DNA from: Pseudomonadales bacterium
Lineage (GTDB): Bacteria; Pseudomonadota; Gammaproteobacteria; Pseudomonadales; Azotimanducaceae
Direction of reading: 5' to 3'
Assembly (NCBI GenBank): GCA_028285415.1
Contig: JANQPF010000003.1
Coordinates: 310,001 to 374,000, forward strand
DNA: 64,000 nt
A model generated the notes under the pieces. The model did not search any database, was not told where the DNA came from, and worked only from the letters and a program-made list of their open reading frames with translations. Below are positions 1-64,000 of this stretch, piece by piece (positions within the stretch are counted from its first letter, which is position 1; each line of letters begins with the position of its first letter). A program made the position numbers and the translations under genes.

Positions 1-142
1 CTTCCGAGGAGTAGGCGGTCTCTTCGACGCCGTAGTTGGCGAGCGCCTTGGGCGTGCTGCCGCCGCTCTGATCCAGGGCGGCAATGAAACCTTCACCGCG
101 AATTCGGTCCATCTGTACGTTCAAGTTGGGATTGTTGGCCAT
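1..142 (-). CDS. Class I fructose-bisphosphate aldolase, N-terminal part (runs off left edge)
   Basis: Only the first 47 codons lie in the window. Read on the minus strand from an ATG, the product begins [15 protein letters not shown] and continues with [17 protein letters not shown], the N-terminal signature of bacterial class I (Schiff-base) fructose-1,6-bisphosphate aldolases such as staphylococcal Fda. These enzymes interconvert fructose-1,6-bisphosphate with dihydroxyacetone phosphate and glyceraldehyde-3-phosphate in the cytoplasm. The catalytic lysine lies outside the window. The gene is divergent from the hydrolase to its right, sharing a 125-bp spacer. The family call rests on one well-conserved motif, but that motif is very characteristic. 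Confidence 0.85.
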
Positions 143-267
143 TGGGAAATTGCGTGGTCCTGATTTGGAGCGCGTATTATGCGCATTTGTGCAGTCGTGT
201 TCGATCCCGTTTTGTCGGCGATACGTAACGTCCGAGCACGCTGTGCTAACATCGCGCGCCATTCAAA
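143..267. promoter_or_regulatory. Divergent intergenic region between aldolase and hydrolase
   Basis: This spacer must carry the promoters for both flanking genes. It contains a quasi-palindrome GCGCGTATTATGCGC near 170-184, whose centre can serve as a -10 element in either direction (TATTAT on plus, ATAATA on minus). No convincing -35 match at 16-18 bp was found, so the promoter assignment is tentative. Confidence 0.3.
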
Positions 268-1269
268 GTGCGTGAACAAACCATCAACGAATCAGATGCC
301 ATGCCCGCACGGGGCGCCGCCGACTTCGATGCCGCACGTCTTCGAGATGTCGTCGCGGCGCTGGCCGATGGTGCCCGGGCACCGGCGGCTGCGCTCGAGA
401 ATTACCGGGCATTTTACCGGCTGAGCTTTGCCGATATGCCGCACGAGCACGAGATGTATCGGGTGGACGTGGTTGGTGAGCATCTTGCGGTACAGTTTTT
501 CCTGCCCCCCGAGCCCGCCGGATGTGTGCTCTTCTGCCACGGCTACTACGACCACGTTGGCCTGTTCCGCTATGTGATTAGGTATCTGCTGCAGCGCGGA
601 TTTGCGGTTGCGACGTTCGATCAGATTGGCCACGGTCTGTCGAGCGGCGCGCCGGCTACCATCGAGAGCTTCGACCGCTATGTCGCCGCCACCCGCCGCG
701 TGCACGCGTTTGCAAAAGAAAGGCTCGGCGCGAACGGACCCTGGCACTTTTTCGGTCAGAGTATGGGTGGGGCCATTGTGATGGAGTATCTGCAGCAGCA
801 TCCTCCGGCGGAGGGCGTGGGCGAGATTGTGTTGTTTGCGCCGCTGGTGCGCCCCTACGCGTGGTGGCTCAACCGCTTCGTTTTCGGGATTGCCAAGTAC
901 ACCATCGAATCGCGCGTAAGAACCCTCACCGATAATGCCGAGAACGCAGAATTCCACGCGCTGCAGAAAATTGATCCGTTGCAGGCGCGTACGCTGCCTG
1001 TGGCCTGGGTACAAGCCATGGTCGACTGGTTCAAACGTTTTGAGGCCTACCCCGTCTCGGCGCTGGCCCCGAAGGTGTTGCAGGGGGATGCCGATCGCAC
1101 GGTGGATGCCCGCCACAACCTCAAAATATACCGGCGTCGCTATCCGCACAGCCTGCATCTCGTTATCCCCGGCGGTCGCCATCATCTGGGCAACGAATCT
1201 CCCGCAATCCGCGAAGCCATGTGGCGCTGGGTCGACGAGACCTGCAGCTTTGCCCCCCGGGTGCCCTGA
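268..1269 (+). CDS. Alpha/beta hydrolase, lysophospholipase/S33 type
   Basis: A 333-residue protein with the serine-hydrolase fold. FCHGYYDHVGLFR (residues 89-101) matches the oxyanion-loop HG region of PldB/monoglyceride-lipase-like enzymes; the nucleophile elbow is GQSMGG with Ser165; LQGDADRTVD (271-280) and GGRHHLGNE (302-310) supply the expected Asp and His. No signal peptide is visible, so it is probably cytoplasmic. Start is GTG here; an ATG 11 codons downstream (at 301) is an alternative that would drop only a non-conserved tail. Substrate cannot be told: lysophospholipid, acylglycerol or another ester. It is followed after 57 bp by an FAD dehydrogenase, possibly co-transcribed. Confidence 0.8.
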   Translation: MREQTINESDAMPARGAADFDAARLRDVVAALADGARAPAAALENYRAFYRLSFADMPHEHEMYRVDVVGEHLAVQFFLPPEPAGCVLFCHGYYDHVGLFRYVIRYLLQRGFAVATFDQIGHGLSSGAPATIESFDRYVAATRRVHAFAKERLGANGPWHFFGQSMGGAIVMEYLQQHPPAEGVGEIVLFAPLVRPYAWWLNRFVFGIAKYTIESRVRTLTDNAENAEFHALQKIDPLQARTLPVAWVQAMVDWFKRFEAYPVSALAPKVLQGDADRTVDARHNLKIYRRRYPHSLHLVIPGGRHHLGNESPAIREAMWRWVDETCSFAPRVP

Positions 1270-1326
1270 CGTCATCGGGGTGGTAGGGTGGCCGCAGATG
1301 AGCAGATGAATAGCGGCTGAAGTTTC

Positions 1327-2685
1327 GTGTTTGAGAACATTCTCGGAGATCGGCAGATAAAAACCGCGCCGGACGATCTTGCGGTATGGGGTAAAGACTG
1401 GACCAACGGATTTGAGGTCGCGCCGAGCGTGGTGGTTTTTCCGGAGGACAATGCTCAGGTTGTCGACATTGTCGACTATGCCATTGCCAACGAGTTGAGG
1501 CTGGTACCGTCCGGCGGACGCACGGGATTGTCCGGCGGTGCTGTGGCCGGAAACGGTGAGGTGGTCGTCTCGTTCGACCGCATGAACCGGATACTCGAGT
1601 TCAACGCCGAAGACCGCCTCGTCACCTGTCAGGCAGGCGTGGTGACACAGACGCTGCAGGAGTTTGCGTCGGATCAGGGGCTCTTTTATCCCGTCGACTT
1701 CGCCTCAGCCGGTTCCAGTCAGATTGGCGGGAACGTCGCCACCAACGCGGGTGGTATCAAAGTCATACGCTATGGTCTTACCCGGGACTGGATTGCGGGC
1801 TTACGCGTGGTTGACGGGCGCGGCGAGCTTTTGAACTGCAACGCGGGGCTCGTCAAAAACGCGACGGGATATGATTTCCGACATCTTTTCATCGGCTCTG
1901 AGGGCACGCTGGGTCTGGTCTGTGAAGTTGACGTGCGTCTTGCGCCGGCGCCGGAACCGCAGCTGGTGATGGTGCTCGGGGTGCCGCGGGTGGCAGATCT
2001 GCTCGACGTGCTGAAAACCTTCGGTGCCCGCCTCACACTGTCGGCATTTGAGTTCTTTTCCGATCTCGCGCTCGAAAAAGTACGTGCGCATCGTATGCTG
2101 CCAATGCCGCTGGAGGACTCGCAGCCGTTCTATGCCCTTCTCGAGTTCGATGGCTCCGCCCTGGAGGCGGGCATGGGAGCGTTCGAGTCCTGCGTCGAGG
2201 CGGGTTGGGTAACGGACGGGGTTGTCAGTCAGTCTGAGGCGCAGGCGCAAGCGCTGTGGCAGCTGCGCGAAGGGATCTCGGAGAGTATTGCGCCATATAC
2301 GCCGTACAAAAATGACCTGTCGGTGTGCATTCGCGAAGTGCCGGATTTTCTGGCTGACGTGGACAAATTTGTCAACGAAAGCTACCCCGACTTTGAAGTC
2401 TGCTGGTACGGTCATATTGGTGACGGCAACCTGCATCTCAACATCCTGCGGCCTGAAGCGATGAGCGTGGAAGATTTTATGGCAAAAGGCCACGCCATGA
2501 GCCCGCGGATCTTCGAGCTGGTCAAAGCGCGGCAGGGCAGCATATCAGCCGAGCACGGCGTGGGGCTTTTGAAACGTGACTTTCTCGAGTATTCGAAGAG
2601 CGCAGCAGAGATAGAGTTGATGCAGGGACTGAAGGCCCTCTTCGACCCCCATCAGATCATGAATCCGGGCAAGCTTCTGCCCTAG
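1327..2685 (+). CDS. FAD-binding D-2-hydroxyacid dehydrogenase (GlcD/D2HGDH family)
   Basis: A 452-residue flavoprotein with a PCMH-type FAD domain: [13 protein letters not shown] (61-73) and [16 protein letters not shown] (135-150) are the pyrophosphate-binding signatures, and the C-terminal half has [11 protein letters not shown] (362-372), HGVGLLKR and the terminal MNPGKLLP motif of the GlcD/D-lactate dehydrogenase/D-2-hydroxyglutarate dehydrogenase group. These enzymes oxidise D-2-hydroxyacids to 2-oxoacids and pass electrons to a quinone or flavoprotein. Start codon is GTG. The last 4 bp overlap the end of convergent rpiA. By family size and lack of an Fe-S domain it could be the D-2-hydroxyglutarate enzyme that recycles the SerA side product, but serA is not in the window. 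Confidence 0.85.
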
Positions 2686-3377
2686 ATCTCGCGAACCCCG
2701 CTGCTGGCGGCAACAATCACCACGTCAGCCGCGTCTACCGCAAACAAACCGTTGCACACGACACCTGCGACGTTGTTCAGCGTGGCTTCCATGGCGAGCG
2801 GATCGGGCACCGCAAAGTCGTGCACGTCCAGCAGCCAGTTGCCGTTGTCGGTGGTGACGCCTTCGCGCCACACGGGCTGACCGCCGAGATCGACGAGCCT
2901 GCGCGCAACGAGGCTCCTGGCCATGGGGATGACTTCAACCGGCAGCGGAAACGCGCCGAGGGTATCGACCAGCTTGCTTTCATCGACAATGCAAATAAAC
3001 TCGTCCGCCGCGCTGGCAACGATCTTCTCGCGGGTAAGTGCGGCGCCGGCGCCTTTGATCAGCTGCCGCGCAGGATTGGCTTCGTCAGCGCCGTCGACGT
3101 AAACGTCGACGTGAGGCGTGGCGTTGAGATCCATGACGTGGATGCCGTGATCCTTCAGGCGCGCGGTAGACGCCTCGCTGGATGAAACGGCGGCATCGAA
3201 CATGTGCTTGATTTCAGCCAGCGCGTCGATGAAGAAGTTTGTAGTTGAGCCGGTACCAACCCCGACGATGCTCTTGGTAGTGAGTTTGGGGGTGATGCGT
3301 TCAAGCGCGGCACGTGCTGCCTGCTGCTTGAGTGTGTCCTGAGTGCTTATGAGGGGTACCGAAAGTATCTGAGACAA
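2682..3377 (-). CDS. rpiA: Ribose-5-phosphate isomerase A
   Basis: A 231-residue protein of normal RpiA length that interconverts ribose-5-phosphate and ribulose-5-phosphate in the non-oxidative pentose phosphate pathway. Visible signatures are [15 protein letters not shown] (39-53, phosphate loop), VDGADEA (94-100) with the two catalytic aspartates, and [11 protein letters not shown] (108-118) containing the catalytic Lys/Glu. It is divergent from ilvA, with start codons only 9 bp apart, a pairing common in gammaproteobacteria; its 3' end overlaps the upstream FAD dehydrogenase by 4 bp tail to tail. Confidence 0.97.
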
Positions 3378-3386
3378 CGTGGCGAG

Positions 3387-4907
3387 ATGGTGCCGATGCT
3401 CGAAAGTTATGTAAAGAAGATTCTCGCTTCCCAGGTCTACGACCTGGCCGAAGAGACCCCGCTGACCCTGGCGCCGGCCTTGTCGAAGCGTCTCGGCGCC
3501 GAAGTCATGTTGAAACGCGAGGATCTGCAGCCCGTGTTCAGCTTCAAGCTGCGCGGGTCGTACAACAAGATGGCGCAGATGTCAGTGGAAGAGCAGGCGC
3601 GCGGTGTCATCGCAGCGTCAGCGGGCAACCACGCCCAGGGTGTGGCCATGGCGGCGGCGAGCCTTGGCATCAAGGCGACCATTGTCATGGGCCGGAACAC
3701 GCCGAGCATCAAAGTGAACGCGGTCAGGGCGCGCGGCGCACGGGTGGTGCTGCACGGTGACGGATTTGATGAAGCCAAGGCGCACGCGGATCTTCTGCAG
3801 AAAGAGCAGGGCCTGGTATTCGTGCACCCGTACGACGACGTCGACGTAATTGCGGGACAGGGCACGGTTGGTATGGAGATTGTGAATCAGCATCACGGTG
3901 AGCCGGACGCCATTTTTGTACCCGTCGGCGGCGGCGGCCTCATTGCCGGTATCGCCGCGTACGTCAAATACCTTTATCCGAAGACGCGGGTGATTGGTGT
4001 CGAAGCCCAGGGTTCTGCGTGTCTGCATGCCGCCATGCAGGCCGGACGGCGAGTGAAGCTGCCGGCGGAGACGCTGGATCTTTTTGCGGATGGCGTATCG
4101 GTGGCGCAGGTGGGCAAGGAGACGTTCAAGATCGCGCGACGCTATGTCGACGATGTGGTTGTCGTCAACATCGACGAAATCTGCGGCGCCATCAAGGACG
4201 TGTTCGAAGAAACCCGGGTCATCGCTGAGCCCGCCGGTGCATTGGCGGTTGCCGGCATGAAGCGGTATCTCGCTGAGCACAACCTCGAGAGCGTCGTGGC
4301 GGTCATCAGCGGCGCAAACGTCAACTTCGATCGGCTGCGCCACATTTCCGAGCGTGCGGAGATTGGTGAGCAGCGCGAAGCCATTCTTGCCGTCACCATC
4401 GACGAAACCGAGGGCAGCTTCCTCAAGTTCTGCCGGGCGCTCGGCAAGCGCTCCATTACAGAGTTCAACTACCGCTGGTCAGCGAGCAGCGAAGCGCACA
4501 TCTACGTGGGTATGCAGGTGACCGCGCCCGAGGACAAAGCTGCGGTTGTCGACGACCTGGGTGAGCGTGGGTACGCGGTGGTCGACATGACCGACAACGA
4601 GGCGGCCAAGCTGCACGTCCGGCACATGGTGGGTGGGCGCAGCCCCGGGGCTTCGGATGAGCTGCTCTTTCGTTTCGAGTTTCCCGAACGCCCGGGAGCG
4701 CTCCTCAAGTTTCTGTCGGGAGTGGGCGCCAAGTGGAACATCACGCTCTTCCATTACCGCAATCACGGCGCGGCCTACGGCCGTGTGCTGGTTGGATTTG
4801 CCGCGGCGCGTGGTGAACGGGCAGAGCTCGTGCGCTACCTTAAACGCATCGGCTACCGGTTCTTCGAAGAAAATGACAACCCCGCGTATCAGCTCTTTTT
4901 AAAATAG
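3387..4907 (+). CDS. ilvA: Threonine deaminase (biosynthetic, two regulatory domains)
   Basis: A 506-residue PLP enzyme that turns L-threonine into 2-oxobutanoate and ammonia, the first committed step to isoleucine. The PLP lysine is Lys54 in [25 protein letters not shown] is the glycine loop that grips the PLP phosphate. The C-terminal part carries two ACT-like regulatory repeats (about residues 330-420 and 425-505), the allosteric long form, so isoleucine feedback is expected. An in-frame ATG three codons downstream is a possible alternative start. Its promoter must lie inside or at the very start of divergent rpiA because the two start codons are 9 bp apart. Confidence 0.96.
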
Positions 4908-4913
4908 CCGGAC

Positions 4914-5450
4914 TCAGTCTTTCGCGCCGAAGCGGGCGAGCTCCTCCTCGAACACGAGCTTCGTGGAATCGGTGATGCGATCAACGTAGAGCGTACCGTC
5001 CAGATGATCGAATTCGTGCTGAAAGACCGTCGCCGGAAAGCCGGTGAGCTCGAGCTCGCGTGAGGCGCCGTCAGTGCCGGTATAGGTCACCCTGATGTGC
5101 TGCGGCCGCTCTACCCAGCCGCGCAGGCCCGGTACCGACAAGCACCCCTCCCAGTTGCCGGCTGCGGCAGGATTCAGCACCTCGATGGTGGGGTTGATGA
5201 ACGCGGTCAGCGGCAGCGCTTCGAGCTCGCCGTAGCGGGTCGGTCCCGCGGGGATTTCGATGATGGCGATTCTGAGCGGGACGTCAATCTGCGGCGCGGC
5301 CAGGCCAATGCCTCCATAGTCCTCGAGCGTATCGTGCATGTCTGCGAGGAGCAGCTCCATTTCCGGGGTGCCGATCATCTCCACCGGCACGGGTGCTGCC
5401 ACTTCGCGCAGATGCGGATGTCCCATGCGTATGATTCTGCGTACTGCCAC
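4914..5450 (-). CDS. def: Peptide deformylase
   Basis: A 178-residue metalloenzyme removing the N-formyl group from nascent proteins. All three diagnostic boxes are present: GGIGLAAPQ (46-54), EGCLSVPG (101-108) whose Cys103 is a metal ligand, and QHEFDHLDG (144-152) with the HExxH zinc/iron site. It is not beside fmt, unlike the usual housekeeping def, so this may be a second deformylase; whether another exists cannot be judged here. It follows the cyclo-ligase gene by 18 bp on the same strand and is probably co-transcribed with it. Its end is 6 bp from the end of convergent ilvA. Confidence 0.93.
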   Translation of the reverse strand: MAVRRIIRMGHPHLREVAAPVPVEMIGTPEMELLLADMHDTLEDYGGIGLAAPQIDVPLRIAIIEIPAGPTRYGELEALPLTAFINPTIEVLNPAAAGNWEGCLSVPGLRGWVERPQHIRVTYTGTDGASRELELTGFPATVFQHEFDHLDGTLYVDRITDSTKLVFEEELARFGAKD

Positions 5451-5468
5451 GTTGCGCCCCGAGCGGTT

Positions 5469-6035
5469 TCAGCTGAACTCTAGCACGCCGTCTTCAGTCA
5501 CCACAGCGTCCAGCCGCACATCCCAGGCTTCGGCTGCAAGCGCATCCGCGCGCTGACAGGCGAACGCGACGCCAAGGAGGTAGGGACGCTGTGGCGCTCC
5601 GGCGAGAAATCGGTCGTAGTAACCGCCACCCATGCCGAGCCGGTTACCCTGCGCGTCGAATGCCACCAGCGGCATCAGCATGACCGCTATGTCACCAACG
5701 CGCAGCTCTGTTGTGCCGGTCGGCTCGAGAATGCCGTAGCGATTTGCCGTCAGTCCCTGCGCAGGATCGTAGTGGTGAAACGACATATGCCCTTTTTGCC
5801 CGGCAACGACCGGTAGCGCAACGCGGGCGGTGGCCGCCCGCGCCGACAGGTAATCCGTGAGATCTACTTCTCCGCGTGTGCCGATGAACGCAGCCAGAGT
5901 CTTGGCTGAGCTGATTCTCGGGTGCTGACGCAGGTGCTCGATGATGCGGCGCTCGGCATCTTCGCGGGTGGTCGGATTCAGCGCTTCACGCGCGGTGATG
6001 TACTGGCGGCGCAGAGCAGCGCGGGGATCGGTCAT
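5469..6035 (-). CDS. fau: 5-formyltetrahydrofolate cyclo-ligase
   Basis: A 188-residue protein of the 5-FTHF cyclo-ligase family, which uses ATP to convert 5-formyl-THF to 5,10-methenyl-THF and so restores a dead-end folate to one-carbon metabolism. The basic N-terminus (RRQYITARE) and GMGGGYYDRF (134-143) are the ATP- and folate-binding signatures. It lies just downstream of 6S RNA, exactly the ssrS-ygfA arrangement of E. coli, where the two are co-transcribed. 5-formyl-THF arises from serine hydroxymethyltransferase and glycine metabolism, which fits the gcv genes nearby. Confidence 0.93.
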   Translation of the reverse strand: MTDPRAALRRQYITAREALNPTTREDAERRIIEHLRQHPRISSAKTLAAFIGTRGEVDLTDYLSARAATARVALPVVAGQKGHMSFHHYDPAQGLTANRYGILEPTGTTELRVGDIAVMLMPLVAFDAQGNRLGMGGGYYDRFLAGAPQRPYLLGVAFACQRADALAAEAWDVRLDAVVTEDGVLEFS

Positions 6036-6041
6036 AACAAA

Positions 6042-6222
6042 TTGCTCCCGGAGATGCCGCTGATGGTTTGCCCTGAACCGTTATGGTTCAAGGCGGAGAC
6101 CTGTGCAACGCCTAAGGCGACCCATCAGATTGGGTATGCACACCGGCGTTGACCCCAGAATCCCCTAAGGTTTCTCTAACGGCTCAAGGACGCGACCAAC
6201 TGGCAAACATCCCAGGAGCAAT
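6042..6222 (-). ncRNA. ssrS: 6S RNA
   Basis: About 181 nt, identified by position (between zapA and the cyclo-ligase gene) and by sequence. The two ends pair: 5' TTGCTCCTGGGATG against 3' GCGGCATCTCCGGGAGCAA, the closing stem of 6S RNA. The internal CCTTGAACC...GGTTCAGGG hairpin near the 3' side and CCTTGAGCC near the 5' side match the E. coli molecule. 6S RNA mimics an open promoter and sequesters sigma70 RNA polymerase in stationary phase. Exact ends are estimated to within a few bases. Confidence 0.93.
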
Positions 6223-6225
6223 TCG

Positions 6226-6253
6226 AGTATAGCGCTTATTGAATGGCAGCCAA
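6226..6253 (-). promoter_or_regulatory. Sigma70 promoter of 6S RNA
   Basis: On the minus strand a TTGGCT -35 (6248-6253) and TATACT -10 (6226-6231) are separated by 16 bp, placing transcription start about 6219-6221, right at the 5' end of the predicted 6S RNA. Confidence 0.7.
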
Positions 6254-6314
6254 GGCTTGTAATTGGCCGCGTTTAGAGTTTGGGAAAGGGTTATCGAAAC
6301 TGTCCGACGCTGCT

Positions 6315-6626
6315 TTACAGATCCAGCTGCTTGTGCTGCGCCAGCGCCTGACTCACCTTGTCAGTCAGCGTGGTTATACGGCTGCCGTACGCATCCTGGG
6401 TCTCGGACAGAACCGCTTCACCGTTCAAATACTCATTGGTGATGTTGAGCGCGGCCATGACCGCAATGCGGTCCAGCCCGACAACTTTACCCGAGGCGCG
6501 AATGTCCTCCATCTTGCCGTCGAGAAAACGCGCGGCGCGGGTCAGCGCGTCGACCTCTTCTGCCGGACAGCTGACTTGATATTCTTTACCCAGAATATTG
6601 ACGGTTACGGTGCTTAGATCACTCAT
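6315..6626 (-). CDS. zapA: Cell division protein ZapA
   Basis: A 103-residue FtsZ-associated protein. The N-terminal globular part (VTVNILGKEYQVSCPAEE) and the following helical, coiled-coil C-terminus are typical of ZapA, which crosslinks FtsZ protofilaments at mid-cell. It sits between the zapB-like gene and 6S RNA, the conserved gammaproteobacterial order, 16 bp after the upstream gene, so the two form one transcription unit. Confidence 0.93.
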   Translation of the reverse strand: MSDLSTVTVNILGKEYQVSCPAEEVDALTRAARFLDGKMEDIRASGKVVGLDRIAVMAALNITNEYLNGEAVLSETQDAYGSRITTLTDKVSQALAQHKQLDL

Positions 6627-6642
6627 GCGCGGTCAGGATTCC

Positions 6643-6861
6643 CTAGTCTTTTTCGAGCGCTTTCAAGCGGCTGATCATCGATTCGACGCGGCTTTTGGCG
6701 AGCTCGTTTTTCTCGATGAGCTTGGCACGTTCCGTCGACCAGTTCTTCTGTTGGGCGCGTAAGGCTCTATTCTCTTTGCCGAGAACCTGTGTCAGCACGA
6801 GGAGTTCGTCTACCTGCTGCTCCAGCTGTGCCAGTTGATCTTGTTCTGCGTTTGCTGCCAT
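6643..6861 (-). CDS. ZapB-like short coiled-coil protein (TIGR02449 family)
   Basis: A 72-residue, almost wholly helical and charged protein (QLAQLEQQVDELLVLTQVL then heptad-rich sequence) lying directly upstream of zapA. Small coiled coils in this position are known as the TIGR02449 family and are thought to be cell-division partners of ZapA, comparable with ZapB. The ATG is preferred; an upstream TTG would add nine unconserved residues. It is divergent from the UPF0149 gene. Confidence 0.8.
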   Translation of the reverse strand: MAANAEQDQLAQLEQQVDELLVLTQVLGKENRALRAQQKNWSTERAKLIEKNELAKSRVESMISRLKALEKD

Positions 6862-6949
6862 GGCTATAAAGCTTCTTGTGTGTGGCAATTATGCGGTTGT
6901 TGGGCGATAGTTTGCGCTGTTTACATGCCTTTGTGTAGTCCCATATACC
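6862..6949. promoter_or_regulatory. Divergent promoter region, zapB-like/UPF0149
   Basis: This 88-bp spacer separates the starts of two divergent operons and must contain their promoters. No strong sigma70 pair stood out in either direction. Confidence 0.4.
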
Positions 6950-7471
6950 GTGTCTGATCTCGAGCAGAAGGCGCAGGACGCCTCGTCTGTCATTACTCCC
7001 GCTGAGCTTCACGGCCTCGTCTGTGGCTTTGCTTCTGCCGGGGTGCAGGAATTTTCCATGAGCGACTTCGTGGCGCTTGCCGGAGCCGATGCGCTGTCTG
7101 ACGAAAATGCCGTTGGTGAGTTTGTCAGCGCCAGCCTCGATGTCCTCTACGCTCAGGACATGGAGTTTTCGCCGCTCATTCCGGATGACGACGAGGTGCT
7201 GAGCGTGCGTCTGGCCGGGCTTTCGGAGTGGTGCGCAGGGTATCTTTCGGGCTTTGGCGCCGCGGCCTCAGGGACGTCCGTCAAAGCGCTGCCTGTCGAC
7301 GTGCAGGAGATCCTGCGCGACTTTGCCAGTATCAGCGGCCTTGACGATGACGTTGAGGGGGATGAGCAGGACGAAAGCTCCTTCATGGAGATTTACGAAT
7401 ACGTGCGCGTGGCGGCGGTGCTGGCGCTGACGCTCATGAACGATGACACCGCGTCGGACGCCGGTGAATGA
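6950..7471 (+). CDS. UPF0149 family protein (YgfB-like)
   Basis: A 173-residue acidic helical protein. SVITPAELHGLVCGFASAG near the N-terminus and LSEWCAGYLSGFG (about residues 86-98) are hallmarks of the UPF0149/YgfB family. The GTG start is set by these conserved N-terminal residues. In Pseudomonas YgfB has been connected to regulation of a peptidoglycan amidase and beta-lactam response; whether that applies here is unknown. It overlaps pepP by 4 bp (GTGAATGA), heading the pepP-ubiH-gcv operon as in many gammaproteobacteria. Confidence 0.88.
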   Translation: MSDLEQKAQDASSVITPAELHGLVCGFASAGVQEFSMSDFVALAGADALSDENAVGEFVSASLDVLYAQDMEFSPLIPDDDEVLSVRLAGLSEWCAGYLSGFGAAASGTSVKALPVDVQEILRDFASISGLDDDVEGDEQDESSFMEIYEYVRVAAVLALTLMNDDTASDAGE

Positions 7472-8790
7472 TCGGCGCCGCGGAGTTCAAAAAACGCCGG
7501 GCGCAGCTCATGGCGATGATGTCGCCGGGTTCCGTTGCGGTCATCCCGGGCGCAAAGCTGAGCCGGCGTAACCGTGACATTCAGTATCTCTTTCGCCAGG
7601 ACAGCGATTTCTACTATCTGACGGGCTTCGTCGAACCCGAAGCGCTCCTGGTGCTTGCGCCGGGTCGGGAGCACGGCGAGGAGATCCTTTTCTGTGCCGA
7701 CCGTGACCCGCACGCCGAGCGCTGGGACGGTGAACGCCTGGGCCCTGAGCGGGCGACGCAGATGCTCGGCGTGGACGATGCGTTTCCGTATGCGGACATG
7801 GATGACATCCTGCCCGGGCTCCTCGAAGGTCGTGAACGGATCTATATCACGCTGGGTGAGTACCCGGAATTCGATCAGCGCCTGATCGCCTGGGTGGCGG
7901 ACATACGTAAGCGCGAAGCCGGTGGCGCCCAGCCGCCCGGTGAGTTCATGGAGCTCAAACACTTCCTGCACGAGCTGCGGCTGTACAAGTCGACGAAGGA
8001 AGTGAATCTCATGCGCAAAGCCGCGGACATCACCGCGGCGGCGCACGTGCGAGCCATGCAGGCCTGCGAGCCGGGTATGACCGAAGCACAGCTCGAAGCG
8101 GAGCTGACCTACGAGTTCATGCGCTCCGGGGCCCGTTCCCCGGCCTACCCCTGCATTGTCGGCAGCGGTAACAACGCCTGTGTCATGCACTATGTCGAAA
8201 ACACGGCAACGTTGAAGAAGAACGATCTGGTGCTCATCGATGCCGGCTGTGAATATCAGCACTACGCTGCGGACGTTACCCGTACGTTCCCGGTCAGCGG
8301 GCGGTATTCGGCTACCCAGCGCGCCATCTACGAGATTGTCCTGGCTGCCAACGAAGCCGCCATAGCCGAGTGCAGGCCGGGTAGACATTTCAACGCTCCG
8401 CACGAGGCGGCGCTCAGGGTCATGGTGGAAGGGTTGGTGGCGCTGAAGATTCTCAAAGGTGAGGTGGCTACCCTCATCGAGGAAGAGGGCTACAGAGATG
8501 TCTGCCCCCACAAAACGTCCCACTGGCTTGGTATCGACGTCCATGACGTCGGCGACTACCGCATTGACAGCACCTGGCGCCAGCTGGAACCCGGCATGGT
8601 GTTGACCATAGAGCCCGGTATCTACATTCCGCGCAACGAGACCACCGAGCACCTCCCGTCGAAATATCGCGGCATTGGCGTGCGTATCGAGGACGACGTG
8701 CTCATCACGCGCGGGGGCTGCGAAGTGCTGACGGCGGCGGTACCAAAACGTATCGACGAGGTTGAGGCGCTCATGGCTGACCGCGCATGA
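7468..8790 (+). CDS. pepP: Xaa-Pro aminopeptidase P
   Basis: A 440-residue M24 metallopeptidase that removes N-terminal residues preceding proline. All five dinuclear metal ligands can be placed: Asp258 (LIDAG), Asp269 (ADVTRTF), His352 (SHWLGIDVHD), Glu382 (IEPGIYIP) and Glu408 (VRIEDD). Length and spacing match E. coli PepP. It is coupled to both neighbours by overlapping stop/start codons. Confidence 0.95.
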   Translation: MIGAAEFKKRRAQLMAMMSPGSVAVIPGAKLSRRNRDIQYLFRQDSDFYYLTGFVEPEALLVLAPGREHGEEILFCADRDPHAERWDGERLGPERATQMLGVDDAFPYADMDDILPGLLEGRERIYITLGEYPEFDQRLIAWVADIRKREAGGAQPPGEFMELKHFLHELRLYKSTKEVNLMRKAADITAAAHVRAMQACEPGMTEAQLEAELTYEFMRSGARSPAYPCIVGSGNNACVMHYVENTATLKKNDLVLIDAGCEYQHYAADVTRTFPVSGRYSATQRAIYEIVLAANEAAIAECRPGRHFNAPHEAALRVMVEGLVALKILKGEVATLIEEEGYRDVCPHKTSHWLGIDVHDVGDYRIDSTWRQLEPGMVLTIEPGIYIPRNETTEHLPSKYRGIGVRIEDDVLITRGGCEVLTAAVPKRIDEVEALMADRA

Positions 8791-9959
8791 GCGACCACCA
8801 GGTGCTCGTCGTTGGCGCGGGTCTCGTGGGAGCCACCTGTGCGCTGGCGCTCGCAGATGCGGGATTCGAGGTGGCGATCGTCGACCGCAGCGAACCGCAG
8901 AGAAACCGCGGCGCGCTGGGTATCGACATCAGAAACGTGGCGTTGTCGCCTGCGTCGGCGGCGCTCCTCGACAGCGTCGGGATCTGGCCCGACGAGGGGC
9001 TTGCATCTTATGAACGGATGTATGTCTGGGAACAGTGGGGAAGTAGCGCGCTCGACTTTCGAGCTGCCGAAGTTGGCAGAACGGAACTCGGTTGGCTTGT
9101 GGAGGCATCCGCTCTGGCAGTGAGTGCCTGGCAGGCGTTGCGCACACATCCGCGGGTTGCAGTCTATCTCGGCGAGCTCGAAGCGCTGGACGAGGCCGCG
9201 GACGGGATTGCGCTCGAGCTTGCTGGCGACACGGTTGTTGCCGGTGAGTTTCTGATTGCCGCCGATGGCGCCCGGTCGTTCGTGCGCCGGGCGCTGGACG
9301 TTCCGGTCAGAACGCTGGCAGTAGACCAGGTGGCGCTGGCGACCGTTGTGCGCACGGCTGCGCCACATGAGGACACGGCCTGGCAGCGGTTTCTCACCGA
9401 CGGGCCGCTCGCCTTTCTGCCGGCGCCGGATCCGCACGTGTGCTCGATCGTCTGGTCCCAGTCTGCGGGCAAAGCAGAGCGGCGCCTCGCCATGGACGAT
9501 GCCGCCTTCTGTGCGGAAATTGGACACGCGATCGAGCACCGCCTCGGCGCAGTGGTGGCCGTTGATCAGCGGCTTTCATTCCCCCTCGTGCAGCAGCGGG
9601 TCGAGCAGTGTGTGCCGACGCCGCGGGTGGTACTGATTGGTGACGCGATGCGGACCATCCACCCGCTGGCGGGGCTGGGGGTGAATCTCGGTCTCGAGGA
9701 CGTGCAGGCGCTCCTTGACGTTGCGCGCGGTCAGCCCGCGCTTGCCGAGCCTGCCCTGTGGGCGCGTTTTGCCCGGCAGCGTCAGGCGCGCTCGGAGCTC
9801 ATGATGCAGATCATGGCCAATCTCCAGCGTCTTTTCGGGCAAACGAATCCGCTGATGACGCTGTTGCGTAACGTCGGGGTTCAAACGTTTAATTCGCTGG
9901 ACATGGTCAAACACCAGATCATGCGTGAGGCCATGGGCCTCCAGGCAGGAGGAACCTGA
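8787..9959 (+). CDS. ubiH: UbiH/UbiI-type ubiquinone hydroxylase
   Basis: A 390-residue flavin monooxygenase that hydroxylates a ring position of the ubiquinone precursor. The N-terminal dinucleotide motif VVGAGLVGATCALALADAG and the second FAD motif GDAMRTIHPLAGLGVNLG (about 287-304) are typical of UbiH/UbiI/UbiF. Gene order after pepP argues for UbiH. E. coli has a second homologue, UbiI, between ubiH and gcvT; here gcvT follows at once, so this enzyme may be the only hydroxylase encoded at the locus. It overlaps pepP by 4 bp and ends 1 bp before gcvT. Confidence 0.88.
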   Translation: MSDHQVLVVGAGLVGATCALALADAGFEVAIVDRSEPQRNRGALGIDIRNVALSPASAALLDSVGIWPDEGLASYERMYVWEQWGSSALDFRAAEVGRTELGWLVEASALAVSAWQALRTHPRVAVYLGELEALDEAADGIALELAGDTVVAGEFLIAADGARSFVRRALDVPVRTLAVDQVALATVVRTAAPHEDTAWQRFLTDGPLAFLPAPDPHVCSIVWSQSAGKAERRLAMDDAAFCAEIGHAIEHRLGAVVAVDQRLSFPLVQQRVEQCVPTPRVVLIGDAMRTIHPLAGLGVNLGLEDVQALLDVARGQPALAEPALWARFARQRQARSELMMQIMANLQRLFGQTNPLMTLLRNVGVQTFNSLDMVKHQIMREAMGLQAGGT

Positions 9960-9960
9960 G

Positions 9961-11019
9961 GTGACGCGACAAACACCGCTTCATGCGGAACACGTAGCCG
10001 CCGGCGGCAAGATGGTGGATTTTGCTGGCTGGTCAATGCCCGTCAATTATGGCTCGCAGATCGAGGAGCATCAGGCGGTGCGCGGCGGCGCCGGCATGTT
10101 CGATGTCTCGCACATGACCATCATCGATGTCGACGGGGCTGGGGCCGAAGCCTATTTGCGCCGGCTGGTAGCCAATGACGTGGCGAAGCTCAAGGTGAAC
10201 GGGGCGCTTTATGGCGCGCTACTCAACGAACGTGGCGGCGTGCTCGACGATCTCATCGTTTACCGTCTCGAGAACGGCTACCGATGTGTGGTCAACGCAA
10301 GCACCCGGGACAAGGTACTTGGCTGGTTTGCGCGCCACGCTGCGCCTGATGCGCAGTTTGCCGAGCAGGATCTTGCGATGATTGCGGTGCAGGGGCCGGA
10401 CGCGGTGGCCATCGCGTCTGAGGTCATGGGCGAAGCGCTCGCTGAGATAAAGCCGTTTGCGGCGCTCGCGGCAGGGGATGCCTTGATTGGCCGCACCGGC
10501 TATACCGGCGAAGACGGCGTGGAGGTGATGCTCCCTGGCGACACTGCGGTGACGCTCTGGCGAAGGCTTGCAGCCGCGGGTGTTGCACCTGCGGGCCTCG
10601 GCGCGCGGGACACGCTGCGCCTCGAGGCAGGGCTCAACCTTTACGGACAGGACCTCGACGAAGACACTTCTCCGCTTGCCTCCAACATCGGTTGGACAAT
10701 TGCCTGGGAGCCTGTGGACCGGGACTTCATCGGGCGTGCTGCCATTGAGCCGGCACGCGGGCAGAACGAAGAGAAGCTGACCGGCCTGTTGCTGCAGGAC
10801 AAAGGTGTCCTCCGACACGGACAGGTGGTGACCACGCCCTTTGGGAATGGGATAATTACCAGCGGCACGTTTTCACCGACCATGGGCTCGAGCATTGCTC
10901 TGGCGCGCGTACCCCGGGCGGCCAAAGGTGATTGTCAAGTCGACATACGCGGCAAGTTGAAAGAGGCCCGCATCGTCAAACCGCCGTTTGTGCGCAACGG
11001 TAAAATTCTGGTCGAATGA
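9961..11019 (+). CDS. gcvT: Glycine cleavage system T protein (aminomethyltransferase)
   Basis: A 352-residue tetrahydrofolate-dependent aminomethyltransferase. It releases ammonia and methylene-THF from the aminomethyl-lipoyl arm of GcvH. Conserved segments include VDFAGWSMPVNYG near the start, MFDVSHM, the RTGYTGEDGVE motif and LRLEAGLNLYGQD. The GTG one base after the ubiH stop gives the standard N-terminus (TRQTPLHAEH) and is preferred over an upstream ATG inside ubiH. First gene of a gcvT-gcvH-gcvPA-gcvPB set; no glycine riboswitch was seen upstream because the operon continues from ubiH. Confidence 0.95.
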   Translation: MTRQTPLHAEHVAAGGKMVDFAGWSMPVNYGSQIEEHQAVRGGAGMFDVSHMTIIDVDGAGAEAYLRRLVANDVAKLKVNGALYGALLNERGGVLDDLIVYRLENGYRCVVNASTRDKVLGWFARHAAPDAQFAEQDLAMIAVQGPDAVAIASEVMGEALAEIKPFAALAAGDALIGRTGYTGEDGVEVMLPGDTAVTLWRRLAAAGVAPAGLGARDTLRLEAGLNLYGQDLDEDTSPLASNIGWTIAWEPVDRDFIGRAAIEPARGQNEEKLTGLLLQDKGVLRHGQVVTTPFGNGIITSGTFSPTMGSSIALARVPRAAKGDCQVDIRGKLKEARIVKPPFVRNGKILVE

Positions 11020-11129
11020 AACGACTGTCCCGGATGTGGTCCGGGCGATGATTGAAACAATAAATACATCAAACAGATCCATATAACAAAGAGGCAGACG
11101 CCTCTCAAGAGTACGAAGGACACGCGGGT
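11020..11129 (+). promoter_or_regulatory. gcvT-gcvH spacer with two small hairpins
   Basis: This 110-bp gap is by far the longest in the operon. It holds a CCCGGA-TGTGG-TCCGGG hairpin soon after the gcvT stop and a GAGGC-AGAC-GCCTC hairpin near 11091-11104. Neither is followed by a T-run, so an intrinsic terminator is unlikely; an mRNA-stability element or internal promoter upstream of gcvH is possible. The A/T-rich centre (AACAATAAATACATC) would suit a promoter. Confidence 0.35.
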
Positions 11130-11525
11130 ATGAGTGAAACCCCCTCAGAATGTAGATATCTGGCAACCCACGAGTGGGCGCGCCTGGAGGAAGACGGCAC
11201 AGTGACCATTGGCATCACTGATCACGCGCAGAACGCGCTTGGGGACGTGGTGTACGTGGAACTGCCGGAAGAAGGTCAGCAGGTGGGTAGCGGCGAAGAG
11301 GCGGGTGTCGTCGAATCGGTCAAAGCTGCGTCGGACATCTACGCCCCGGTGACGGGTGCCGTCGTTGCCATCAACGCGGCGCTCGAAGACGAGCCGGAGA
11401 AGGTAAACCAGGACCCGTACGGAGAAGGCTGGTTTTTCAAAGTGGAACCGGCCGACCCCGGCGAACTCGAAGATCTCCTGGATGCCGACGCGTATCAGGA
11501 AGTCTGCGATGCGGAAGAGCACTGA
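11130..11525 (+). CDS. gcvH: Glycine cleavage system H protein (lipoyl carrier)
   Basis: A 131-residue lipoyl-domain protein that carries the aminomethyl group between P, T and L proteins. Lys65 in [15 protein letters not shown] is the lipoylated lysine; [20 protein letters not shown] is the conserved N-terminal strand set. Length matches E. coli GcvH. Confidence 0.97.
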
Positions 11526-11537
11526 GGGTATGTGCTG

Positions 11538-12920
11538 ATGCCTTTTATCCCGCACACACCGGCGGACGTCGATGCCATGCTCGCGGAGATTGGCGTTGAT
11601 GCCATCGACACACTCTTTGATGAGATCCCCCCGCACCTCATGGGTGGAGAGCTCAACGCCGTGCCGGACGGCATGAGTGAAATGCAGATGCTGAACCTCC
11701 TGGCGGAACGAGCGGCGACAGACTCCGGGTATACCTGTTTCCTGGGCGCCGGCAGCTACGATCACCATATTCCGGCCGCGGTATGGGATCTCACCGCCCG
11801 CGGTGAATTCATGACCGCGTACACGCCCTACCAGGCTGAAGCGAGCCAGGGGACGCTCCAGCTCATATATGAATATCAGTCGATGATGGCGGCGCTGACC
11901 GGCATGGACGTCTCGAACGCGTCCGTCTACGACGGTGCCAGCGGCCTGGCTGAAGCGATGCTCATGGCGCTCAGAGGCAACAAAAAGAACAAAACGGGCC
12001 GTATCCTGGTTGCAGACAGCGTACATCCGCACTATCGCCAGGCCAGCCAGAACATTGTCAGGAATCAGGGCGTGACGCTCAGCCGCCTGGCAGTCGACGC
12101 CAGCGGCGTCGTGGACACGAGCGCGCTGCCTGACGAAACGCCCGTGGCGGTGGTTGTCCAGCAGCCCAACTTCTTCGGCCGTCTCGAGGCCGTCGACGCC
12201 ATTACCGACTGGGCGCATGCGAACCAGGCGCTCGTCATCGCCGTGGTCAACCCCATGACGCTCGGTGCGTTGAAGCCACCGGGAGAGTGGGGCAGAGACG
12301 GCGCGGATATCGTCTGCGGTGACGGTCAGCCGTTTGGGGTACCGATGGCCTCAGGAGGACCATCTTTCGGTTTTACCTGCTGTCGGCAGAGCCTCGTACG
12401 GCAGATGCCGGGACGCATCATCGGCCGCACGGTGGACCTCGAAGGCAGGGAAGGGTTTGCGTTGACCCTGCAGGCGCGCGAACAACACATTCGCCGCGGC
12501 AAAGCGACGTCCAACATCTGCACCAACCAGGGGCTCCTCGTCACGGCGGGCACCATTTACCTCTCTCTGGTCGGTCCGCAGGGGTTACGTGAAGTAGCGG
12601 TTGCCAGTCATGGCAACGCCATGTGCTTGCGTGCCGGCATGCTCGAGCTGCCTGGCGTGGAGGCCGTTTTTGACGGAGCACATTTCCATGAGTTTGCCGT
12701 TCGTCTGCCGGTTCGCGCCGGCGCAGTCATTGAGCACATGATGGGTACCGGCATTCTTCCGGGGCTTTGCCTTGCAGACTTCACGCCGGATCTCGTGGCT
12801 GACGCTGAGCGTACGCTGCTGGTTGCCGTAACAGAAAAGCGAACGGAAGCGGAGCTTGCGGCGTACCTGGCGGCGCTGCGCGACGCGCTGGCGGCAACCG
12901 CCCAGGGAGATGCCGCATGA
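11538..12920 (+). CDS. gcvPA: Glycine dehydrogenase (decarboxylating) subunit 1
   Basis: A 460-residue N-terminal-half subunit of the two-gene P protein, which with GcvPB decarboxylates glycine and loads the aminomethyl group on GcvH. Recognised by [13 protein letters not shown] at the start, [15 protein letters not shown] and the [14 protein letters not shown] segment. A GTG two codons upstream is an alternative start; the ATG follows a GAGGG Shine-Dalgarno. Overlaps gcvPB by 4 bp, consistent with one-to-one subunit synthesis. The split form is unlike E. coli, which has a single 957-residue GcvP. Confidence 0.94.
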
Positions 12921-14392
12921 GCACCATCTTTGATATCTCAGCGCCGGGCAGACGTGCCGACGCGCAGCGAACCGACGCGGACACCTCGGTGCTCGAGGAT
13001 CTGCCGAGTGATCTTTTGCGCGGTGACCCACCGGGCCTGCCGGAAGTCTCCGAGCTGCAGGCCGTGCGCCATTACACGAACCTTTCGCGCAAGAACTTCA
13101 GCATCGACACCCAGTTCTATCCGCTCGGCTCGTGCACCATGAAGTACAACCCGCGCGGTGCGCACAAAGCTGCCAGCCTGCCGGGTTTTCTGGGACGTCA
13201 CCCGCTTGCACCGGAAGCGGCCAGCCAGGGTCATCTCGCGTGTCTCCATGATCTGCAGGAAATCCTGCGCGACGTCACCGGTATGCAGGGGGTATCGCTG
13301 ACACCGATGGCGGGTGCGCAAGGGGAGTTCGCCGGGGTTGCCATGATTCGTGCCTATCACGAGGCTCGCGACGATCACGCACGCACCGAAATACTCGTGC
13401 CGAGCGCGGCGCACGGGACCAACCCCGCCACCGCGGTGATGTGCGGCTACAAAGTCACCGAGGTGGCCGTGGACGACAGCGGTGATGTGGATCTCGAAGC
13501 GCTGAAGGCGGCGGTGGGTCCGCAGACGGCAGGCCTCATGATGACCAACCCGTCAACCTGCGGCGTTTTCGAGCGGCAGATTGAGGAGATTGCCGCAACC
13601 GTGCACGACGCGGGTGGCCTCCTCTACTACGACGGCGCCAACCTGAACGCCATCCTCGGCCGGGTCAAACCGGGCGACATGGGTTTTGACGTGCTGCACA
13701 TGAACCTGCACAAGACGTTCGCAACCCCGCACGGCGGCGGGGGTCCCGGCGCCGGACCGGTGGGCGTGTCCGAGCGGCTGCTGCCGCATCTGCCCGTGCC
13801 GATTGTGGCGCGTGACGAACAAAGCGGCGTCTACCGCTGGGTGGACGAGGATGACCTGCCGCTGTCCATTGGCCGGTTGTCGGGTTATGCCGGCAACGCG
13901 GGTATTCTCATACGCGCGCTCGCCTATGCGCTCCTGCTCGGCAAAGAAGGGCTGCATCGCGTGGGTGAGTACGCCACGCTGAACGCAAATTACATGGCCG
14001 CGCGTCTGGCCAGGGCAGGCTTTCAGCTCGCCTACCCGGAACGCCGCGCCACGCATGAGTTCATTCTGACGTTTGCGCGCGAAGCGAAAGAGCTTGGTGT
14101 GAATGCCATGGACATTGCCAAGCGGCTGCTCGATTACGGGATGCATTCGCCGACCACCTACTTCCCGCTCCTGGTGCCCGAGTGTTTTCTCATTGAACCG
14201 ACGGAGACCGAAAGCCGGGAAGAGCTCGACCGCTACGTGGATGCGCTCATTGCCATTCGCGATGAAGCCGAGGCCGATCCGGATCTCGTGCAGCAGGCGC
14301 CGCATACCACCCCGGTACGCCGGCTCGATGACGTCAAAGCCGCGCGCGAGCTCGATCTCACCTGGGGCAGCAGAGACGCTGCCGCCGGATAG
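12917..14392 (+). CDS. gcvPB: Glycine dehydrogenase (decarboxylating) subunit 2
   Basis: A 491-residue PLP-binding subunit of split P protein. The PLP lysine lies in [18 protein letters not shown] (about residues 258-275); [14 protein letters not shown] and [11 protein letters not shown] are further family signatures. Works with GcvPA, GcvH and GcvT; the L protein is a general dihydrolipoamide dehydrogenase encoded elsewhere. Translationally coupled to gcvPA. Confidence 0.95.
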
Positions 14393-14395
14393 CTC

Positions 14396-14935
14396 GTGCG
14401 GATCGCCATTTACGGAAACTCGGGGTCTGGCAAATCCACCCTGGCCGGCTGGCTGGCCGAACGCGCCGGCACGCCTGTGCTCGATCTCGATACGATCGCC
14501 TGGGGTGAGACGGCGGTGCGCCGCTCACATGAGGCAAGTACTGCGCTTCTGCGGGAATTTGTCGAAAAGGAAGACAGCTCCGGCTGGATCATCGAAGGGT
14601 GTTACGCGAATCTCATCAACGCAGCACTTGCCTGGCAGCCGGTGCTGGTTTTCCTGAATCCCGGCGTTGCCGTTTGTCTCGACCACTGTCGCGCGCGTCC
14701 CTGGGAGCCGCACAAGTACACAACCGCTGAGGAACAGAACGAGCGCCTTGCCTTTCTACTCGACTGGGTGCGTGCATACGATCAGCGTGATGATGAGCTT
14801 TCGCTCGCGGCCCACCAGCGGGTGTTCGATGGCTACGCGGGTGAGAAGATCTATCTGGAAAAGCCGGTTGATCTCAGCGCACCGCCGGACTCAATTGAGC
14901 GCCTCTTCGAGCGCGTCCTTCGACGTGATGGGTAG
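14396..14935 (+). CDS. P-loop nucleotide kinase-like protein (adenylate kinase/shikimate kinase fold)
   Basis: A 179-residue NTPase with a Walker [10 protein letters not shown] at residues 7-15 and an N-terminal layout (LDLDTIAW, then GWIIEGCY) typical of the adenylate-kinase-like FlaR/AAA_17 proteins. GTG start 3 bp after the gcvPB stop. Its last 45 bp overlap the 3' end of the convergent thioredoxin-domain gene. Substrate unknown; it is probably the last gene of the gcv operon rather than part of glycine metabolism. Confidence 0.75.
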
Positions 14936-16951
14936 CGAGCACGAGAGGCCCCGACAGACGTAAGCGGTCACCTGGCCCTGCACGTCAGAGCTCACAAGCC
15001 TTGGGAGATATTCCGGGACCAGGCTCACGCCTTCGTAGGGGATCGCATATACCCGTCGCCACGGCGTAAACCCGCCGCTGATGGCGCTCTGCCACTCGCG
15101 CGCCTCGTTTGCCGGGCCCCGAAGAATCACCAGTTCCGGCTCGTAGACGGTTTCTTCCAGGCCGCCAAGCAGACTGCAATGACCGCTTGGGATGCGTTCC
15201 ATCACGGCCCGCGCCCAGCGCAGGGTGTTGTGGGCGGCGTCCAGGTAGTCGGTGTTACCGAGAAGATGGCCCATGCCGAGGAGCGCCCGGGTGGCGGTGG
15301 CGTTGCCGGGCGGCAGCGCGTCATCCATGGTGGGTTTTGGCCGATGGATGAGCGCTTCGTGATTGTGCTCGGTGAAGTAGAAGCCGCCGTTGTCGACGTC
15401 GTAAAACCGCGCCAGGAGCGCTTCGGTCAACGCTTTCGCAAACTGTACGTCCGACTCCCGCCACGCAACGCCGAGCAGCGTGAGAATGCCGTCCAGCAGG
15501 TTGGCGTAATCGTCGAGGTAGCCGGCATATTTGCGCTGTCCGTCTTTCCAGGTGGCGTAGAGCGTGTCACCGTCCCAACAGTGCGCCCTCAGAAAGTCGA
15601 CGGCAGCCTGCGCCAAGACGATCCAGTCTTCGCGGCCGAGCGCCGTTGCCGCGTGGGCGAGACCGCGCACGGCTAGACCGTTCCACGCCGTCAGGACTTT
15701 GTCGTCGGTCCCGGGACGAATCCGCGCGTCGCGTGCATTGAAAAGCTTCTGCCTCGCGCTTGCCAGGAGCGCATCCGCCTCGTCGGCCTCCAGTGACAGG
15801 CGGCTGACGACCGAGCGCCACGAGTCGTGGCGATGCAGATTCCACTTATTCTCGAAGTTGGCAGGCTTATCGAGCCCGTACAACGTCTCGACCACGAGAT
15901 ACTCTTCCGCCGTCAAGAGCTTCTTCACCTGCTCGCGGCGCCAGACGTAGAACCTGCCTTCCTCTCCTTCGGAGTCGGCATCGAGAGCTGTAAAAAATCC
16001 CCCCTCGGGGTGGCGCATCTCCCGCGCCATCCAGCCGACGGTTTCCTCGATGGCGCCGCGGAACAGCGCATCGTCGCCGAGCGCCAGCGCATGGCTGTAG
16101 AGTGAAAGCAGCTGGCCGTTGTCGTACAGCATCTTTTCGAAGTGCGGAATCATCCACTTGCGGTCTGTGGCATAGCGGCAGAAACCGCCGCCGAGATGAT
16201 CGTAGATACCGCCGCGGGCCATCTGCGTGAGGGTGATCATCACCATGTCCAGCGCTTCGCGGTCGTTATCACCGCGGCGCCGCGCATAAGCCCAATGGTG
16301 GAGCAGGCGCTCGAGCGTACCCGGCATGGGAAATTTCGGGGCGTTGCCGAACCCGCCGTCCTGCTGGTCGTACTGCTCGGCGAGCGTGTTCCGACACGCA
16401 CCAAGAACCGCAGCGTCGTCCATGGTGGGATCAAGCACGGGTGCCACCATCTGTGCGAGCGTGTTCTGCACCTTTTCTCCCTGCTCGGTGAGCTCACCCC
16501 GTTTGCTGTCGAAGACTTCCCTGAGCCTGAGCAGGAGATCCGTGAATCCGGGCAGCTGGTGACGTGGCGTTTTCGGAAAGTAGGTGCCGCCGTAGAAGGG
16601 GATGAGCGTTTGTGGGTCGAGGAACATCGTCAGCGGCCAGCCGCCGCCCTGCTGCGTCAGCAGCTGCAGGCTCGTCTGATAGATTTTGTCCAGATCCGGT
16701 CGCTCTTCGCGATCGACTTTGATGTTCACGAAGTTCGCGTTCATCACGTCGGCGGTGGCCTGGTCTTCGAACGACTCGTGTGCCATGACGTGACACCAGT
16801 GGCACGTAGAGTAGCCCACGGAAAGGAGGATCGGTTTGTCCTCATCCTTCGCCGCTGCCAGCGCCTGCTCGTCCCAGGGCTGCCAGTGCACCGGATTATC
16901 GGCGTGCTGCTTGAGGTACGGGCTCAGTTCAGAGGCGAGACGGTTGGTCAT
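14891..16951 (-). CDS. Thioredoxin-domain protein, YyaL/DUF255 family
   Basis: A 686-residue protein with an N-terminal thioredoxin-like domain ([21 protein letters not shown], then CHWC at 50-53) and a long C-terminal six-hairpin (glycosidase-like) domain, the bacterial relatives of human SPATA20. The conserved N-terminal sequence fixes the ATG; an earlier in-frame ATG would add 27 unconserved residues. Biochemical role is not established in the family. It is convergent with the kinase-like gene and divergent from rppH. Confidence 0.9.
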
Positions 16952-17068
16952 GATGCGTGGTGGCTGGTGGCGACGGCACATCATCGCACGGATGACGGGC
17001 GCATGCGCCGGCTTTGCGGGGTTGTCATCCACGCGTCACGCAAGGTCGGTTAACTCGCGGGAGCGGAT

Positions 17069-17097
17069 TTGTGCTTCTTCAGATTTTCCGGTATCAA
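17069..17097 (+). promoter_or_regulatory. Candidate promoter for rppH-ptsP
   Basis: TTGTGC (17069-17074) and TATCAA (17092-17097) with a 17-bp spacer lie about 100 bp upstream of rppH. The match to sigma70 is only fair. The rest of the 249-bp spacer between the two divergent genes shows no other clear element. Confidence 0.3.
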
Positions 17098-17200
17098 GGG
17101 CCCATAGTAGATGGGATCCTGCTGCTACGAGGGGCCGGGAACCGTGCGCAACCGCACTACCCCTGGCGCCGTGAAATGCGGCGGGTTTATTGGGGAATGC

Positions 17201-17689
17201 ATGGTTGATGCGGATGGTTTTCGACCGAATGTAGGCATTGTGCTCGCTCATGGACAGGGCACCGGACAGGTACTTTGGGCGCGACGCGTAGGCGGTCACG
17301 ACGCCTGGCAGTTTCCGCAAGGTGGCATCAACGACGGCGAGACGCCGGAAGACGCGCTGTTCCGGGAGCTGTATGAGGAAGTTGGGCTGAAAGCGGAGGA
17401 TGTGAAGATAGTCGCGCGCACCAAAGGGTGGCTGCGTTATCGCCTGCCGCGCCGTCTGCGGCGCTACAACTCCACGCCGGGTTTTGTCGGTCAGAAACAG
17501 AAGTGGTTTCTCCTCGAGATGCAGGCGGACGACGGCGCCGTACGCATGGACTGTGCCGGTAAACCCGAGTTCGATCACTGGCAGTGGGTGACGTTCTGGT
17601 ATCCGCTGACGCAGGTGGTCGATTTCAAGCGGGACGTCTATCGTCGTGCGCTGGCGGAACTGGCGCCACATTTACCGGTCAGCCGCTGA
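17201..17689 (+). CDS. rppH: RNA pyrophosphohydrolase
   Basis: A 162-residue NUDIX hydrolase that removes pyrophosphate from mRNA 5' ends and so triggers RNase E decay. The start [18 protein letters not shown] matches the E. coli RppH N-terminus and sets the ATG. The NUDIX box runs over residues 41-63 ([12 protein letters not shown] then REL.EEVGL). WQFPQGGI is the family hallmark. The TGA overlaps the ptsP start by one base, the same gene pair as in E. coli. Confidence 0.95.
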
Positions 17690-19971
17690 TGGATTCGATG
17701 CTCACTACGCTGCGCCAGATAGTGCTCAAGTTCACCGAGTACTCGCACTTTGCCGACGCGGTGCAATCCCTGGTCTCGGAAGTGAAAGCGGCCATGGGTG
17801 CCGACGTCTGCTCTATTTTCCTGCTGGACGAGGATCACAGCGCCTATGCGCTGGCGGCCACAGACGGTCTCAACGTCGACCAGGTGGGCGAAGCCCGCCT
17901 CGAGCTCGACCAGGGTCTCGTCGGCCTGGTGGGTGGGCGGGCGGAACCCATTAACCTCGACCTTGCCAGCGAGCATCCGCAGTATCACTTCTTACCCGAC
18001 AGCGGCGAGGAGGCTTACAACGCCTTTCTCGGGGTGCCGATCATCCACCAGCGCAAGGTGCTGGGGGTGCTGGTGGTGCAACAGGCCGATTCGCGTAAGT
18101 TCGATGAATCGGAAGAGGCTTTCCTCGTCACGCTTGCCGCGCAGCTTGCCACCGTCGTCTCGCATGCCGAGGCCGTGGGCGATTCAGCCTTGCCGAAGGT
18201 CGAGGGGCACGGACTGCACGATGCCTGTTTCATCGGCGTTGCCGGCGCGCCCGGCATTGCCATCGGACGTGCCGTGGTGGTGCACCCGGTTGCGAACCTG
18301 GAAGCGGTACCGGAGCGGGAAACCGAAAACGTGGTCATGGAGCTGGTGCTCCTCGATCGCGCGCTGGAGGCGGTGCGCAACGACATCCGTCATATCACTG
18401 AACAGTTTGAGAACAGCCTGCCCAAGCAGGAGCTGGCGCTCTTCGACGCTTACCTGCATATGCTCGATGAGAATGCGCTGGCTGGCGACATTCGCCGCGA
18501 AGTCCAGGAAGGACAGTGGGTGCAGGGTGCGTTGAAGCGGGTCATCCGCGAGCATGTGAGCCGCTTTGAGCTCATGGAAGACCCCTATCTCAGAGAGCGC
18601 GGCGCGGACGTCAAAGACCTGGGCCTGCGTCTTCTGGCCTACCTGCAGGACATTCGCGACAAGAAAACGCAGTACCCGAAAGACACGGTGCTCGTTGGAG
18701 AGGAGGTAACCCCGGCGATGCTCGCCAAGGTACCGGCGGAGCGTCTCTCTGCCATTGTCTCCAATCGTGGTTCCGGCAGCTCGCACGTGGCCATCCTCGC
18801 CCGTGCCATGGGCATCCCGGCGGTGATGGGCGCCGTTGACCTCCCCGCCTACGGGCTCGAGGACGAAACGCTCATCGTGGACGGCGACTATGGTGAGATA
18901 TTCACCCAGCCGACCAAAGAACGCATCCAGCTCAACCGCGAGCTGATTGAGCAGGAACGCATCTTCGATGAAGAGCTCGACGAGCTGAAGGAGCTGCCCT
19001 GCATCACGCGGGACGGCTGGCGCGTGCAGCTCTGGGTCAACATCGGGTTGTCCGGAGACATACACCGCTCTCTGGATCGCGGCGCGGAAGGGATTGGTCT
19101 CTTTCGCACCGAAATCCCTTTCATGACCCAGGATCGGTTTCCAACCGAAGCTGAGCAGGCGGCCATTTATCGTGAGCACATGGAAGCCTTCGAGCCGCGC
19201 TCGGTGACGATGCGCACGCTCGATATCGGCGGCGACAAGTCGCTGACCTACTTCCCGATCAATGAGGAGAACCCGTTTCTCGGCTGGCGCGGCATCCGCG
19301 TCACCCTCGACCACCCGGAAATATTTCTCGTGCAGGTGCGCGCCATGCTCACCGCCAATGCGGGTCTGCAGGGTGAGCTCCGGATCATGCTGCCGATGAT
19401 CTCGAGCCCGGCAGAGCTCGTTGCGGCCAAGGTGCTCATCCAGCAGGCTTACGACGAGGTGACCGAGGAGGGCATAGACGTCAAGTTGCCGCAGATCGGC
19501 GTCATGGTGGAGGTGCCCGCGGCGGTTTATCAGGCCCGCCAGCTCGCGCGCGAAGCAGACTTCCTGGCGGTCGGATCAAATGACCTCACGCAGTACATGC
19601 TCGCTGTGGATCGCAACAACCCCCGCGTGGCGAATCTCTATCAGGATGTGCATCCCGCGGTCATCGCCGCGCTCCGGGAAGTCGCTCGCGCGGCCCATGC
19701 CGAGGAAACGGGCATTGGTATCTGCGGGGAGTTTGCGGGAACGCCGGTTGGCGCGGTGCTGCTGATGGCGATGGGCTATCACGTGCTGTCGATGAACGCG
19801 ACGCATCTGCCCAAGGTCAAGTGGGTCATCCGGCAGATCAAGCGCACGGATGCGCGACGCATGCTCGCCAAGGTACTGCGTATGGAATCACCGCAGGAAG
19901 TCCGTTCCTTCATGCATCAGCAGCTCACCGATGCCGGGCTCGCGCGGGTCCTGCCGCACCATCACGAATAG
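17689..19971 (+). CDS. ptsP: Phosphoenolpyruvate-protein phosphotransferase PtsP (EI-Ntr)
   Basis: A 760-residue enzyme I of the nitrogen-related PTS. It has an N-terminal GAF domain (about 15-150, ADVCSIFLLDEDHSAYAL), the PEP-utilising mobile domain with phospho-His366 in GSSHVAILARAMG, and a C-terminal TIM-barrel with FRTEIPFM, VGSNDLTQY and GICGEFAG. It moves phosphate from PEP to NPr and then EIIA-Ntr, signalling nitrogen status to potassium transport and stress systems. Coupled to rppH; no transport PTS genes are nearby. Confidence 0.95.
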   Translation: MDSMLTTLRQIVLKFTEYSHFADAVQSLVSEVKAAMGADVCSIFLLDEDHSAYALAATDGLNVDQVGEARLELDQGLVGLVGGRAEPINLDLASEHPQYHFLPDSGEEAYNAFLGVPIIHQRKVLGVLVVQQADSRKFDESEEAFLVTLAAQLATVVSHAEAVGDSALPKVEGHGLHDACFIGVAGAPGIAIGRAVVVHPVANLEAVPERETENVVMELVLLDRALEAVRNDIRHITEQFENSLPKQELALFDAYLHMLDENALAGDIRREVQEGQWVQGALKRVIREHVSRFELMEDPYLRERGADVKDLGLRLLAYLQDIRDKKTQYPKDTVLVGEEVTPAMLAKVPAERLSAIVSNRGSGSSHVAILARAMGIPAVMGAVDLPAYGLEDETLIVDGDYGEIFTQPTKERIQLNRELIEQERIFDEELDELKELPCITRDGWRVQLWVNIGLSGDIHRSLDRGAEGIGLFRTEIPFMTQDRFPTEAEQAAIYREHMEAFEPRSVTMRTLDIGGDKSLTYFPINEENPFLGWRGIRVTLDHPEIFLVQVRAMLTANAGLQGELRIMLPMISSPAELVAAKVLIQQAYDEVTEEGIDVKLPQIGVMVEVPAAVYQARQLAREADFLAVGSNDLTQYMLAVDRNNPRVANLYQDVHPAVIAALREVARAAHAEETGIGICGEFAGTPVGAVLLMAMGYHVLSMNATHLPKVKWVIRQIKRTDARRMLAKVLRMESPQEVRSFMHQQLTDAGLARVLPHHHE

Positions 19972-19976
19972 CGGTT

Positions 19977-20759
19977 TCAGACGACTTTCGACAGACCGCC
20001 GTCCATGTTGATGGCGCAGCCGGTGACGTAAGACGACGCTTCGCTCGCAAGAAAGAGCGCCAGGTTCGCGCATTCCTCCGCCTCGCCCATGCGTTTCATC
20101 GGCAGGCGTTCGCCGGCTTTTACCATGAAATCCTCCAGCGACTCGTTGCTGCCGGCGCGCTCGTGCATGCGCCTGATCTGATCGCTTTTGATGAATCCGA
20201 TCAGCATCGCATTGACGAGGACGTTGTGTTCAGCGCCCTCGGCTGCCAGCACCTTGGTGAGCGCCATGCCGGCAGCGCGGGTGACTGACGTGGGTGCGGT
20301 GCGTGCGTCCGGCGCCTTGGCGAAGACGTTCAAGAGGTTGATGATCCGGCCCCAGCGTTGCTCGATCATCTGTGGCCAGACGAGCCGCGTCATACGCACG
20401 GCTGCCATCAACTTCAGGTCGATGTCATCCTGCCATTCTTCGTCGGTGATCTCCGCAAACGGTTTGGTTGCTGACTGCCCGGCGTTGTTGACAAGTATGT
20501 CAACGGGACCGAAACGATCCACAACTGCAGCGTGAGTGTTTGCAATGTCGTCGGCATTTGTCACGTCGCAGGTAAACGCTGCGACCTCTCCCCCGGCCGT
20601 GGCGCCAATCTCCTGCGCCGCTTCCTCGAGGGGTTCAGCGCGCCTGGCGACAATTGCAACGCGGGCACCCTCTGCGTAGAAGGCACTTGCCATGGCTTTG
20701 CCGAGTCCCAGGCTGCCGCCGGTGATGAGTGCCGTTCTGCCATTCAGCGATGTATCCAT
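19977..20759 (-). CDS. Short-chain dehydrogenase-like protein with degraded active site
   Basis: A 260-residue Rossmann protein with an intact cofactor motif (TGGSLGLG, 13-20) and NNAG (91-94). The catalytic residues are missing: where classical SDRs have Ser, Tyr and Lys, this protein has Asn144 (NLLN), Thr157 and Arg161 in APTSVTRAAGMALTK. It probably binds NAD(P) and may act as a binding or structural protein, or with altered chemistry. Starts after a GGGGAG Shine-Dalgarno. It lies between ptsP and lgt, genes that are adjacent in E. coli, so it was probably inserted together with the neighbouring TANGO2 gene. Confidence 0.85.
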   Translation of the reverse strand: MDTSLNGRTALITGGSLGLGKAMASAFYAEGARVAIVARRAEPLEEAAQEIGATAGGEVAAFTCDVTNADDIANTHAAVVDRFGPVDILVNNAGQSATKPFAEITDEEWQDDIDLKLMAAVRMTRLVWPQMIEQRWGRIINLLNVFAKAPDARTAPTSVTRAAGMALTKVLAAEGAEHNVLVNAMLIGFIKSDQIRRMHERAGSNESLEDFMVKAGERLPMKRMGEAEECANLALFLASEASSYVTGCAINMDGGLSKVV

Positions 20760-20786
20760 GGTGCTCCCCTCATTGGTGCGAAAAAG

Positions 20787-21530
20787 TTATCGGGTAATTT
20801 CGTAGTCGACAAACCCGGCGGACACGCCCCCGGCGAGGTAACTCTGCTCAGCGAAGACAATCCGTTCGCGCCCGAGCAGCAGCACGGTGCTCGCGCGAGT
20901 GCCGTACTCCTCACCGACGATGAAGCAGGGTGCAACCCGTCGCTCGAGCTCGATCGGGCGGCCGCGATGGGGCAGCGCTTCGTCGGCGGGCACGTCGCTG
21001 TCATGCAGGAGCCCGATCAGGTCGGCGATGTCGTAATCGCCGCCCACAATGTGCTCGAGCGCAAGAGCACCTTGTTCGCATTTGGGCCAGCGGGCGCCGA
21101 GCTCGGCGTTGCTGAGCCCGAAGAAGCCGGGCTGCAGAATTTCGGTGGCGCCTTTGTTCGACGTATAGACGAGATCGTTGCCGTCGAAGAGGAGCAGGTT
21201 GAAACCCGCATAGTCCGGTCCGTGCAGGTGGTGCGCATAGTGCTCGGCGCGGTCGTCACCCGTCAGAAAGTTCTGTACCAGAAGGCCTCTGGATCTGGGA
21301 GCCGGCGGATCGTCCGGGTCCGTGAAATTCGTCAACGCGGCAAACCGTCCGTCGCGGGTGCATCCAAGCCAGGTGCCGCCGGCGACCAGGTCGCGTCCGG
21401 CCAGCACGTCTGGATGATCGTCCCAGAAGCCGGCTTCGCTGGAGGCGCGCGCGTGCAGCTCGTCGCGGTTGGCGGCGATGATGAGCGGCCAGTCGGCGTT
21501 GGCGCGATAGCCCACCAGTATCAGGCACAT
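20787..21530 (-). CDS. TANGO2/NRDE family protein
   Basis: A 247-residue protein starting MCLILVGY, with AANRDELHAR (residues about 20-29), the NRDE motif that names the family. The N-terminal Met-Cys suggests an Ntn-hydrolase-type nucleophile after Met removal. Human TANGO2 and bacterial homologues have been linked to haem or lipid handling, but the reaction is unsettled. The ATG giving MCLIL is favoured over one 13 codons upstream. Followed by the SDR-like gene on the same strand; divergent from lgt across 144 bp in which no clear promoter was recognised. Confidence 0.88.
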   Translation of the reverse strand: MCLILVGYRANADWPLIIAANRDELHARASSEAGFWDDHPDVLAGRDLVAGGTWLGCTRDGRFAALTNFTDPDDPPAPRSRGLLVQNFLTGDDRAEHYAHHLHGPDYAGFNLLLFDGNDLVYTSNKGATEILQPGFFGLSNAELGARWPKCEQGALALEHIVGGDYDIADLIGLLHDSDVPADEALPHRGRPIELERRVAPCFIVGEEYGTRASTVLLLGRERIVFAEQSYLAGGVSAGFVDYEITR

Positions 21531-21674
21531 ATGAAACTTCTCAATTGGCAAGGTCCGGGACTGCCGCAACGACAGCCGGTGCGGAGTTTGCCCCGGAACG
21601 CGCGCGTCTCACAAGTGGGCAGGGCCGGCGGGCCTGAGGTATGCTCGGCGGCGCATTTGTGAGGCTTTGAATTC

Positions 21675-22514
21675 GTGCACTATCCCATCATTGATCCGGT
21701 CATCCTTCCGCTGGGCGGCGACTTCGCCATACGCTGGTACGGCGTGTCGTATCTGGCCGGATTTGCGGTCGTGTGGTGGCTCGGCAGACTCCGAGCGAAA
21801 ACGCACCCGGGGAACTGGCAGCCTGAGGAGATCTCCGACCTCGTCTTTTATGGCGCCATGGGCGCGGTGCTCGGCGGTCGCATCGGCTACGTGCTGTTTT
21901 ACAACTTCGATCAGTTCCTGAGCGATCCGGTTTATCTCATTCAGATGTGGAAAGGTGGCATGTCGTTCCACGGAGGCCTGCTGGGCGTCATCGTGGGCAT
22001 CTGGCTGTTTGCGCGTAAGCGCAGCCGGCGGATCATCGACGTCATGGACTACCTCGCGCCGCTGTGCCCGGTTGGGCTCGGCTTCGGTCGCCTGGCGAAT
22101 TTCATCAACATGGAGCTCCCGGGCCGGGTGACCGACAGCCCGCTGGGGCTCATCTATCCCTGCTCTGCCGTGCGGGATCTGAATCCGATGTGCATCCCCG
22201 CCGACGGATGGGAGTCCGTGGCGCGCCATCCGTCGCCGCTCTATCAGGCCTTTACCGAAGGTCTCCTGCTGTTTGTCATCGTCTGGTTCGTCTCCTCCAA
22301 GCCGCGCCCGGCAGGTCTCGTCGCAGGCACGTTCCTCGTCGGCTACGGCAGCTTCCGCATGCTTACGGAACTTTTCCGCTCTCCGGATGCGCACATCGGT
22401 TTCATTGCGTTCGATTGGCTCACCATGGGCCAGTTATTGTCGCTCCCGATGTTCATCGCTGGTATTCTGCTGATCGTCTGGTCGCGCTCCAGCGGCCAGG
22501 CACAATCCGCGTGA
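21675..22514 (+). CDS. lgt: Prolipoprotein diacylglyceryl transferase
   Basis: A 279-residue inner-membrane enzyme with about seven transmembrane segments that moves diacylglycerol from phosphatidylglycerol to the lipobox cysteine. His99 in MSFHGGLLGV and the Lgt signature GRLANFINMELPGRVT (138-153, with essential Arg139) are present, as is RHPSPLYQ. The GTG gives the standard start HYPIIDPVILPLG. Its presence upstream of thyA is the conserved gammaproteobacterial order. Confidence 0.96.
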   Translation: MHYPIIDPVILPLGGDFAIRWYGVSYLAGFAVVWWLGRLRAKTHPGNWQPEEISDLVFYGAMGAVLGGRIGYVLFYNFDQFLSDPVYLIQMWKGGMSFHGGLLGVIVGIWLFARKRSRRIIDVMDYLAPLCPVGLGFGRLANFINMELPGRVTDSPLGLIYPCSAVRDLNPMCIPADGWESVARHPSPLYQAFTEGLLLFVIVWFVSSKPRPAGLVAGTFLVGYGSFRMLTELFRSPDAHIGFIAFDWLTMGQLLSLPMFIAGILLIVWSRSSGQAQSA

Positions 22515-22555
22515 TTCACCTGATTTGTGACTAACTTGAGAGAACGGACTCCGTC

Positions 22556-23350
22556 ATGAAGCAATACCTCGATCTCATGCGCCACGTGCGCGACAACGGC
22601 ACCTTCAAAGGCGATCGTACGGGCACCGGTACCTATAGCGTGTTTGGCTATCAGATGCGTTTCGATCTGAACGATGGGTTCCCGCTCGTGACGACGAAGA
22701 AGATGTTCTTGAAAGGTATCATTCACGAGCTTCTGTGGTTCCTGTCCGGCTCGACGAACATCAAGTATCTGACCGAGCACAACGTACACATCTGGGATGA
22801 GTGGGCGGACGAGCACGGTGAGCTTGGCCCGGTTTACGGATCGCAGTGGCGCTCGTGGCCGGGGCCGGACGGCAACACCATCGATCAGATCAGTCGCGTG
22901 GTTGACGACATCAAGAACAACCCCAACAGCCGCCGGCATATCGTCAGCGCCTGGAACGTGGCGGAGGTGGACAACATGGCGCTGCCGCCGTGTCACTCAC
23001 TCTTCCAGTTCTACGTGGCGGACGACAAGCTTTCGTGTCAGCTCTACCAGAGAAGCGCGGATGTTTTTCTCGGCGTGCCGTTCAACATTGCTTCCTATGC
23101 GCTCCTGACGATGATGATTGCGCAGGTGGCAGAGCTCGAGCTCGGCGATTTTGTGCACACCTTTGGCGATGCCCATCTCTATGCCAATCATCTGGAGCAG
23201 GCAGACCGGCAGCTCGACCGCATGCCCATGCCGATGCCGACAATGACGCTCAATCCTGAGGTGAAAGACATCTTCGGCTTCAAGTACGAGGACTTCACGT
23301 TGAGCGGTTACCGCAGCCACGACGCCATCAAGGCGCCCATCGCCGTCTAG
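22556..23350 (+). CDS. thyA: Thymidylate synthase
   Basis: A 264-residue enzyme of exactly E. coli length, converting dUMP to dTMP with methylene-THF as methyl donor. Catalytic Cys146 lies in [30 protein letters not shown] is the dUMP/folate-binding segment. Followed after 6 bp by folA, which regenerates the THF consumed. Confidence 0.97.
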
Positions 23351-23356
23351 CGCCGC

Positions 23357-23857
23357 ATGGACATCTCTCTCATCTGGGCGATGGCGGAAAACGGTGTCAT
23401 CGGCCGGGACAATACGTTGCCCTGGCGTCTGCCCGATGACATGAAACACTTTATGAAAGTGACCATGGGCAAACCCGTGCTCATGGGCCGAAAAACTTTC
23501 GAGTCCATGAAGTCGCCGCTGCCCGGCCGCACGAACATCGTCATGACGCGTGATACCACCTGGTTCCGCGAAGACGTGAGAGTAGTGCGCTCGCTGGACG
23601 AGGGCCTGGCCATCGCTGAGCAGCAGGCGCTCATCGACGGCCGCGACGAGCTCATGGTCATTGGCGGCGCGGACGTCTACCGGCTCGCGCTGCCTCGGGC
23701 TTCGCGGCTGTATGTCACCCATGTCCACGCCAGTCCCGAGGGCGACGTCTTCTTTCCTGAGATCAACCTGGAAGAATGGCGGCAGGTTGCGAGTGAACGT
23801 CACGAGGCGGATGAAAAGCACACCGCGGCGTTTACCGTGGCCGTCTACGAACGCTAG
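23357..23857 (+). CDS. folA: Dihydrofolate reductase
   Basis: A 166-residue DHFR. The N-terminal ISLIWAMAENGVIGRDN, the LPWRLPDDMKHF helix with the active-site acid Asp28, and GRKTFES (NADPH loop) are diagnostic. Directly after thyA, forming a dTMP synthesis pair. Its last 4 bp overlap the end of the convergent small gene. Confidence 0.96.
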   Translation: MDISLIWAMAENGVIGRDNTLPWRLPDDMKHFMKVTMGKPVLMGRKTFESMKSPLPGRTNIVMTRDTTWFREDVRVVRSLDEGLAIAEQQALIDGRDELMVIGGADVYRLALPRASRLYVTHVHASPEGDVFFPEINLEEWRQVASERHEADEKHTAAFTVAVYER

Positions 23858-24279
23858 GTCAGTCCCAGGCTGCTGATTACACTGCCGTCACAAGGTAGCT
23901 CCCGCCAGCTGCGGTTGGGCAGGTTGCAGTCTACCGGCAGCGGAACGGTTCCTGTGAAAGTGCCCTCACGCATGACCAGGAGCACCGGCAGCGCCGATGC
24001 CCCATTCGACAGGCTGAAGACCTCGTTCCGTGCGCGGTTGATGTCGCACGAGCCCTTCTGGAGCGAACGGACCGTGGCGAACATGGCGTCCTCGCCGATG
24101 GCGCTCAGACGGAACACGCTGACAGCGCCCGCCGTGTCGGCCATCTCGAAGAGGTAACAGACTCCGCACGCCCGGCAGCGTGCAAAGCCGTCGGTGGCGT
24201 GCAGGTGCTGGTCCATGACAAATACGACATCGAGGTCGGGCGATTGGACGATGTGGGGGCAGGGTTTGGCTGCAGACAT
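23854..24279 (-). CDS. Cysteine-containing hypothetical protein
   Basis: A 141-residue protein of unrecognised family. Residues about 30-48 (TDGFARCRACGVCYLFEMAD) carry a C-x2-C-x2-C cluster that might bind a metal; further cysteines lie at 7, near 78 and at 123 and 130. No signal peptide or membrane segment is visible. Convergent with folA and divergent from the S9 peptidase. Codon pattern is like its neighbours, and the frame is open throughout, so it is probably a real gene. Confidence 0.6.
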   Translation of the reverse strand: MSAAKPCPHIVQSPDLDVVFVMDQHLHATDGFARCRACGVCYLFEMADTAGAVSVFRLSAIGEDAMFATVRSLQKGSCDINRARNEVFSLSNGASALPVLLVMREGTFTGTVPLPVDCNLPNRSWRELPCDGSVISSLGLT

Positions 24280-24350
24280 GATTCTGGTAGGGTGTCGAGC
24301 CGGTTTCGTCAGGTGCTTACCCGACCCTCAGTAATTTTTTGGACGCACTT

Positions 24351-26273
24351 ATGATCCAACGTTTTTCAACGTTTGTCCTCCTCTTGTTTGCTGCCTCGGT
24401 CTTCGCCGCCGGTGAAGAAGAAGGCGTCGCCATCCCCGCCAACATCGTCACGAGCAACGTGCCGCCCCTGCCGCTCGCCATGGCCGAGCGCCTGCAGAGC
24501 TTTGCCAACACCCGGGGTGCCGTGCAGGTTGGCTGGCAGGATGACGCCATGCTGATCCTCACGCGTTTTGCGGAGACTGCGCAGCTGCACCGCGTTGCGC
24601 AACCGCTCGGCTACCGGGAGCAGCTGACGTTTCTGGATGAGCCGGTGGCAGAGGTGGCGCTACCGGCAAGCGGGGTCAAAGACAAACTCATTCTCAGCTG
24701 GGACGTCGGCGGTTCGGAGTTTGATCAGCTTTTCGTCTTCGACATGAAAACCCGTCAGGCGCGGATGGTATCCAACGGCAGCTCGCTCTATGGCTACGCC
24801 ATCTGGGCGCCGGATGAAGAACGCTTCGTTTACGTGACCACCGAGCGCAATGGACGCAACTGGGACATCCACGTGCAGAACCTCGAAGGCGAGGTCGACA
24901 AGGTGCTCGAAACGGAAGACGGCTACTGGTTTCCCATTGACTGGTCGCCGGACGGCAGGAAACTCCTGGTGCGTGAGCGGATTTCGATCAACGAGTCGAA
25001 AATCTACGAGCTCGAGGTTGCCAGCCGTAAGCTGACGCCGCTGCTCGGCCACGAGCAGACTATGAGCGTTGCCAACGCCCGTTATGACAATCGTGGCGGC
25101 GTCATCTACACCGCGGACGCAGACTCAGAGTTCCTGCGTCTGCATCGGCTCGACGTCGCCAGCGGCGAGACCCGGGTGCTGACCGCGGATACGGAGTGGG
25201 ACGTCGAAAACTTTGCGCTTGCCCACGACTACTCGATGCTCGTTTTCAGCGTCAACGAAGGCGGGATTTCGAAGCTGAACGTCTGGAGCCTGCCGACGAT
25301 GAAGCCGCTGAAGCTGCCTGAGCTGCCCGGCGGCATCATCAACGGCTTTGCTGTCTCGCCCGATCTGAAAACGCTGGGCGTGTCCATCAACAGCGCAACG
25401 TCACCGGCGGACATCTATGCCATTGACTTGAAACGGCGCAAGCTCGAACGCTGGACCCGAAGCGAAGTCGGCGGTCTCGACACGGAAACCTTTGTCGACG
25501 CGCAGATGATCGACTACCCCACGTTCGACGGCCGCGACGTGCCTGCGTTCATCTACCGGCCGCGCACGCCGGGACCACATCCGGTGGTGGTGCTGATCCA
25601 CGGTGGTCCCGAGGCGCAGTATCGGCCGTACTTCTCCACAACCGTGCAATCGTATGTCACCGAAATGGGTGTGGCGGTGATCGCGCCCAACGTGCGGGGT
25701 TCTGCCGGATACGGCAAGTCCTACCTCAAGCTCGACAATGGCTACCTGCGGGAAGATTCAGTCAAGGACATTGGCGCGCTGCTCGACTGGATAGGCACAC
25801 AGGATGATCTCAATGCGGACCGCGTGGCGGTGTTCGGTGGTTCCTACGGCGGCTACATGGTGCTTGCGAGCATGGTGCACTATGGAGACAGACTGGCGGC
25901 GGCGGTGGAGTCCGTGGGTATATCCAACTTCGTCACCTTCCTTGAAAACACCCAGGCCTACCGCCAGGACATCCGACGGGTGGAATATGGGGACGAGCGC
26001 GATCCGAAGATGCGTGAATTCTTGACGAGCATCTCGCCGCTCACCCACGTCGACAAGATGCAAACGCCGCTCCTCATCTCACAAGGCGCCAACGATCCGC
26101 GCGTACCCGCCTCGGAAAGCGATCAGATTTTCGCGGCGCTCTCGGAATCGGGGGTACCGGTCTGGTACATCCTTGCCAAAGACGAGGGCCACGGTTTCCG
26201 CAAGAAGGTGAATCGTGACTATGACCAGGCGGCCAAATTCGCCTTCTTGGAAGCCTATCTGAAGGCTGAATGA
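24351..26273 (+). CDS. S9 family prolyl oligopeptidase-like peptidase, exported
   Basis: A 640-residue secreted serine peptidase. An N-terminal signal peptide (MIQRFSTFVLLLFAASVFAA) is followed by a beta-propeller with WD40-like/TolB repeats (about 60-370) and a C-terminal alpha/beta hydrolase domain. The nucleophile is Ser498 in GGSYGGYM, with GANDPRVP (Asp) and DEGHGF (His) completing the triad; HGGPE is the oxyanion loop. Likely cleaves short peptides in the periplasm (acylaminoacyl- or dipeptidyl-peptidase type). The ATG is chosen because it starts the signal peptide; a TTG four codons earlier is less likely. Confidence 0.9.
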   Translation: MIQRFSTFVLLLFAASVFAAGEEEGVAIPANIVTSNVPPLPLAMAERLQSFANTRGAVQVGWQDDAMLILTRFAETAQLHRVAQPLGYREQLTFLDEPVAEVALPASGVKDKLILSWDVGGSEFDQLFVFDMKTRQARMVSNGSSLYGYAIWAPDEERFVYVTTERNGRNWDIHVQNLEGEVDKVLETEDGYWFPIDWSPDGRKLLVRERISINESKIYELEVASRKLTPLLGHEQTMSVANARYDNRGGVIYTADADSEFLRLHRLDVASGETRVLTADTEWDVENFALAHDYSMLVFSVNEGGISKLNVWSLPTMKPLKLPELPGGIINGFAVSPDLKTLGVSINSATSPADIYAIDLKRRKLERWTRSEVGGLDTETFVDAQMIDYPTFDGRDVPAFIYRPRTPGPHPVVVLIHGGPEAQYRPYFSTTVQSYVTEMGVAVIAPNVRGSAGYGKSYLKLDNGYLREDSVKDIGALLDWIGTQDDLNADRVAVFGGSYGGYMVLASMVHYGDRLAAAVESVGISNFVTFLENTQAYRQDIRRVEYGDERDPKMREFLTSISPLTHVDKMQTPLLISQGANDPRVPASESDQIFAALSESGVPVWYILAKDEGHGFRKKVNRDYDQAAKFAFLEAYLKAE

Positions 26274-26280
26274 GCCGAGG

Positions 26281-27279
26281 ATGAGTAACGGCAAGCTTGG
26301 TCTTGCGGTTAATCCAATGTCCGGGCGCGACGTGCGGCGCCTTGCTGCCCGTGCCACCAACATGACTCACGAGGCGAAGCGCGACATAGTCGCGCGCGTC
26401 GCCGCGGGTGCGGACGCCATGGGTGTCACGGACATATACATTACGAAAGAGCCCTTTCGTATTGCGTCCATGGCGCTCGAGCACATGGGACTGAAAGCAA
26501 ACGTCCATGTGGTGGAGCATGCGCTTGCCAACGACGCGTCGGATACCGAAGCGAGTGTTGCCCTGTTCCGGGACGCGGGCTGCGGAACCTTCGTCTCGCT
26601 TGGCGGTGACGGTACCAATCGCGCCATTGTGCGAACCTGCGTGGATATTGATCTCGTGCCGCTGTCGACAGGCACCAACAACGTGTTTCCCGTGCTGGTT
26701 GAACCGACAGTGGCCGGCATGGTCGCGGGTCTGAACGCGTGCGGAAAGCTCCCCGACGACAATCTCGACATCAAGCGGCGGGTGAAGGTGTTGCACGTCA
26801 GTACACCGCGAGGCAGGGATGTCGCGCTCATTGATGCCGTGCTCCTCGCCAACGATCACGTCGGTAACCTGCTGCCGTTTGATGCCGAACGCCTGCGACA
26901 GATCTATTTGTCCCGGGCCGAGCCCAATGCCATTGGCATGTCCCCCATCGGCGGTCTCCTGCATCCCGTTTATGCCGAAGACGACGCCGGTCTCCTGGTT
27001 ACCATGGAGGCCGGCTGCCCCACCGTCACCGCGCCGCTGTCTCCCGGGCTCTTCAAAGAGGTGCCCATCAAAGACGTGCAGGAGATGGCGTTTGAGGTTG
27101 CCGTGCCGTTTCGCGGCCCGGGGGTCATTGCCCTCGACGGTGATCGGGATCATTACCTCCGCGAAGGTGAGCGCGCGACGGTGACGCTCCGCCGCGATGG
27201 ACCCCGCGTGATCGACGTGGAAGCCGCCATGCGCTGGGCGGTAGCAGCAGGTATCATGGCGCCTGCCCAGCAGAATTAA
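26281..27279 (+). CDS. ATP-NAD kinase fold protein, AcoX type
   Basis: A 332-residue protein of the NAD-kinase/diacylglycerol-kinase fold. LAVNPMSGRD at the N-terminus and LGGDGTNRA (about residues 116-124) are the family signatures, and the overall sequence resembles AcoX, an acetoin-cluster protein of unknown reaction. No other acetoin genes are nearby. It might phosphorylate NAD or a related nucleotide. It follows the S9 peptidase by 7 bp and precedes fabV by 10 bp, suggesting a single operon. Confidence 0.8.
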   Translation: MSNGKLGLAVNPMSGRDVRRLAARATNMTHEAKRDIVARVAAGADAMGVTDIYITKEPFRIASMALEHMGLKANVHVVEHALANDASDTEASVALFRDAGCGTFVSLGGDGTNRAIVRTCVDIDLVPLSTGTNNVFPVLVEPTVAGMVAGLNACGKLPDDNLDIKRRVKVLHVSTPRGRDVALIDAVLLANDHVGNLLPFDAERLRQIYLSRAEPNAIGMSPIGGLLHPVYAEDDAGLLVTMEAGCPTVTAPLSPGLFKEVPIKDVQEMAFEVAVPFRGPGVIALDGDRDHYLREGERATVTLRRDGPRVIDVEAAMRWAVAAGIMAPAQQN

Positions 27280-27289
27280 GAACAAGCTC

Positions 27290-28477
27290 ATGATCGTCAA
27301 ACCCCGTATCCGCGGCTTCATCTGCACAACCGCCCACCCCACCGGCTGCGCCGCCAACGTGCAATCGCAGATTGACTACGTGCGCGCGCAGGGGGAGATA
27401 TCTTCGGGCGAGCTCAAAAACGTGCTCGTGCTCGGCTGCTCGGGTGGCTACGGTCTCGCCTGCCGCGTTGTTTCCGCGTTCGGCTGCGGTGCCAACACGC
27501 TGGGCATTTCGTTCGAAAAACAGCCTGCGGAAAACAAAACGGCAACCGCCGGCTGGTACAACAACGTGGCTTTTGAAGACGCCGCCGCCGCGGCAGGACT
27601 CTATGCCAGAACCCTGGACGGCGACGCGTTTTCCGACGAGATGCGCGAGCGTGCGATCGACACGATCAAGGCGGATCTCGGCACGATTGATCTCGTGGTT
27701 TACAGCCTCGCTTCGCCCGTGCGCCAACATCCGAAAACGGGTGAGCTGCATCGCTCTGCCATCAAACCCCTGGGCGAAGCCCTGGACATCAAGTCCGTGC
27801 ACGTGGACAAAGGTGAGGTGGTCCAGGTCAATCTGGAGCCCGCAACGCCGGATGAGACCGCAAACACCGTGGCGGTCATGGGCGGCGAAGACTGGGAGTT
27901 CTGGATGGACGCGCTCAAGGAGGCTGACCTGCTCGCCCCCGGATGCCAGACGGTCGCTTTCACCTACATTGGTACCGAGCTCACCTGGCCCATCTACTGG
28001 GACGGCACGCTGGGTCAGGCGAAGCTGGATCTCGACCGCGCGAGCCGTGCAATCAGCGCAAAGCTGGCGGATGTCGACGGCGCGGCCCACGTCGCCGTGC
28101 TCAAAGCCATTGTGAGCCAGGCAAGCTCCGCGATTCCGGTAGTGCCGCTCTATGTGGCGCTCCTCTTCAAAGTGATGAAGGAGCAGGGCATTCACGAGGA
28201 CATCATTTCCCACATCCACCGCATGTTTGCGACCCAGCTGAAGGCCGGTGTGGACATGCGTCTGGACGACGACGGCCGCATACGCATGGACGACGTTGAA
28301 CTCTCGGATCCGGTGCAGGAAGAGGTGCAGCGCCGCTGGCCGCTGGTGACGACGGAGAATCTCGACGAGCTTGGTGATCTCGAAGGCTACCGCGAGGACT
28401 TCCTCAAGATCTTCGGCTTCGGTTTCGATGGCGTCGACTACGACGCGGACGTGGATCCTACGCTCGGCAGAGTCTGA
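27290..28477 (+). CDS. fabV: Trans-2-enoyl-ACP reductase FabV
   Basis: A 395-residue NADH-dependent enoyl-ACP/CoA reductase of the triclosan-resistant FabV type. It starts MIVKPRIRGFICTTAHP, the invariant family N-terminus, and contains LGCSGGYGLA (cofactor loop) and the active-site Y-x8-K pair Tyr236/Lys245 in PIYWDGTLGQAK. Reduces the double bond in the last step of fatty-acid elongation. Typical of Vibrio, Pseudomonas and other non-enteric gammaproteobacteria. Confidence 0.96.
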   Translation: MIVKPRIRGFICTTAHPTGCAANVQSQIDYVRAQGEISSGELKNVLVLGCSGGYGLACRVVSAFGCGANTLGISFEKQPAENKTATAGWYNNVAFEDAAAAAGLYARTLDGDAFSDEMRERAIDTIKADLGTIDLVVYSLASPVRQHPKTGELHRSAIKPLGEALDIKSVHVDKGEVVQVNLEPATPDETANTVAVMGGEDWEFWMDALKEADLLAPGCQTVAFTYIGTELTWPIYWDGTLGQAKLDLDRASRAISAKLADVDGAAHVAVLKAIVSQASSAIPVVPLYVALLFKVMKEQGIHEDIISHIHRMFATQLKAGVDMRLDDDGRIRMDDVELSDPVQEEVQRRWPLVTTENLDELGDLEGYREDFLKIFGFGFDGVDYDADVDPTLGRV

Positions 28478-28540
28478 TGCTCACGCCGCCGGCCGTCTGA
28501 TCGGGGGGCGCTGATTTCCCGGGTGGGGTAGCGTCCCGGG

Positions 28541-29671
28541 GTGCACCACCATCCTTACAGCTCGGTTACCGGACAGCTGTTTACGGCCTGCCGCTATGCG
28601 GTCTACGCCATCCTTGCGCTCTTGATCAGCCTCACGTGGACGGAGACTCGGCTCTTGGCCGTGGCAATTGCGGGCTATCTGACCCTTGCATGTGTCATGC
28701 ACGCCGTCTGTCGGCCGCGCACGGCTGCAACGTACGTCCACGTTGCGCATGGCCTCGAGGCGGTGCTTGCGCTGACGCTTCTCGTCTGGATCCGCGCACC
28801 GCTCGAAATCCATCTGCTCGCCGCCAGCGTCTTTGTCAGCGCCAATACGGCGCTCTGGGGCTGGCGTGGTTGTCTCTCGCAGGCCCTCGGCGCTGGCCTG
28901 GTTGCCGGGATTGCGCTCGCAGCGTTGCCGTCTCCGTCGTCTGAGGCCGTGCGCTTTGCGTGTCTTGGAGCGGCGCTGGTTTTCAGCCTGGGTTTGAGCC
29001 TGGCGGCCCATCAGCAGGCGGTACGCCTGTCCCGACGGGGGTGTGCCTGGCGCGACGAAAGTCGGGCGCTGCGCCGCTATCTGCCGGAAGATCTGCCGCG
29101 ACGGCTCGAAGATACGTCCGTCCATCGCGCCTGGTATTGCGTCGGTTTCGTGGACCTGAGCGGCTTTACCCGCGCGACGCTGGAGCTCGACGACCGCGCC
29201 CTGGAGTTGTTTCTCAACAACTTTCTTGCAGCGGCCACGTCTCTCGTGCGGGCGTGGGACGGCCACGTTGCCAAATTCCTCGGCGATGGCGTGCTGTGTG
29301 TATTTCCTGCCGAAACGGCGTTTGAGCAACGCAACACCGCCGTGCAGGCGGTGCGCTGCCTGCGCCAGATGCCGGAGGCATTGCAGACCGGCAGGACGCC
29401 GGTGCTGCCCGATCTCGGCGCGAGCATCGGCATTGCCTGTGGAGAGTGTCTCGCCGGAGAGTGGGGGGGTGCGGGCCGCTATGACTACACGGTCATCGGC
29501 GCGCCGGTGAACCGCGCGCAGCGGCTGCAGGCCAGGGCTGCCCGCCACGGTGGCCTCTTGATGGACGCCCGCACCGCCGCGCTCATAGCCCCCGATGAGA
29601 AACCGGGCCTGAAACTCGATTTGAAACTGAAAGGGTTGGGTCTGGTCGAGGCCTATCCATTGAGTGGCTGA
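28541..29671 (+). CDS. Membrane-anchored class III adenylate/guanylate cyclase
   Basis: A 376-residue protein with five or six N-terminal transmembrane segments (about 10-160) and a C-terminal class III cyclase domain. Metal-binding aspartates are Asp205 (FVDLSGFT) and Asp249 (KFLGDGVLC); Lys245 and the Asp in RYDYTVIG are the adenine-selecting residues, and VIGAPVNRAQRL supplies the Asn/Arg pair. It therefore looks catalytically complete and specific for ATP, making cAMP in response to a membrane signal. Start is GTG. Isolated between fabV and hemE; a G/C-rich 63-bp spacer precedes it. Confidence 0.88.
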   Translation: MHHHPYSSVTGQLFTACRYAVYAILALLISLTWTETRLLAVAIAGYLTLACVMHAVCRPRTAATYVHVAHGLEAVLALTLLVWIRAPLEIHLLAASVFVSANTALWGWRGCLSQALGAGLVAGIALAALPSPSSEAVRFACLGAALVFSLGLSLAAHQQAVRLSRRGCAWRDESRALRRYLPEDLPRRLEDTSVHRAWYCVGFVDLSGFTRATLELDDRALELFLNNFLAAATSLVRAWDGHVAKFLGDGVLCVFPAETAFEQRNTAVQAVRCLRQMPEALQTGRTPVLPDLGASIGIACGECLAGEWGGAGRYDYTVIGAPVNRAQRLQARAARHGGLLMDARTAALIAPDEKPGLKLDLKLKGLGLVEAYPLSG

Positions 29672-29741
29672 CGGACAATACGCCGGTGAATGTGCGGATC
29701 AGGTCTGCTAAGGTTCGCCCGTTTTTTCGACGACGTAGACA

Positions 29742-30764
29742 ATGGACAAGGTTTTCACCGCCGCCTGCCGCGGCGAACCCACGCCGCACACGCCGATCTG
29801 GCTGAATCGACAGGCGGGACGCTACATGCCTGAATATCATCAGGTAAAAGGTGACATGCCCAGCCTGGACTTCTTCAAAAATCCGGAGAAAGCGGCGCAG
29901 GCGACCCTCGACGCACAGCGGATTCTCGGTGTGGATGCCGCCATTATGTTCGCCGACTTGTTGCCCATCATGGAGCCGATGGGCCTGTCCCTCGACTACG
30001 TGGCCGGGCAGGGTCCCGTGTTTGCCAACCCGGTGCGCAGCGCCGCAGACGTTGCCGCGCTCGTCAACGCGCCGGCCACGGAAGCCACGCCCTACATTGC
30101 CGAGACGGTCAAAAACATCATCGATGGTTTGCCATCTGATATTGCCCTCATCGGATTCGCCGGTGCGCCGTTCACGCTTGCGTCCTACGCGATCGAAGGC
30201 AAAGGCTCGCGCAACTACGTGTTCGTAAAAAAAATGATGTACGAGGCGCCTGCGCTCTGGAACGAGCTCATGGGTAAGCTGGTTGATCAATTGGCAAGTT
30301 ACCTCTCCCTGCAGATTGATTCCGGCGTCGATGCGGTGCAGCTCTTCGACACGTGGGTGGGCAACCTCTCCGTGACTGATTTCCGCAAGTATGTGCTGCC
30401 GCATCTTGAGGCGCTCAGGAAAGCGCTCGGCGATCGGGTGCCTGTGATCTATTTCGGCACCGGCAACAGCCATCTGCTGCCTGACATCGTTCCGCTAGGT
30501 TTCGACGTGGTTGCGTTCGACTGGCGCACCCCGCTTGCCGAAACCTGGGAAACCCTCGGTTTCAAGGCGGTGCAGGGTAATCTCGATCCGATTGTGCTCT
30601 GCGCCGATCGCGCCACCGTAGAACGGCAGGCAAAAGCGCTGCTCGACAGCGTCGACGGCAAGGCCGGCCACATTTTCAATCTCGGCCACGGCATCATTCC
30701 GGAAACACCCGTGGACAACGTGAAGTACCTGGTCGAGCTCGTGCACGAGCACAGCGCCAGGTAG
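29742..30764 (+). CDS. hemE: Uroporphyrinogen decarboxylase
   Basis: A 340-residue haem-pathway enzyme converting uroporphyrinogen III to coproporphyrinogen III. PIWLNRQAGRYMPEY (about 17-31) holds the substrate-binding arginines, and GFAGAPFTLASYAIEGKGS is the second signature. Preceded by 70 bp without a strong promoter match and followed by a small membrane protein gene 23 bp later. Confidence 0.97.
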   Translation: MDKVFTAACRGEPTPHTPIWLNRQAGRYMPEYHQVKGDMPSLDFFKNPEKAAQATLDAQRILGVDAAIMFADLLPIMEPMGLSLDYVAGQGPVFANPVRSAADVAALVNAPATEATPYIAETVKNIIDGLPSDIALIGFAGAPFTLASYAIEGKGSRNYVFVKKMMYEAPALWNELMGKLVDQLASYLSLQIDSGVDAVQLFDTWVGNLSVTDFRKYVLPHLEALRKALGDRVPVIYFGTGNSHLLPDIVPLGFDVVAFDWRTPLAETWETLGFKAVQGNLDPIVLCADRATVERQAKALLDSVDGKAGHIFNLGHGIIPETPVDNVKYLVELVHEHSAR

Positions 30765-30787
30765 TTGAGAAGGCATAGGGGGATGCG

Positions 30788-31195
30788 ATGAAAACGGCAC
30801 TCAAACTCTTTGGCGCCCTGGTGGCGCTTCTGCTCGTTGTGATCGTTCTGGAGGTTGTCGCCTCAGAAAGCGGCGAGGTGGTGGTTGTCACGACCACCGA
30901 TGCAGAAGGCGCGCAGGCAGAGACGCGCCTGTGGGTAGTCGATCATGACGGCAGCGTGTGGCTGCGTTCCGGGTCTCCGGCGTCGGGCTGGTACCAGCGG
31001 ATGCAGGCCAATCCGGAGGTGACCGTTGAGCGTGATGGCCAGACTTTCACCGCGCAGATCGAACCGCTGCCGGCTATGCGCGACGCCATCAACGCTGAGA
31101 TGGCGGACAAGTACGGATGGGCTGATGCTTACATCGGGATGCTGTTCGGTCGCGAAGACGCCATTCCCATTCGTCTGGTCACCGCAGCGCCGTAG
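30788..31195 (+). CDS. Membrane-anchored split-barrel (nitroreductase/PPOX-like) protein
   Basis: A 135-residue protein: one N-terminal membrane helix (LFGALVALLLVVIVLEVVA) and a small beta domain resembling deazaflavin/FMN split-barrel proteins (TTDAEGAQAETRLWVVDHDG, then KYGWADAYIGMLFGR). It is clearly a paralogue of the minus-strand gene at 33306-33713, sharing the helix, the V.TT..G...TR.W.V motif and the terminal YGW.DA.IGMLF block. Cofactor unknown. Its stop is 1 bp from the end of the minus-strand array. Confidence 0.7.
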   Translation: MKTALKLFGALVALLLVVIVLEVVASESGEVVVVTTTDAEGAQAETRLWVVDHDGSVWLRSGSPASGWYQRMQANPEVTVERDGQTFTAQIEPLPAMRDAINAEMADKYGWADAYIGMLFGREDAIPIRLVTAAP

Positions 31196-31196
31196 C

Positions 31197-31427
31197 TCAC
31201 AGATTGAAGTCAGACGGCGGCTGATACTCCCTGGGCAGACGCCCGTAGTTGTTGCGATCCGGTATCAGAAGGCCCGCCTTTGACAAGGCGGCAAACAAGC
31301 TTGCTTCGAATGCCTCCGGCCAGCCGTCACTGGCGGCCGACCAGCACTGCGCGCACACACCAATTCGATAGCCCGGCACGTCCTTGACGGCGGGACCTGC
31401 CAGGCACAGGTAGCAGATGTCAGGCAC
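31197..31427 (-). CDS. Small cysteine-rich (zinc-ribbon-like) protein
   Basis: A 76-residue protein, last gene of the long minus-strand array. MPDICYLCLAG gives a CxxC near the N-terminus and GVCAQCWSAA a second CxxC, a plausible zinc ribbon; the C-terminus is proline- and tyrosine-rich (YGRLPREYQPP). No known family recognised. Overlaps the upstream GFA gene by 8 bp. Confidence 0.6.
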   Translation of the reverse strand: MPDICYLCLAGPAVKDVPGYRIGVCAQCWSAASDGWPEAFEASLFAALSKAGLLIPDRNNYGRLPREYQPPSDFNL

Positions 31428-31782
31428 GCGGCAGCCAGCTCAGACGGGTGTCGTCGTAGACGTCCCGGTCCGGCGGAAACTCGTTGGGATCGTCCAAGCT
31501 GCCCAGGGTCACGTCAACCCACTCCGGGTGAGAGGCGTTGATACAAACGACAGGCGTGCCGCAACCGGTACAGAAATAGCGGGTGCCGTCGGTGGAAGAT
31601 TTCAGGGTTGCCGGCTCACCGCGCGTGTAGCGAAAGTGCGCTTTGTCGACGACCAGCCAGCTGACGAAGGGTGCCGCGCTGGTGCGCCGGCACATCGTGC
31701 AGTGACAGTTGACGGATGCAAGCGGCGCGTCGCTGATCTCATAACCGATGGCGCCGCAAAAGCACCCTCCGGTGGCGGCCAT
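31420..31782 (-). CDS. GFA (glutathione-dependent formaldehyde-activating enzyme-like) zinc protein
   Basis: A 120-residue GFA-family protein. Zinc cysteines are seen in GGCFCGAIGYE, CHCTMCRR and YFCTGCGTP, the standard three clusters. Most GFA proteins are of unknown substrate despite the family name. Start at MAATGGCFCG lies 1 bp after the stop of the upstream small membrane gene. One of three GFA genes in this array. Confidence 0.88.
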   Translation of the reverse strand: MAATGGCFCGAIGYEISDAPLASVNCHCTMCRRTSAAPFVSWLVVDKAHFRYTRGEPATLKSSTDGTRYFCTGCGTPVVCINASHPEWVDVTLGSLDDPNEFPPDRDVYDDTRLSWLPRA

Positions 31783-31783
31783 G

Positions 31784-31969
31784 TCAGCGCTGCTGGCGCA
31801 TCCGGCGGGCAATCAAAGCAATGGCGGCCACCACCAGAATACCTGGAAGCAGGTGCACGGGTTCCGCGAGATAGTGCAATACGCCGCTTACAGCGCCGTG
31901 GCCTTCATGTGCCGCGGCGCTCATGCCGCTGATGAGAAGGGCAGATGCGAGCAGAATGCGTTTTGTCAT
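31784..31969 (-). CDS. Small exported/membrane protein
   Basis: A 61-residue protein with a signal-like N-terminus (MTKRILLASALLISGMSAAAH), a His/Gly segment (HEGHGAVSGVLHY) and a second hydrophobic helix (LLPGILVVAAIALIARRM). HEGH might bind copper or another metal. No family recognised. Coupled to the GFA gene downstream. Confidence 0.55.
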   Translation of the reverse strand: MTKRILLASALLISGMSAAAHEGHGAVSGVLHYLAEPVHLLPGILVVAAIALIARRMRQQR

Positions 31970-32061
31970 GTCAATTTCTTCCAGTTGATCTCAGAAACGG
32001 GAAACGGATTGCGGACAATATAGCCCCGCAGGGGAGCCAGGCGCCAGTACTACGTGTCGGA
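31970..32061 (-). promoter_or_regulatory. Array spacer with hairpin and AT-rich element
   Basis: This gap holds a CTCCCC-TGC-GGGG hairpin and, reading the minus strand, TATATT shortly after it, a possible -10 for the last three genes of the array. No clear -35 was seen. Confidence 0.25.
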
Positions 32062-32442
32062 CTAGCTCAGATTGATCCGAAGATAGGCCCGTCGGTGAAA
32101 CTTGCCGGTCAGCTTTGAGCCGGTGTTGGCAAGCCACATCTGCCAGCCGTACTTCTTCTGCAGTGCCGCCAGGGCGCGCTCAATCTCCGCCGGATCGTCC
32201 ACCACCAACGCCGTGGCGTCCACCCAGTCGCTCGTCAGCGTGCCGTTGAACGTGCAGCAGGCCATACGTGCCTGATTCGAATTCCGCAGCCGCTTGACCT
32301 TACCGGCATCGCTTTCGCTGAAAACCCACAGGCCGTCGTCGACGGCGGCACACCACACCGGCGTCGCCACCATCGCCCCGGACTTGCGGAACGTCGCGAG
32401 GCTCACGTAGGGCGCGTCTGCGAGCTCGTCAAATGTTGTCAT
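32062..32442 (-). CDS. PPOX-class FMN/F420 split-barrel protein
   Basis: A 126-residue pyridoxamine-5-phosphate-oxidase-like protein. YVSLATFRKSGAMVATPVW is the typical strand pair that begins the split barrel, followed by DGLWVFSESDAGKVKRLRN for phosphate binding. Probable FMN- or F420-binding oxidoreductase of unknown substrate. Overlaps the upstream lipoprotein gene by 4 bp (ATGA). Confidence 0.82.
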   Translation of the reverse strand: MTTFDELADAPYVSLATFRKSGAMVATPVWCAAVDDGLWVFSESDAGKVKRLRNSNQARMACCTFNGTLTSDWVDATALVVDDPAEIERALAALQKKYGWQMWLANTGSKLTGKFHRRAYLRINLS

Positions 32443-32633
32443 AGATCCTCTCGCTCCCGTTGATAGTCGCGATACGCTCTTTCGAACTGGGCCGCGCAGG
32501 CGCGGCGCTCATCGGCAACGGTCAACGTTTCGCACTGTGCTTTGCTGCGGCCGAGGTCGCGTCCAAACTCGTAGAGCTGCCGGTCGGAGCAGCCGCCGAA
32601 GAGCACAATGACGACAATGAACAAACGGCTCAC
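32439..32633 (-). CDS. Small lipoprotein
   Basis: A 64-residue protein with a short lipoprotein signal (LFIVVIVLFGGC, lipobox cysteine at residue 15) and a charged helical tail (FERAYRDYQREREDL). No known family. Coupled by 4-bp overlaps to both neighbours. Confidence 0.6.
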   Translation of the reverse strand: MSRLFIVVIVLFGGCSDRQLYEFGRDLGRSKAQCETLTVADERRACAAQFERAYRDYQREREDL

Positions 32634-33016
32634 TGTTCGAGAGCGTGAGGAATCCGCGCCCAGGGTGGTGCGTCCTCGGTAAACACCGTCCGCGTGGGTA
32701 CGAAGTTCGTCGGGTCGTCGAGTGTTCCGGCAGCGACGCTGATGAGATCAATCTGGGTCTCCCCCCAGAGATGGCTGCCGCAGTTCGGGCAGAAGTGACG
32801 GTCCACCTCGCGTCCCGATTCGGCAGCGGTTCGGTAAAAGGACGTGGTGCCGCTCGTGTGCGTGAAATCCGCAGCCGCAACCATCATTCCCGCATAACCG
32901 TCGGTCCCGGCGCGCCGCGTACACAACGAACAGAAACAGTAGAGGGAGAGTACCGGCTCGCCGCTGATCTCGTAGCGCACCTGTCCGCACGCGCAGCCGC
33001 CTGTGATCACCTTCAT
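32630..33016 (-). CDS. GFA family zinc protein
   Basis: A 128-residue GFA protein starting MKVITGGCACGQVRYEISG, with further zinc cysteines in YCFCSLCTRR and HFCPNCGSHLWG. The ATG overlaps the stop of the DUF1330 gene (4 bp), which excludes a longer in-frame extension. It differs markedly from the other two GFA genes in the array, so recent tandem duplication is unlikely. Confidence 0.88.
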   Translation of the reverse strand: MKVITGGCACGQVRYEISGEPVLSLYCFCSLCTRRAGTDGYAGMMVAAADFTHTSGTTSFYRTAAESGREVDRHFCPNCGSHLWGETQIDLISVAAGTLDDPTNFVPTRTVFTEDAPPWARIPHALEQ

Positions 33017-33309
33017 GTTGCAGGCAATCCGTCGATGACCACCACGTTTCCGCTCGATGCGGCCAGGCGATGCTGCAGGATCTCCTGATAGGGACCCGAC
33101 TGATACCACGCGTCCAGATCGGCGCGGCTCGGGAACGACAGAAGCACGGTGCGGGTGAACGCCCAATCGCCTTCCAGCGTCGCCGGGGCTTCGTCCACGG
33201 CGAGGATGGCGCCGTTGTGGGCGCTGAAAATGTCCATGAATCCGGCTTCGTACTGCGCATAGCGCTCGCGGTCGTGAATGTTCAACGTGGCAATAGCGTA
33301 GACCGTCAT
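33013..33309 (-). CDS. DUF1330 family protein
   Basis: A 98-residue dimeric alpha+beta barrel protein of the DUF1330 family: YAIATLNIHDRERYAQYE at the start and GNVVVIDGL at the end, with SFPSRADLDAWYQSGPYQEI between. Function unknown. Overlapping starts and stops on both sides. Confidence 0.85.
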   Translation of the reverse strand: MTVYAIATLNIHDRERYAQYEAGFMDIFSAHNGAILAVDEAPATLEGDWAFTRTVLLSFPSRADLDAWYQSGPYQEILQHRLAASSGNVVVIDGLPAT

Positions 33310-33713
33310 GTTTCCTCCGTACGAGACAGTTCCATCATCCGGGACGCGCTGGTGTCGAAGAGCATGCCGATCCAGGCGTCCCGCCAGCCATATTTTTCCC
33401 GCATCATCCGACGTATGCGTTCGTGACTTTCCGCGGACGTATGCAGCACAAAGTGGTAGCGGCCATCCAGGTTCTGCCCGCTCAGCGTCAGCTCATCTTC
33501 GCCGATCAGATCAACAACCCAGGGATTCTGCGGGTTGCCTGCCTCCAGATACAGCGTGCTGTCCTCTTCGACGAACCAGACGTGTGTCGTCCGGTTTGCC
33601 CCGGCCGCGGATACGGTGTGGACAGTGACGACACCGCTGATTTCGAGCGCAACCGCGGTCACGACGACAAAAGCGACGAGCAGTGAAAACGTTCCGCTGG
33701 CCAGCCGTTTCAC
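33306..33713 (-). CDS. Membrane-anchored split-barrel protein (paralogue of the gene after hemE)
   Basis: A 135-residue protein with one N-terminal transmembrane helix (LLVAFVVVTAVALEISGVV) and a small beta domain ending KYGWRDAWIGMLF. It has the same length and layout as the plus-strand gene just outside the array, from which it differs in most positions. Probable FMN/F420-type split-barrel; function unknown. 1 bp downstream of the M48 peptidase gene. Confidence 0.7.
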   Translation of the reverse strand: MKRLASGTFSLLVAFVVVTAVALEISGVVTVHTVSAAGANRTTHVWFVEEDSTLYLEAGNPQNPWVVDLIGEDELTLSGQNLDGRYHFVLHTSAESHERIRRMMREKYGWRDAWIGMLFDTSASRMMELSRTEET

Positions 33714-33714
33714 A

Positions 33715-34914
33715 TCAGTCGAGCTCCGTTTCCGCCTCCAGGGTTTTCTCGACGAACAGCGGCGGTACTTCCAGGGAGTGTGCTATTTCGCAGAGCGTGT
33801 CCCGTTCCGCGCCGGTGCTATGGCCATCTGCGCGTGACATCATGCAGAGGTCGCGAATGATCTGCATGCGCTTGGGTATGGAAGTCATCGCCTTGACCTG
33901 CTTGATGCGCGCCGGCACTTCGGACTTGAGCTGCTCGATATCGAGTTTTCTGGTGAACGTGGCTTCGCCAAAAAATTGTTCAAACACTTTGATCTCCTCG
34001 TCGGAGATTCCCCGGCTTGCGTCGGCAACGGCAATGGCTGCGGCAAAAAGCAGCCGTCGCATGGCCTCGGCAATGTCCGTTTTGCCTTCGAGGTAGCTCG
34101 GCTCCATCAGGCTCATGATGCCCTCGACGCCGAGGTCGAGCTCGTCAATGTCCATACCGTCCGGGACGATGAGCTCGGACTCGTGGAAAATTTTCAGCGC
34201 TTTGACGCGTAGCGGACTGAAAGGGTGCGTCAAAAACCAGTCCTCTGTCGGCGCGCCCTGGCCGGGCTGGGCGTCTTCCAGCTGCATCTCGTCCACCTGG
34301 GCGAGGAACTCCGCAACGGAGAAATCGGCGTATTGTCCGGTCAGGCCGCTCGCCAGCTTGAAGAGCGCGTGTGCCACCGATTCCAGATCCTGAGCGCAGT
34401 AGGCGCCGGCCCGGTCCGCCGAAATTTCCGCATAACGCGACCAGCTCGTGAGCGTCAGAGCCAGGCGGGGATTCGGCCGGTGCTGACCGCGCATGATGTA
34501 ACCGATCGGAATGTCGTGATGCCCGAACAGGTGGTGGCCGAGCTCGTGGCCCATGACAAAACGTATCTCTTCTTCGGTGAACGCCTCCAGAAGGGCAGAG
34601 CTGAACATGATGAACAGGCGCCCCGCTTCGGGTTTCACGCAGGCGGCGTTGTAGCTCGGGCTCGGAAACACGTAGAGCTCGAGGGGTATGTCCATGGACA
34701 GCTGTTCGCGGCACGCCTCGGCCGTTTTGTGCAGTTCCGCGGCCATGGTGGGACTCAGCCTCACGGAGGTGGACAGCAGCCGACGGCGCACACCGAGGTT
34801 GCCTTTCTCTTCGTGTCTCGCGATCTGTTCGTTGACTCTTCTGACATCCTGGTCTGTCAGCAGCTGGTCGAACAGTTCCTTGTCATGCTGGTTGCGCAGC
34901 CGCTGTGGGTCCAT
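33715..34914 (-). CDS. M48 family metallopeptidase with C-terminal TerB-like domain
   Basis: A 399-residue zinc peptidase. HELGH (123-127) and Glu163 in YAEISADRAG form the metal site. There are no membrane segments, unlike HtpX. The C-terminal 110 residues are helical and resemble TerB (RADGHSTGAERDTLCEIAHSL). One of the largest proteins of the array. M48 plus TerB-like fusions are known in marine bacteria but without assigned function. Confidence 0.85.
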   Translation of the reverse strand: MDPQRLRNQHDKELFDQLLTDQDVRRVNEQIARHEEKGNLGVRRRLLSTSVRLSPTMAAELHKTAEACREQLSMDIPLELYVFPSPSYNAACVKPEAGRLFIMFSSALLEAFTEEEIRFVMGHELGHHLFGHHDIPIGYIMRGQHRPNPRLALTLTSWSRYAEISADRAGAYCAQDLESVAHALFKLASGLTGQYADFSVAEFLAQVDEMQLEDAQPGQGAPTEDWFLTHPFSPLRVKALKIFHESELIVPDGMDIDELDLGVEGIMSLMEPSYLEGKTDIAEAMRRLLFAAAIAVADASRGISDEEIKVFEQFFGEATFTRKLDIEQLKSEVPARIKQVKAMTSIPKRMQIIRDLCMMSRADGHSTGAERDTLCEIAHSLEVPPLFVEKTLEAETELD

Positions 34915-34918
34915 GAGC

Positions 34919-35344
34919 TTATCCTGTCAGGTGATTGAGGGTCGCACGGAAAATCATGAACCACAGCGCTGCGGACGCGGCAAAGTAGATCCAGAAACGC
35001 ACGATGACGACGTTGACGGTGCAGTGCACGGCGCTGTGGGCAACCCGCAGCGCGGTGAAGAGCCACGCGGCGCCGAGGTACACGCTGTCCACCTGTCCGG
35101 TGACGTGCAGGTACAGACACATGGCGTAAAACAGCACCGGCATCTCGAACAGGTTCTTGAGATTGTCCGAGGGATTGGAGACTTCCGGCGGCTGCAGCTC
35201 GGCAAACCGCGCGGATCTCAGTTCATCGGGACCGAACTCGTTCTGCGTAATGAATGGGATACGTTTGGCATACATGTAAACCCACACCACAAAGGTGAGG
35301 ATGAACATGGTGAACATGGGCGCAAATATGGCGTGGTCCTGCAA
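34919..35344 (-). CDS. MAPEG family membrane protein
   Basis: A 141-residue four-helix membrane protein. NPSDNLKNLFEMPVLFYA and ALRVAHSAVHCTVNVVIVR are the MAPEG signatures (eicosanoid/glutathione metabolism family). Bacterial members are of unknown substrate, some with glutathione transferase activity. 4 bp upstream of the M48 gene. Confidence 0.85.
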   Translation of the reverse strand: MQDHAIFAPMFTMFILTFVVWVYMYAKRIPFITQNEFGPDELRSARFAELQPPEVSNPSDNLKNLFEMPVLFYAMCLYLHVTGQVDSVYLGAAWLFTALRVAHSAVHCTVNVVIVRFWIYFAASAALWFMIFRATLNHLTG

Positions 35345-35407
35345 CGTGACTCTCCCCCGTCAACGCTCCCTAGTGTACCCGCCTGCCTCGCGGCTGCCAC
35401 CTGGGTC

Positions 35408-35956
35408 TTAGGCCACCGGTCGCCGGAGCCTGAAGGTGAGTTCGTGGATCACCTTGCCGTCGCAGGTGCTTTCCTCAGTGGTCTCGAGGGTCATACCGAG
35501 ACGCTCCAGCAGCCGTGCTGAAGGCTTGTTGCGGGCGTCGGTGATGCCCTCGATGACGTCGGCGGCGGTCGTTTCCCACAGCCAGCCGATGAGCGCGCCG
35601 AGGGCTTCCGAGGCAAGCCCGCGTCCGTGATGGTCGTGGCTCAGCGTCACTCCGAGCTCAATTGTGCGTCCGGTGGCGTCGAGATGGACGCCAATGTCGC
35701 CGATCAGGCGCATGTCCGCATCGGCGATACCCAGCTGATGCCAGCTGCCCGGCTGGAAGAGCTCGATGTGCTGATGCTCACGCAGGAATTCCAGCGCCGC
35801 TGCGTCGTCGGTGACTGACCAACCCTGATAACGGGCCAGCGTCGGGTTGGTCCGGTAGTGCTGAAAGTCCTCGAGATCAGCGGTACTGAGTCGCCGCAAG
35901 TACAATCGCGGCGTCTGCAACAGAATCGCGGACACGTCAGCGCCGTGCGATCGCAT
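35408..35956 (-). CDS. GNAT acetyltransferase, RimJ/RimL type
   Basis: A 182-residue N-acetyltransferase. TPRLYLRRLSTADLEDFQHY is the RimJ/RimL-like start; HDHHGRGLASEALGALIGW holds the acetyl-CoA loop. The ATG overlaps the stop of the dehydrogenase gene by 20 bp; a GTG only 1 bp after that stop is an equally possible start. Acetyl acceptor unknown. Confidence 0.85.
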   Translation of the reverse strand: MRSHGADVSAILLQTPRLYLRRLSTADLEDFQHYRTNPTLARYQGWSVTDDAAALEFLREHQHIELFQPGSWHQLGIADADMRLIGDIGVHLDATGRTIELGVTLSHDHHGRGLASEALGALIGWLWETTAADVIEGITDARNKPSARLLERLGMTLETTEESTCDGKVIHELTFRLRRPVA

Positions 35957-37469
35957 CACCCGCGGCCGGGGCCATGCGCACGATGCGCCCACCGGTCGAG
36001 TGTTCCAGCAGCATGTAGACGTTGCCGTCGGGTCCGGTTTCGATGTCGCGAATACGGCCGAATTCCTTCAGCAGGATTTCCTGGTGCACCACCTGCTCAC
36101 CCTCGACGACAAACCGGTAGAGCATAGTGGCTTTCAGGGAACCCGCCAGGATGTTGTGCTGCCAGCCTGGGAAGCTTGCGCCGTCGTAGAAGATGAAGCT
36201 GGAAATCGCCGGCGACGGCGTCAGGTCCACCACGGGCTGTTCGATGTCTTCGAGGTCGAATTCGATGCCGAGTTGAACGCCGTAGTTTACCGGGCTGCCG
36301 TCGTAGTTGACCCCTTTGGAATAGAGCGGCCATCCGTAATTCCGCCCCGGTTTCAGCAGATTCAGCTCGTCTCCGCCCCGGGGCCCCATCTCGGTACTCC
36401 ACAGCAGGCCGGTTACCGGGTCGATCTCCAGGCCCTGTGGACTGCGATGGCCGTACGTCCAGGTTGTTGGGACAACGTCGGGCTGACCGTGAAAAGGATT
36501 GTCTGTGGGAATCGAGCCGTCGTCGCGCACTCGATGAATTTTGCCGTAAGGCAGGCTCAGATCCTGGATGCCCTCGTAGTTACTGGGACCTTTCATGCCG
36601 ATGCTGATGAAGAGCGCCCCTTCACCGTCGAAACACAGACGCCCGCCTGCGGCCATGTCCGGCGTGGGCGTGTAGTTCGCATGGTCGGTCTGCCAGATCA
36701 CCTCGTCGTCAACCCATGCGCCCTCGTGAATGCGGCCGCGGATGACTCTGTTCATGGTCGACGGCATGAACGAGTCGCAGCTTTCGCAGAGGTCGCCGTA
36801 GTGCAGGTAAATCCAGCCGTTGTTCTCGTAGTCCGGATGCAGCGCCACGTCCATGAGCCAGCCGACGCCGTACTCGAGCTGACCCACCTCGAAGGTGCTG
36901 TCACGCGCCTGGGGGGTGCCGGTGATGTATTCCGACAAGGTGCCGTCCGCTTCGACGATGCGAAGTCCCTTGGTCTTTTCGGTCACCAGGAAGCGTCCGT
37001 CCGGCAGCGGGGCGAGCGAAAAAGGCAGGGCATCGATGTCCGTGGCAACGGTTTCAATGTGGAAGGTATGCCTCTCGGACTCGATATCACCCTCGGGTAT
37101 CACGAGTTCGTTGTATACCTTGAAGTCGGTGAATAGCCGGTCGACCCGGCGTTCAGCGACAAAAATTGCCAGGCGCTGCACGGTGCCGTCGTCGAGACTT
37201 TTGCCCCAGGCAGGCATGCCGCGCTGCGGGAATCCGGTTGTGATGCTTTGCATGATTTCGGCGACGGAGTCGCCGTGGGTCAGCTCTCGTCCAACTAGGG
37301 CGGGGCCGAGTGCCGTGCCTTCGAGCGCTTCGCCATGACAGGTAGCACACTGGGCGTTGTATTCACCGAGGAACGGATCTTCATACGTCGCAATAAAAAT
37401 GGCAGCGACAACACCGACTACGACAATGATGCCAACGATGCCCAGGAGCACATACTTCAGAATTGTCAT
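35937..37469 (-). CDS. PQQ-dependent sugar dehydrogenase fused to cytochrome c
   Basis: A 510-residue exported protein. A membrane anchor (7-27) is followed by a c-type cytochrome domain with CATCHGEAL (haem motif 41-45) and then a glucose/sorbosone dehydrogenase beta-propeller (about 125-500), including THANYTPTPDMAAGG and THRSPQGLEIDPVTG-like blocks (TYGHRSPQGLEID). Probably a periplasmic aldose dehydrogenase passing electrons through its own cytochrome. Largest protein of the array and unusual among its small neighbours. Confidence 0.85.
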   Translation of the reverse strand: MTILKYVLLGIVGIIVVVGVVAAIFIATYEDPFLGEYNAQCATCHGEALEGTALGPALVGRELTHGDSVAEIMQSITTGFPQRGMPAWGKSLDDGTVQRLAIFVAERRVDRLFTDFKVYNELVIPEGDIESERHTFHIETVATDIDALPFSLAPLPDGRFLVTEKTKGLRIVEADGTLSEYITGTPQARDSTFEVGQLEYGVGWLMDVALHPDYENNGWIYLHYGDLCESCDSFMPSTMNRVIRGRIHEGAWVDDEVIWQTDHANYTPTPDMAAGGRLCFDGEGALFISIGMKGPSNYEGIQDLSLPYGKIHRVRDDGSIPTDNPFHGQPDVVPTTWTYGHRSPQGLEIDPVTGLLWSTEMGPRGGDELNLLKPGRNYGWPLYSKGVNYDGSPVNYGVQLGIEFDLEDIEQPVVDLTPSPAISSFIFYDGASFPGWQHNILAGSLKATMLYRFVVEGEQVVHQEILLKEFGRIRDIETGPDGNVYMLLEHSTGGRIVRMAPAAGDAIARR

Positions 37470-37522
37470 GAACCTCTCCGCCCGATGACCTCACCGCAGA
37501 GCATAGCGCGAGGTAAATCGCC

Positions 37523-37825
37523 TTACGAGCGGCTGACCGCAACCCGGTAGGGGAAAAGCTTTGCGTGCATGACGCCGTCGGCAACCGCCGGATCGTCTGC
37601 CATCAGACGCTCGGCAGCCGCGTCGTCTTCCGCTTCGAAGATCACAATCCCGAACGTGTCGCGGTCCGCCGTCTGCGTGCGCCCGGCAAGGATGACGCCG
37701 CCGTGCGCTGCCTGGGACTCGAGGTACGCGACGTGTCGTGCCAGCGTCTCCGCCTCTGCTTCGGTGGGCCCCTGGGTGAGCATTTCCAGCCGCGTTGGCT
37801 GAATGCGATACAGGTATTGCGGCAT
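37523..37825 (-). CDS. YciI-like protein
   Basis: A 100-residue protein of the YciI/ferredoxin-like fold: MPQYLYRIQPTRLEML start, HVAYLESQAAHGGVILAGRT in the middle and PFxVADGVM-like end (DDPAVADGVMHAKLFPYRV). His and Asp in these motifs are the presumed active site. Start at MPQYLY is preferred by family N-termini. Function unknown. Confidence 0.82.
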   Translation of the reverse strand: MPQYLYRIQPTRLEMLTQGPTEAEAETLARHVAYLESQAAHGGVILAGRTQTADRDTFGIVIFEAEDDAAAERLMADDPAVADGVMHAKLFPYRVAVSRS

Positions 37826-37857
37826 GAGAATTCTTTCCTTCGGGGTTAACAAAGACG

Positions 37858-38259
37858 CTAACCGGCGGGCTCCAGGAGGTCCCAGCGGTTGCCGTAGCAG
37901 TCCTCGAAAACCGCAACGGTACCATAGGGTTCGTGCCTTGGCGCCTCGAGAAACGTCACCCCGCGCGCGGTGAAAGCCGCATGGTCCCGGGCAAAGTTGT
38001 CGGTGTGCAGAAACAGAAACACCCGTCCGCCACTCTGACGGCCGATCGCCTGGCGCTGCATGCTGTCGTCAGCCTGCGCAAGCAGCAGCCTGCTGGCGCC
38101 GTTCCCGGGCGGGGAGACGATAACCCACCTTTTCCCGCCACCGAGGTTCGTGTCTTCCAAAAGCTCAAATCCCAGCGCGTCCCTGTAGTATTCGATGGCC
38201 TTGTCGTAGTCATCGACCAGGAGGCTGACCAACGCAATGTGCTGCCGTACCCCGGTCAC
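37858..38259 (-). CDS. VOC/glyoxalase family protein
   Basis: A 133-residue vicinal-oxygen-chelate protein: HIALVSLLVDDYDKAIEYY then GVTFLEAPRHEPYGTVAVFE and a final DCYGNRWDLLEP, the standard bleomycin-resistance/glyoxalase layout. The GTG start overlaps the upstream stop (GTGA). One of five VOC genes in the array. Confidence 0.87.
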   Translation of the reverse strand: MTGVRQHIALVSLLVDDYDKAIEYYRDALGFELLEDTNLGGGKRWVIVSPPGNGASRLLLAQADDSMQRQAIGRQSGGRVFLFLHTDNFARDHAAFTARGVTFLEAPRHEPYGTVAVFEDCYGNRWDLLEPAG

Positions 38260-38783
38260 CGGCTGATCTCCAGAGACTGCGGACGCCAGGTCACGGCGTC
38301 GGCTTCGATACCGGCGCCAAGCACCTCTATCCATTCAGGGGTGATCTCTATCAGCAGGTAGTCCTTCGGAAACTCCGGCCAGAAGGCGCTGCGCGATGCG
38401 TCATCGCGCCAGGAGATGCGTGCGATCACCGCCGGGTCGTCGACGAGGCGTGCGGTGCCCATGACAGAGACGTAGCTGCCTTCATGGTCGACGTTGAAGT
38501 ACAGCGTGACCCGGCTGTGGCCTTCTATCTGCGCCACTTTGCGGGTGTAGGGGTTTGTCGCCACCCAGAACGTCCAGGTGTCGTCGAGCGGCCGCACGTC
38601 GACCGAACGCGTTCTCGGTTGACCCGCGTCATCGACGGTCACCAGAGCGGCCGTTGGATCTGCCGCGACGATCGCGCGAATGGCGGTTTCAACGGCGCTG
38701 GCTTCGGTGTATCCGGTTGACGGCAACATGCAGCAAAGGACGGCCAGGAGACTACGCACCATGTTCGTTTCCATGTTAGTCAT
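38256..38783 (-). CDS. Exported pyridoxamine-phosphate-oxidase-like protein
   Basis: A protein of about 175 residues. After a probable signal peptide (MVRSLLAVLCCMLPSTGYTEA) comes a PPOX split-barrel domain (PTAALVTVDDAGQPRTRSVD; VTLYFNVDHEGSYVSVMG). An exported FMN-binding barrel is uncommon. The first ATG overlaps the upstream stop by 8 bp; two further in-frame ATGs, the third directly at the signal peptide, are possible. Confidence 0.8.
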   Translation of the reverse strand: MTNMETNMVRSLLAVLCCMLPSTGYTEASAVETAIRAIVAADPTAALVTVDDAGQPRTRSVDVRPLDDTWTFWVATNPYTRKVAQIEGHSRVTLYFNVDHEGSYVSVMGTARLVDDPAVIARISWRDDASRSAFWPEFPKDYLLIEITPEWIEVLGAGIEADAVTWRPQSLEISR

Positions 38784-39165
38784 AAGGCAGGCTGTCAGGG
38801 TCACGTCCGACGTAGTCCGGGGGTGGCGTCGCATCGAAGCGTACACACGGGACGGAGGGAATGTCGTCGCGCAGGGCTTTGCATACGCGGTGCATACCGT
38901 CCATGACGTTGCCTTCGGCATCCAGAATGATGGGATAGGACAGGTCGGCTGCGTCGATGAGCTGCGCGTGAAGCACAACGCTCCTGCAGGTTGGCGCGTT
39001 GTGGTTGAACCAGTGATTATCGTCGAGCTCGTGAATCTCTGCCACGGCAACCTGTCCCACGGCGAAATCTTTGCTGAGCTCAACAAGACGTTTCACGTCC
39101 CACGCCAGCAAACCCTGTTCTGAATCCCGAAAATGATATTGCGGGCGCAGCCCGTCAGCTTTCAT
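38776..39165 (-). CDS. ParB/sulfiredoxin-like domain protein
   Basis: A 129-residue single-domain protein. ILDAEGNVMDGMHRVCKALRD near residues 80-100 is the GxHR-type motif of the ParB-N/Srx fold, and KDFAVGQVAVAEIHELDD precedes it. There is no HTH, so it is not a partition protein; stand-alone members can be nucleases or kinases. Function here unknown. Confidence 0.7.
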   Translation of the reverse strand: MKADGLRPQYHFRDSEQGLLAWDVKRLVELSKDFAVGQVAVAEIHELDDNHWFNHNAPTCRSVVLHAQLIDAADLSYPIILDAEGNVMDGMHRVCKALRDDIPSVPCVRFDATPPPDYVGRDPDSLPYD

Positions 39166-39189
39166 CGTGACACCCGCATACCAGGACCA

Positions 39190-39663
39190 TCATTCAGGCG
39201 CTGTCTCCAGCGGCATGACCATGTTGCTGCTGACCTCACTGAAACCGAAGCTTCGATACAGCGCCCTTGCCCGTTCGTTGTCGGCAAAAACGTTCAATCC
39301 GAACGAGGTTGCGCCGTGGGATCTGGCAAAGTCCGCCAGCGCCTCGAGCGCCTCGCGGCCCAGCCCCCGGCCGCGCGCATCCGGGTGAAGATAGAGCTCG
39401 TAGATGAACGCCAGGCCCATGCTGTCGTCCACGTACAGCCAGGCTTCACCGCGGGTAGATCCTGCGTCGTCAACGAGCTGGAAAAAGTAGTGCCCCTGCG
39501 TCTCTTGTCCGTCCGGCAGAATCTGCGCCCACTGGTTGTCCACGTACGTCTCTGCGGATGCGTCGCTCAGACCGAATGCCTGCCTCTGATCGGCGGTGTA
39601 GCGCACCTTGAGGTCGGCCATGAAGGGTTGGTAAGCCGCGGCCGGCAACACGCACAGCTTCAT
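39190..39663 (-). CDS. GNAT acetyltransferase
   Basis: A 157-residue GNAT protein with the acetyl-CoA loop HPDARGRGLGREALEAL and the C-terminal NERARALYRSFGF. Overlaps the DUF2059 gene by 4 bp. Substrate unknown. Confidence 0.85.
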   Translation of the reverse strand: MKLCVLPAAAYQPFMADLKVRYTADQRQAFGLSDASAETYVDNQWAQILPDGQETQGHYFFQLVDDAGSTRGEAWLYVDDSMGLAFIYELYLHPDARGRGLGREALEALADFARSHGATSFGLNVFADNERARALYRSFGFSEVSSNMVMPLETAPE

Positions 39664-40121
39664 AGGCCTTCGGCGTAGCCTTTGCGTTTCAGCGTTTCCA
39701 CGAGCTTGCCCTGGACCTCTCCTGCCCAGCTTTGACCCGCCGCGATGGAGTCATTGAGGATCTCGGGCTGTTTCGCGAGCAGCTGGCGGCCGATATCGGA
39801 TTCGTAGAAGGCAATCAGCGCGTTTATTTCCGCGGCGCTGAAGTGCGCATCGTAGATCTGTGCGAGAGCGGGCTTGAAATCGTTGAAGTCGAGCTCGGCG
39901 CGAATTTCGGCCCAGGCCTGAGCCGGCACGTCGGGGTGGGACTGCTGATGCAGCGTCAGCAGCTGATTGATGATCTGTTGGCCCATCTGCACGGCGCCGG
40001 TCAGATCCAGCAGGCGGTTGACCGCGGCGAGTTTCTCGGCGGTTGCGGGCTCAGTTTCCTCGGCCACCACCGTTGACATGGCGAGGCTGAGAACCAGTAG
40101 CAATCCCAGTGTGCGTTTCAT
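39660..40121 (-). CDS. DUF2059 family exported protein
   Basis: A 153-residue protein with a signal peptide (MKRTLGLLLVLSLAMSTVVA) and a DUF2059 domain: YDAHFSAAEINALIAFYESDIGRQL is the characteristic segment. Periplasmic, function unknown. Confidence 0.85.
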   Translation of the reverse strand: MKRTLGLLLVLSLAMSTVVAEETEPATAEKLAAVNRLLDLTGAVQMGQQIINQLLTLHQQSHPDVPAQAWAEIRAELDFNDFKPALAQIYDAHFSAAEINALIAFYESDIGRQLLAKQPEILNDSIAAGQSWAGEVQGKLVETLKRKGYAEGL

Positions 40122-40185
40122 CGACCATCCCGGATCAGCTGCGGGACATTAGTTTGCGCCAGCAGGGGCAGACTTACCAGATGAC

Positions 40186-40581
40186 CTAGGGCGGGCCCTG
40201 CGGGTGCTTGTCGAGACTGTCGTCGAGGATGCACCAGGACGGTTTCGAATCCGTCCAGAGATGCATGGTGGGTGAGGGGACGTCACCGGCGTCGATGATG
40301 CCGAGCGGCACGGCGACAATCTCCGGAAAGTCCAGAGATTCGAACCAGACGGGGCCGCCGCAGTTACCACAGAAGCAGCGCAGTCCCCGGCCGGAGTTGT
40401 ATTTTATGACGCCACCCTCGGCGCTTTCGTGCTGCAGCTCGGCAGCGTTTGCCAGCGCCCAGGCCGCGGGGCTGGAGCCGGCGAACTTGCGGCAATTCCC
40501 GCAGTGGCAGTAGCGGGGTTGGTGCAATCCACCGTTAATACGCAGCTTGACCGCGCCGCAGAGGCACGTGCCGGTGATCAT
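40186..40581 (-). CDS. GFA family zinc protein
   Basis: A 131-residue GFA protein: MITGTCLCGAVKLRING, then YCHCGNCRKFAGS and LRCFCGNCGGPVW provide the zinc cysteines. Third GFA gene of the array. The ATG giving MITGTC is selected by family alignment. Confidence 0.87.
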   Translation of the reverse strand: MITGTCLCGAVKLRINGGLHQPRYCHCGNCRKFAGSSPAAWALANAAELQHESAEGGVIKYNSGRGLRCFCGNCGGPVWFESLDFPEIVAVPLGIIDAGDVPSPTMHLWTDSKPSWCILDDSLDKHPQGPP

Positions 40582-40625
40582 GGTGTGTCGCCGGGGCGAC
40601 GCGCTGAGGTTTGCATGTGACCTCC

Positions 40626-41012
40626 TCAGGTTCCGGTGTAGGCGGAAATCCACCAGGTATTGCCGAAAGTATCTTTCACACCGCACTGTCGCTCATCGTA
40701 GGGCTTGTCTTCGGGCGCGGCGATCGACGTCGCCCCTGCCGCGAGCGCGCTGGCGTACGCTTTGTCGACGTCGGGCACATAGACGTAAGCAGAGCCCGTT
40801 GTCGTCTCGACGTGCTCGGGAAACTGGTCCGCGGCTTCGATCACGACAATGGCATCTTCAATTGCAATCTCCAGATGCGCACCGCCAGGGGTTTCGTGGC
40901 GGGCGAGCACGGTTGCGTCGAAAACGCTGGTCACGAACGCTTCGGCATCCGACGTGGCGAAGAGGTAAGGCCGGGCCGCGCAGCGACCGTTGCGGATGTG
41001 GCTGGTTGTCAT
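40626..41012 (-). CDS. PhnB-like VOC protein
   Basis: A 128-residue VOC protein of the PhnB/3-demethylubiquinone-type branch, starting MTTSHIRNGRCAARPYLF with GGAHLEIAIEDAIVVIEA and ending KDTFGNTWWISAYT. A GGGAGGAG Shine-Dalgarno lies directly before this ATG; an upstream ATG that overlaps the previous stop is possible. Function unknown. Confidence 0.85.
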   Translation of the reverse strand: MTTSHIRNGRCAARPYLFATSDAEAFVTSVFDATVLARHETPGGAHLEIAIEDAIVVIEAADQFPEHVETTTGSAYVYVPDVDKAYASALAAGATSIAAPEDKPYDERQCGVKDTFGNTWWISAYTGT

Positions 41013-41029
41013 TTGCTCCTCCCGTTCAT

Positions 41030-41281
41030 TCATCCCGCAAAGAAGTTCTGGTAGGTGAGGACGATGGCGATCAGGATCGCAGCCCACATCAAGAATCGGC
41101 CGCCGCTCGAGGCCTCGGGTTTCGGAAAACGCTCCGGGTGCCGCGCAACATAATCATCAACCCACTCCTTGGCTTCCTTGAGGCCGATGTTCTGTTCCTC
41201 GCGGACGAGCTTGATCGCGTCAATCTTGCGCCCGGCAGACAGGAGATTCTGTACCTCGGTAGATGGCTCGTCTTCGATCAT
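41030..41281 (-). CDS. Small membrane protein with L7/L12 C-terminal-like domain
   Basis: An 83-residue protein. Residues about 10-50 (LLSAGRKIDAIKLVREEQNI then GLKEAKEWVDDY) look like the C-terminal domain of ribosomal protein L7/L12, followed by one transmembrane helix (LMWAAILIAIVLTYQNFFAG). Such stand-alone L7/L12-CTD proteins are known but not understood. The ATG overlaps the upstream stop by 4 bp. Confidence 0.75.
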   Translation of the reverse strand: MIEDEPSTEVQNLLSAGRKIDAIKLVREEQNIGLKEAKEWVDDYVARHPERFPKPEASSGGRFLMWAAILIAIVLTYQNFFAG

Positions 41282-41667
41282 GCCTCTTCCCTGGAAGACG
41301 TAGTGGCCAGAAAGTAAAACCACAGACCGGCAAAAGCGATGTCGCCGCTGATCACGAATGCGGTGACACCCGCCAGATCGTTGCTCAAATATAACCCCCA
41401 GGCAATCAGCACCGCCAGGGACTTGCCGCATGCCCCGACACAGAGCAACGGTCGGCTCAGCCCGGTGCTCAAAGCCAGCCACAGGTAAGCCGGCCCGAAG
41501 AGACCAACCAGAGCGCCGCTGAGGTAGGCGTAGAACGGGTGCACGTCGGTCGGCAGACCAAGCACACCACCCAGCCAGGTTGACGGCCAGGCGAACGCAA
41601 CGGCGGCGACAAGGTTGAACGGTGCGGTGACGCCGAGAGACACGCGTACCAGCTTCTCCAGCGTCAT
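41278..41667 (-). CDS. Four-helix membrane protein
   Basis: A 129-residue integral membrane protein with four hydrophobic segments (APFNLVAAVAFAWPSTWLGG, AYLSGALVGLFGPAYLWLAL, GACGKSLAVLIAWGLYL, AFVISGDIAFAGLWFYFLA). Family not recognised. Between two small membrane genes and coupled to both by ATGA overlaps. Confidence 0.65.
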   Translation of the reverse strand: MTLEKLVRVSLGVTAPFNLVAAVAFAWPSTWLGGVLGLPTDVHPFYAYLSGALVGLFGPAYLWLALSTGLSRPLLCVGACGKSLAVLIAWGLYLSNDLAGVTAFVISGDIAFAGLWFYFLATTSSREEA

Positions 41668-42059
41668 GACGCCAGGCCGGTGATCAGCATCGCGAGCAGC
41701 GCGAGGAGGGAAAGCCCGAAGCTGATCGATCGATACGTCGGCAGGTTGGCGTAGTAACAGACCGCGTAGAGCATTCTGCAAATGACATACGCCCAGGCAC
41801 CCCAGGCGGTCCAGACGGGCGATGCGCCCCCGAGCATGCAGTACAGCAGGAGCACAATGAATATGGCAACGCTTTCATTCGTGTTGGCGAGCGTGCGCGT
41901 TACGCGGAACAGCGCATCTGCATGATCTGGCGTTACCGGCGTGCCCGGCACATGACGTCTGCGTATGCCGGTCACGTCGGCAACCAGGAGCTGCACGATC
42001 ATCAGCGCGGCGAGGACTGCAAGGCTCGATACGGCGCCCGCATAGGCTTCCAGGGACAT
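41664..42059 (-). CDS. MAPEG family membrane protein
   Basis: A 131-residue MAPEG protein with four membrane helices: RVTRTLANTNESVAIFIVLL and CRMLYAVCYYANLPTYRSISF are the family signatures. Second MAPEG gene of the array, only distantly similar to the one at 34919. Directly follows the styrene-oxide-isomerase-like gene. Confidence 0.85.
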   Translation of the reverse strand: MSLEAYAGAVSSLAVLAALMIVQLLVADVTGIRRRHVPGTPVTPDHADALFRVTRTLANTNESVAIFIVLLLYCMLGGASPVWTAWGAWAYVICRMLYAVCYYANLPTYRSISFGLSLLALLAMLITGLAS

Positions 42060-42079
42060 ACTCGGCTCCTTTGCTTGAG

Positions 42080-42571
42080 TTAGTGTGGCTGTTCTTGCCC
42101 GCGTATCCAGGCGGCGCGGGCCAGGAGGACCACGGCAATGAAGGTAAAGATCATGGCCACGCCGCCGCCGAGGTAGGCGAGGACGCCCGCGATATCGCTG
42201 TCTCCGTACGGGGTCGCCGCGGCGGACAGTCCCCGGTTTGCCGCGAAGTTGCCGGCCCAGTAGAAGAGCGTATTCCCCCACCCGGTCACAATCATGCCCC
42301 ACCCGACCCAGTCTGCGCTCCGGCCGGTCAGATTGAGATACGACATCAGCAACGCCACCCCGGCGATCATCACACCGTTCAAAATGCCGCCCACGTGAGC
42401 AGCCTGCCAGCCCCGGGTGCTGCCGGGAATGGCAACCTCCAGTGCCGGAAGTGGCCACAGCGCAATGGCGTCGAGAAGGGAGAACACCAGCATGACGCCC
42501 GCGACGAGGCCGATGAAAAGCACCACCATGCCATGGAATATGACGAGATAGCTCAGGCGTGAGGGGGTCAT
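42080..42571 (-). CDS. Styrene-oxide-isomerase-like membrane protein
   Basis: A 163-residue four-helix membrane protein whose core resembles StyC: PGSTRGWQAAHVGGILNG and GWGNTLFYWAGNFAANRGL line up with PGSPEGWARAHSGPALNG and GWANVGFYFFSNFSPNRGL. His59, Asn65 and Tyr104 correspond to the haem-ligand His58 and catalytic Asn64/Tyr103 reported for StyC (from memory). It may isomerise an epoxide or bind haem. No styrene genes are nearby, and it is followed by two more small membrane proteins, one a MAPEG. Confidence 0.75.
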   Translation of the reverse strand: MTPSRLSYLVIFHGMVVLFIGLVAGVMLVFSLLDAIALWPLPALEVAIPGSTRGWQAAHVGGILNGVMIAGVALLMSYLNLTGRSADWVGWGMIVTGWGNTLFYWAGNFAANRGLSAAATPYGDSDIAGVLAYLGGGVAMIFTFIAVVLLARAAWIRGQEQPH

Positions 42572-42666
42572 GTTGGCTCCGGTAGTCGGTCTCTTCTCAT
42601 TGGTGTCCGCCGGTCATGTGCCACGGTTTTGCTCGTCCCGGATGACGCATGCCGGTTCTGGTGTGG

Positions 42667-43086
42667 TCAGGCTCGGCGTCGCGCCGCGCGCTTGTCCAGG
42701 TGGTAGGTCAGGGCCATGCTGATGCAGCCGGCGGCAGCCTCTTCAGCCAGCGGCGCATCCAGATCGAAGACGACGGCCCGGTTGCCCTCGTAGCTGAGTT
42801 CCGGAAAGCGCGTGCGGAACGTGTCGACGAGATTCGTCTGGCAGTGCACGTACATGGCGTAGCTGGTTGGTGCTGAGGCTTTCCAGGCGATGCGGATGGT
42901 GGTGCCGGACTTACTCTTCTCGGTGAGATAGGCGGCTTCGCCCCATTTCAGCGTTTCGGTGAGCGGGCCCACGTCCGGATGCGCGGCCGCGGTGTTGAAT
43001 ATGAGCTGGCGCAGCTGCAACAGACGCTGACGCGCATCGTCAGGGTAGGTGGCGAACACCCGGGCAACTTCCGCTTCTGGACGCAT
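42667..43086 (-). CDS. DUF1801 family protein
   Basis: A 139-residue protein of the DUF1801/YdhG-like fold: TETLKWGEAAYLTEKSKSGT and MYVHCQTNLVDTFRTRFPEL are typical. Function unknown. Followed by 95 bp containing a GGAG Shine-Dalgarno for the next gene. Confidence 0.82.
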   Translation of the reverse strand: MRPEAEVARVFATYPDDARQRLLQLRQLIFNTAAAHPDVGPLTETLKWGEAAYLTEKSKSGTTIRIAWKASAPTSYAMYVHCQTNLVDTFRTRFPELSYEGNRAVVFDLDAPLAEEAAAGCISMALTYHLDKRAARRRA

Positions 43087-43098
43087 CCCTCTCTCCGC

Positions 43099-43377
43099 TC
43101 AGGATGATTCGTAGCGGAACTCTACCAGGTACACATGCTCACCGGCACCGTGGCGCGCCGTTTTGAGGAGGTCGGCCACCCCGGCAAATCCCGACTCGCG
43201 GGCCAGCTTGGCGGTGATGCCTTCAAATCCGATTTCGCTGATGCGCTCGACGACAACGTATCCGTCGTCGAGCCGGTAACGGTTACCCACCTTGACCCTG
43301 GGCTTTTTCCAGATGCGGATGCTGGTCGTAATCTCGCCGTTCCTGATAGGCGCTCGCAGCCGTTTGGTGAACTGCAT
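43099..43377 (-). CDS. ASCH domain protein
   Basis: A 92-residue protein with the compact ASCH layout: KRLRAPIRNGEITTSIRIW, then GNRYRLDDGYVVVERI and a final EHVYLVEFRYE. ASCH proteins are thought to bind RNA or modified nucleosides. Three bases after the ExbD-like gene... in transcription order it follows it. Confidence 0.75.
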   Translation of the reverse strand: MQFTKRLRAPIRNGEITTSIRIWKKPRVKVGNRYRLDDGYVVVERISEIGFEGITAKLARESGFAGVADLLKTARHGAGEHVYLVEFRYESS

Positions 43378-43380
43378 CGC

Positions 43381-43779
43381 TCAAGTCCGTTCGGCAAAGC
43401 GGACGCGCGCGATGCCGACGACCCGGGAGGTGTCCATCACCCTGACCAGCGTATCGTTGTTCGACTCGGGGTGGGCGTCGATGACAACGCCTGCGTCGGG
43501 TTTTTCGGCATGCAATCGCTCCAGATTGGCCCTGAGCCGCCGCACGTCGATGTCGCGGCTGGCGATGGTGATCCGGTTGTTGTGGCCAATACGCACCAGA
43601 ATGTCGGCATCAGCCGGAATGGGGTGGTCCGATGCGGGGCTCGGCTCACCGACGTCCAACCCCACTTCCTGCACGAACGTTGCGGTGACGATGAAGAAGA
43701 TCAGCATGATGAATACGACGTCGAGCATGGGCGTGAGATTGATGCGGGACTCGGAGGCGTTGTCGTCGGCACGGTGCAT
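43381..43779 (-). CDS. Orphan ExbD/TolR-like protein
   Basis: A 132-residue protein with a single N-terminal helix RINLTPMLDVVFIMLIFFIV, which holds the invariant proton-path Asp (LDVVF), and a periplasmic ExbD domain ending VVGIARVRFAE. ExbD normally works with ExbB and TonB, none of which is adjacent. A GGAG lies 8 bp before the chosen ATG. Either it pairs with an ExbB encoded elsewhere or is a cassette-borne spare. Confidence 0.85.
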   Translation of the reverse strand: MHRADDNASESRINLTPMLDVVFIMLIFFIVTATFVQEVGLDVGEPSPASDHPIPADADILVRIGHNNRITIASRDIDVRRLRANLERLHAEKPDAGVVIDAHPESNNDTLVRVMDTSRVVGIARVRFAERT

Positions 43780-43831
43780 GAGCGTACTCCGGTTTCCAGA
43801 TGGCACCGAGCGTACTCCTTCTGTGGACAAA

Positions 43832-43849
43832 GTGCTACTTTTGTAGCAC
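43832..43849 (-). terminator. Perfect 7-bp hairpin after the PPOX gene
   Basis: GTGCTAC-AAAA-GTAGCAC followed by TTTG on the minus strand, 1 bp past a stop codon. The T-run is short, so it may be a weak intrinsic terminator or an mRNA-stabilising hairpin. It is the cleanest hairpin in the array. Confidence 0.5.
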
Positions 43850-43850
43850 C

Positions 43851-44315
43851 CTATCGATCAAGACGTTCGAGCTTGCTGTTGTCCCACGACACGACGTTTC
43901 CCGGCTCGAACACAATCCAGCGCCTGCTGCGCCCTGAAGCCGTGGCCTGGTAGGGTTTGCCGAGGGCGTGCTTGTCGCCGAGGTTGACTTGCGCTGTCTC
44001 GAGATGGCGCTCTTGCGCTTCCGCAGCCTGATCCTCCAGCACGCGTGCGGTGCCGCGCATCATGACACCCTGCAGGGTCGGCCAGGCGTCTCCCACGTCT
44101 ACCAGCACGGTAGCCGTTGGATTGCGACGCAGATTCGCAATTTTCTGGCCGCGTCCGAAGATGTACACCCTGCCGTTGGCCCAGCCGAATGTCATGGGGG
44201 TCAGGTTGATCTCGGAACCCGGACCGATGGTGGCGATGCGACAGTGCGGGCAACTGCCCATCAACTCGTTCAACTCCTCGTCGGTGAGATAAATCTTCCG
44301 GTCTATGCGAGCCAT
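43851..44315 (-). CDS. Pyridoxamine-5-phosphate-oxidase-like split-barrel protein
   Basis: A 154-residue FMN-barrel protein: HCRIATIGPGSEINLTPMTF, YIFGRGQKIANLRRNPTATV and VMMRGTARVLEDQ. Ends with a tryptophan-containing strand (RWIVFEPGNVVSWDNSK) seen in TIGR03618/PPOX proteins. Its start overlaps a tiny upstream frame. Function unknown. Confidence 0.83.
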   Translation of the reverse strand: MARIDRKIYLTDEELNELMGSCPHCRIATIGPGSEINLTPMTFGWANGRVYIFGRGQKIANLRRNPTATVLVDVGDAWPTLQGVMMRGTARVLEDQAAEAQERHLETAQVNLGDKHALGKPYQATASGRSRRWIVFEPGNVVSWDNSKLERLDR

Positions 44316-44383
44316 GGTTGCGCCGTTTCTCGCAATTGCCCCTGGACGGTTTCGTCGCTGATTGCTGCAAGTGCTTCAAGCAT
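44303..44383 (-). CDS. Possible 26-residue mini-gene overlapping the PPOX start
   Basis: A short frame MLEALAAISDETVQGQLRET with stop 13 bp inside the PPOX gene, sitting in the 116-bp gap upstream. It could be translated for coupling, but length makes this uncertain. Confidence 0.25.
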   Translation of the reverse strand: MLEALAAISDETVQGQLRETAQPWLA

Positions 44384-44431
44384 GAGAGATTCCTGTCGGA
44401 GTACGGGCCCAGTGTGCCATACCTGTGCGGT

Positions 44432-44878
44432 TCAAAAATTGAATCCGCTGGCGGCTACCCGCGCCAGCCGCCGCTGCCGGTGGCGGAAAAAGAGATTTGC
44501 AAAGAGCCAGACGAACGGCGTGAGCAGACCGGCGTCGACGTCGACGTCATCCTGATAGTCGGTCTGCGTGCCGGCGTTGCGAATGGTGATGCGATGGTCC
44601 CATCGTTTGATCAATTTGCTGTAACCGGCGTCGTGCAACGAGAACGTGTCCTGGGTCTCAGCCATCGTGACGCGTATGGCCTGTTGCCCCAACGGCAGCA
44701 CGCCAAAGAGCTTCAAGCTGAACCAGTACGTTTCTTCCGCCCACTGATCGGGCTCGGGATCGACGGCCTCGGCGTTGATGACAGGCGCGGCAACGTGGCG
44801 GAAGAGGGCAGGCCGACGGACGGCGGCAACCGTGGCGCCGAAGCTGCACTCGAGACGTTGCTTGAGGCTGAATTTCAT
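44432..44878 (-). CDS. SRPBCC-like hypothetical protein
   Basis: A 148-residue protein possibly of the helix-grip (START/polyketide cyclase) fold: starts MKFSLKQRLECSFGATVAAV, middle DAGYSKLIKRWDHRITIRN, ending with a hydrophobic WLFANLFFRHRQRRLARV. Family assignment tentative. Follows the ClpX-zinc-finger gene by 15 bp and is probably controlled by the same promoter. Confidence 0.55.
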   Translation of the reverse strand: MKFSLKQRLECSFGATVAAVRRPALFRHVAAPVINAEAVDPEPDQWAEETYWFSLKLFGVLPLGQQAIRVTMAETQDTFSLHDAGYSKLIKRWDHRITIRNAGTQTDYQDDVDVDAGLLTPFVWLFANLFFRHRQRRLARVAASGFNF

Positions 44879-44893
44879 TGCAGCGCTTGCCGG

Positions 44894-45250
44894 TCAGGCA
44901 AAACGTTCCCACGCGGCCTGCCGCGACATGCCAAGCGCGGTACCGATTCTGGCCCAGCTGACCTTGCGCTGGCGCAGCTCGTCAACGCGGGCCTGTAGTC
45001 CCTCGCGAATCGTCTCGGTGCTGCGCAGCACGCCGGGCAATGTGGCAAGGAGCTCGTCGTTGTCCATGATCGTCCAGCCTCGCCAGCCGCCGGATGCGTC
45101 CTGGTATTTCTCGTCACCCAGAATGGAATTGCAGATCCCTATGCAGCCGTCGCAGATGTATACGCCTGGCCCGGCGATGAGCCTGGCAACCTCGCGATGG
45201 GTTTTGCCGCAGAACGTGCAGACCGGTTCTCCGGTTGTGGCGTTGGGCAT
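44894..45250 (-). CDS. ClpX-type zinc finger and HTH protein (probable regulator)
   Basis: A 118-residue protein with an N-terminal zf-C4_ClpX finger ([19 protein letters not shown] then [12 protein letters not shown]) and a C-terminal helix-turn-helix ([20 protein letters not shown]). It lacks the ATPase of ClpX, so a DNA-binding role is more likely. Upstream are two dyads overlapping a good promoter whose start point falls inside a longer in-frame extension, which fixes the ATG. Autoregulation is inferred. Confidence 0.82.
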
Positions 45251-45274
45251 GGTCAGTCTCGATAGCGGAACGAG

Positions 45275-45321
45275 TGTCAAGCATGGCTTGACATCATGAG
45301 CATGTCAAGTAATACCTGACA
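45275..45321 (-). promoter_or_regulatory. Promoter with two TGTCAAG dyad operators
   Basis: Two 19-bp dyads, TGTCAAGCATGGCTTGACA (45275-45293) and TGTCAAGTAATACCTGACA (45303-45321), lie 28 bp centre to centre. On the minus strand TTGACA (45303-45308) and CATGCT (45280-45285), 17 bp apart, form a promoter overlapped by the two dyads, so a bound protein would block or reshape it. The first dyad is perfect in both 8-bp arms, the second has one mismatch in seven. Confidence 0.75.
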
Positions 45322-45346
45322 ACCGGGGCGAGGCGCCGGCTGACGC

Positions 45347-45844
45347 TCACATTTCCGTCAAGGCGTAGGCGACGAGCAGCGTCGATGTGACGCACGCGGC
45401 TGACCGCACATGATTCCAGTTCGTCCAGACGACGAGGTAGCGCTGCCACAAATCACGGCCTTCCTGGCTGTCTGCTTGCGCCGCATCCAGCTGATTGTTG
45501 AGCGGAACGTTAAAGGCCATGGTCGACAGCACGCAGGCGGCGGTATAGACGACGGTGGCGCAGAGGAGGACAGCAAATGCGGGGGTGAACGCTCTAGCCA
45601 GGTAGCTTGCCGCCACCAGCAGCACGGCGGTGCCGAGAAATACGAGCAGAAAGCTGGGTCGGATGATGAAGCGGTTGATCGCCTGCATGGAACGCATGCC
45701 CTCGGAAGATGCCTGGGAGCCCAGCGCTTTCATCATGAACGTCGAGAAGGCGACGAATAGCCCGGCCATCATGCCGCTGCCGAGACAGGCCAGTATGAGT
45801 ACCCAGCGCAGCGTCTCCGCCGGCTCGTCCGTGATCGGATCCAT
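45347..45844 (-). CDS. DUF1772 membrane protein
   Basis: A 165-residue four-helix membrane protein with the DUF1772 signature FNVPLNNQLD followed by W..YLVVWTNWNHVRSA. Function unknown. Its ATG follows the VOC stop with no gap. Confidence 0.87.
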   Translation of the reverse strand: MDPITDEPAETLRWVLILACLGSGMMAGLFVAFSTFMMKALGSQASSEGMRSMQAINRFIIRPSFLLVFLGTAVLLVAASYLARAFTPAFAVLLCATVVYTAACVLSTMAFNVPLNNQLDAAQADSQEGRDLWQRYLVVWTNWNHVRSAACVTSTLLVAYALTEM

Positions 45845-46228
45845 TCAGCGCTCAGCCTGTTCGATCATGACGAGGTTCCCGCAGCCATCTTCGAACAGGT
45901 TCCTGAGCCCGTACTCCGGTCGGTCGAGCTCAGGTCTCAGCTCGATGCCTGCAGCCTGGAGCCGCAGCAGCTCCGCCTCCGGGTCCGCTGCGCTGAAAAC
46001 CATGATCGGCAGGTTGGCCTCGTAGGCGGCGCGCTGGTAGGTCTCGGCGAAACTGCCCTGGCAGGGTTCGAGGAGCATGGCCGTCCCGTCGGGTGCTTCG
46101 GGAGATACGACAACGGCCAGCAGGGCTTCCGGGTCGAACTCTTTCGATTGAAAGCCCAGCTGAGTCGTGTAGATCTCGTGGGCTTTGACCGGATCCTGGA
46201 CCGGTACGCTGACGAGCGACAGTTTCAT
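45845..46228 (-). CDS. VOC/glyoxalase family protein
   Basis: A 127-residue VOC protein: MKLSLVSVPVQDPVKAHEIY start, ATMLLEP-like strand (GTAMLLEPCQGS) and end FEDGCGNLVMIEQ, a typical lactoylglutathione-lyase-like single unit. Substrate unknown. Confidence 0.85.
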   Translation of the reverse strand: MKLSLVSVPVQDPVKAHEIYTTQLGFQSKEFDPEALLAVVVSPEAPDGTAMLLEPCQGSFAETYQRAAYEANLPIMVFSAADPEAELLRLQAAGIELRPELDRPEYGLRNLFEDGCGNLVMIEQAER

Positions 46229-46266
46229 ATGCCTACCTCCCGGCACGACGGCGCAGGGTACGTCCG

Positions 46267-46725
46267 CTACTCATCGGTCTCAAAGGTGTACCCGATGACC
46301 TTGGCGATGTCATCGGGTGAGAGTGATTCGTACAGAGCGTTGGCCGGGGCGTTATCGAACTCCGTGCCGAGCCACAGCTCTTCGCAGCCTTGCTCCTCGG
46401 CGATCTCGAGGAGCTTCTGCATCATCAGCTTGCCCACCCCGCGTTGCCGATGATTTGTGCAGACGTCAACTTCATCGACGTAGAGCCAGAGCGCCTTGTC
46501 GTACGGCTTCATTTCGATTCTCGACGAAGCGATGCCGAGCAGCGTTTCCCCGCCGGCATGCGCTTCGTGGCACGCGATGAAGATTGTGTCCTGCCTTTCA
46601 AGGTACGCGCTCAGCGCCTCGACCTCATATACGGACATCTCGTTGGCTTCGTCCCACGACGCATCGTTGATTTGTGCAACGAGCGTTGGCAGGTTGTCCT
46701 CGCCGGTAATCGTTCGAACGATCAA
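46267..46725 (-). CDS. GNAT acetyltransferase
   Basis: A 152-residue GNAT protein with CTNHRQRGVGKLMMQKLLEI as the acetyl-CoA loop. The most likely start is a TTG overlapping the stop of the YjbR gene (TTGA) with GGAGG ten bases before it; a longer version would run into the upstream gene. Confidence 0.83.
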   Translation of the reverse strand: MIVRTITGEDNLPTLVAQINDASWDEANEMSVYEVEALSAYLERQDTIFIACHEAHAGGETLLGIASSRIEMKPYDKALWLYVDEVDVCTNHRQRGVGKLMMQKLLEIAEEQGCEELWLGTEFDNAPANALYESLSPDDIAKVIGYTFETDE

Positions 46726-47057
46726 GGTTCGTAAGCCTCCAGGTCCTTCTTTCTGGCCACCCGGCGCCACGCGAGTTCCATCAGGTCGCGAAACTCGGCC
46801 TCAGGGATGGTGGGGCGCACCAGGACGGCGGGGTAGCCCGCATAGTGGTCGGTGATGTAGAACGTCATGGGATCTCTCTCCATCAGCGCCTGTTGTTCCT
46901 CAACCGAGTTTAATAGCACAACAATGGCGTCTTCTTTGTTGTGCAGTCTCAGCATGAGCTTCTTGGCAACCTTGATTGCGGGCGTGCCGTAAGAAGTGCT
47001 CTCTTCCGTACCGGGGAACGATCGTGCCATGTCTCTGATAGTGTTGAACGTAATCAT
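46722..47057 (-). CDS. MmcQ/YjbR-like protein
   Basis: A 111-residue YjbR-fold protein: MARSFPGTEESTSYGTPAIK and KKLMLRLHNKEDAIVVLL, then MTFYITDHYAGYPAVLVR. Double-wing DNA-binding-like fold of unknown function. Confidence 0.88.
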   Translation of the reverse strand: MITFNTIRDMARSFPGTEESTSYGTPAIKVAKKLMLRLHNKEDAIVVLLNSVEEQQALMERDPMTFYITDHYAGYPAVLVRPTIPEAEFRDLMELAWRRVARKKDLEAYEP

Positions 47058-47126
47058 CGTTGTAATTGACCGTCATGGAATCGGATCGCGTGCGCTGCCA
47101 TGTTCCGCTCAGAGCCGGCGCGCCTG

Positions 47127-47402
47127 CTAGCGGTAGAATTCCACATAGAAACTGACAATCCCATCGGGTTCAACTTCGTGCAGCACCTCGGGCTCGACAA
47201 CGCCGCTGTGTTCCGGGTCCAGGACGTACTCGTTGGTTGAGGGTTCCAGGATCCGGTATCTGAGCGTGCCTTCCAGAACGACGATCTTACCCCATGTGCC
47301 TGGCTTCGTTTGGTGCGCGTTTCGAAGCCCCTTCGGTATCGACGCTTCGTCAAACACGGGCGTTTTCTTGTAGGCGGTCACGTGTTCAGGCAGGGCGCGC
47401 AC
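47127..47402 (-). CDS. DUF1971 cupin-like protein
   Basis: A 91-residue protein of the DUF1971/TehB-N-type cupin: AYKKTPVFDEASIPKGL, NAHQTKPGTWGKIVVLEG, and EPEVLHEVEPDG with metal-like His. GTG start. Function unknown; related domains are linked to tellurite protein TehB. Confidence 0.83.
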   Translation of the reverse strand: MRALPEHVTAYKKTPVFDEASIPKGLRNAHQTKPGTWGKIVVLEGTLRYRILEPSTNEYVLDPEHSGVVEPEVLHEVEPDGIVSFYVEFYR

Positions 47403-47405
47403 GTG

Positions 47406-48221
47406 TCACAAACGCCAGGTGCGGGCGGCGGTGACGCCGAGAATCACGAGCAGCAGCGCCAGGAGATATTTGAGGTAGGCCGCAATCTGCTCGAAGAGAT
47501 AAAGCACTTGAGATTTCCACACGAACCAGGCACCGGGCGGGTAGGACATGAAGGTATTGTCCACGGTACTCGTGAAGAACGGTATCACCGTCGCCCTGGG
47601 TCCGGCGTAGGCCTGGCGGAGGAGATCCTCACGCGCGGCCAGCGCGTTGACGCTGAGCAGGCGACCGGATTCATCAGGTACCACAACCTCCATATCCGGG
47701 TCGTACATATGCCACTTGCCGTCATAGTAAGCTTCCATGACGACGTGGCCGTTCAATCCGACGTGCCTCGAAGGAATGCCAACGTCGTTCGCCAGTGACA
47801 GGAGCACGTAAGAGCTTTGACTGCAGAACGTCGACGCTCCCCGGGATACCAGGCTCTCCTCATCGTGAACCGTGCTGAACGCGGGATGCAGCTGCCCGAG
47901 CGTCCACAGCAACCAGTTGCTGAAGATATTGTGACGGGCAAGCCCGTGGGTGAAACGTTCAGTGACCGTTTTGTACAGTGCATCCATCGCTTTCTCGGGC
48001 GGCAGCGCTTCGAGCGGCTGCCCGGCTGCGAGGGCAGCACGTTGCAACAGCGCGTCATAAGAGCGCGCATCTTCAGCCAGATTGAGATCGAATTGCTCCC
48101 ACGCCCGCGGCGCTCGCGCCTCGTAGTCGCCGAGGGACGTGACGTCGCCGGCGAGACTGGTGCCGAGCAGGATGACGCCGAGGAGTGAGAGCAGGAACGG
48201 CAGCACCTTTCGCATTGTCAT
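47406..48221 (-). CDS. Exported transglutaminase-like protein
   Basis: A 271-residue protein with a signal peptide (VLPFLLSLLGVILLGTSLA), a transglutaminase-like core (GASTFCSQSSYVLLSLANDV for the Cys, GLNGHVVMEAYYDGKWHMYD for His and Asp) and a C-terminal transmembrane helix (YLLALLLVILGVTAART). Likely a membrane-bound periplasmic thiol peptidase or crosslinker. Its first ATG directly abuts the stop of a bridging mini-gene. Confidence 0.8.
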   Translation of the reverse strand: MTMRKVLPFLLSLLGVILLGTSLAGDVTSLGDYEARAPRAWEQFDLNLAEDARSYDALLQRAALAAGQPLEALPPEKAMDALYKTVTERFTHGLARHNIFSNWLLWTLGQLHPAFSTVHDEESLVSRGASTFCSQSSYVLLSLANDVGIPSRHVGLNGHVVMEAYYDGKWHMYDPDMEVVVPDESGRLLSVNALAAREDLLRQAYAGPRATVIPFFTSTVDNTFMSYPPGAWFVWKSQVLYLFEQIAAYLKYLLALLLVILGVTAARTWRL

Positions 48222-48332
48222 TCACATGCCTCTCGGCGGTACGCAGGTTCTACCGTTGCCGTGGACATACCGTGCTGGTCCAACATTCGTTCCTCTAAGC
48301 CAGAGAATAATGTCGGTGCGCGCAATCGTCAT
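48222..48332 (-). CDS. Possible 36-residue bridging mini-gene
   Basis: A frame starting MTIARTDIILWLRGTNV that overlaps the upstream ATPase stop by 3 bp (ACATGACG) and ends TGA directly against the next ATG. Exact fit on both sides suggests it is translated or is a remnant of a small gene. No family. Confidence 0.35.
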   Translation of the reverse strand: MTIARTDIILWLRGTNVGPARYVHGNGRTCVPPRGM

Positions 48333-48919
48333 GTGCTTCGCGGTGGTGTGGTTGCGGTCTGAGGCTCGAGCGCATCGAGATGCGCCAGGATGAGTGCCAC
48401 GCGATTCTCCACCGTGCCCGGCGGCACGGCGATCGGGGTGTAGCCTTGGCTGTGATAGAAGTGCAGGGTGGACTCGTACACGTTCACTGCGTGATCAAAC
48501 GTGTGATCGCGTTCGTCGTCTGTGCGGTAGATGTCTTCCCAGGGCGGGAAGAGGAAAACCAGCTGATAGCGATACTTGCTGAGCAGCTGACGAGCATCCT
48601 CCTCATCGAGCGCTCCGGCAGCCAACAGCAAGCCAACGGCCTCAACCACGCCGCGCTCGAAAAACGCAGGTGAGGAGCCTTTCGACTGGTAAGCGTCAAC
48701 TTCCTTCTCGAAGACCTGCTGGGCAAACGTCAGTGCATCAGGGCGTGGCGACAGCCCTGCGGCTCTTCGTTGGCGGATGATGGACCGCGCGGCATCGTCG
48801 CCGGTTGCATAGCCCCGCCGACGGAGTTCCTCGAGCACGGTTGTTTTACCGGCACCAGGACCTCCCGTCAGAACGATGCGATGCACGCGCGCCGTTCCCG
48901 ATCTAACATGACAGTTCAT
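48329..48919 (-). CDS. AAA_28-type P-loop ATPase/kinase
   Basis: A 196-residue NadR-kinase-like protein: Walker A TGGPGAGKTTVLEEL (18-32), RRRGYATGDDAARSIIRQR, and FFERGVVEAVGLL. AAA_28 family, function unknown. The first ATG overlaps the upstream cupin stop by 17 bp; a GTG at the HRIVL strand is an alternative start. Confidence 0.8.
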   Translation of the reverse strand: MNCHVRSGTARVHRIVLTGGPGAGKTTVLEELRRRGYATGDDAARSIIRQRRAAGLSPRPDALTFAQQVFEKEVDAYQSKGSSPAFFERGVVEAVGLLLAAGALDEEDARQLLSKYRYQLVFLFPPWEDIYRTDDERDHTFDHAVNVYESTLHFYHSQGYTPIAVPPGTVENRVALILAHLDALEPQTATTPPRST

Positions 48920-49238
48920 CCACCTGGATCATGATGGCATGCATCCCCGAGGCGCTGCCTTTGGCGTGCACTTCACCCTTCTCGAAGTAAGCGCCTTCGC
49001 CGGCAGCCAAATCCAGACGCTCACCGTTCTCCCCCGCAACCCACCCGCTGCCGCTGACAACCAGGAACAGCTGGCAGAACCCGGCAGGGTGCGCGCCAAT
49101 CTGCGAATTCACATCCAGGTAGATGGAGTAGACGTGAGTTGTGCCGGATCCGGATCCCAGCACGTTGCGCCATGCGCCGCTGCTTTCGAACTGTGTGATC
49201 GATTCCGCCTGATCTTTTTTGAAGCTTAAGAGGCGCAT
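48903..49238 (-). CDS. Cupin family protein
   Basis: A 111-residue single cupin: GAHPAGFCQLFLVVSGSGW and EGAYFEKGEVHAKGSASGM are the two cupin motifs; the metal histidines are partly present. The ATG 2 bp after the GNAT stop is preferred. Function unknown. Confidence 0.78.
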   Translation of the reverse strand: MRLLSFKKDQAESITQFESSGAWRNVLGSGSGTTHVYSIYLDVNSQIGAHPAGFCQLFLVVSGSGWVAGENGERLDLAAGEGAYFEKGEVHAKGSASGMHAIMIQVDELSC

Positions 49239-49240
49239 CT

Positions 49241-49687
49241 TCAGGATTGGCCGTGCCATCGATACTCAACGTCCGGGACGGATTCCGGGGGCGGGCTGAC
49301 GCCGAACTTTACGACAACGAAGCCGAATTTCTCGTAGAAACGACGCGCGCCGTGATTTTGTTCGTGTGTATGCAATGTCAATCCTTGCGGGCAAAGCGCT
49401 TTGGCGTGGGAAAGGAGTGCCGTCCCAATGCCGGTCTGCTGCGCTGTCGGGTCCACGTACAGTCGGTCGATGTAGGCATCCTGCATAGCGAGGAAACCGA
49501 GCACGTTCGAGTTGATCTCGTACACCCAGATATCACAGTTTCGCACAATAACTGACTCGAACACCTCGAGCGCACTGGCTTGGTCGAGGCGCTGAAACGC
49601 CGGCAGGTAGTCGTACGCCTGGAGTCCAGAGCGATGCCAGACGTTCGCCGTGGCCGCAGTGTCCCGATGCTCAAATGCTCGAATCAT
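49241..49687 (-). CDS. GNAT acetyltransferase
   Basis: A 148-residue GNAT enzyme: IDRLYVDPTAQQTGIGTALL is the acetyl-CoA motif, and ARRFYEKFGFVVV the C-terminal strand. Resembles YjaB/ElaA-type N-acetyltransferases. Substrate unknown. Confidence 0.85.
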   Translation of the reverse strand: MIRAFEHRDTAATANVWHRSGLQAYDYLPAFQRLDQASALEVFESVIVRNCDIWVYEINSNVLGFLAMQDAYIDRLYVDPTAQQTGIGTALLSHAKALCPQGLTLHTHEQNHGARRFYEKFGFVVVKFGVSPPPESVPDVEYRWHGQS

Positions 49688-49720
49688 GACGGCGTCATGT
49701 CATGGGTCTTCAAACCAAAT

Positions 49721-49960
49721 CTAGAATAACCAGGAGTCATCGTCTTCGGTGTTTTCGCACAGGGAGTTCAGAGCGAGCAGGGTCGCCTTGGTGTCCTCGA
49801 ACTCGTCCTGTGTGATTGCGCCGCTGTCCAGAGCCGACTTGAGATCGAGCAGCTGTGTGCCGAGCGAGACGTCACCCAGACTCACATGCGTGTTGCCGCC
49901 GTTCCAGCATCCGCCAAGAGCAAAACAAAGGGTCGCGATCAGAATGGTCTTGTGAATCAT
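49721..49960 (-). CDS. Small SHOCT-like lipoprotein
   Basis: A 79-residue lipoprotein: signal and lipobox IATLCFALGGC (Cys18), then a SHOCT-like segment LKSALDSGAITQDEFEDTKA. SHOCT short domains act in oligomerisation. Acidic C-terminus (ENTEDDDSWLF). Function unknown. Confidence 0.72.
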   Translation of the reverse strand: MIHKTILIATLCFALGGCWNGGNTHVSLGDVSLGTQLLDLKSALDSGAITQDEFEDTKATLLALNSLCENTEDDDSWLF

Positions 49961-50046
49961 GCTTTCCTATCTCGTGTTTCCAAAGTGAAATAACCGGCTG
50001 CGCCAATGAATGAGCTCACCGGGCGTCGGTTCGCGCCGCAGTGCCA

Positions 50047-50463
50047 TCAGACAATTTCTTCTTCGCCTCTCGGGTCGAACCTCAGGAACCGTCGGGGTGC
50101 GAACCCACACATCAGCCTGAGAACAAACCTCATCTTGTATTCGCGGGCAATTTCCGCCCGTTCGTCGCCGTGGATGGCAACTGCTGTGTACGGTTTGATG
50201 GTCCCCTGATGTGCCACATCGACATCCGGGTGGTCGAGGACGGCGTGGTACCACTGGCGGAACCAGTGGTTCGATGACCCATAAAGTCTGCCGCGGTAGT
50301 CGAAGCCGTACAGTTTGCGCTGGAACGTTTCATCACCTCGACGCACAAACACGGTCACGCCGTTTTCCATGTCCGGCTGGGTTTTCCAAACGACTGCCTC
50401 CAGCAGGAGCAGTAGCACGAGGTAGCCCACGAAGATGAGTCCTGCGATCTCCAGCACGCTCAC
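50047..50463 (-). CDS. Membrane-anchored nitroreductase-like split-barrel protein
   Basis: A 138-residue protein with one N-terminal helix (IAGLIFVGYLVLLLLLEAVV) and a domain resembling deazaflavin-type nitroreductases (GRLYGSSNHWFRQWYHAVLD, YTAVAIHGDERAE). GTG start. It has the same anchor-plus-small-barrel plan as the two genes at the left end of the array and may be a third, distant member. Confidence 0.6.
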   Translation of the reverse strand: MSVLEIAGLIFVGYLVLLLLLEAVVWKTQPDMENGVTVFVRRGDETFQRKLYGFDYRGRLYGSSNHWFRQWYHAVLDHPDVDVAHQGTIKPYTAVAIHGDERAEIAREYKMRFVLRLMCGFAPRRFLRFDPRGEEEIV

Positions 50464-50505
50464 CGGAAGCTTCCCGGACGGCTGGCCAGCGGCAACAGGG
50501 TGGTA

Positions 50506-51012
50506 TCATCCATCGCCGCTGTGTCTCGCCATCGCGAATACATCGACATAGCGCCCGTCCCGAAAGGCATAGCGCTTGAGGGTGCCTTCCACCTCGAAAC
50601 CGCATCGTTCGTAAAGCTTTATGGCGGCTTCGTTGTCTGTGAATACGGACAATTCAATGCGCGAAAGCTGCATCCAGTTGTCAGCCAGATCCAGCACCTC
50701 GGACATCAGCCGAAAACCGATACCCTTGCCTTGCCAGTCATCATGCACCGCCATGGCGATTTCTGCGGCATGCCGACGGCGGGGGCTGTCCATGGTCCAG
50801 ATTGCGATGTTTCCGACGGCGACGTCATCGGCGCATGCAACCAGCCTGGTCATGTTTCGCGGCTCCTCCGCGCCTCGCGTTTGCCACGCGTGAAGCGATG
50901 GGTGGGGCATCTGGAGCGTCCCCCAGATCACCTTGGGCTGGGCATACACGCCATGCAGGGCTTCGGAATCCCTTGGCTCCTGGCGCCGGACTGTGATTTG
51001 AATGTCGGTCAT
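50506..51012 (-). CDS. GNAT acetyltransferase
   Basis: A 168-residue GNAT protein, PhnO/RimI-like: VHDDWQGKGIGFRLMSEVLD is the cofactor loop and NEAAIKLYERCGFEVEGTL the next motif. The ATG overlaps the end of a 30-residue frame upstream (AAATGACC). Confidence 0.86.
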   Translation of the reverse strand: MTDIQITVRRQEPRDSEALHGVYAQPKVIWGTLQMPHPSLHAWQTRGAEEPRNMTRLVACADDVAVGNIAIWTMDSPRRRHAAEIAMAVHDDWQGKGIGFRLMSEVLDLADNWMQLSRIELSVFTDNEAAIKLYERCGFEVEGTLKRYAFRDGRYVDVFAMARHSGDG

Positions 51013-51101
51013 TTGCCGCACCTCGCGATGGAACGTCGGCACTTGTTGCGCTGGACCCGGAGCGCGAGAAACGTCAGATCCAGCCGCTCGTCATCGCTCA
51101 T
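51009..51101 (-). CDS. Possible 30-residue bridging mini-gene
   Basis: A frame MSDDERLDLTFLALRVQRNK with ATG inside the last codons of the upstream gene and TGA overlapping the GNAT start by 3 bp. It fills the whole gap. Might couple translation or encode a microprotein. Confidence 0.35.
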   Translation of the reverse strand: MSDDERLDLTFLALRVQRNKCRRSIARCGK

Positions 51102-51561
51102 CCTGGAAGATCTCCGTCTCAACGTAGTCGATAAACCTCCGGTCGTACACATGTTCCGAAAACGACTCCCAGAATTGACGTATTTTTGGCTGGTTGAGCG
51201 TCCAGACCATATTCCTGTGTTTCGCCTCAAAGGCTTCTTCGTCGTATGCCCCTTCGATGTGGTGCAGATAGTTCGCCTCGAAGAGGTTACAGACATGGAA
51301 ACACCACGCTGTGAAAATCCTCAGCTCTTCCGGACTCAGATCGTCTCGAGGCACGTTCGGATCGAACGCCTTTACGAATACGCCGGGGTGCTCGGTTTGT
51401 ATGAGTTGAGAATGGGAGCTGGTATCGACCCAGGACGAGTAGATATTTGATCTCAGGGTCTTGGTGTTCTGCCGGATCTGAGTTGCCAGGTAGATCAGCG
51501 TTGCCAATGTGGCAATCGCGGCAACGAACTCGCCGATGTTGCCAAGATCTTGGATAGACAT
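51091..51561 (-). CDS. Anchored hypothetical protein of the IGEFVxAIA family
   Basis: A 156-residue protein with one N-terminal helix in LGNIGEFVAAIATLATLIYL, then a charged ATQIRQNTKTLRSN stretch and a soluble C-terminal domain (AWCFHVCNLFEANYLHHIEG). It shares the anchor and TQIRQNT/AQVRQTR motif with the gene two positions upstream at 52116. Seen commonly in marine gammaproteobacteria; function unknown. Confidence 0.72.
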   Translation of the reverse strand: MSIQDLGNIGEFVAAIATLATLIYLATQIRQNTKTLRSNIYSSWVDTSSHSQLIQTEHPGVFVKAFDPNVPRDDLSPEELRIFTAWCFHVCNLFEANYLHHIEGAYDEEAFEAKHRNMVWTLNQPKIRQFWESFSEHVYDRRFIDYVETEIFQDER

Positions 51562-51652
51562 ATGGGCTTCGCCTGCGTTCAGGCTCCGTGGTGATGCGGC
51601 TAGATTACTCCCGAACCCGAGACAAACCTAGAACTGCCGTGGGGCGCGCAGA

Positions 51653-52081
51653 CTACCAGCCGAACTCCGAATAGGTAACGCCGGCTGATCCCTGTTCGAT
51701 CGCGTGTTTGACATAAGGGATCGTGTTGGTGGGCATCTGATCGAGCGAAAACCAGCCGAGGTGATCACATTTGTGTGGCTCCATGTTGGTAGGCTCCCCC
51801 GCCCATGTTTGCGCCTGATAGAAAAAAGAGATGCGCTCATCGGTGTCTTTTCGGTGAATGAGGTGGAACAGAGACAGGTCTTCCGGACGTAAGCGAAGCC
51901 CGGCTTCTTCCCGGGCTTCCCGCACCATGGCCTGGCGGCCGGATTCGCCGCCATCAAAGTGTCCCGCCACCACCGAGTATTTGCCGTCTTCATAGCCGGT
52001 ATTGAAGCGCCTGAGCATCAGAATGTCGTTGTTCCTGATGAGTATCAGATGTGCTTCGGGTATCGCTTTGAATCGCTGCAT
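51653..52081 (-). CDS. NUDIX hydrolase
   Basis: A 142-residue NUDIX protein: [20 protein letters not shown] followed by AGLRL is a complete NUDIX box (about 40-64). Followed by [20 protein letters not shown]. Substrate may be a modified nucleotide or NDP-sugar. Confidence 0.9.
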
Positions 52082-52115
52082 CTAAACCCCGTAGATCCCA
52101 TGAGGCTGCCGAACG

Positions 52116-52568
52116 TCAGGTGTCAATCTCGAGTGCCTCCAGCTCCAGCGGGGACAACGAAGTTTTCATGGTCTCAAACCACTGCCGGCCACCCTCAGTC
52201 TGAAGGAAGAGGTGTTGGTACCCGGCAATCAGCCGTTTGGACATATCTTTGGATATCGATTTTTTGTGGCTGCGACGCACGATCGTTGCAAAAACGCCGC
52301 GCTGTCGGTCCATCAAGAGTTTGAAGAGGAATGCCTCGTCGGGATCCAGCTCTGAGGGCGATTCGAGTCCCTTGCGGAACACGGACGCGTTGTTGCCTTC
52401 GTAGACCGGGCTGTACGCCTCGAAGGCCCGTGAAGTGATGTTGTCTTCAGCTTGTGCCTGCAGCTGCAGCCGCGTCTGTCGAACCTGGGCGGCGAGATAG
52501 ACGATGGAGATGATGACGGCGACAGCGCCAATGAATTCCGAAAGTGCACCGATGGCGTCCCAGTTCAT
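52116..52568 (-). CDS. Anchored hypothetical protein of the IGEFVxAIA family
   Basis: A 150-residue protein with an N-terminal helix (ALSEFIGAVAVIISIVYLAA) and QVRQTRLQLQAQAEDNIT, followed by a helical domain ending GGRQWFETMKTSLSPLELEA. Same plan as the gene at 51091; only the anchor region is alike. Function unknown. Confidence 0.7.
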   Translation of the reverse strand: MNWDAIGALSEFIGAVAVIISIVYLAAQVRQTRLQLQAQAEDNITSRAFEAYSPVYEGNNASVFRKGLESPSELDPDEAFLFKLLMDRQRGVFATIVRRSHKKSISKDMSKRLIAGYQHLFLQTEGGRQWFETMKTSLSPLELEALEIDT

Positions 52569-52620
52569 CCAAGCGTCTCCGTGTCTGATGCGGCGTGTAA
52601 CCAGCGTGTTCGTGACGTCC

Positions 52621-52941
52621 TCACGCCTCTGGACCTTCTGGAAGCACCGGCTCCAGGAACTGGCGGTTCAACCGGACAATACATCTGGTCTCTTCGGCAA
52701 ACCTCGAGGCAGCTTTGCAATCTGGATCGTGCTTCGCTTCGGCGCGGTAGTTCTCGTACGCGGCGAGCGATTCGAAGGAGAAGAGAGCAACGGCCAGATC
52801 GCTGGCGCTTTCTTTGGGCAGGAAGTAACCGTGATGCGTGCCGCCGAACTTTGCGACCAGCGGCAGCCACATTTCGGCGTACTGGCGGAATTCGTTGCGC
52901 TTGTAGGGATCAATCTGGTATTCGAGATAACACGTGATCAT
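52621..52941 (-). CDS. NIPSNAP family protein
   Basis: A 106-residue ferredoxin-like fold protein of the NIPSNAP type: MITCYLEYQIDPYKRNEFRQ start, HHGYFLPKESASDLAVALFS, then AYENYRAEAKHDPDCK. Function unknown. Confidence 0.83.
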   Translation of the reverse strand: MITCYLEYQIDPYKRNEFRQYAEMWLPLVAKFGGTHHGYFLPKESASDLAVALFSFESLAAYENYRAEAKHDPDCKAASRFAEETRCIVRLNRQFLEPVLPEGPEA

Positions 52942-53031
52942 GTCGCACCCCCTGACGTCAGCGGCGTTGGCTCGCTGCCGCGGGACGCTCTAGAGGATCG
53001 CAACAAGCGGTCGCAGCAGGCCTGCGGGCGA

Positions 53032-53409
53032 CTAGTGACTGCTTGTGTTGAGGTGAGCGCCGAAGCCCAGTAGCAAAACGATTGTTGCGCCAACGTCGAT
53101 CCATGCAATTTGGACGAGGTTAGGATTGCTGTTCTTGGTGGCGAAGACAAGCAGAATGAAGGCGACCATGCTGACCAGCCCCGCAACGGTCGCAACCGGA
53201 CGCAGGCTGGCGACAAAACCGGCCGCGATGATGATTGAGCCCACAATGCCGAAGAGGATCGCGCGATGACGGAGCAGCAGTTCGATATCGGCGCTGGCAA
53301 TCTCGATCTGGTAGAGCTTGCTGAGCTGATCTCCCGATACGATGCCGGAGATGGGGACAAAATTGATGAGCCCCGCGATGATGAATAGTGCAGCAGTCAA
53401 ATAACCCAT
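53032..53409 (-). CDS. Four-helix membrane protein
   Basis: A 125-residue protein with four hydrophobic helices: AALFIIAGLINFVPISGIV, RAILFGIVGSIIIAAGFV, VAGLVSMVAFILLVFAT, and GATIVLLLGFGAHL. Topology resembles small DUF-type anchored membrane proteins. Start at MGYLT or, three codons earlier, MWPM. Confidence 0.68.
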   Translation of the reverse strand: MGYLTAALFIIAGLINFVPISGIVSGDQLSKLYQIEIASADIELLLRHRAILFGIVGSIIIAAGFVASLRPVATVAGLVSMVAFILLVFATKNSNPNLVQIAWIDVGATIVLLLGFGAHLNTSSH

Positions 53410-53467
53410 AGGCCACATTGTGGCGGGCGCGAACCTGATGGCAATTACCCGGCAGGTAGTCGGTGGG

Positions 53468-53872
53468 CTAGAGCGTTTGCGCGAAAATCCAGTGGTAACC
53501 GGCGAAATCGGTGACGGAGTAAACCCGCGCACCGTAGTCCGTGTCCCTGATATCGGCGGTCAGGGTTGCTCCGGCATCGATTGCCGCGGCTTTGTGAGCG
53601 TTGGCGTCGTCGACAGAGACGTAGAGGCAATGGTGGTGGACGGAGTCAGCGCCGGGCACCTGGAACTTGTCGTAAACGGAGCTGAGGATGATCATGCCAT
53701 CACCCATGGCCAGTTCAGCGTGGACAACTTCACCGCTGTCCAGGGTGACGCGTTCGCCAGCGCGCTCACTGAAGCCGAAGGCCCTCGTCAGCCAACCAAT
53801 GGCGTCTCCGAGGTTTTCGTAGAAGAGCACCGGAGATATGGTTGGAATCGTGTCTTTGCCGACTGTACTCAT
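53468..53872 (-). CDS. VOC/glyoxalase family protein (YdcJ/AraC-type)
   Basis: A 134-residue VOC protein with ISPVLFYENLGDAIGWLTRA, EVVHAELAMGDGMIILSS, and a final DFAGYHWIFAQ. Matches the PhnB-like EhpR/glyoxalase group. Substrate unknown. Confidence 0.87.
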   Translation of the reverse strand: MSTVGKDTIPTISPVLFYENLGDAIGWLTRAFGFSERAGERVTLDSGEVVHAELAMGDGMIILSSVYDKFQVPGADSVHHHCLYVSVDDANAHKAAAIDAGATLTADIRDTDYGARVYSVTDFAGYHWIFAQTL

Positions 53873-53976
53873 GCGACGCGCCTATCCTTCGTAACACACG
53901 AGCTCAATGTTAAGTCCATCCGCACTGAATGCGAAAGTGGGGCTCAAGCGCCACGCACGCGGTTCCTCGCGCCAGC
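53873..53976 (-). other. 104-bp spacer, nothing definite
   Basis: The gap contains an imperfect pair GTTAAGT/GCTTAAC, but the latter includes the stop codon of the GNAT gene. No promoter, terminator or site was recognised. Confidence 0.3.
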
Positions 53977-54558
53977 TTAACCGTCATTGGAACCCCACTC
54001 TGAACGTAGAGTTGCATAGAGAACATGGTCTACGTAGTGGTCATAGAGCCACTCAGCATCCCGAGCGACGCCCTCGATCTTGAAACCCAGACGCTCAGGA
54101 ATTGCCCGGCTCCTGGTGTTCTGCTCAGCTACCGGGATACAGACTTTGTTCATGCCGAGGCTCGTAAATGCGAAATCGATGAGCGCTTTGGTGGACGTTG
54201 TCATGATACCGAGCCGTTGATGGTCGGCATCGACCCAGTAGCCGATTTCGCATATCCGGTGGAGCGCATCGATCGAGTTGAAGCCGATGATTCCGCACGT
54301 CGAGTTTCGATAGCGGATGGTCATGACCTGCCCGGAAGTTTCAGTGGCTTGTTGCAACGATCTTTCGATGAACGCCTCAGAGTCTTCGAGCGACGTGCTG
54401 AAATCGAGCCACGGCAGCCATTCTCTGAGATGCCCTCTGTTCTTCTCGATCAGCGCAAAGATCGACGCGGCGTCTTCGCGCTTTATGGGCGACAGCGACA
54501 GCGCTTGCGAAATTTCGATGTCCTCAATCATGTGATTCAACAGTTTGTCAGGCGTCAT
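53977..54558 (-). CDS. GNAT acetyltransferase, RimL type
   Basis: A 193-residue ribosomal-protein-alanine-acetyltransferase-like GNAT: LSLSPIKREDAASIFALIEK and WVDADHQRLGIMTTSTKALI, then RSRAIPERLGFKIEGVARD. Its start is divergent from the BLUF gene. It heads the downstream part of the array and must have its own promoter in the spacer, preceded by an AGGAAA Shine-Dalgarno. Confidence 0.88.
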   Translation of the reverse strand: MTPDKLLNHMIEDIEISQALSLSPIKREDAASIFALIEKNRGHLREWLPWLDFSTSLEDSEAFIERSLQQATETSGQVMTIRYRNSTCGIIGFNSIDALHRICEIGYWVDADHQRLGIMTTSTKALIDFAFTSLGMNKVCIPVAEQNTRSRAIPERLGFKIEGVARDAEWLYDHYVDHVLYATLRSEWGSNDG

Positions 54559-54628
54559 CAGGTGATTTCCTAAAGGTCTGGATCAAATTGCCGATTGTTA
54601 GGTTGTGGTGCAGCTATCGGAGCAGGTT
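54559..54628. promoter_or_regulatory. Divergent spacer GNAT/BLUF
   Basis: The short gap between oppositely transcribed genes, with AGGAAA for the minus gene and GGAGCAGG just before the TTG for the plus gene. No strong promoter hexamers; a GTTAGGT lies at 54597-54603. Confidence 0.35.
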
Positions 54629-55051
54629 TTGGTATTTCAGCTAGTGTATGTCAGCAGGGCCTCATCAGAAATGGACACTGAGGGGCTCGACGAAATCTTG
54701 AATACGGCGAGGACCAACAATAGCAAAAGAGACGTCACGGGAATGCTCCTGTTCCACGATGGATCCTTCATTCAGGTTCTGGAGGGTGAGCAGAGCGAAG
54801 TTGAAACTCTCTTCGAAAAAATACGGCTCGACCCACGTCATTGCGATGAAAGCGTAGTGCTGAGAACTGAGGTGGAAGACAGAGCGTTTGATGGATGGTC
54901 CATGGGCTACAAACGCGCGGCAACACTCGAGGAGGTGCCTGAGGGGTTTCATTACTTCCTGCAAAGCGGTTATCGAAGACAGTCGGAGGCTGACAACGAA
55001 GCAGCGCGCAAAGCGCTCCTGGCGTTCAAAGAAGGACGCTGGCGGGTCTAG
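54629..55051 (+). CDS. BLUF blue-light photoreceptor
   Basis: A 140-residue single-domain BLUF protein. Key residues are all present: Tyr7 (QLVYVSRAS), Asn31 (TNNSKRDVTG), Gln49 (SFIQVLEG), Trp90 and Met92 (GWSMGY), so it should bind FAD and undergo the light-driven hydrogen-bond switch. No output domain, so it probably acts by protein-protein contact. The TTG start behind GGAGCAGG gives the standard N-terminus; GTG codons eight and seven codons upstream are alternatives. It is the only plus-strand gene in the array. Confidence 0.9.
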   Translation: MVFQLVYVSRASSEMDTEGLDEILNTARTNNSKRDVTGMLLFHDGSFIQVLEGEQSEVETLFEKIRLDPRHCDESVVLRTEVEDRAFDGWSMGYKRAATLEEVPEGFHYFLQSGYRRQSEADNEAARKALLAFKEGRWRV

Positions 55052-55064
55052 CGAGTTGGCGTCG

Positions 55065-56132
55065 CTACGATCGTTTCCTCGGTGGTCTCGAAGCGCAGGC
55101 GCTGTCCGTATCGAGATCGTCCAGCCATTGGTAAATGTCCTGAACCAGGGAAAATCGGATGTTCAATCGCTCCTGCAGACCGAGATCACCTTCGGGCTCG
55201 AGTGTGTGGCCCACATTGTCTACCTGGACGACCCGGTAGCAGGCACCGTGTTCCTTTGCCGCAGCCAGCCGGTTCAGGCTCAGGTCGACCGGGACGGATC
55301 TGTCCAGCAATGGATCGCCGAACAGCCACAGTATTGGCGCATCGATTTTTCGCAAGTGGGGTTGAGGATCAAAATCCAGAATGGACTTCTCCCACTCGCG
55401 CGCGTGAGAACCCACCGGCTCGGGTGCGCTGTCGCGGTAAACTTCTGCAAACCATGCGCGAGGTTCGTAGGCGTCCCAGAGTTCCCGGTAGCGGTCATAT
55501 CCTGAACCGGTGCGAGTCACTGCATGATCTGCGGTGATGAGCTGTGATGCTTCCGCTGCCGCCTGATCGCCGAACCCGAGGTGGCTGACCCAGGCGCTGC
55601 GTTGAAAAACCCGATCTTCTGCGACGGTTGAAACCGATGGAGAAACCATGGTGATGAACGCGGGTGACTCAACCTGATTGGCGGCCAATGATACGACCCA
55701 TCCGCCTTGACTGCCTCCGAAGAAGCCCACTCTGTGCCCGTCGATGTGCGGATGAGATTGCAGGAATCGGTAGCCCGCCACCGAATCGGCAGCCAGGTCC
55801 TCGAAGCTGAACTCTCGCCACTCGTGCGGTTCACCGTCGGAAGCCCCGGTACCGCGTTTGTCATAAGCGAGTGTCGCATAGCCCTTCAGTGCGAAAAGCC
55901 ACGCATAAACGACCATGGTTTGTCGGGTTGCCGGTCCTGAACCGTGGACCATGACGAACGCTGGTGCCGAGTCCACCCATCGCGGCGATCGCAGCGTACC
56001 GCGGAGTACCAGATCGCCGCTCCGAAATTCGACGTCTTCCTCGACAACGGACACCCATTGCCAACCAACCCACGCGACAATCAGGAGCCCTATCGCAACT
56101 GATAGAAAAAAGAGTTTGCCAGGAAGCCGCAT
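55065..56132 (-). CDS. Alpha/beta hydrolase with N-terminal anchor
   Basis: A 355-residue protein with an N-terminal signal anchor (LFFLSVAIGLLIVAWVGWQW), then an alpha/beta hydrolase: HGSGPATRQTM (oxyanion), FFGGSQGGWV with Ser nucleophile, FGDPLLDRSVPVDL (Asp) and DNVGHTLEPEG (His). Resembles exported X-Pro-peptidase-like/dienelactone hydrolases. One of the largest array products. Convergent with BLUF, 13 bp apart. The second in-frame ATG is chosen because it starts the anchor. Confidence 0.85.
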   Translation of the reverse strand: MRLPGKLFFLSVAIGLLIVAWVGWQWVSVVEEDVEFRSGDLVLRGTLRSPRWVDSAPAFVMVHGSGPATRQTMVVYAWLFALKGYATLAYDKRGTGASDGEPHEWREFSFEDLAADSVAGYRFLQSHPHIDGHRVGFFGGSQGGWVVSLAANQVESPAFITMVSPSVSTVAEDRVFQRSAWVSHLGFGDQAAAEASQLITADHAVTRTGSGYDRYRELWDAYEPRAWFAEVYRDSAPEPVGSHAREWEKSILDFDPQPHLRKIDAPILWLFGDPLLDRSVPVDLSLNRLAAAKEHGACYRVVQVDNVGHTLEPEGDLGLQERLNIRFSLVQDIYQWLDDLDTDSACASRPPRKRS

Positions 56133-56236
56133 CCCAGTCCCCAATACGCTTCACGTGCCCGAAGGCTAGTTCGGGAAATGTGAACACACTCTGAATCGGC
56201 CGGAGCCGTTGTTCGAGAAGCCGAGGAGCTTACGGT

Positions 56237-56755
56237 TCACTCGGGCGCTTTCCAGGCTGAGCGGAGTAAACAGAACGTTCGCCCATCATCATCACCACCG
56301 GTTTCTTCGATGAATCCCATCTTCTTGACGACGCGTACAGATGGGTGGTTGTCCTTGTGGGTATACGCACGGATCTCGTTGAGCGCCGGGTAGGTCGCAA
56401 AGGCGCTATCCAGGGCCGCTGTTGCCGCCTCCACGCACAGGCCACGCCCCCGTAAGTCGGCGTGAATGCCGTAGCCGATTGACCCTGTGCCATGACCGGC
56501 TTCGAAGTTCAGGCTGACGACCCCCACGACCCTGTCGTCGTGCACGATCGCCCAGTTCGGCTGCTCGCTTCGATCTCGACCGCACATGGCGCTGACGAAA
56601 TCGTCGGCGTCGCTTTCGGTGAATCCTGAGGGTACGCTGATGTTGAATCTCTCCCAGCCGGGATCGCTTTTCCAGTACGCGTATACGGCGGGGCCGTCTT
56701 CAGCGGAAAATGGTCTCAGGGTCAGATTGCTGGTGTGTAGCTGATCGGGAATCAC
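56237..56755 (-). CDS. GNAT acetyltransferase, RimJ/RimL type
   Basis: A 172-residue GNAT: LHTSNLTLRPFSAEDGPAVY, IHADLRGRGLCVEAATAAL, and HPSVRVVKKMGFIEE. GTG start overlaps the cupin stop (GTGA), so the longer in-frame frame is discarded. Substrate unknown. Confidence 0.86.
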   Translation of the reverse strand: MIPDQLHTSNLTLRPFSAEDGPAVYAYWKSDPGWERFNISVPSGFTESDADDFVSAMCGRDRSEQPNWAIVHDDRVVGVVSLNFEAGHGTGSIGYGIHADLRGRGLCVEAATAALDSAFATYPALNEIRAYTHKDNHPSVRVVKKMGFIEETGGDDDGRTFCLLRSAWKAPE

Positions 56756-57135
56756 AGCGGCCAGTCGATGGAGTGCTCGGTGGGCTGTGGCGTAGTGGTC
56801 AGCAGCTTGACCTCCGTTGGCGTATTGAATCTGTGCCACACGCTCTGCGGAACAACGATCAGCTCGCCGGCCGACAGCGTGTGAGTGATCTCTTCGTTGT
56901 CGATCAGAAGGCTCATTTCAGTAGCACCTTCGATGACCATCACCATCTCGTCCCCGGAGTGATGGACCTCCCATTCGCTCCGTCCGGCCCAGTGCGCAAG
57001 AAAGACGGCGCCGTCCCGGTAGGGCGCTAGTTTGCAGAATGCGGAGTCCATGTCATCGGACTCCGGTGTGCGATCGGGTTTGAACGTCAACGCGCTGAAA
57101 GCTTCCGAAAGTACCTTTGGGCTCGCTTTGGACAT
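56752..57135 (-). CDS. Cupin domain protein
   Basis: A 127-residue cupin: SEWEVHHSGDEMVMVIEGAT and LSAGELIVVPQSVWHRF carry the two metal motifs. An AGGAGATA Shine-Dalgarno precedes the ATG. Function unknown. Confidence 0.85.
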   Translation of the reverse strand: MSKASPKVLSEAFSALTFKPDRTPESDDMDSAFCKLAPYRDGAVFLAHWAGRSEWEVHHSGDEMVMVIEGATEMSLLIDNEEITHTLSAGELIVVPQSVWHRFNTPTEVKLLTTTPQPTEHSIDWPL

Positions 57136-57182
57136 GATCTATATCTCCTGGAATCCCGACGTTTTGCCAGGTGTTTTGCATC

Positions 57183-57623
57183 TCAATGTGGCCACTGAAC
57201 CTCCATGTGCTTGCCGAAATGAGTTGCGCGCCACTGCCCTCTGAGCGCTCTGGCGCGTTGCAGGATCGAATCTGCGACGTGGTCGAGCTCCGGTTGGTCC
57301 GGGAGCACACGCGCGAGCACCGCATGGAAGTCCGCCGCGGAGGCATCGTTCTTGATGAGCGTCTGGATTGGTCCCGCCAACGCCTCAGCCTTTGCCAGCT
57401 CGCCTTCGAGTTCGCCCGGGTCGTTCAAAGCGCGGCCATCCGCTACGTTCCCCCAGAACCCTCGCAGGAGCGGCAGCTCGATTTCGATTGCGAGATGGGC
57501 AAAGTCGTGGAAAAGAAAGCTGCGTGAAGCCAACGCGTTCGAGTCCATGCTTCCGTCCGACCGGATAACGGTTACACGATGCTCTGAGTTCGAGATTTTG
57601 TGAAACTGGATGCGCACAAACAC
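57183..57623 (-). CDS. Hypothetical protein (RSDGSxDS family)
   Basis: A 146-residue protein with VTVIRSDGSMDSNAL and FHDFAHLAIEIEL then ELEGELAKAEALAGPIQTL. The gene at 62518 shares this plan (RSDGSADS, PHDLIHWIVE, ESELAKTEKLVLLIQ), so the two are paralogues. No known function; HD..H might bind a metal. Confidence 0.72.
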   Translation of the reverse strand: MFVRIQFHKISNSEHRVTVIRSDGSMDSNALASRSFLFHDFAHLAIEIELPLLRGFWGNVADGRALNDPGELEGELAKAEALAGPIQTLIKNDASAADFHAVLARVLPDQPELDHVADSILQRARALRGQWRATHFGKHMEVQWPH

Positions 57624-57630
57624 ACGCCCT

Positions 57631-57845
57631 TTATTGCGTTGGATTGTTTGTTGTCAGTGATCCTGTGGATGCACGCAACGCCCCGAAGCTGACCAGCGTG
57701 ATCCATGCGTAGATTAGCGCGACAACAACACGTTTCGCGAGTGTAGTGGGGTCAACGGAAGGTGTGAGTAGGAGATGAAGGCAGCTAGATGCCAGGCGGC
57801 CGCCGCGAGGGCGAGGTAAGAGAAGTATTGGCTCGAACCGACCAT
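57631..57845 (-). pseudogene. Possible frameshifted two-helix membrane protein
   Basis: The first frame begins at an ATG with SD GGGAG and reads MVGSSQYFSYLALAAAAWHL then a further AAFISYSH; a second frame, shifted by one base near 57765, continues LTPSVDPTTLAKRVVVALIY AWITLVSFGAL to a TAA next to the following gene. Joining them would give an ordinary small two-helix protein. It may be a sequencing error, a recently broken gene or chance. Confidence 0.3.
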
Positions 57846-57868
57846 GGGGACTTCTCCCGCTTGATTCC

Positions 57869-58213
57869 CTACACCGACCCTGAGATGAACCCCGGATCAA
57901 AGACGTTCTGAAACAGTCTCGGCAGAATACCGCTGAACATGCCGAACCGGTACAGAATGATGAACCAGGTGATGCCAATGACTGAGATCCGCGTGATCAG
58001 TTCATCGAAGTGGGTGAGTTGCTGAATCGTCCAACCCACCAATCGATCCCTGTAGACAATTGCCAGAATGAGGGCAATGTGGACGAGAACGCCTGCAATG
58101 GGATTGCTGCCAATGACAGCCCCCACTCGGGTGTAGCCCAGCGAAAATTGCGCGTAGGAGACATAGAGAAGCAACGCCCCTGCGACGGCAACCTCGAAAG
58201 CTCTGACAGTCAT
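57869..58213 (-). CDS. Four-helix small membrane protein
   Basis: A 114-residue protein with hydrophobic stretches at ALLLYVSYAQFSL, IAGVLVHIALILAIVY and ISVIGITWFIILYRFGMFSG. Family not recognised. Its start is 6 bp from a GTTAAGC, but that is probably fortuitous. Confidence 0.6.
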   Translation of the reverse strand: MTVRAFEVAVAGALLLYVSYAQFSLGYTRVGAVIGSNPIAGVLVHIALILAIVYRDRLVGWTIQQLTHFDELITRISVIGITWFIILYRFGMFSGILPRLFQNVFDPGFISGSV

Positions 58214-58300
58214 CCGGCCGCTTAACGCTGTATGACGGGCGGCGGGAGCCGCATGGAGAGGCGGTTGCCGACGGGTTTGCTCCGCATGTTTCTCAGTCGG

Positions 58301-58681
58301 CTACGAAAAGATGTGCTGAGTGCGCCACACAATCGACGGAGAATCCCCGTCTTCGCTCGCGATGACATAGATGTCGCGTCCTCTCTCGCGATAGCGATTA
58401 TCGTCGAGCTGATACGCCACCTCGAAGTCCATATGACAGATGCTGAAGGCCTCATGTTCGATGGTCTTCAGCCGGGTAACCTCAAAGTGCTCCAACGCGC
58501 CGGATTCACCGAATTCCCGATAGCTCTCGACCAGGTCTGCAACGCCGGTTATCGGCTCTTCACTCCCACTGAGCTCCATGACCACGTCGCGTGCAAAATA
58601 GTCGTACAGCGAGTCGTAGTCCCCGGTGAGCCAGGCTGCGTTCAAGTTCTCGATGAACGTCTCGACTTCAGAGTGATCCAT
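58301..58681 (-). CDS. SnoaL-like/DUF4440 protein
   Basis: A 126-residue NTF2-fold protein: FIENLNAAWLTGDYDSLYDY, ARDVVMELSGSEEPITG, and IVWRTQHIF at the end. SnoaL-like folds are used for small-molecule binding or isomerisation. Function unknown. Confidence 0.83.
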   Translation of the reverse strand: MDHSEVETFIENLNAAWLTGDYDSLYDYFARDVVMELSGSEEPITGVADLVESYREFGESGALEHFEVTRLKTIEHEAFSICHMDFEVAYQLDDNRYRERGRDIYVIASEDGDSPSIVWRTQHIFS

Positions 58682-58682
58682 T

Positions 58683-58823
58683 TCAGCTGCCTGCCGTCAT
58701 AATTTGCGACGGATATCCCGCCTGGCAAGACGCAGCAACCGCCTCGCCGTCGCCGGCACGACGCAGCGAGTGCAGGGTGTTTTTGCTGTCGGCTTCAACG
58801 GCGAGCGTTGGAATAAGATTCAT
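58683..58823 (-). CDS. Possible 46-residue mini-gene
   Basis: In the 249-bp spacer, the largest of the array, an ATG frame MNLIPTLAVEADSKNTLHSL ends TGA one base before the next gene. It looks like others that bridge gaps but has no family. The remaining spacer to 58930 shows nothing clear. Confidence 0.35.
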   Translation of the reverse strand: MNLIPTLAVEADSKNTLHSLRRAGDGEAVAASCQAGYPSQIMTAGS

Positions 58824-58930
58824 TGCACCGGCTACTGATGGTCCGGGTGCAGACTATCAGTACATACGGGTGCCGCCTATGAAGCGGTTCGCGTTTGTCG
58901 TGCTTCGTCGCCTCAAAGACGCTTCGTTAA

Positions 58931-59572
58931 CTACACGGGCAGCCCATGGCGTTCCAGGATCGAAGTGAACGAATCCAAGCCATGGTCCACGTGGTACAGC
59001 GCGCCTGCTATCCCGGTACTTTCCGCGGCTGCAACGTTCTGCGCGTGGTCATCAACAAAAAGGATGTTGTCGGGATTCGCCGGTAGCTGCTTCAGGATCG
59101 CGAGGAAGAAATCGGGTGAAGGCTTTGCCACACCAAGTTCAAAGGAAAAGAAGAGCTGATCGAAGAGAGGTGCGTATCCCAGATGATCAGCCATGATGCT
59201 TGCGCGATGGGCTTGCTGGTTCGTCGCCAGACAAACTCGAATGCCCTTTGCGCGGAGGCTGGAAACGATATCCAACATACCCGGTGAGGGTTCTATCCGA
59301 GTCCAGAGCTCGAGCGCGTCGGCCAGGACAACATCAACTGCCCAAGTGCGCAGAACCCGTTCCAGCGCGTCGGGAAAGTGGGCTTCCCCGGTAAGACACG
59401 GCTTTTCGGACGCGAATACGTCTTCGAGAAAGCGCTCGCTTTGCGCCGCGTCCGGGCAGAGCGCCCGGAGATCCTCGAGAAAACCGCTGGAGGAGATTTG
59501 TATGACCCCGTCCGCGTCGAGCAGCAGCGTCTGGATGTCCGGGGCGTGTTGAGGCACGTTGGATCGCCTCAT
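58931..59572 (-). CDS. HAD-like hydrolase
   Basis: A 213-residue HAD superfamily protein (subfamily IA-like): LLLDADGVIQ (motif I, nucleophile Asp), CLATNQQAHRA (motif II), GVAKPSPDFF (Lys motif III) and FVDDHAQNVAAA (motif IV). Likely a phosphatase of small phosphate esters. Overlaps the GNAT stop by 4 bp. Confidence 0.88.
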   Translation of the reverse strand: MRRSNVPQHAPDIQTLLLDADGVIQISSSGFLEDLRALCPDAAQSERFLEDVFASEKPCLTGEAHFPDALERVLRTWAVDVVLADALELWTRIEPSPGMLDIVSSLRAKGIRVCLATNQQAHRASIMADHLGYAPLFDQLFFSFELGVAKPSPDFFLAILKQLPANPDNILFVDDHAQNVAAAESTGIAGALYHVDHGLDSFTSILERHGLPV

Positions 59573-60036
59573 GCCTGAGACAAAGAAAGATACAGCGCCA
59601 CTTCGCCCTCTTCCATCCCGCGCTCAACAAAGCCCATCTTCTGGTAGAGGTTCAGCGCGGTGTGATTCTCGGGCAGCGTTGAAATGCGCACGGTGGCGAC
59701 CGCAGGTTGCAGCACTGCGATGAATTCGAGTGATTTCGCCAGCAGACGTTTGCCGTGCCCCTGTCCCTGATGGTGCTGGTCGATCATCAGTCTGACGATA
59801 TTCACGCATTGCTGGTCGGATTCGACATAAGGAAAGAGCAACACGTATCCGACGAACGCTTCGCCCCAACAGGCGATACGAAAGATGGCTTCTTTGTGGA
59901 CGTAGGCATCTGCGAGCGATTTCTGGACCGTCGCTACCAGCGATTCCTGATCTTTCCTGACGGAAAGTCGGCTGGCGCGTTCGTAGTTATCCGGTGTGAT
60001 TGGTCTGAGTTCGAATGGTCTGGTATCAGGGTTCAT
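59569..60036 (-). CDS. GNAT acetyltransferase
   Basis: A 155-residue GNAT related to diamine (spermidine) N-acetyltransferases: ELRPITPDNYERASRLSVRK, MIDQHHQGQGHGKRLLAKSL, and HTALNLYQKMGFVERG. Substrate could be a polyamine but this is only by analogy. Confidence 0.86.
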   Translation of the reverse strand: MNPDTRPFELRPITPDNYERASRLSVRKDQESLVATVQKSLADAYVHKEAIFRIACWGEAFVGYVLLFPYVESDQQCVNIVRLMIDQHHQGQGHGKRLLAKSLEFIAVLQPAVATVRISTLPENHTALNLYQKMGFVERGMEEGEVALYLSLSQA

Positions 60037-60057
60037 CTCGAGTGGGCAACCGACGCG

Positions 60058-60369
60058 TCAGTCGGGCTGCTCTTCCTCTATCTCATAGTGACGTGCCACG
60101 TTGCTCGTCACCGCACCCCAACGAGACGTTTTTACCCGGGCCTGATGCAGCTCGAAAGCCGCGCGGCTTTCGAACGTTTCGTTGACGTCAAATCGGTGCG
60201 GGTCGGTTTCGGACTGGCGAACCTGAAACGAAATGCAGCCGGGTTCGTTGCGGGTGAGATCAATGTGGTTCGGTAACTCAGACCGCACAACGTCGAGATC
60301 CCCCTCCGGAACGATGATGAATCCTGAGAGCTTGACCTTCGGCATGTGGACGCGTTTGTCAGTTGCCAT
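60058..60369 (-). CDS. ABM (antibiotic biosynthesis monooxygenase-like) protein
   Basis: A 103-residue dimeric ferredoxin-like protein: KLSGFIIVPEGDLDVVRSEL, NEPGCISFQVRQSETDPHRF and VNETFESRAAFELHQARV. Members oxidise quinones or are of unknown function. Start at MATDKR or the later MPKVK. Confidence 0.87.
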   Translation of the reverse strand: MATDKRVHMPKVKLSGFIIVPEGDLDVVRSELPNHIDLTRNEPGCISFQVRQSETDPHRFDVNETFESRAAFELHQARVKTSRWGAVTSNVARHYEIEEEQPD

Positions 60370-60403
60370 AGATCTTCGCTTAGCAGCCGCTCCCGGAGAC
60401 GAG

Positions 60404-60943
60404 CTACGGGTTGATGATGATTGGTGTGCCATCTGGAACCAGATCCCAGATTTCCTGCATCTCAGTGTTGCTGTTGACGGCGATGCATCCGTCAGTCCAA
60501 TCCCGGCCGCGAAACCAGCGCCCGAATAAGCCGAAGCCATTGGGCAGGCCGTGAATGAAAATGGCGCCTCCCGGGGATACACCGCGCTTGCGCGCCTGCG
60601 CCTCGTCAGCGGCGTTGGGATAGGAGATGTGTATGGAGAGGTGGTATTTACTCTTTGGGTTTCTCCAGTTCAGCACGTAGCGGCCTTCCGGCGTTTTCTC
60701 GTCACCTTCGATCGTTTTGTGCCCTTCTGGCGAGTCGCCCAACGAAACGTCATACGACCTGATGACCTGGTTCTCGCTTTCCAGATACATCTTACGCTCC
60801 GACTTCTCCACCCGGACCGTGTCGATGATCGAAGCCAGAGTTGTATTCGCGCAGACGCACAGCACGATGGCGGCAACGAAGCGCGTTTGTCTGAGGCTTG
60901 AGATTCCCTTGCAACCGTTGCGCGTTTGCCACGTCCGCATCAT
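60404..60943 (-). CDS. L,D-transpeptidase (ErfK/YbiS type), exported
   Basis: A 179-residue protein with a signal peptide (VAAIVLCVCANTTLASI) and YkuD domain: SIHISYPNAADEAQARKRG, IFIHGLPNGF and RDWTDGCIAVNS with the nucleophile Cys. Forms 3-3 peptidoglycan links or attaches lipoproteins; HGxxx and SxGC-like spacing is intact. Confidence 0.92.
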   Translation of the reverse strand: MMRTWQTRNGCKGISSLRQTRFVAAIVLCVCANTTLASIIDTVRVEKSERKMYLESENQVIRSYDVSLGDSPEGHKTIEGDEKTPEGRYVLNWRNPKSKYHLSIHISYPNAADEAQARKRGVSPGGAIFIHGLPNGFGLFGRWFRGRDWTDGCIAVNSNTEMQEIWDLVPDGTPIIINP

Positions 60944-61315
60944 CTATTCACCCGCGCTCTGGAACAGTTCGATAACGTTGCCAGAGGGGTCGAGGCACAA
61001 AATCTGCTGACCGCCCGGGCCGGAAACGATGTCGTTTCTGAATTGGACACCGTTGGCGCGGAGCGTGTCGACGGTTTGTTCCAGACTCTCTACTGGCAGA
61101 ACGAATCTCGACCATCCCCCGGGGATGGGCTGAGTGCCATCGGGCATGGGTTTGGATGCCGAGGCCGCCGGGCCGGCGAGCCACAGCTGAATGTCGCCGG
61201 ACTCGAGAATCGCCATCGCAGGACCGAACTGTTGCTTGAGTTCAAATCCAAGTTGCTGTGTGTAGAACGCGATAGAGAGAGCAACGTCGTTCACAAGATA
61301 TCTGATTTGGGCCAT
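60944..61315 (-). CDS. VOC/glyoxalase family protein
   Basis: A 123-residue VOC protein: MAQIRYLVNDVALSIAFYTQ, QLWLAGPAASASKPMP and ILCLDPSGNVIELFQS, close to glyoxalase/bleomycin-resistance proteins. The stop directly precedes the L,D-transpeptidase ATG. Confidence 0.88.
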   Translation of the reverse strand: MAQIRYLVNDVALSIAFYTQQLGFELKQQFGPAMAILESGDIQLWLAGPAASASKPMPDGTQPIPGGWSRFVLPVESLEQTVDTLRANGVQFRNDIVSGPGGQQILCLDPSGNVIELFQSAGE

Positions 61316-61372
61316 GGTCAATCCTGGGTCGTGTTTCCCGGCGGTGCCGTCTTTCGGACTCAATGCCAGCCT

Positions 61373-61657
61373 TCAATGCAGGCTTTCTCCAGTGATGAGC
61401 GACGCGACAATGAACAACCAGATCAGCGCAAACAGTGATGTCGCCAGAAAGGAGATCACCCCGATCCAAGTGTGCTTTGCGTTGGCGGCCAGGTAAAGGA
61501 ACAGTAACAGCAGGAATGTGGGGATGACGACGATGAGGAGGGCGGCAACCCATTCGTGAGCGCGAACGTGGCCGGAAGCGAATCCCATTGCGCAGGCCAC
61601 AATGGTGATGAAAATCACGGCAATGGCAGGCGTTCTGATTTTCCTTATCTTCTGCAT
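61373..61657 (-). CDS. Three-helix small membrane protein
   Basis: A 94-residue protein with hydrophobic helices at PAIAVIFITIVACAMGFASG, WVAALLIVVIPTFLLLLFLY and VISFLATSLFALIWLFIVAS. No family recognised. Confidence 0.6.
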   Translation of the reverse strand: MQKIRKIRTPAIAVIFITIVACAMGFASGHVRAHEWVAALLIVVIPTFLLLLFLYLAANAKHTWIGVISFLATSLFALIWLFIVASLITGESLH

Positions 61658-61667
61658 CTACCCTCCG

Positions 61668-62153
61668 TCACGCGTCTGTCTTGTACAGGTATCTGGCTGC
61701 AATCCAGATGCCTCCGACGATACCCGCACCCAGACAGACGTAGTGCAGGTTTGCGACCGATATGAGCCCCAACAGCGGGTTGTGATGGGAAAGCGGCGCC
61801 CAGGGCGCCATGTCTGAATGCATGATGCCGTCAACAAGGATGTGGCTGAACGTACCGAGATAGGCACTGATGGCGGATACCCTCCATGAAATCTCCGGCT
61901 TCTGGTAGCCAATCAGCTTCAAAAACGCCTGGCCAATCGGCTTACCCAGCAGCGTCGCGACCAGTCCGATGACAAGGGCGCCAAGCATGGTGTGGGAGGG
62001 GCCATGAAGGGCGGTTGACCCACGAAGTAGCTGAATGAGGGGTTCGAGATCGATCAACACCTGCGATCCGCCGAAAACAACAAAGCTGAAATTGGCCCCG
62101 AGAAAACCTTTGAGCAAAGCGCCTGGGCCCAGATGTACCGGTGTAAATGGCAT
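61668..62153 (-). CDS. Membrane-bound hydrolase-like protein (YbcI/DUF4184-like)
   Basis: A 161-residue membrane protein with scattered His/Asp: MPFTPVHLGPGALLKG, LHGPSHTMLGALVI, and YLGTFSHILVDGIMHSDMAP. The conserved His in these motifs resemble the LexA-regulated YdjM/YbcI hydrolases. Function unknown. Confidence 0.72.
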   Translation of the reverse strand: MPFTPVHLGPGALLKGFLGANFSFVVFGGSQVLIDLEPLIQLLRGSTALHGPSHTMLGALVIGLVATLLGKPIGQAFLKLIGYQKPEISWRVSAISAYLGTFSHILVDGIMHSDMAPWAPLSHHNPLLGLISVANLHYVCLGAGIVGGIWIAARYLYKTDA

Positions 62154-62177
62154 TGGCAGGACGCCTAGAACGGCCCG

Positions 62178-62507
62178 TCAGGCGCCATACCGTTCAACCA
62201 TGATGGTTTCCATTGTCGAGTCTTCCGTCCAGAGCCGATGCGGCAGTCCCTTTGGCCATCTTATGTTCTCGCCGGACTTGATAGACAGCTCTTCTTCTCC
62301 AACGGAAGTAAAGCCGGATCCAGCGATGCACAGGACATCGATATCATGAGGCGCGGTGTGCTCATCGATGGTGGCTTTTTCCATGAACCGCAAGTTCGCG
62401 ATCAAAATACCATCTGCATTGAGCAGCACGCGAAAATCAACGTTTGCGCACCCGGGTCTGGGCACGGGTGCCCAATCTGGTTTGGGCTGTTCTTGAATTC
62501 TGGTCAT
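62178..62507 (-). CDS. Cupin domain protein
   Basis: A 109-residue cupin: EKATIDEHTAPHDIDVLCIA and KSGENIRWPKGLPHRLWT give the two motifs. The ATG at MTRIQEQ is chosen by length. Function unknown. Confidence 0.8.
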   Translation of the reverse strand: MTRIQEQPKPDWAPVPRPGCANVDFRVLLNADGILIANLRFMEKATIDEHTAPHDIDVLCIAGSGFTSVGEEELSIKSGENIRWPKGLPHRLWTEDSTMETIMVERYGA

Positions 62508-62517
62508 CGCGTCTGCC

Positions 62518-62991
62518 TCACAAACCGCTCGTCTCGCCGCCTTCGAAAAACTCGAACTCGAGCGTTTCGCCCGCGTGCAGCGCGGCCCAACGCTGCGACT
62601 GCGAGGAGATCTTCTCGCAGATTTGGTCCACGTCCGAGTCTGCGCAAAAGCTCGGGTAGCGCAAGCCATACAGCCCCCGCAGGTGGGATGACGAAGCGTT
62701 CAGTTTCCCCGCTCGGATGTCGTGATCCGTTTGAATGAGGAGCACAAGTTTCTCTGTCTTTGCCAGCTCAGATTCAGGCTCCGCGAGCTCATTGACAGCG
62801 TACTGATCCGTTCCCGCCGCAATCTGTCCGTAGAAGGCGTGTTTCAGATCGAAGTGGTCTTCGACGATCCAGTGAATCAAGTCGTGCGGAATCCCACATG
62901 CCATGGTCGTCAGCCAGGAGTCCGCAGAGCCGTCGCTTCGCGTGATGGTCAGATCCGCTGCCGTGTCTGTTTTTGTGAACGCAAGTTTCAA
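62518..62991 (-). CDS. Hypothetical protein (RSDGSxDS family)
   Basis: A 157-residue protein: LTITRSDGSADSWLTTMACG, GIPHDLIHWIVEDHFDLKHA then EPESELAKTEKLVLLIQTD. Paralogue of the gene at 57183. No known family. Charged, soluble, HD..H motif. Confidence 0.72.
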   Translation of the reverse strand: MKLAFTKTDTAADLTITRSDGSADSWLTTMACGIPHDLIHWIVEDHFDLKHAFYGQIAAGTDQYAVNELAEPESELAKTEKLVLLIQTDHDIRAGKLNASSSHLRGLYGLRYPSFCADSDVDQICEKISSQSQRWAALHAGETLEFEFFEGGETSGL

Positions 62992-63013
62992 GAAGATTTC
63001 CGTGCTGCGAGAA

Positions 63014-63418
63014 TCACTGCGTTGAGCTCGGTGTGTTCACGCTGTCCCGCTGAATATATGCATCGATCACCATCCGTGAGCTCGGCGTTGTTGCTGGAAT
63101 GTCTGAGCAATCGAACCACTCGAGACCAGCACAAAGCGTCGTGTTCCTGTTCGTGATACGACCCGACCATTGGTCGACCACGTAGACATGCAGAACCAAA
63201 TCGGGGGACTCCTCAACGTCGAACGACGATGATGGCATGGGATGCTCGATCCCGAGTTCTTCTCGCAGACTTCGAGAGAGCGCCTGCTCTGGTGTTTCTT
63301 GTGCCAGCAGTTCTGAGCCTGGCAGCGACCACGAGCCGTCGCGACGGCCGGTGTTCTGCCTCTGTCCAAGCAACAGCCTGGCGGAGGCGTCCAGGAGGAT
63401 GGCAGCTACGGTATCCAA
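63014..63418 (-). CDS. NUDIX hydrolase
   Basis: A 134-residue NUDIX protein. The box (residues about 34-56) starts GSELLAQETPEQALSRSLRE and continues with ELGIEHP, matching the consensus except for the first Gly-x5-Glu spacing, which is relaxed. It begins like MutT-type 8-oxo-dGTPases (AAILLDASARLLLGQR). Second NUDIX gene of the array. Confidence 0.87.
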   Translation of the reverse strand: MDTVAAILLDASARLLLGQRQNTGRRDGSWSLPGSELLAQETPEQALSRSLREELGIEHPMPSSSFDVEESPDLVLHVYVVDQWSGRITNRNTTLCAGLEWFDCSDIPATTPSSRMVIDAYIQRDSVNTPSSTQ

Positions 63419-63430
63419 TGGACCATTGCC

Positions 63431-63730
63431 TTAGTCATGATTCAGCAGATTGCTTAGTTTTTCGATGGAGTCCCAGAGCTCAGATTCTGTGTTGCCGCAG
63501 AACGAACCAGTGTGATTGTGACGCCGCCATTCTATATAGAGTGCCATCCGTAGCTGATCGGCATTGGGCTTGGCAGGGAGGTCGGAAATGCCCTGAATCG
63601 GCAGGTCAGGTTCCCGGCATTGGTTCGGGTCGAAAGTACTCGCGAAGTTGATCAGGTCGGCGAGTCGACGCCTTTGGATATCAGGCAGGTCGTCCAGGGT
63701 CAGCTGATCCGATGGAATGTGATTGATCAT
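63431..63730 (-). CDS. Hypothetical protein
   Basis: A 99-residue protein, no family recognised: helical N-terminus LTLDDLPDIQRRRLADLINF and a WRRHNHTGSFCGN segment. Its ATG overlaps the upstream gene stop (ATGA), so the two act together or were acquired as one. Confidence 0.55.
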   Translation of the reverse strand: MINHIPSDQLTLDDLPDIQRRRLADLINFASTFDPNQCREPDLPIQGISDLPAKPNADQLRMALYIEWRRHNHTGSFCGNTESELWDSIEKLSNLLNHD

Positions 63731-64000
63731 CCTGATCTGCGCTCGGCATCGCTCGCAATGACTCGACCCTGGCGTTCGATGCTGGAGAGCGTGGACTCCA
63801 AATCACTGATCTCACCCTCGCTCATAGGCAGTGATGAGGCGGCTTGCAGCAGCGTCTGGATGTCGCCTGCCAACTTTGACAGCGCCCAGCCAAACGGATC
63901 CCCGGCGTCGATGCGAATGAACGGGTCGTTTCGATAGGACCAGGCAAGGTGATAGTGGGGGTCTTTTTCGAAGCAATCGAAGCGCAATACTTCCTCTTCC
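63727..64000 (-). CDS. Hypothetical protein, partial (runs off right edge)
   Basis: The last gene on the minus strand. The frame is open to the window edge (EEEVLRFDCFEKDPHYHLAW), so its start lies outside; a TTG at 63987 is unlikely to be the true start. The sequence resembles a family with the conserved LRFDCF-KDPHYHY and GDPxGW (here GDPFGWALSKL) motifs, of unknown function. Confidence 0.6.
   Translation of the reverse strand, partial: EEEVLRFDCFEKDPHYHLAWSYRNDPFIRIDAGDPFGWALSKLAGDIQTLLQAASSLPMSEGEISDLESTLSSIERQGRVIASDAERRSG

Follow-up and report, generated by a model that had tools for sequence, protein, structure and literature searches.

A one-strand array of small genes beside hemE is probably the aged, attC-less end of a chromosomal integron

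The array of small genes in the window (the whole stretch of 64,000 nucleotides analysed, whose numbering is used throughout) very probably represents the old, distal part of a sedentary chromosomal integron of about 78 kb between hemE and ilvD, since an integrase gene and 57 attC sites lie beyond the window and none above background lies inside it. The original prediction had described a gene-collecting array in one orientation with genes resembling integron cassettes, which is supported, and had gone on to propose a distinct kind of island with no visible recipient mechanism, to be read as an integron if attC sites or an upstream integrase came to light. Both are present just outside the window (an IntI above the TIGR02249 cut-off and the attC sites), and the collecting mechanism is seen once the contig is read further; the observation itself was right and its first reading was limited by the window edge. 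Likewise, position 64000 is only where the window ends, and the array runs on to about 109 kb, ending at the integron integrase gene. The locus is laid out as follows.

29742..30764, plus strand: hemE (TIGR01464, E 5.9e-113), left chromosomal anchor at the probable distal end of the integron
30788..31195, plus strand: DUF2255 / F420H2-type small protein gene (Pfam, tblastn), the final gene ahead of the array
31197..64000, minus strand: attC-less tail, part within the window, 66 genes called, 65 of them minus
64000 to about 66.3 kb, minus strand: tail beyond the window
66308-79000: transition zone with eight degraded attC sites of 20-61 bits
79193-108794: attC zone with 49 attC sites of up to 140 bits
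109443-110375, plus strand: intI (TIGR02249, 455 bits, cut-off 265)
110416-112446, minus strand: acyltransferase-3/SGNH gene
112774: contig end
G000:C22:1347-3020: ilvD, at the start of a separate contig

Within the window, the one-strand array is real (65/66 genes called between 31197 and the window end, which the final gene crosses), and its left edge is sharp, the DUF2255-like gene downstream of hemE stopping at 31195. By contrast, the 71-kb left flank holds 73 called genes, 43 of them plus; the strand switches 21 times there, and the median gene length is 264 aa. The expected length of 60-200 codons applies to 61 of the 66 called genes, the rest falling outside that range, and the expected number of about 57 genes is somewhat low, unless some short calls are spurious; the gene caller also passed over the NUDIX gene at 63014-63418, so that at least one member of the array is not in its list. 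Pfam matches at E <= 0.001 bear out the family counts, with 8 GNAT, 5 VOC/glyoxalase, 3 GFA, 2 MAPEG and 2 NUDIX genes, and with 3 PNPOx matches for the several FMN barrels. The four cupins correspond to three Cupin_2 genes (the one at 62178 under Pfam's own cut-off) and one DUF1971 gene, which we take to have a cupin fold. Close paralogues were indeed not found, since protein matches between tail genes (E <= 1e-4, among the 67 of at most 260 aa) are just 20-36% identical, and the reported gene overlaps are exactly 4 bp in 11 of the 70 adjacent pairs up to 66.3 kb. The window yielded no tandem repeats, and no dispersed repeat family stood out in 31197-64000, so repeats were dropped as candidate recombination sites in the tail. 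Pfam matches were obtained for 49/65 window array genes versus at most 27/52 in the attC zone. The window part of the array contains the following genes, given by their start where a single coordinate is shown.

31197..44000, minus strand: deepest layer, with GC3 of 0.75-0.77, host-like codon use, median gaps of 1-17 bp and 8 of the 11 four-base overlaps
31420..35344, minus strand: block adjoining hemE (Pfam, tblastn), with GFA 31420-31782, PNPOx 32062-32442, GFA 32630-33016, DUF1330 33013-33309, M48+TerB 33715-34914 and MAPEG 34919-35344
35408..43779, minus strand (Pfam): GNAT 35408, GSDH+cytochrome c 35937, YCII 37523, VOC 37858, PNPOx 38256, GNAT 39190, DUF2059 39660, GFA 40186, VOC 40626, L7/L12 C-domain 41030, MAPEG 41664, DUF1801-like 42667 (below cut-off), ExbD 43381 and others
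43851..50463, minus strand (Pfam): PNPOx 43851, ClpX-type zinc finger 44894, anthrone oxygenase-like 45347, VOC 45845, GNAT 46267, YjbR 46722, DUF1971 47127, AAA 48329, cupin 48903, GNAT 49241, SHOCT 49721 and others
50506..54558, minus strand (Pfam): GNAT 50506, NUDIX 51653, NIPSNAP 52621, VOC 53468, GNAT 53977 and others
54671..55051, plus strand: BLUF-domain gene (Pfam, E 2.7e-26), the sole plus-strand gene called in the window array
55065..64000, minus strand (Pfam): alpha/beta hydrolase 55065, GNAT 56237, cupin 56752, SnoaL 58301, HAD 58931, GNAT 59569, ABM 60058, YkuD 60404, VOC 60944, cupin-like 62178 (below cut-off), NUDIX 63014 and others

The integrase that closes the array belongs to the IntI subfamily, has a reading frame without internal stop, and has its nearest named relative among the matches listed in Pseudoxanthomonas broegbernensis (69%). 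With an attC model built from 21 sites (mean column identity over those aligned, 77%), all 57 sites at E < 0.01 were found on the minus strand between 66.3 and 108.8 kb. Of the array genes, 121/125 are on the minus strand (66.3-73 kb left out of the count) and intI is on the plus strand, with a space beside it from 109235 to 109443 that could accommodate an attI site and a Pc promoter; a LexA box (at most 1 mismatch) was not found in L004. The site itself is chromosomal: in this genome (G000) ilvD begins contig C22, to which the array contig C24 would join across the contig gap, and intI lies beside ilvD in G103 and G069, although in most of the 36 intI-bearing genomes of the family the integron site differs or was not resolved.

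Inside the window part of the array, neither the attC model nor a structural scan detects attC above background, in keeping with the absence of attC sites noted in the original prediction. With filters off, the best model match in 31197-64000 has E 0.65 versus 0.76 in the control region 1-31196. The 31-66 kb tail is therefore not a succession of gene cassettes as usually defined (each ORF followed by an attC), with no site above background in 31197-64000, nor does it hold the two or more attC sites without integrase that define a CALIN; no attC remnant is demonstrable at 31-66 kb, which weighs against the preferred reading and leaves the cassette ancestry of these genes an inference. The generic structural scan is strong only at 94-109 kb (20 hits against a shuffle mean of 1.5). 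In the tail it gave 3 hits in one half and 2 in the other, with shuffle maxima of 4 and 2 (20 shuffles each), and 4 hits in the control region, with a shuffle maximum of 4; just 4 hits at 78-94 kb indicate a low sensitivity to worn sites.

These results bear on the idea that the tail cassettes are still mobile, with an attC type that the model does not recognise. Sites do differ between integrons (accessible text of PMC8618304), and the model is no universal detector: of ten other integrons examined, five (G150, G152, G153, G154 and G072) gave it no site at E < 0.01. However, it does detect sites in the remaining five (L193, L195 in G151, L199 in G052, L203 in G156 and L204 in G068), the structural hits in the tail stay within shuffle range in a scan that is weak at 78-94 kb, and up to 50 kb the genes lie so close together (median gaps 1-17 bp) that there is scant room for attC between them, all of which makes this reading very unlikely.

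Along the array, several properties change from the integrase to hemE. attC scores climb towards intI (rho 0.66, n=57), and the correlation with position holds for the 36 sites outside the training set (rho 0.52, p 0.0013). Whole-sequence GC, which is free of gene-calling bias, is 0.62 near hemE, about 0.50 at 89-107 kb and 0.63 past intI. GC3 of the 121 minus-strand array genes follows position closely (rho -0.87), rising away from the integrase from about 0.5 to the host level of 0.75, with a contrast in codon use inflated by the calling of tail genes using host codon bias and of attC-zone genes as longest ORFs. GC3 shows no trend inside the attC zone (rho -0.12, n=51, not significant), and composition shifts only from about 73 kb towards hemE, which counts against a simple gradient of age. 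Median gene gaps are 152 bp in the attC zone and 28-68 bp at 50-66 kb, down to 1-17 bp in the tail up to position 50 kb. Promoters (4 versus 5.1 in shuffles) and terminators (14 versus 15.2) show no excess in 31197-51000, so these counts are uninformative on operons.

The tail could instead be an island or operon set of small genes that is older than the integron and distinct from it, the integron having settled next to it at hemE-ilvD at a later time. The absence of any provable attC remnant in the tail would fit this, as would the few small genes found between hemE and ilvD, without an integron there, in some relatives. Yet the orientation is single throughout, GC and spacing change gradually over the boundary, and attC scores fade instead of ending abruptly. 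The same succession is seen on the hemE side of G103, where an attC-less stretch of about 12 kb is followed by attC sites of 22, 24, 58 and 75 bits; in this genome intI lies 653 bp from ilvD, and the array next to it is visible for about 350 bp before the contig ends. In G044, from another genus, a closed 31.8-kb interval (42/47 called genes minus) has no IntI above cut-off and holds, at E < 0.01, a single attC relic, situated at the ilvD end. Finally, genes common to these loci are partly reordered between genomes, which fits cassette shuffling. We regard the older island as unlikely.

Relatives also speak to the distal integron end as preferred here. Of 65 genomes with both hemE and ilvD on one contig, 59 have the two genes converging within 15 kb of each other, with a median gap of 1715 bp (the listing omits three weaker second hits, a hemE piece in G142 and ilvD-like genes in G004 and G115). 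The original prediction had offered the same genes in the same order in all relatives as the mark of an old stable operon set; the relatives examined lack this conservation, so the array is not such a set. Homologues at the locus in other genomes exist for 16/71 tail genes, 0/9 intermediate genes and 1/54 attC-zone genes (Fisher p 5e-4 for tail versus attC zone), and 29/29 of the tail hits are on the minus strand. In the block adjoining hemE, five of the six genes have homologues (>=45% identical, tblastn) downstream of hemE in G115 and/or G103, and NUDIX 51653 has a 70% identical homologue in the G044 array. The tail genes common to G044 are spread over the whole tail, from 33 to 65 kb, and position is thus not a strict clock. 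Third codon positions were the most divergent in 10/10 comparisons of nine tail genes with G103/G115; at sequence level, the nine comparable genes are shown to be under constraint. The DUF2255-type gene ahead of the array is probably ancestral to the site, since its homologues adjoin hemE in L086 (tblastn) and in L081, L084, L087 and L089, which lack a long array.

We consider it highly improbable that a non-integron, attC-free acquisition process adds small genes in register at this site. In its favour, 31-64 kb lacks attC above background and standout repeats, and other family intervals carry non-integron genes on both strands (85 minus and 76 plus when pooled), so that most of them are unlike fossil arrays. 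That pool leaves out G044, G103, G115, G061 and three intervals under 1 kb, and it undercounts because the caller gave no gene for seven intervals, including G011 (minus-strand genes called in a separate analysis) and G018 (where two homologues lie on the array strand). Against it, a complete-looking integron with intI is attached at the presumed young end, and in a comparison of 42 intervals the only one-strand arrays exceeding 15 kb were those of G103 and G044, which both carry attC traces. Two results count against the distal-end reading itself. A comparably long tail was seen in none of the ten other integrons, though this comparison is weak, covering 9-60 kb with a crude strand measure that ranges from 0.32 to 1.00 per 4-kb bin even in the G000 tail. 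Tail homologues were also not enriched in integron arrays of other organisms (9/67 tail, 3/51 attC zone, 4/35 host flank).

Mechanistically, IntI would take up gene cassettes as circles and insert them at attI, next to its own gene (109 kb), newer cassettes shifting older ones towards hemE with orientation kept, so that array order would reflect age. Far from intI, the attC sites that tail genes presumably once bore would no longer be needed and could be lost by mutation and deletion, and genes between lost sites would become immobile as they can no longer be excised. Deletion of attC spacers may have brought neighbours to near-zero spacing or 4-bp overlaps, and the tail genes may be co-transcribed. 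Base composition and codon use would drift towards those of the host, and purifying selection would retain useful genes. On this reading, the captured genes seem to have shed their mobility sites and to have come to resemble ordinary chromosomal ones. It is possible, though short of probable, that integron genes generally pass into chromosomes for good through attC loss, in one direction only. The hemE-ilvD site would then range from arrays with an integrase (G000, G103) via the frozen array of G044 to the almost empty interval of many relatives, and would include 'ghost' arrays overlooked by searches for attC. The tail would work as compact, translationally coupled operons enriched for useful enzymes, as the shares of genes with Pfam matches given above would suggest.

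Integrons and attC-less cassettes are already known, and Vibrio superintegrons exemplify sedentary chromosomal integrons. To our knowledge, little is known about the final fate of captured cassettes, because arrays are usually traced only while attC is visible. This locus lines up fresh, decaying and domesticated genes on one DNA stretch, and can be compared with a second genome of the same genus and with the frozen array of a different one, and cassette domestication, attC decay and amelioration become measurable at hemE-ilvD. Among the matches listed, in a search mostly outside subscription journals, nothing equivalent appeared for attC-less tails, amelioration or fossils in integrons, and we found a tail this long with graded decay undescribed in the literature searched.

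As far as available descriptions go, the locus resembles sedentary chromosomal integrons in that intI points away from a long run of small, like-oriented genes whose attC sites are similar, and differs in a far end of about 35 kb and 71 called genes that is compacted, host-like in codon use and without detectable attC. CALINs (PMC8618304) and the Treponema phagedenis attC remnant without intI (PMC3607928) are, like G044, integron-derived and integrase-less, but in the accessible text both are recognised by attC, which is undetectable in the tail and almost absent from G044 (one relic at E < 0.01 and a second, same-orientation site at E 0.026, short of the two sites that make a CALIN). Detection based on attC should therefore miss both arrays, which suggests that integron input to chromosomes is undercounted wherever detection depends on attC. 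In the accessible part of PMC12444791, the Xanthomonas integron has intI downstream of ilvD at a site described as ancestral, activity that is progressively lost in certain lineages, 3 to 29 attCs in X. campestris and, in X. cucurbitae, two genes without recognisable attC downstream of ilvD that are present in other integrons. It thus shares with our locus intI near ilvD, loss of activity in lineages and attC-less genes, whereas that text reports no long attC-less tail or composition gradient. In fused cassettes, according to the portion of PMC4670013 available, partial or total attC loss merges two cassettes and polycistronic transcription is reported; the likeness is attC loss joining cassettes into one unit, a single pair in a mobile class 1 integron there and dozens of successive genes here.

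The window array of small genes on one strand put forward by the original prediction is real: between 31197 and the window end we called 66 genes, of which 65 lie on the minus strand and 61 encode products of 60–200 aa. By comparison, among the 73 genes called in the 71-kb left flank the strand switches 21 times and the median length is 264 aa. The small families listed in that prediction were borne out by a Pfam scan, with matches at E ≤ 0.001 in 49 of 65 array genes (every called array gene lying wholly inside the window), 45 of which exceed Pfam's own cut-off. The sole plus-strand call is a BLUF light-sensor gene (54671–55051). Elsewhere in the window, a 6S (SsrS) RNA lies on the minus strand at 6041–6221, scoring 85.7 bits (gathering score 46.4).

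The window corresponds to positions 310001–374000 of a 422,774-bp contig. Past its end, the same-strand array runs on up to an integron integrase gene (window numbering continued):

109443–110375, plus strand: intI, integron integrase

Repeated sites ending in GTTAGGC were found in the DNA upstream of intI, and a covariance model built from an alignment of 21 such sites identified 57 minus-strand attC sites (E < 0.01), all between 66.3 and 108.8 kb. Within the window array, the best match with filters off had an E value of 0.65, against 0.76 in the control region 1–31196, and we therefore read the window array as the attC-less distal part of the integron. With intI and all 57 sites lying outside the window, the new kind of gene-collecting island first proposed gives way to an integron with a domesticated far end. 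The aligned attC sites (L003 and L004) form two main length classes, of ~116 and ~134 bp, which differ by an ~18-bp insert containing a short inverted repeat. An acyltransferase-3/SGNH gene (L004:6416–8446) sits directly downstream of intI; none of the other loci compared contains a homologue at E ≤ 1e-40.

Taken along its length, from the attC-less tail (31197 to ~66.3 kb) through a transition to the attC zone (79–108.8 kb), the array is graded. The attC score climbs toward intI (rho 0.66, n = 57; rho 0.52 for the 36 sites outside the training set). GC, a profile independent of gene calling, drops from 0.62 beside hemE (the distal anchor gene) to ~0.50 at 89–107 kb, and is 0.63 past intI. Median GC3 in successive tail bins from hemE is 0.77, 0.75, 0.74, 0.69, 0.69 and 0.64, against 0.49–0.53 in the attC zone and 0.75 in the host flank; calling the tail genes with a host codon model somewhat exaggerates the contrast between tail and attC zone. 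GC3 is trendless when the attC zone is taken by itself, so the composition change starts where the attC sites fade. Median gene spacing in the same order of tail bins is 1, 17, 16, 68, 47 and 28 bp, widening to 152 bp in the attC zone; exact 4-bp overlaps occur in 11 of 70 adjacent pairs, of which ten lie on the hemE side of 57.2 kb and one at 63.7 kb.

Among 150 family genomes, hemE was found in 142 (E ≤ 1e-50), ilvD in 126 (E ≤ 1e-150) and a close IntI (E ≤ 1e-30) in 36, the window's own counted. Both anchors are present in 123 genomes and share a contig in 65, in 59 of which they lie next to each other in convergent orientation, separated by no more than 15 kb (median gap 1715 bp). In the window's genome ilvD stands at the start of a different contig, C22, so that the integron appears, across the contig gap, to fill the hemE–ilvD interval. 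The intI-to-ilvD distance is 653 bp in G103, of the same genus, and 76 bp in G069, of another genus; Xanthomonas likewise carries intI downstream of ilvD (PMC12444791). A further family genome, G061, has the same anchor with intI at the hemE end, 49 bp from hemE and facing it (L216, G061:C170). In the remaining intI-bearing genomes, the integrase was not near either anchor on a shared contig. The hemE side of G103 is also a minus-strand array, with attC sites of rising score (22, 24, 58 and 75 bits) from ~12 kb off hemE until the contig ends; GC there starts at 0.53 and has dropped to 0.46 by 15 kb, the final 479 bp being at 0.52.

We searched 42 hemE-side intervals from other genomes, 39 of which ilvD closes, for homologues of the array genes; these intervals are a subset of those existing, picked mainly as long or already retrieved. 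With thresholds of 40% identity and 70% coverage, homologues at the locus were found for 16 of 71 tail genes (29 hits, all 29 on the minus strand), for none of the nine genes at 66.3–73 kb and for one of 54 in the attC zone (tail versus attC zone, Fisher p 5e-4). Sharing with G103 and G115, another family genome, is commonest nearest hemE (5 of 9 genes below 35.4 kb versus 4 of 62 beyond), with the boundary chosen after the hits were known and the two arrays covered for 15.5 and 9.4 kb only. Genes common to the tail and G044, from another genus, are scattered across the tail, making position only a rough guide to age. Gene order is partly kept in G103, where 33013, 33715, 37523 and 41664 follow in order and 49241 and 60404 are displaced. 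The last of these, a YkuD-domain gene, is also present on hemE's ilvD side in seven other genomes, always on the array strand (L099, L096, L207, L208, L209, L079 and L206), and may represent an ancestral component of the locus.

In G044 the hemE–ilvD interval is closed and 31.8 kb long; of its 47 called genes (median 144 aa), 42 are minus-strand. It has one attC relic at E < 0.01, 1.4 kb off ilvD, and a search of the assembly (89% complete) gave no IntI above the cut-off. GC3 per 8-kb step from hemE is 0.61, 0.62, 0.58 and 0.52 (rho -0.31, p 0.03); by thirds of the interval, the median gap is 52, 60 and 188 bp. Under the tail model, an integron deprived of its integrase should look like this. 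In most of the other relatives examined the interval is short and holds genes on both strands, so arrays frozen in this way are not typical. In L207 (G012:C45) the interval measures 10.7 kb and has 11 genes called on the minus and 8 on the plus strand; an intI without internal stop lies elsewhere on the contig (~4.9 kb).

Codon positions could be compared for nine tail genes that have a homologue in G103 or G115, in 10 comparisons with identity of at least 45% and coverage of at least 75%. Third positions differ at 53–71% of sites and second positions at 12–33%, much as in hemE (53–59% and 11–12%), a divergence pattern that points to purifying selection on these nine genes. In the attC zone no more than 27 of 52 genes have a recognised domain, a figure that over-counts by summing family memberships; in the window tail 49 of 65 do. 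A domain-rich tail is consistent with the survival of useful genes, although the gene-calling method also affects this contrast.

Integron cassettes are inserted at attI and hence shifted outward with age. We propose that the tail arose by loss of attC and fixation of the cassette, repeated through dozens of cassettes; its genes would formerly have had attC sites, their order would reflect age, and they would be co-transcribed. Three observations count against this domestication proposal: the tail holds no provable attC remnant, the ten other integrons examined lack a similar tail, and the share of tail homologues in other arrays is unremarkable.

Regarding known systems, insertion at attI is described in PMC8618304. 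Loss of attC on a small scale is described in PMC4670013, where it locks two cassettes together, and in PMC12444791, for X. cucurbitae. This kind of integron is already known; within the literature searched, the novelty is the extent and graded decay of its tail.
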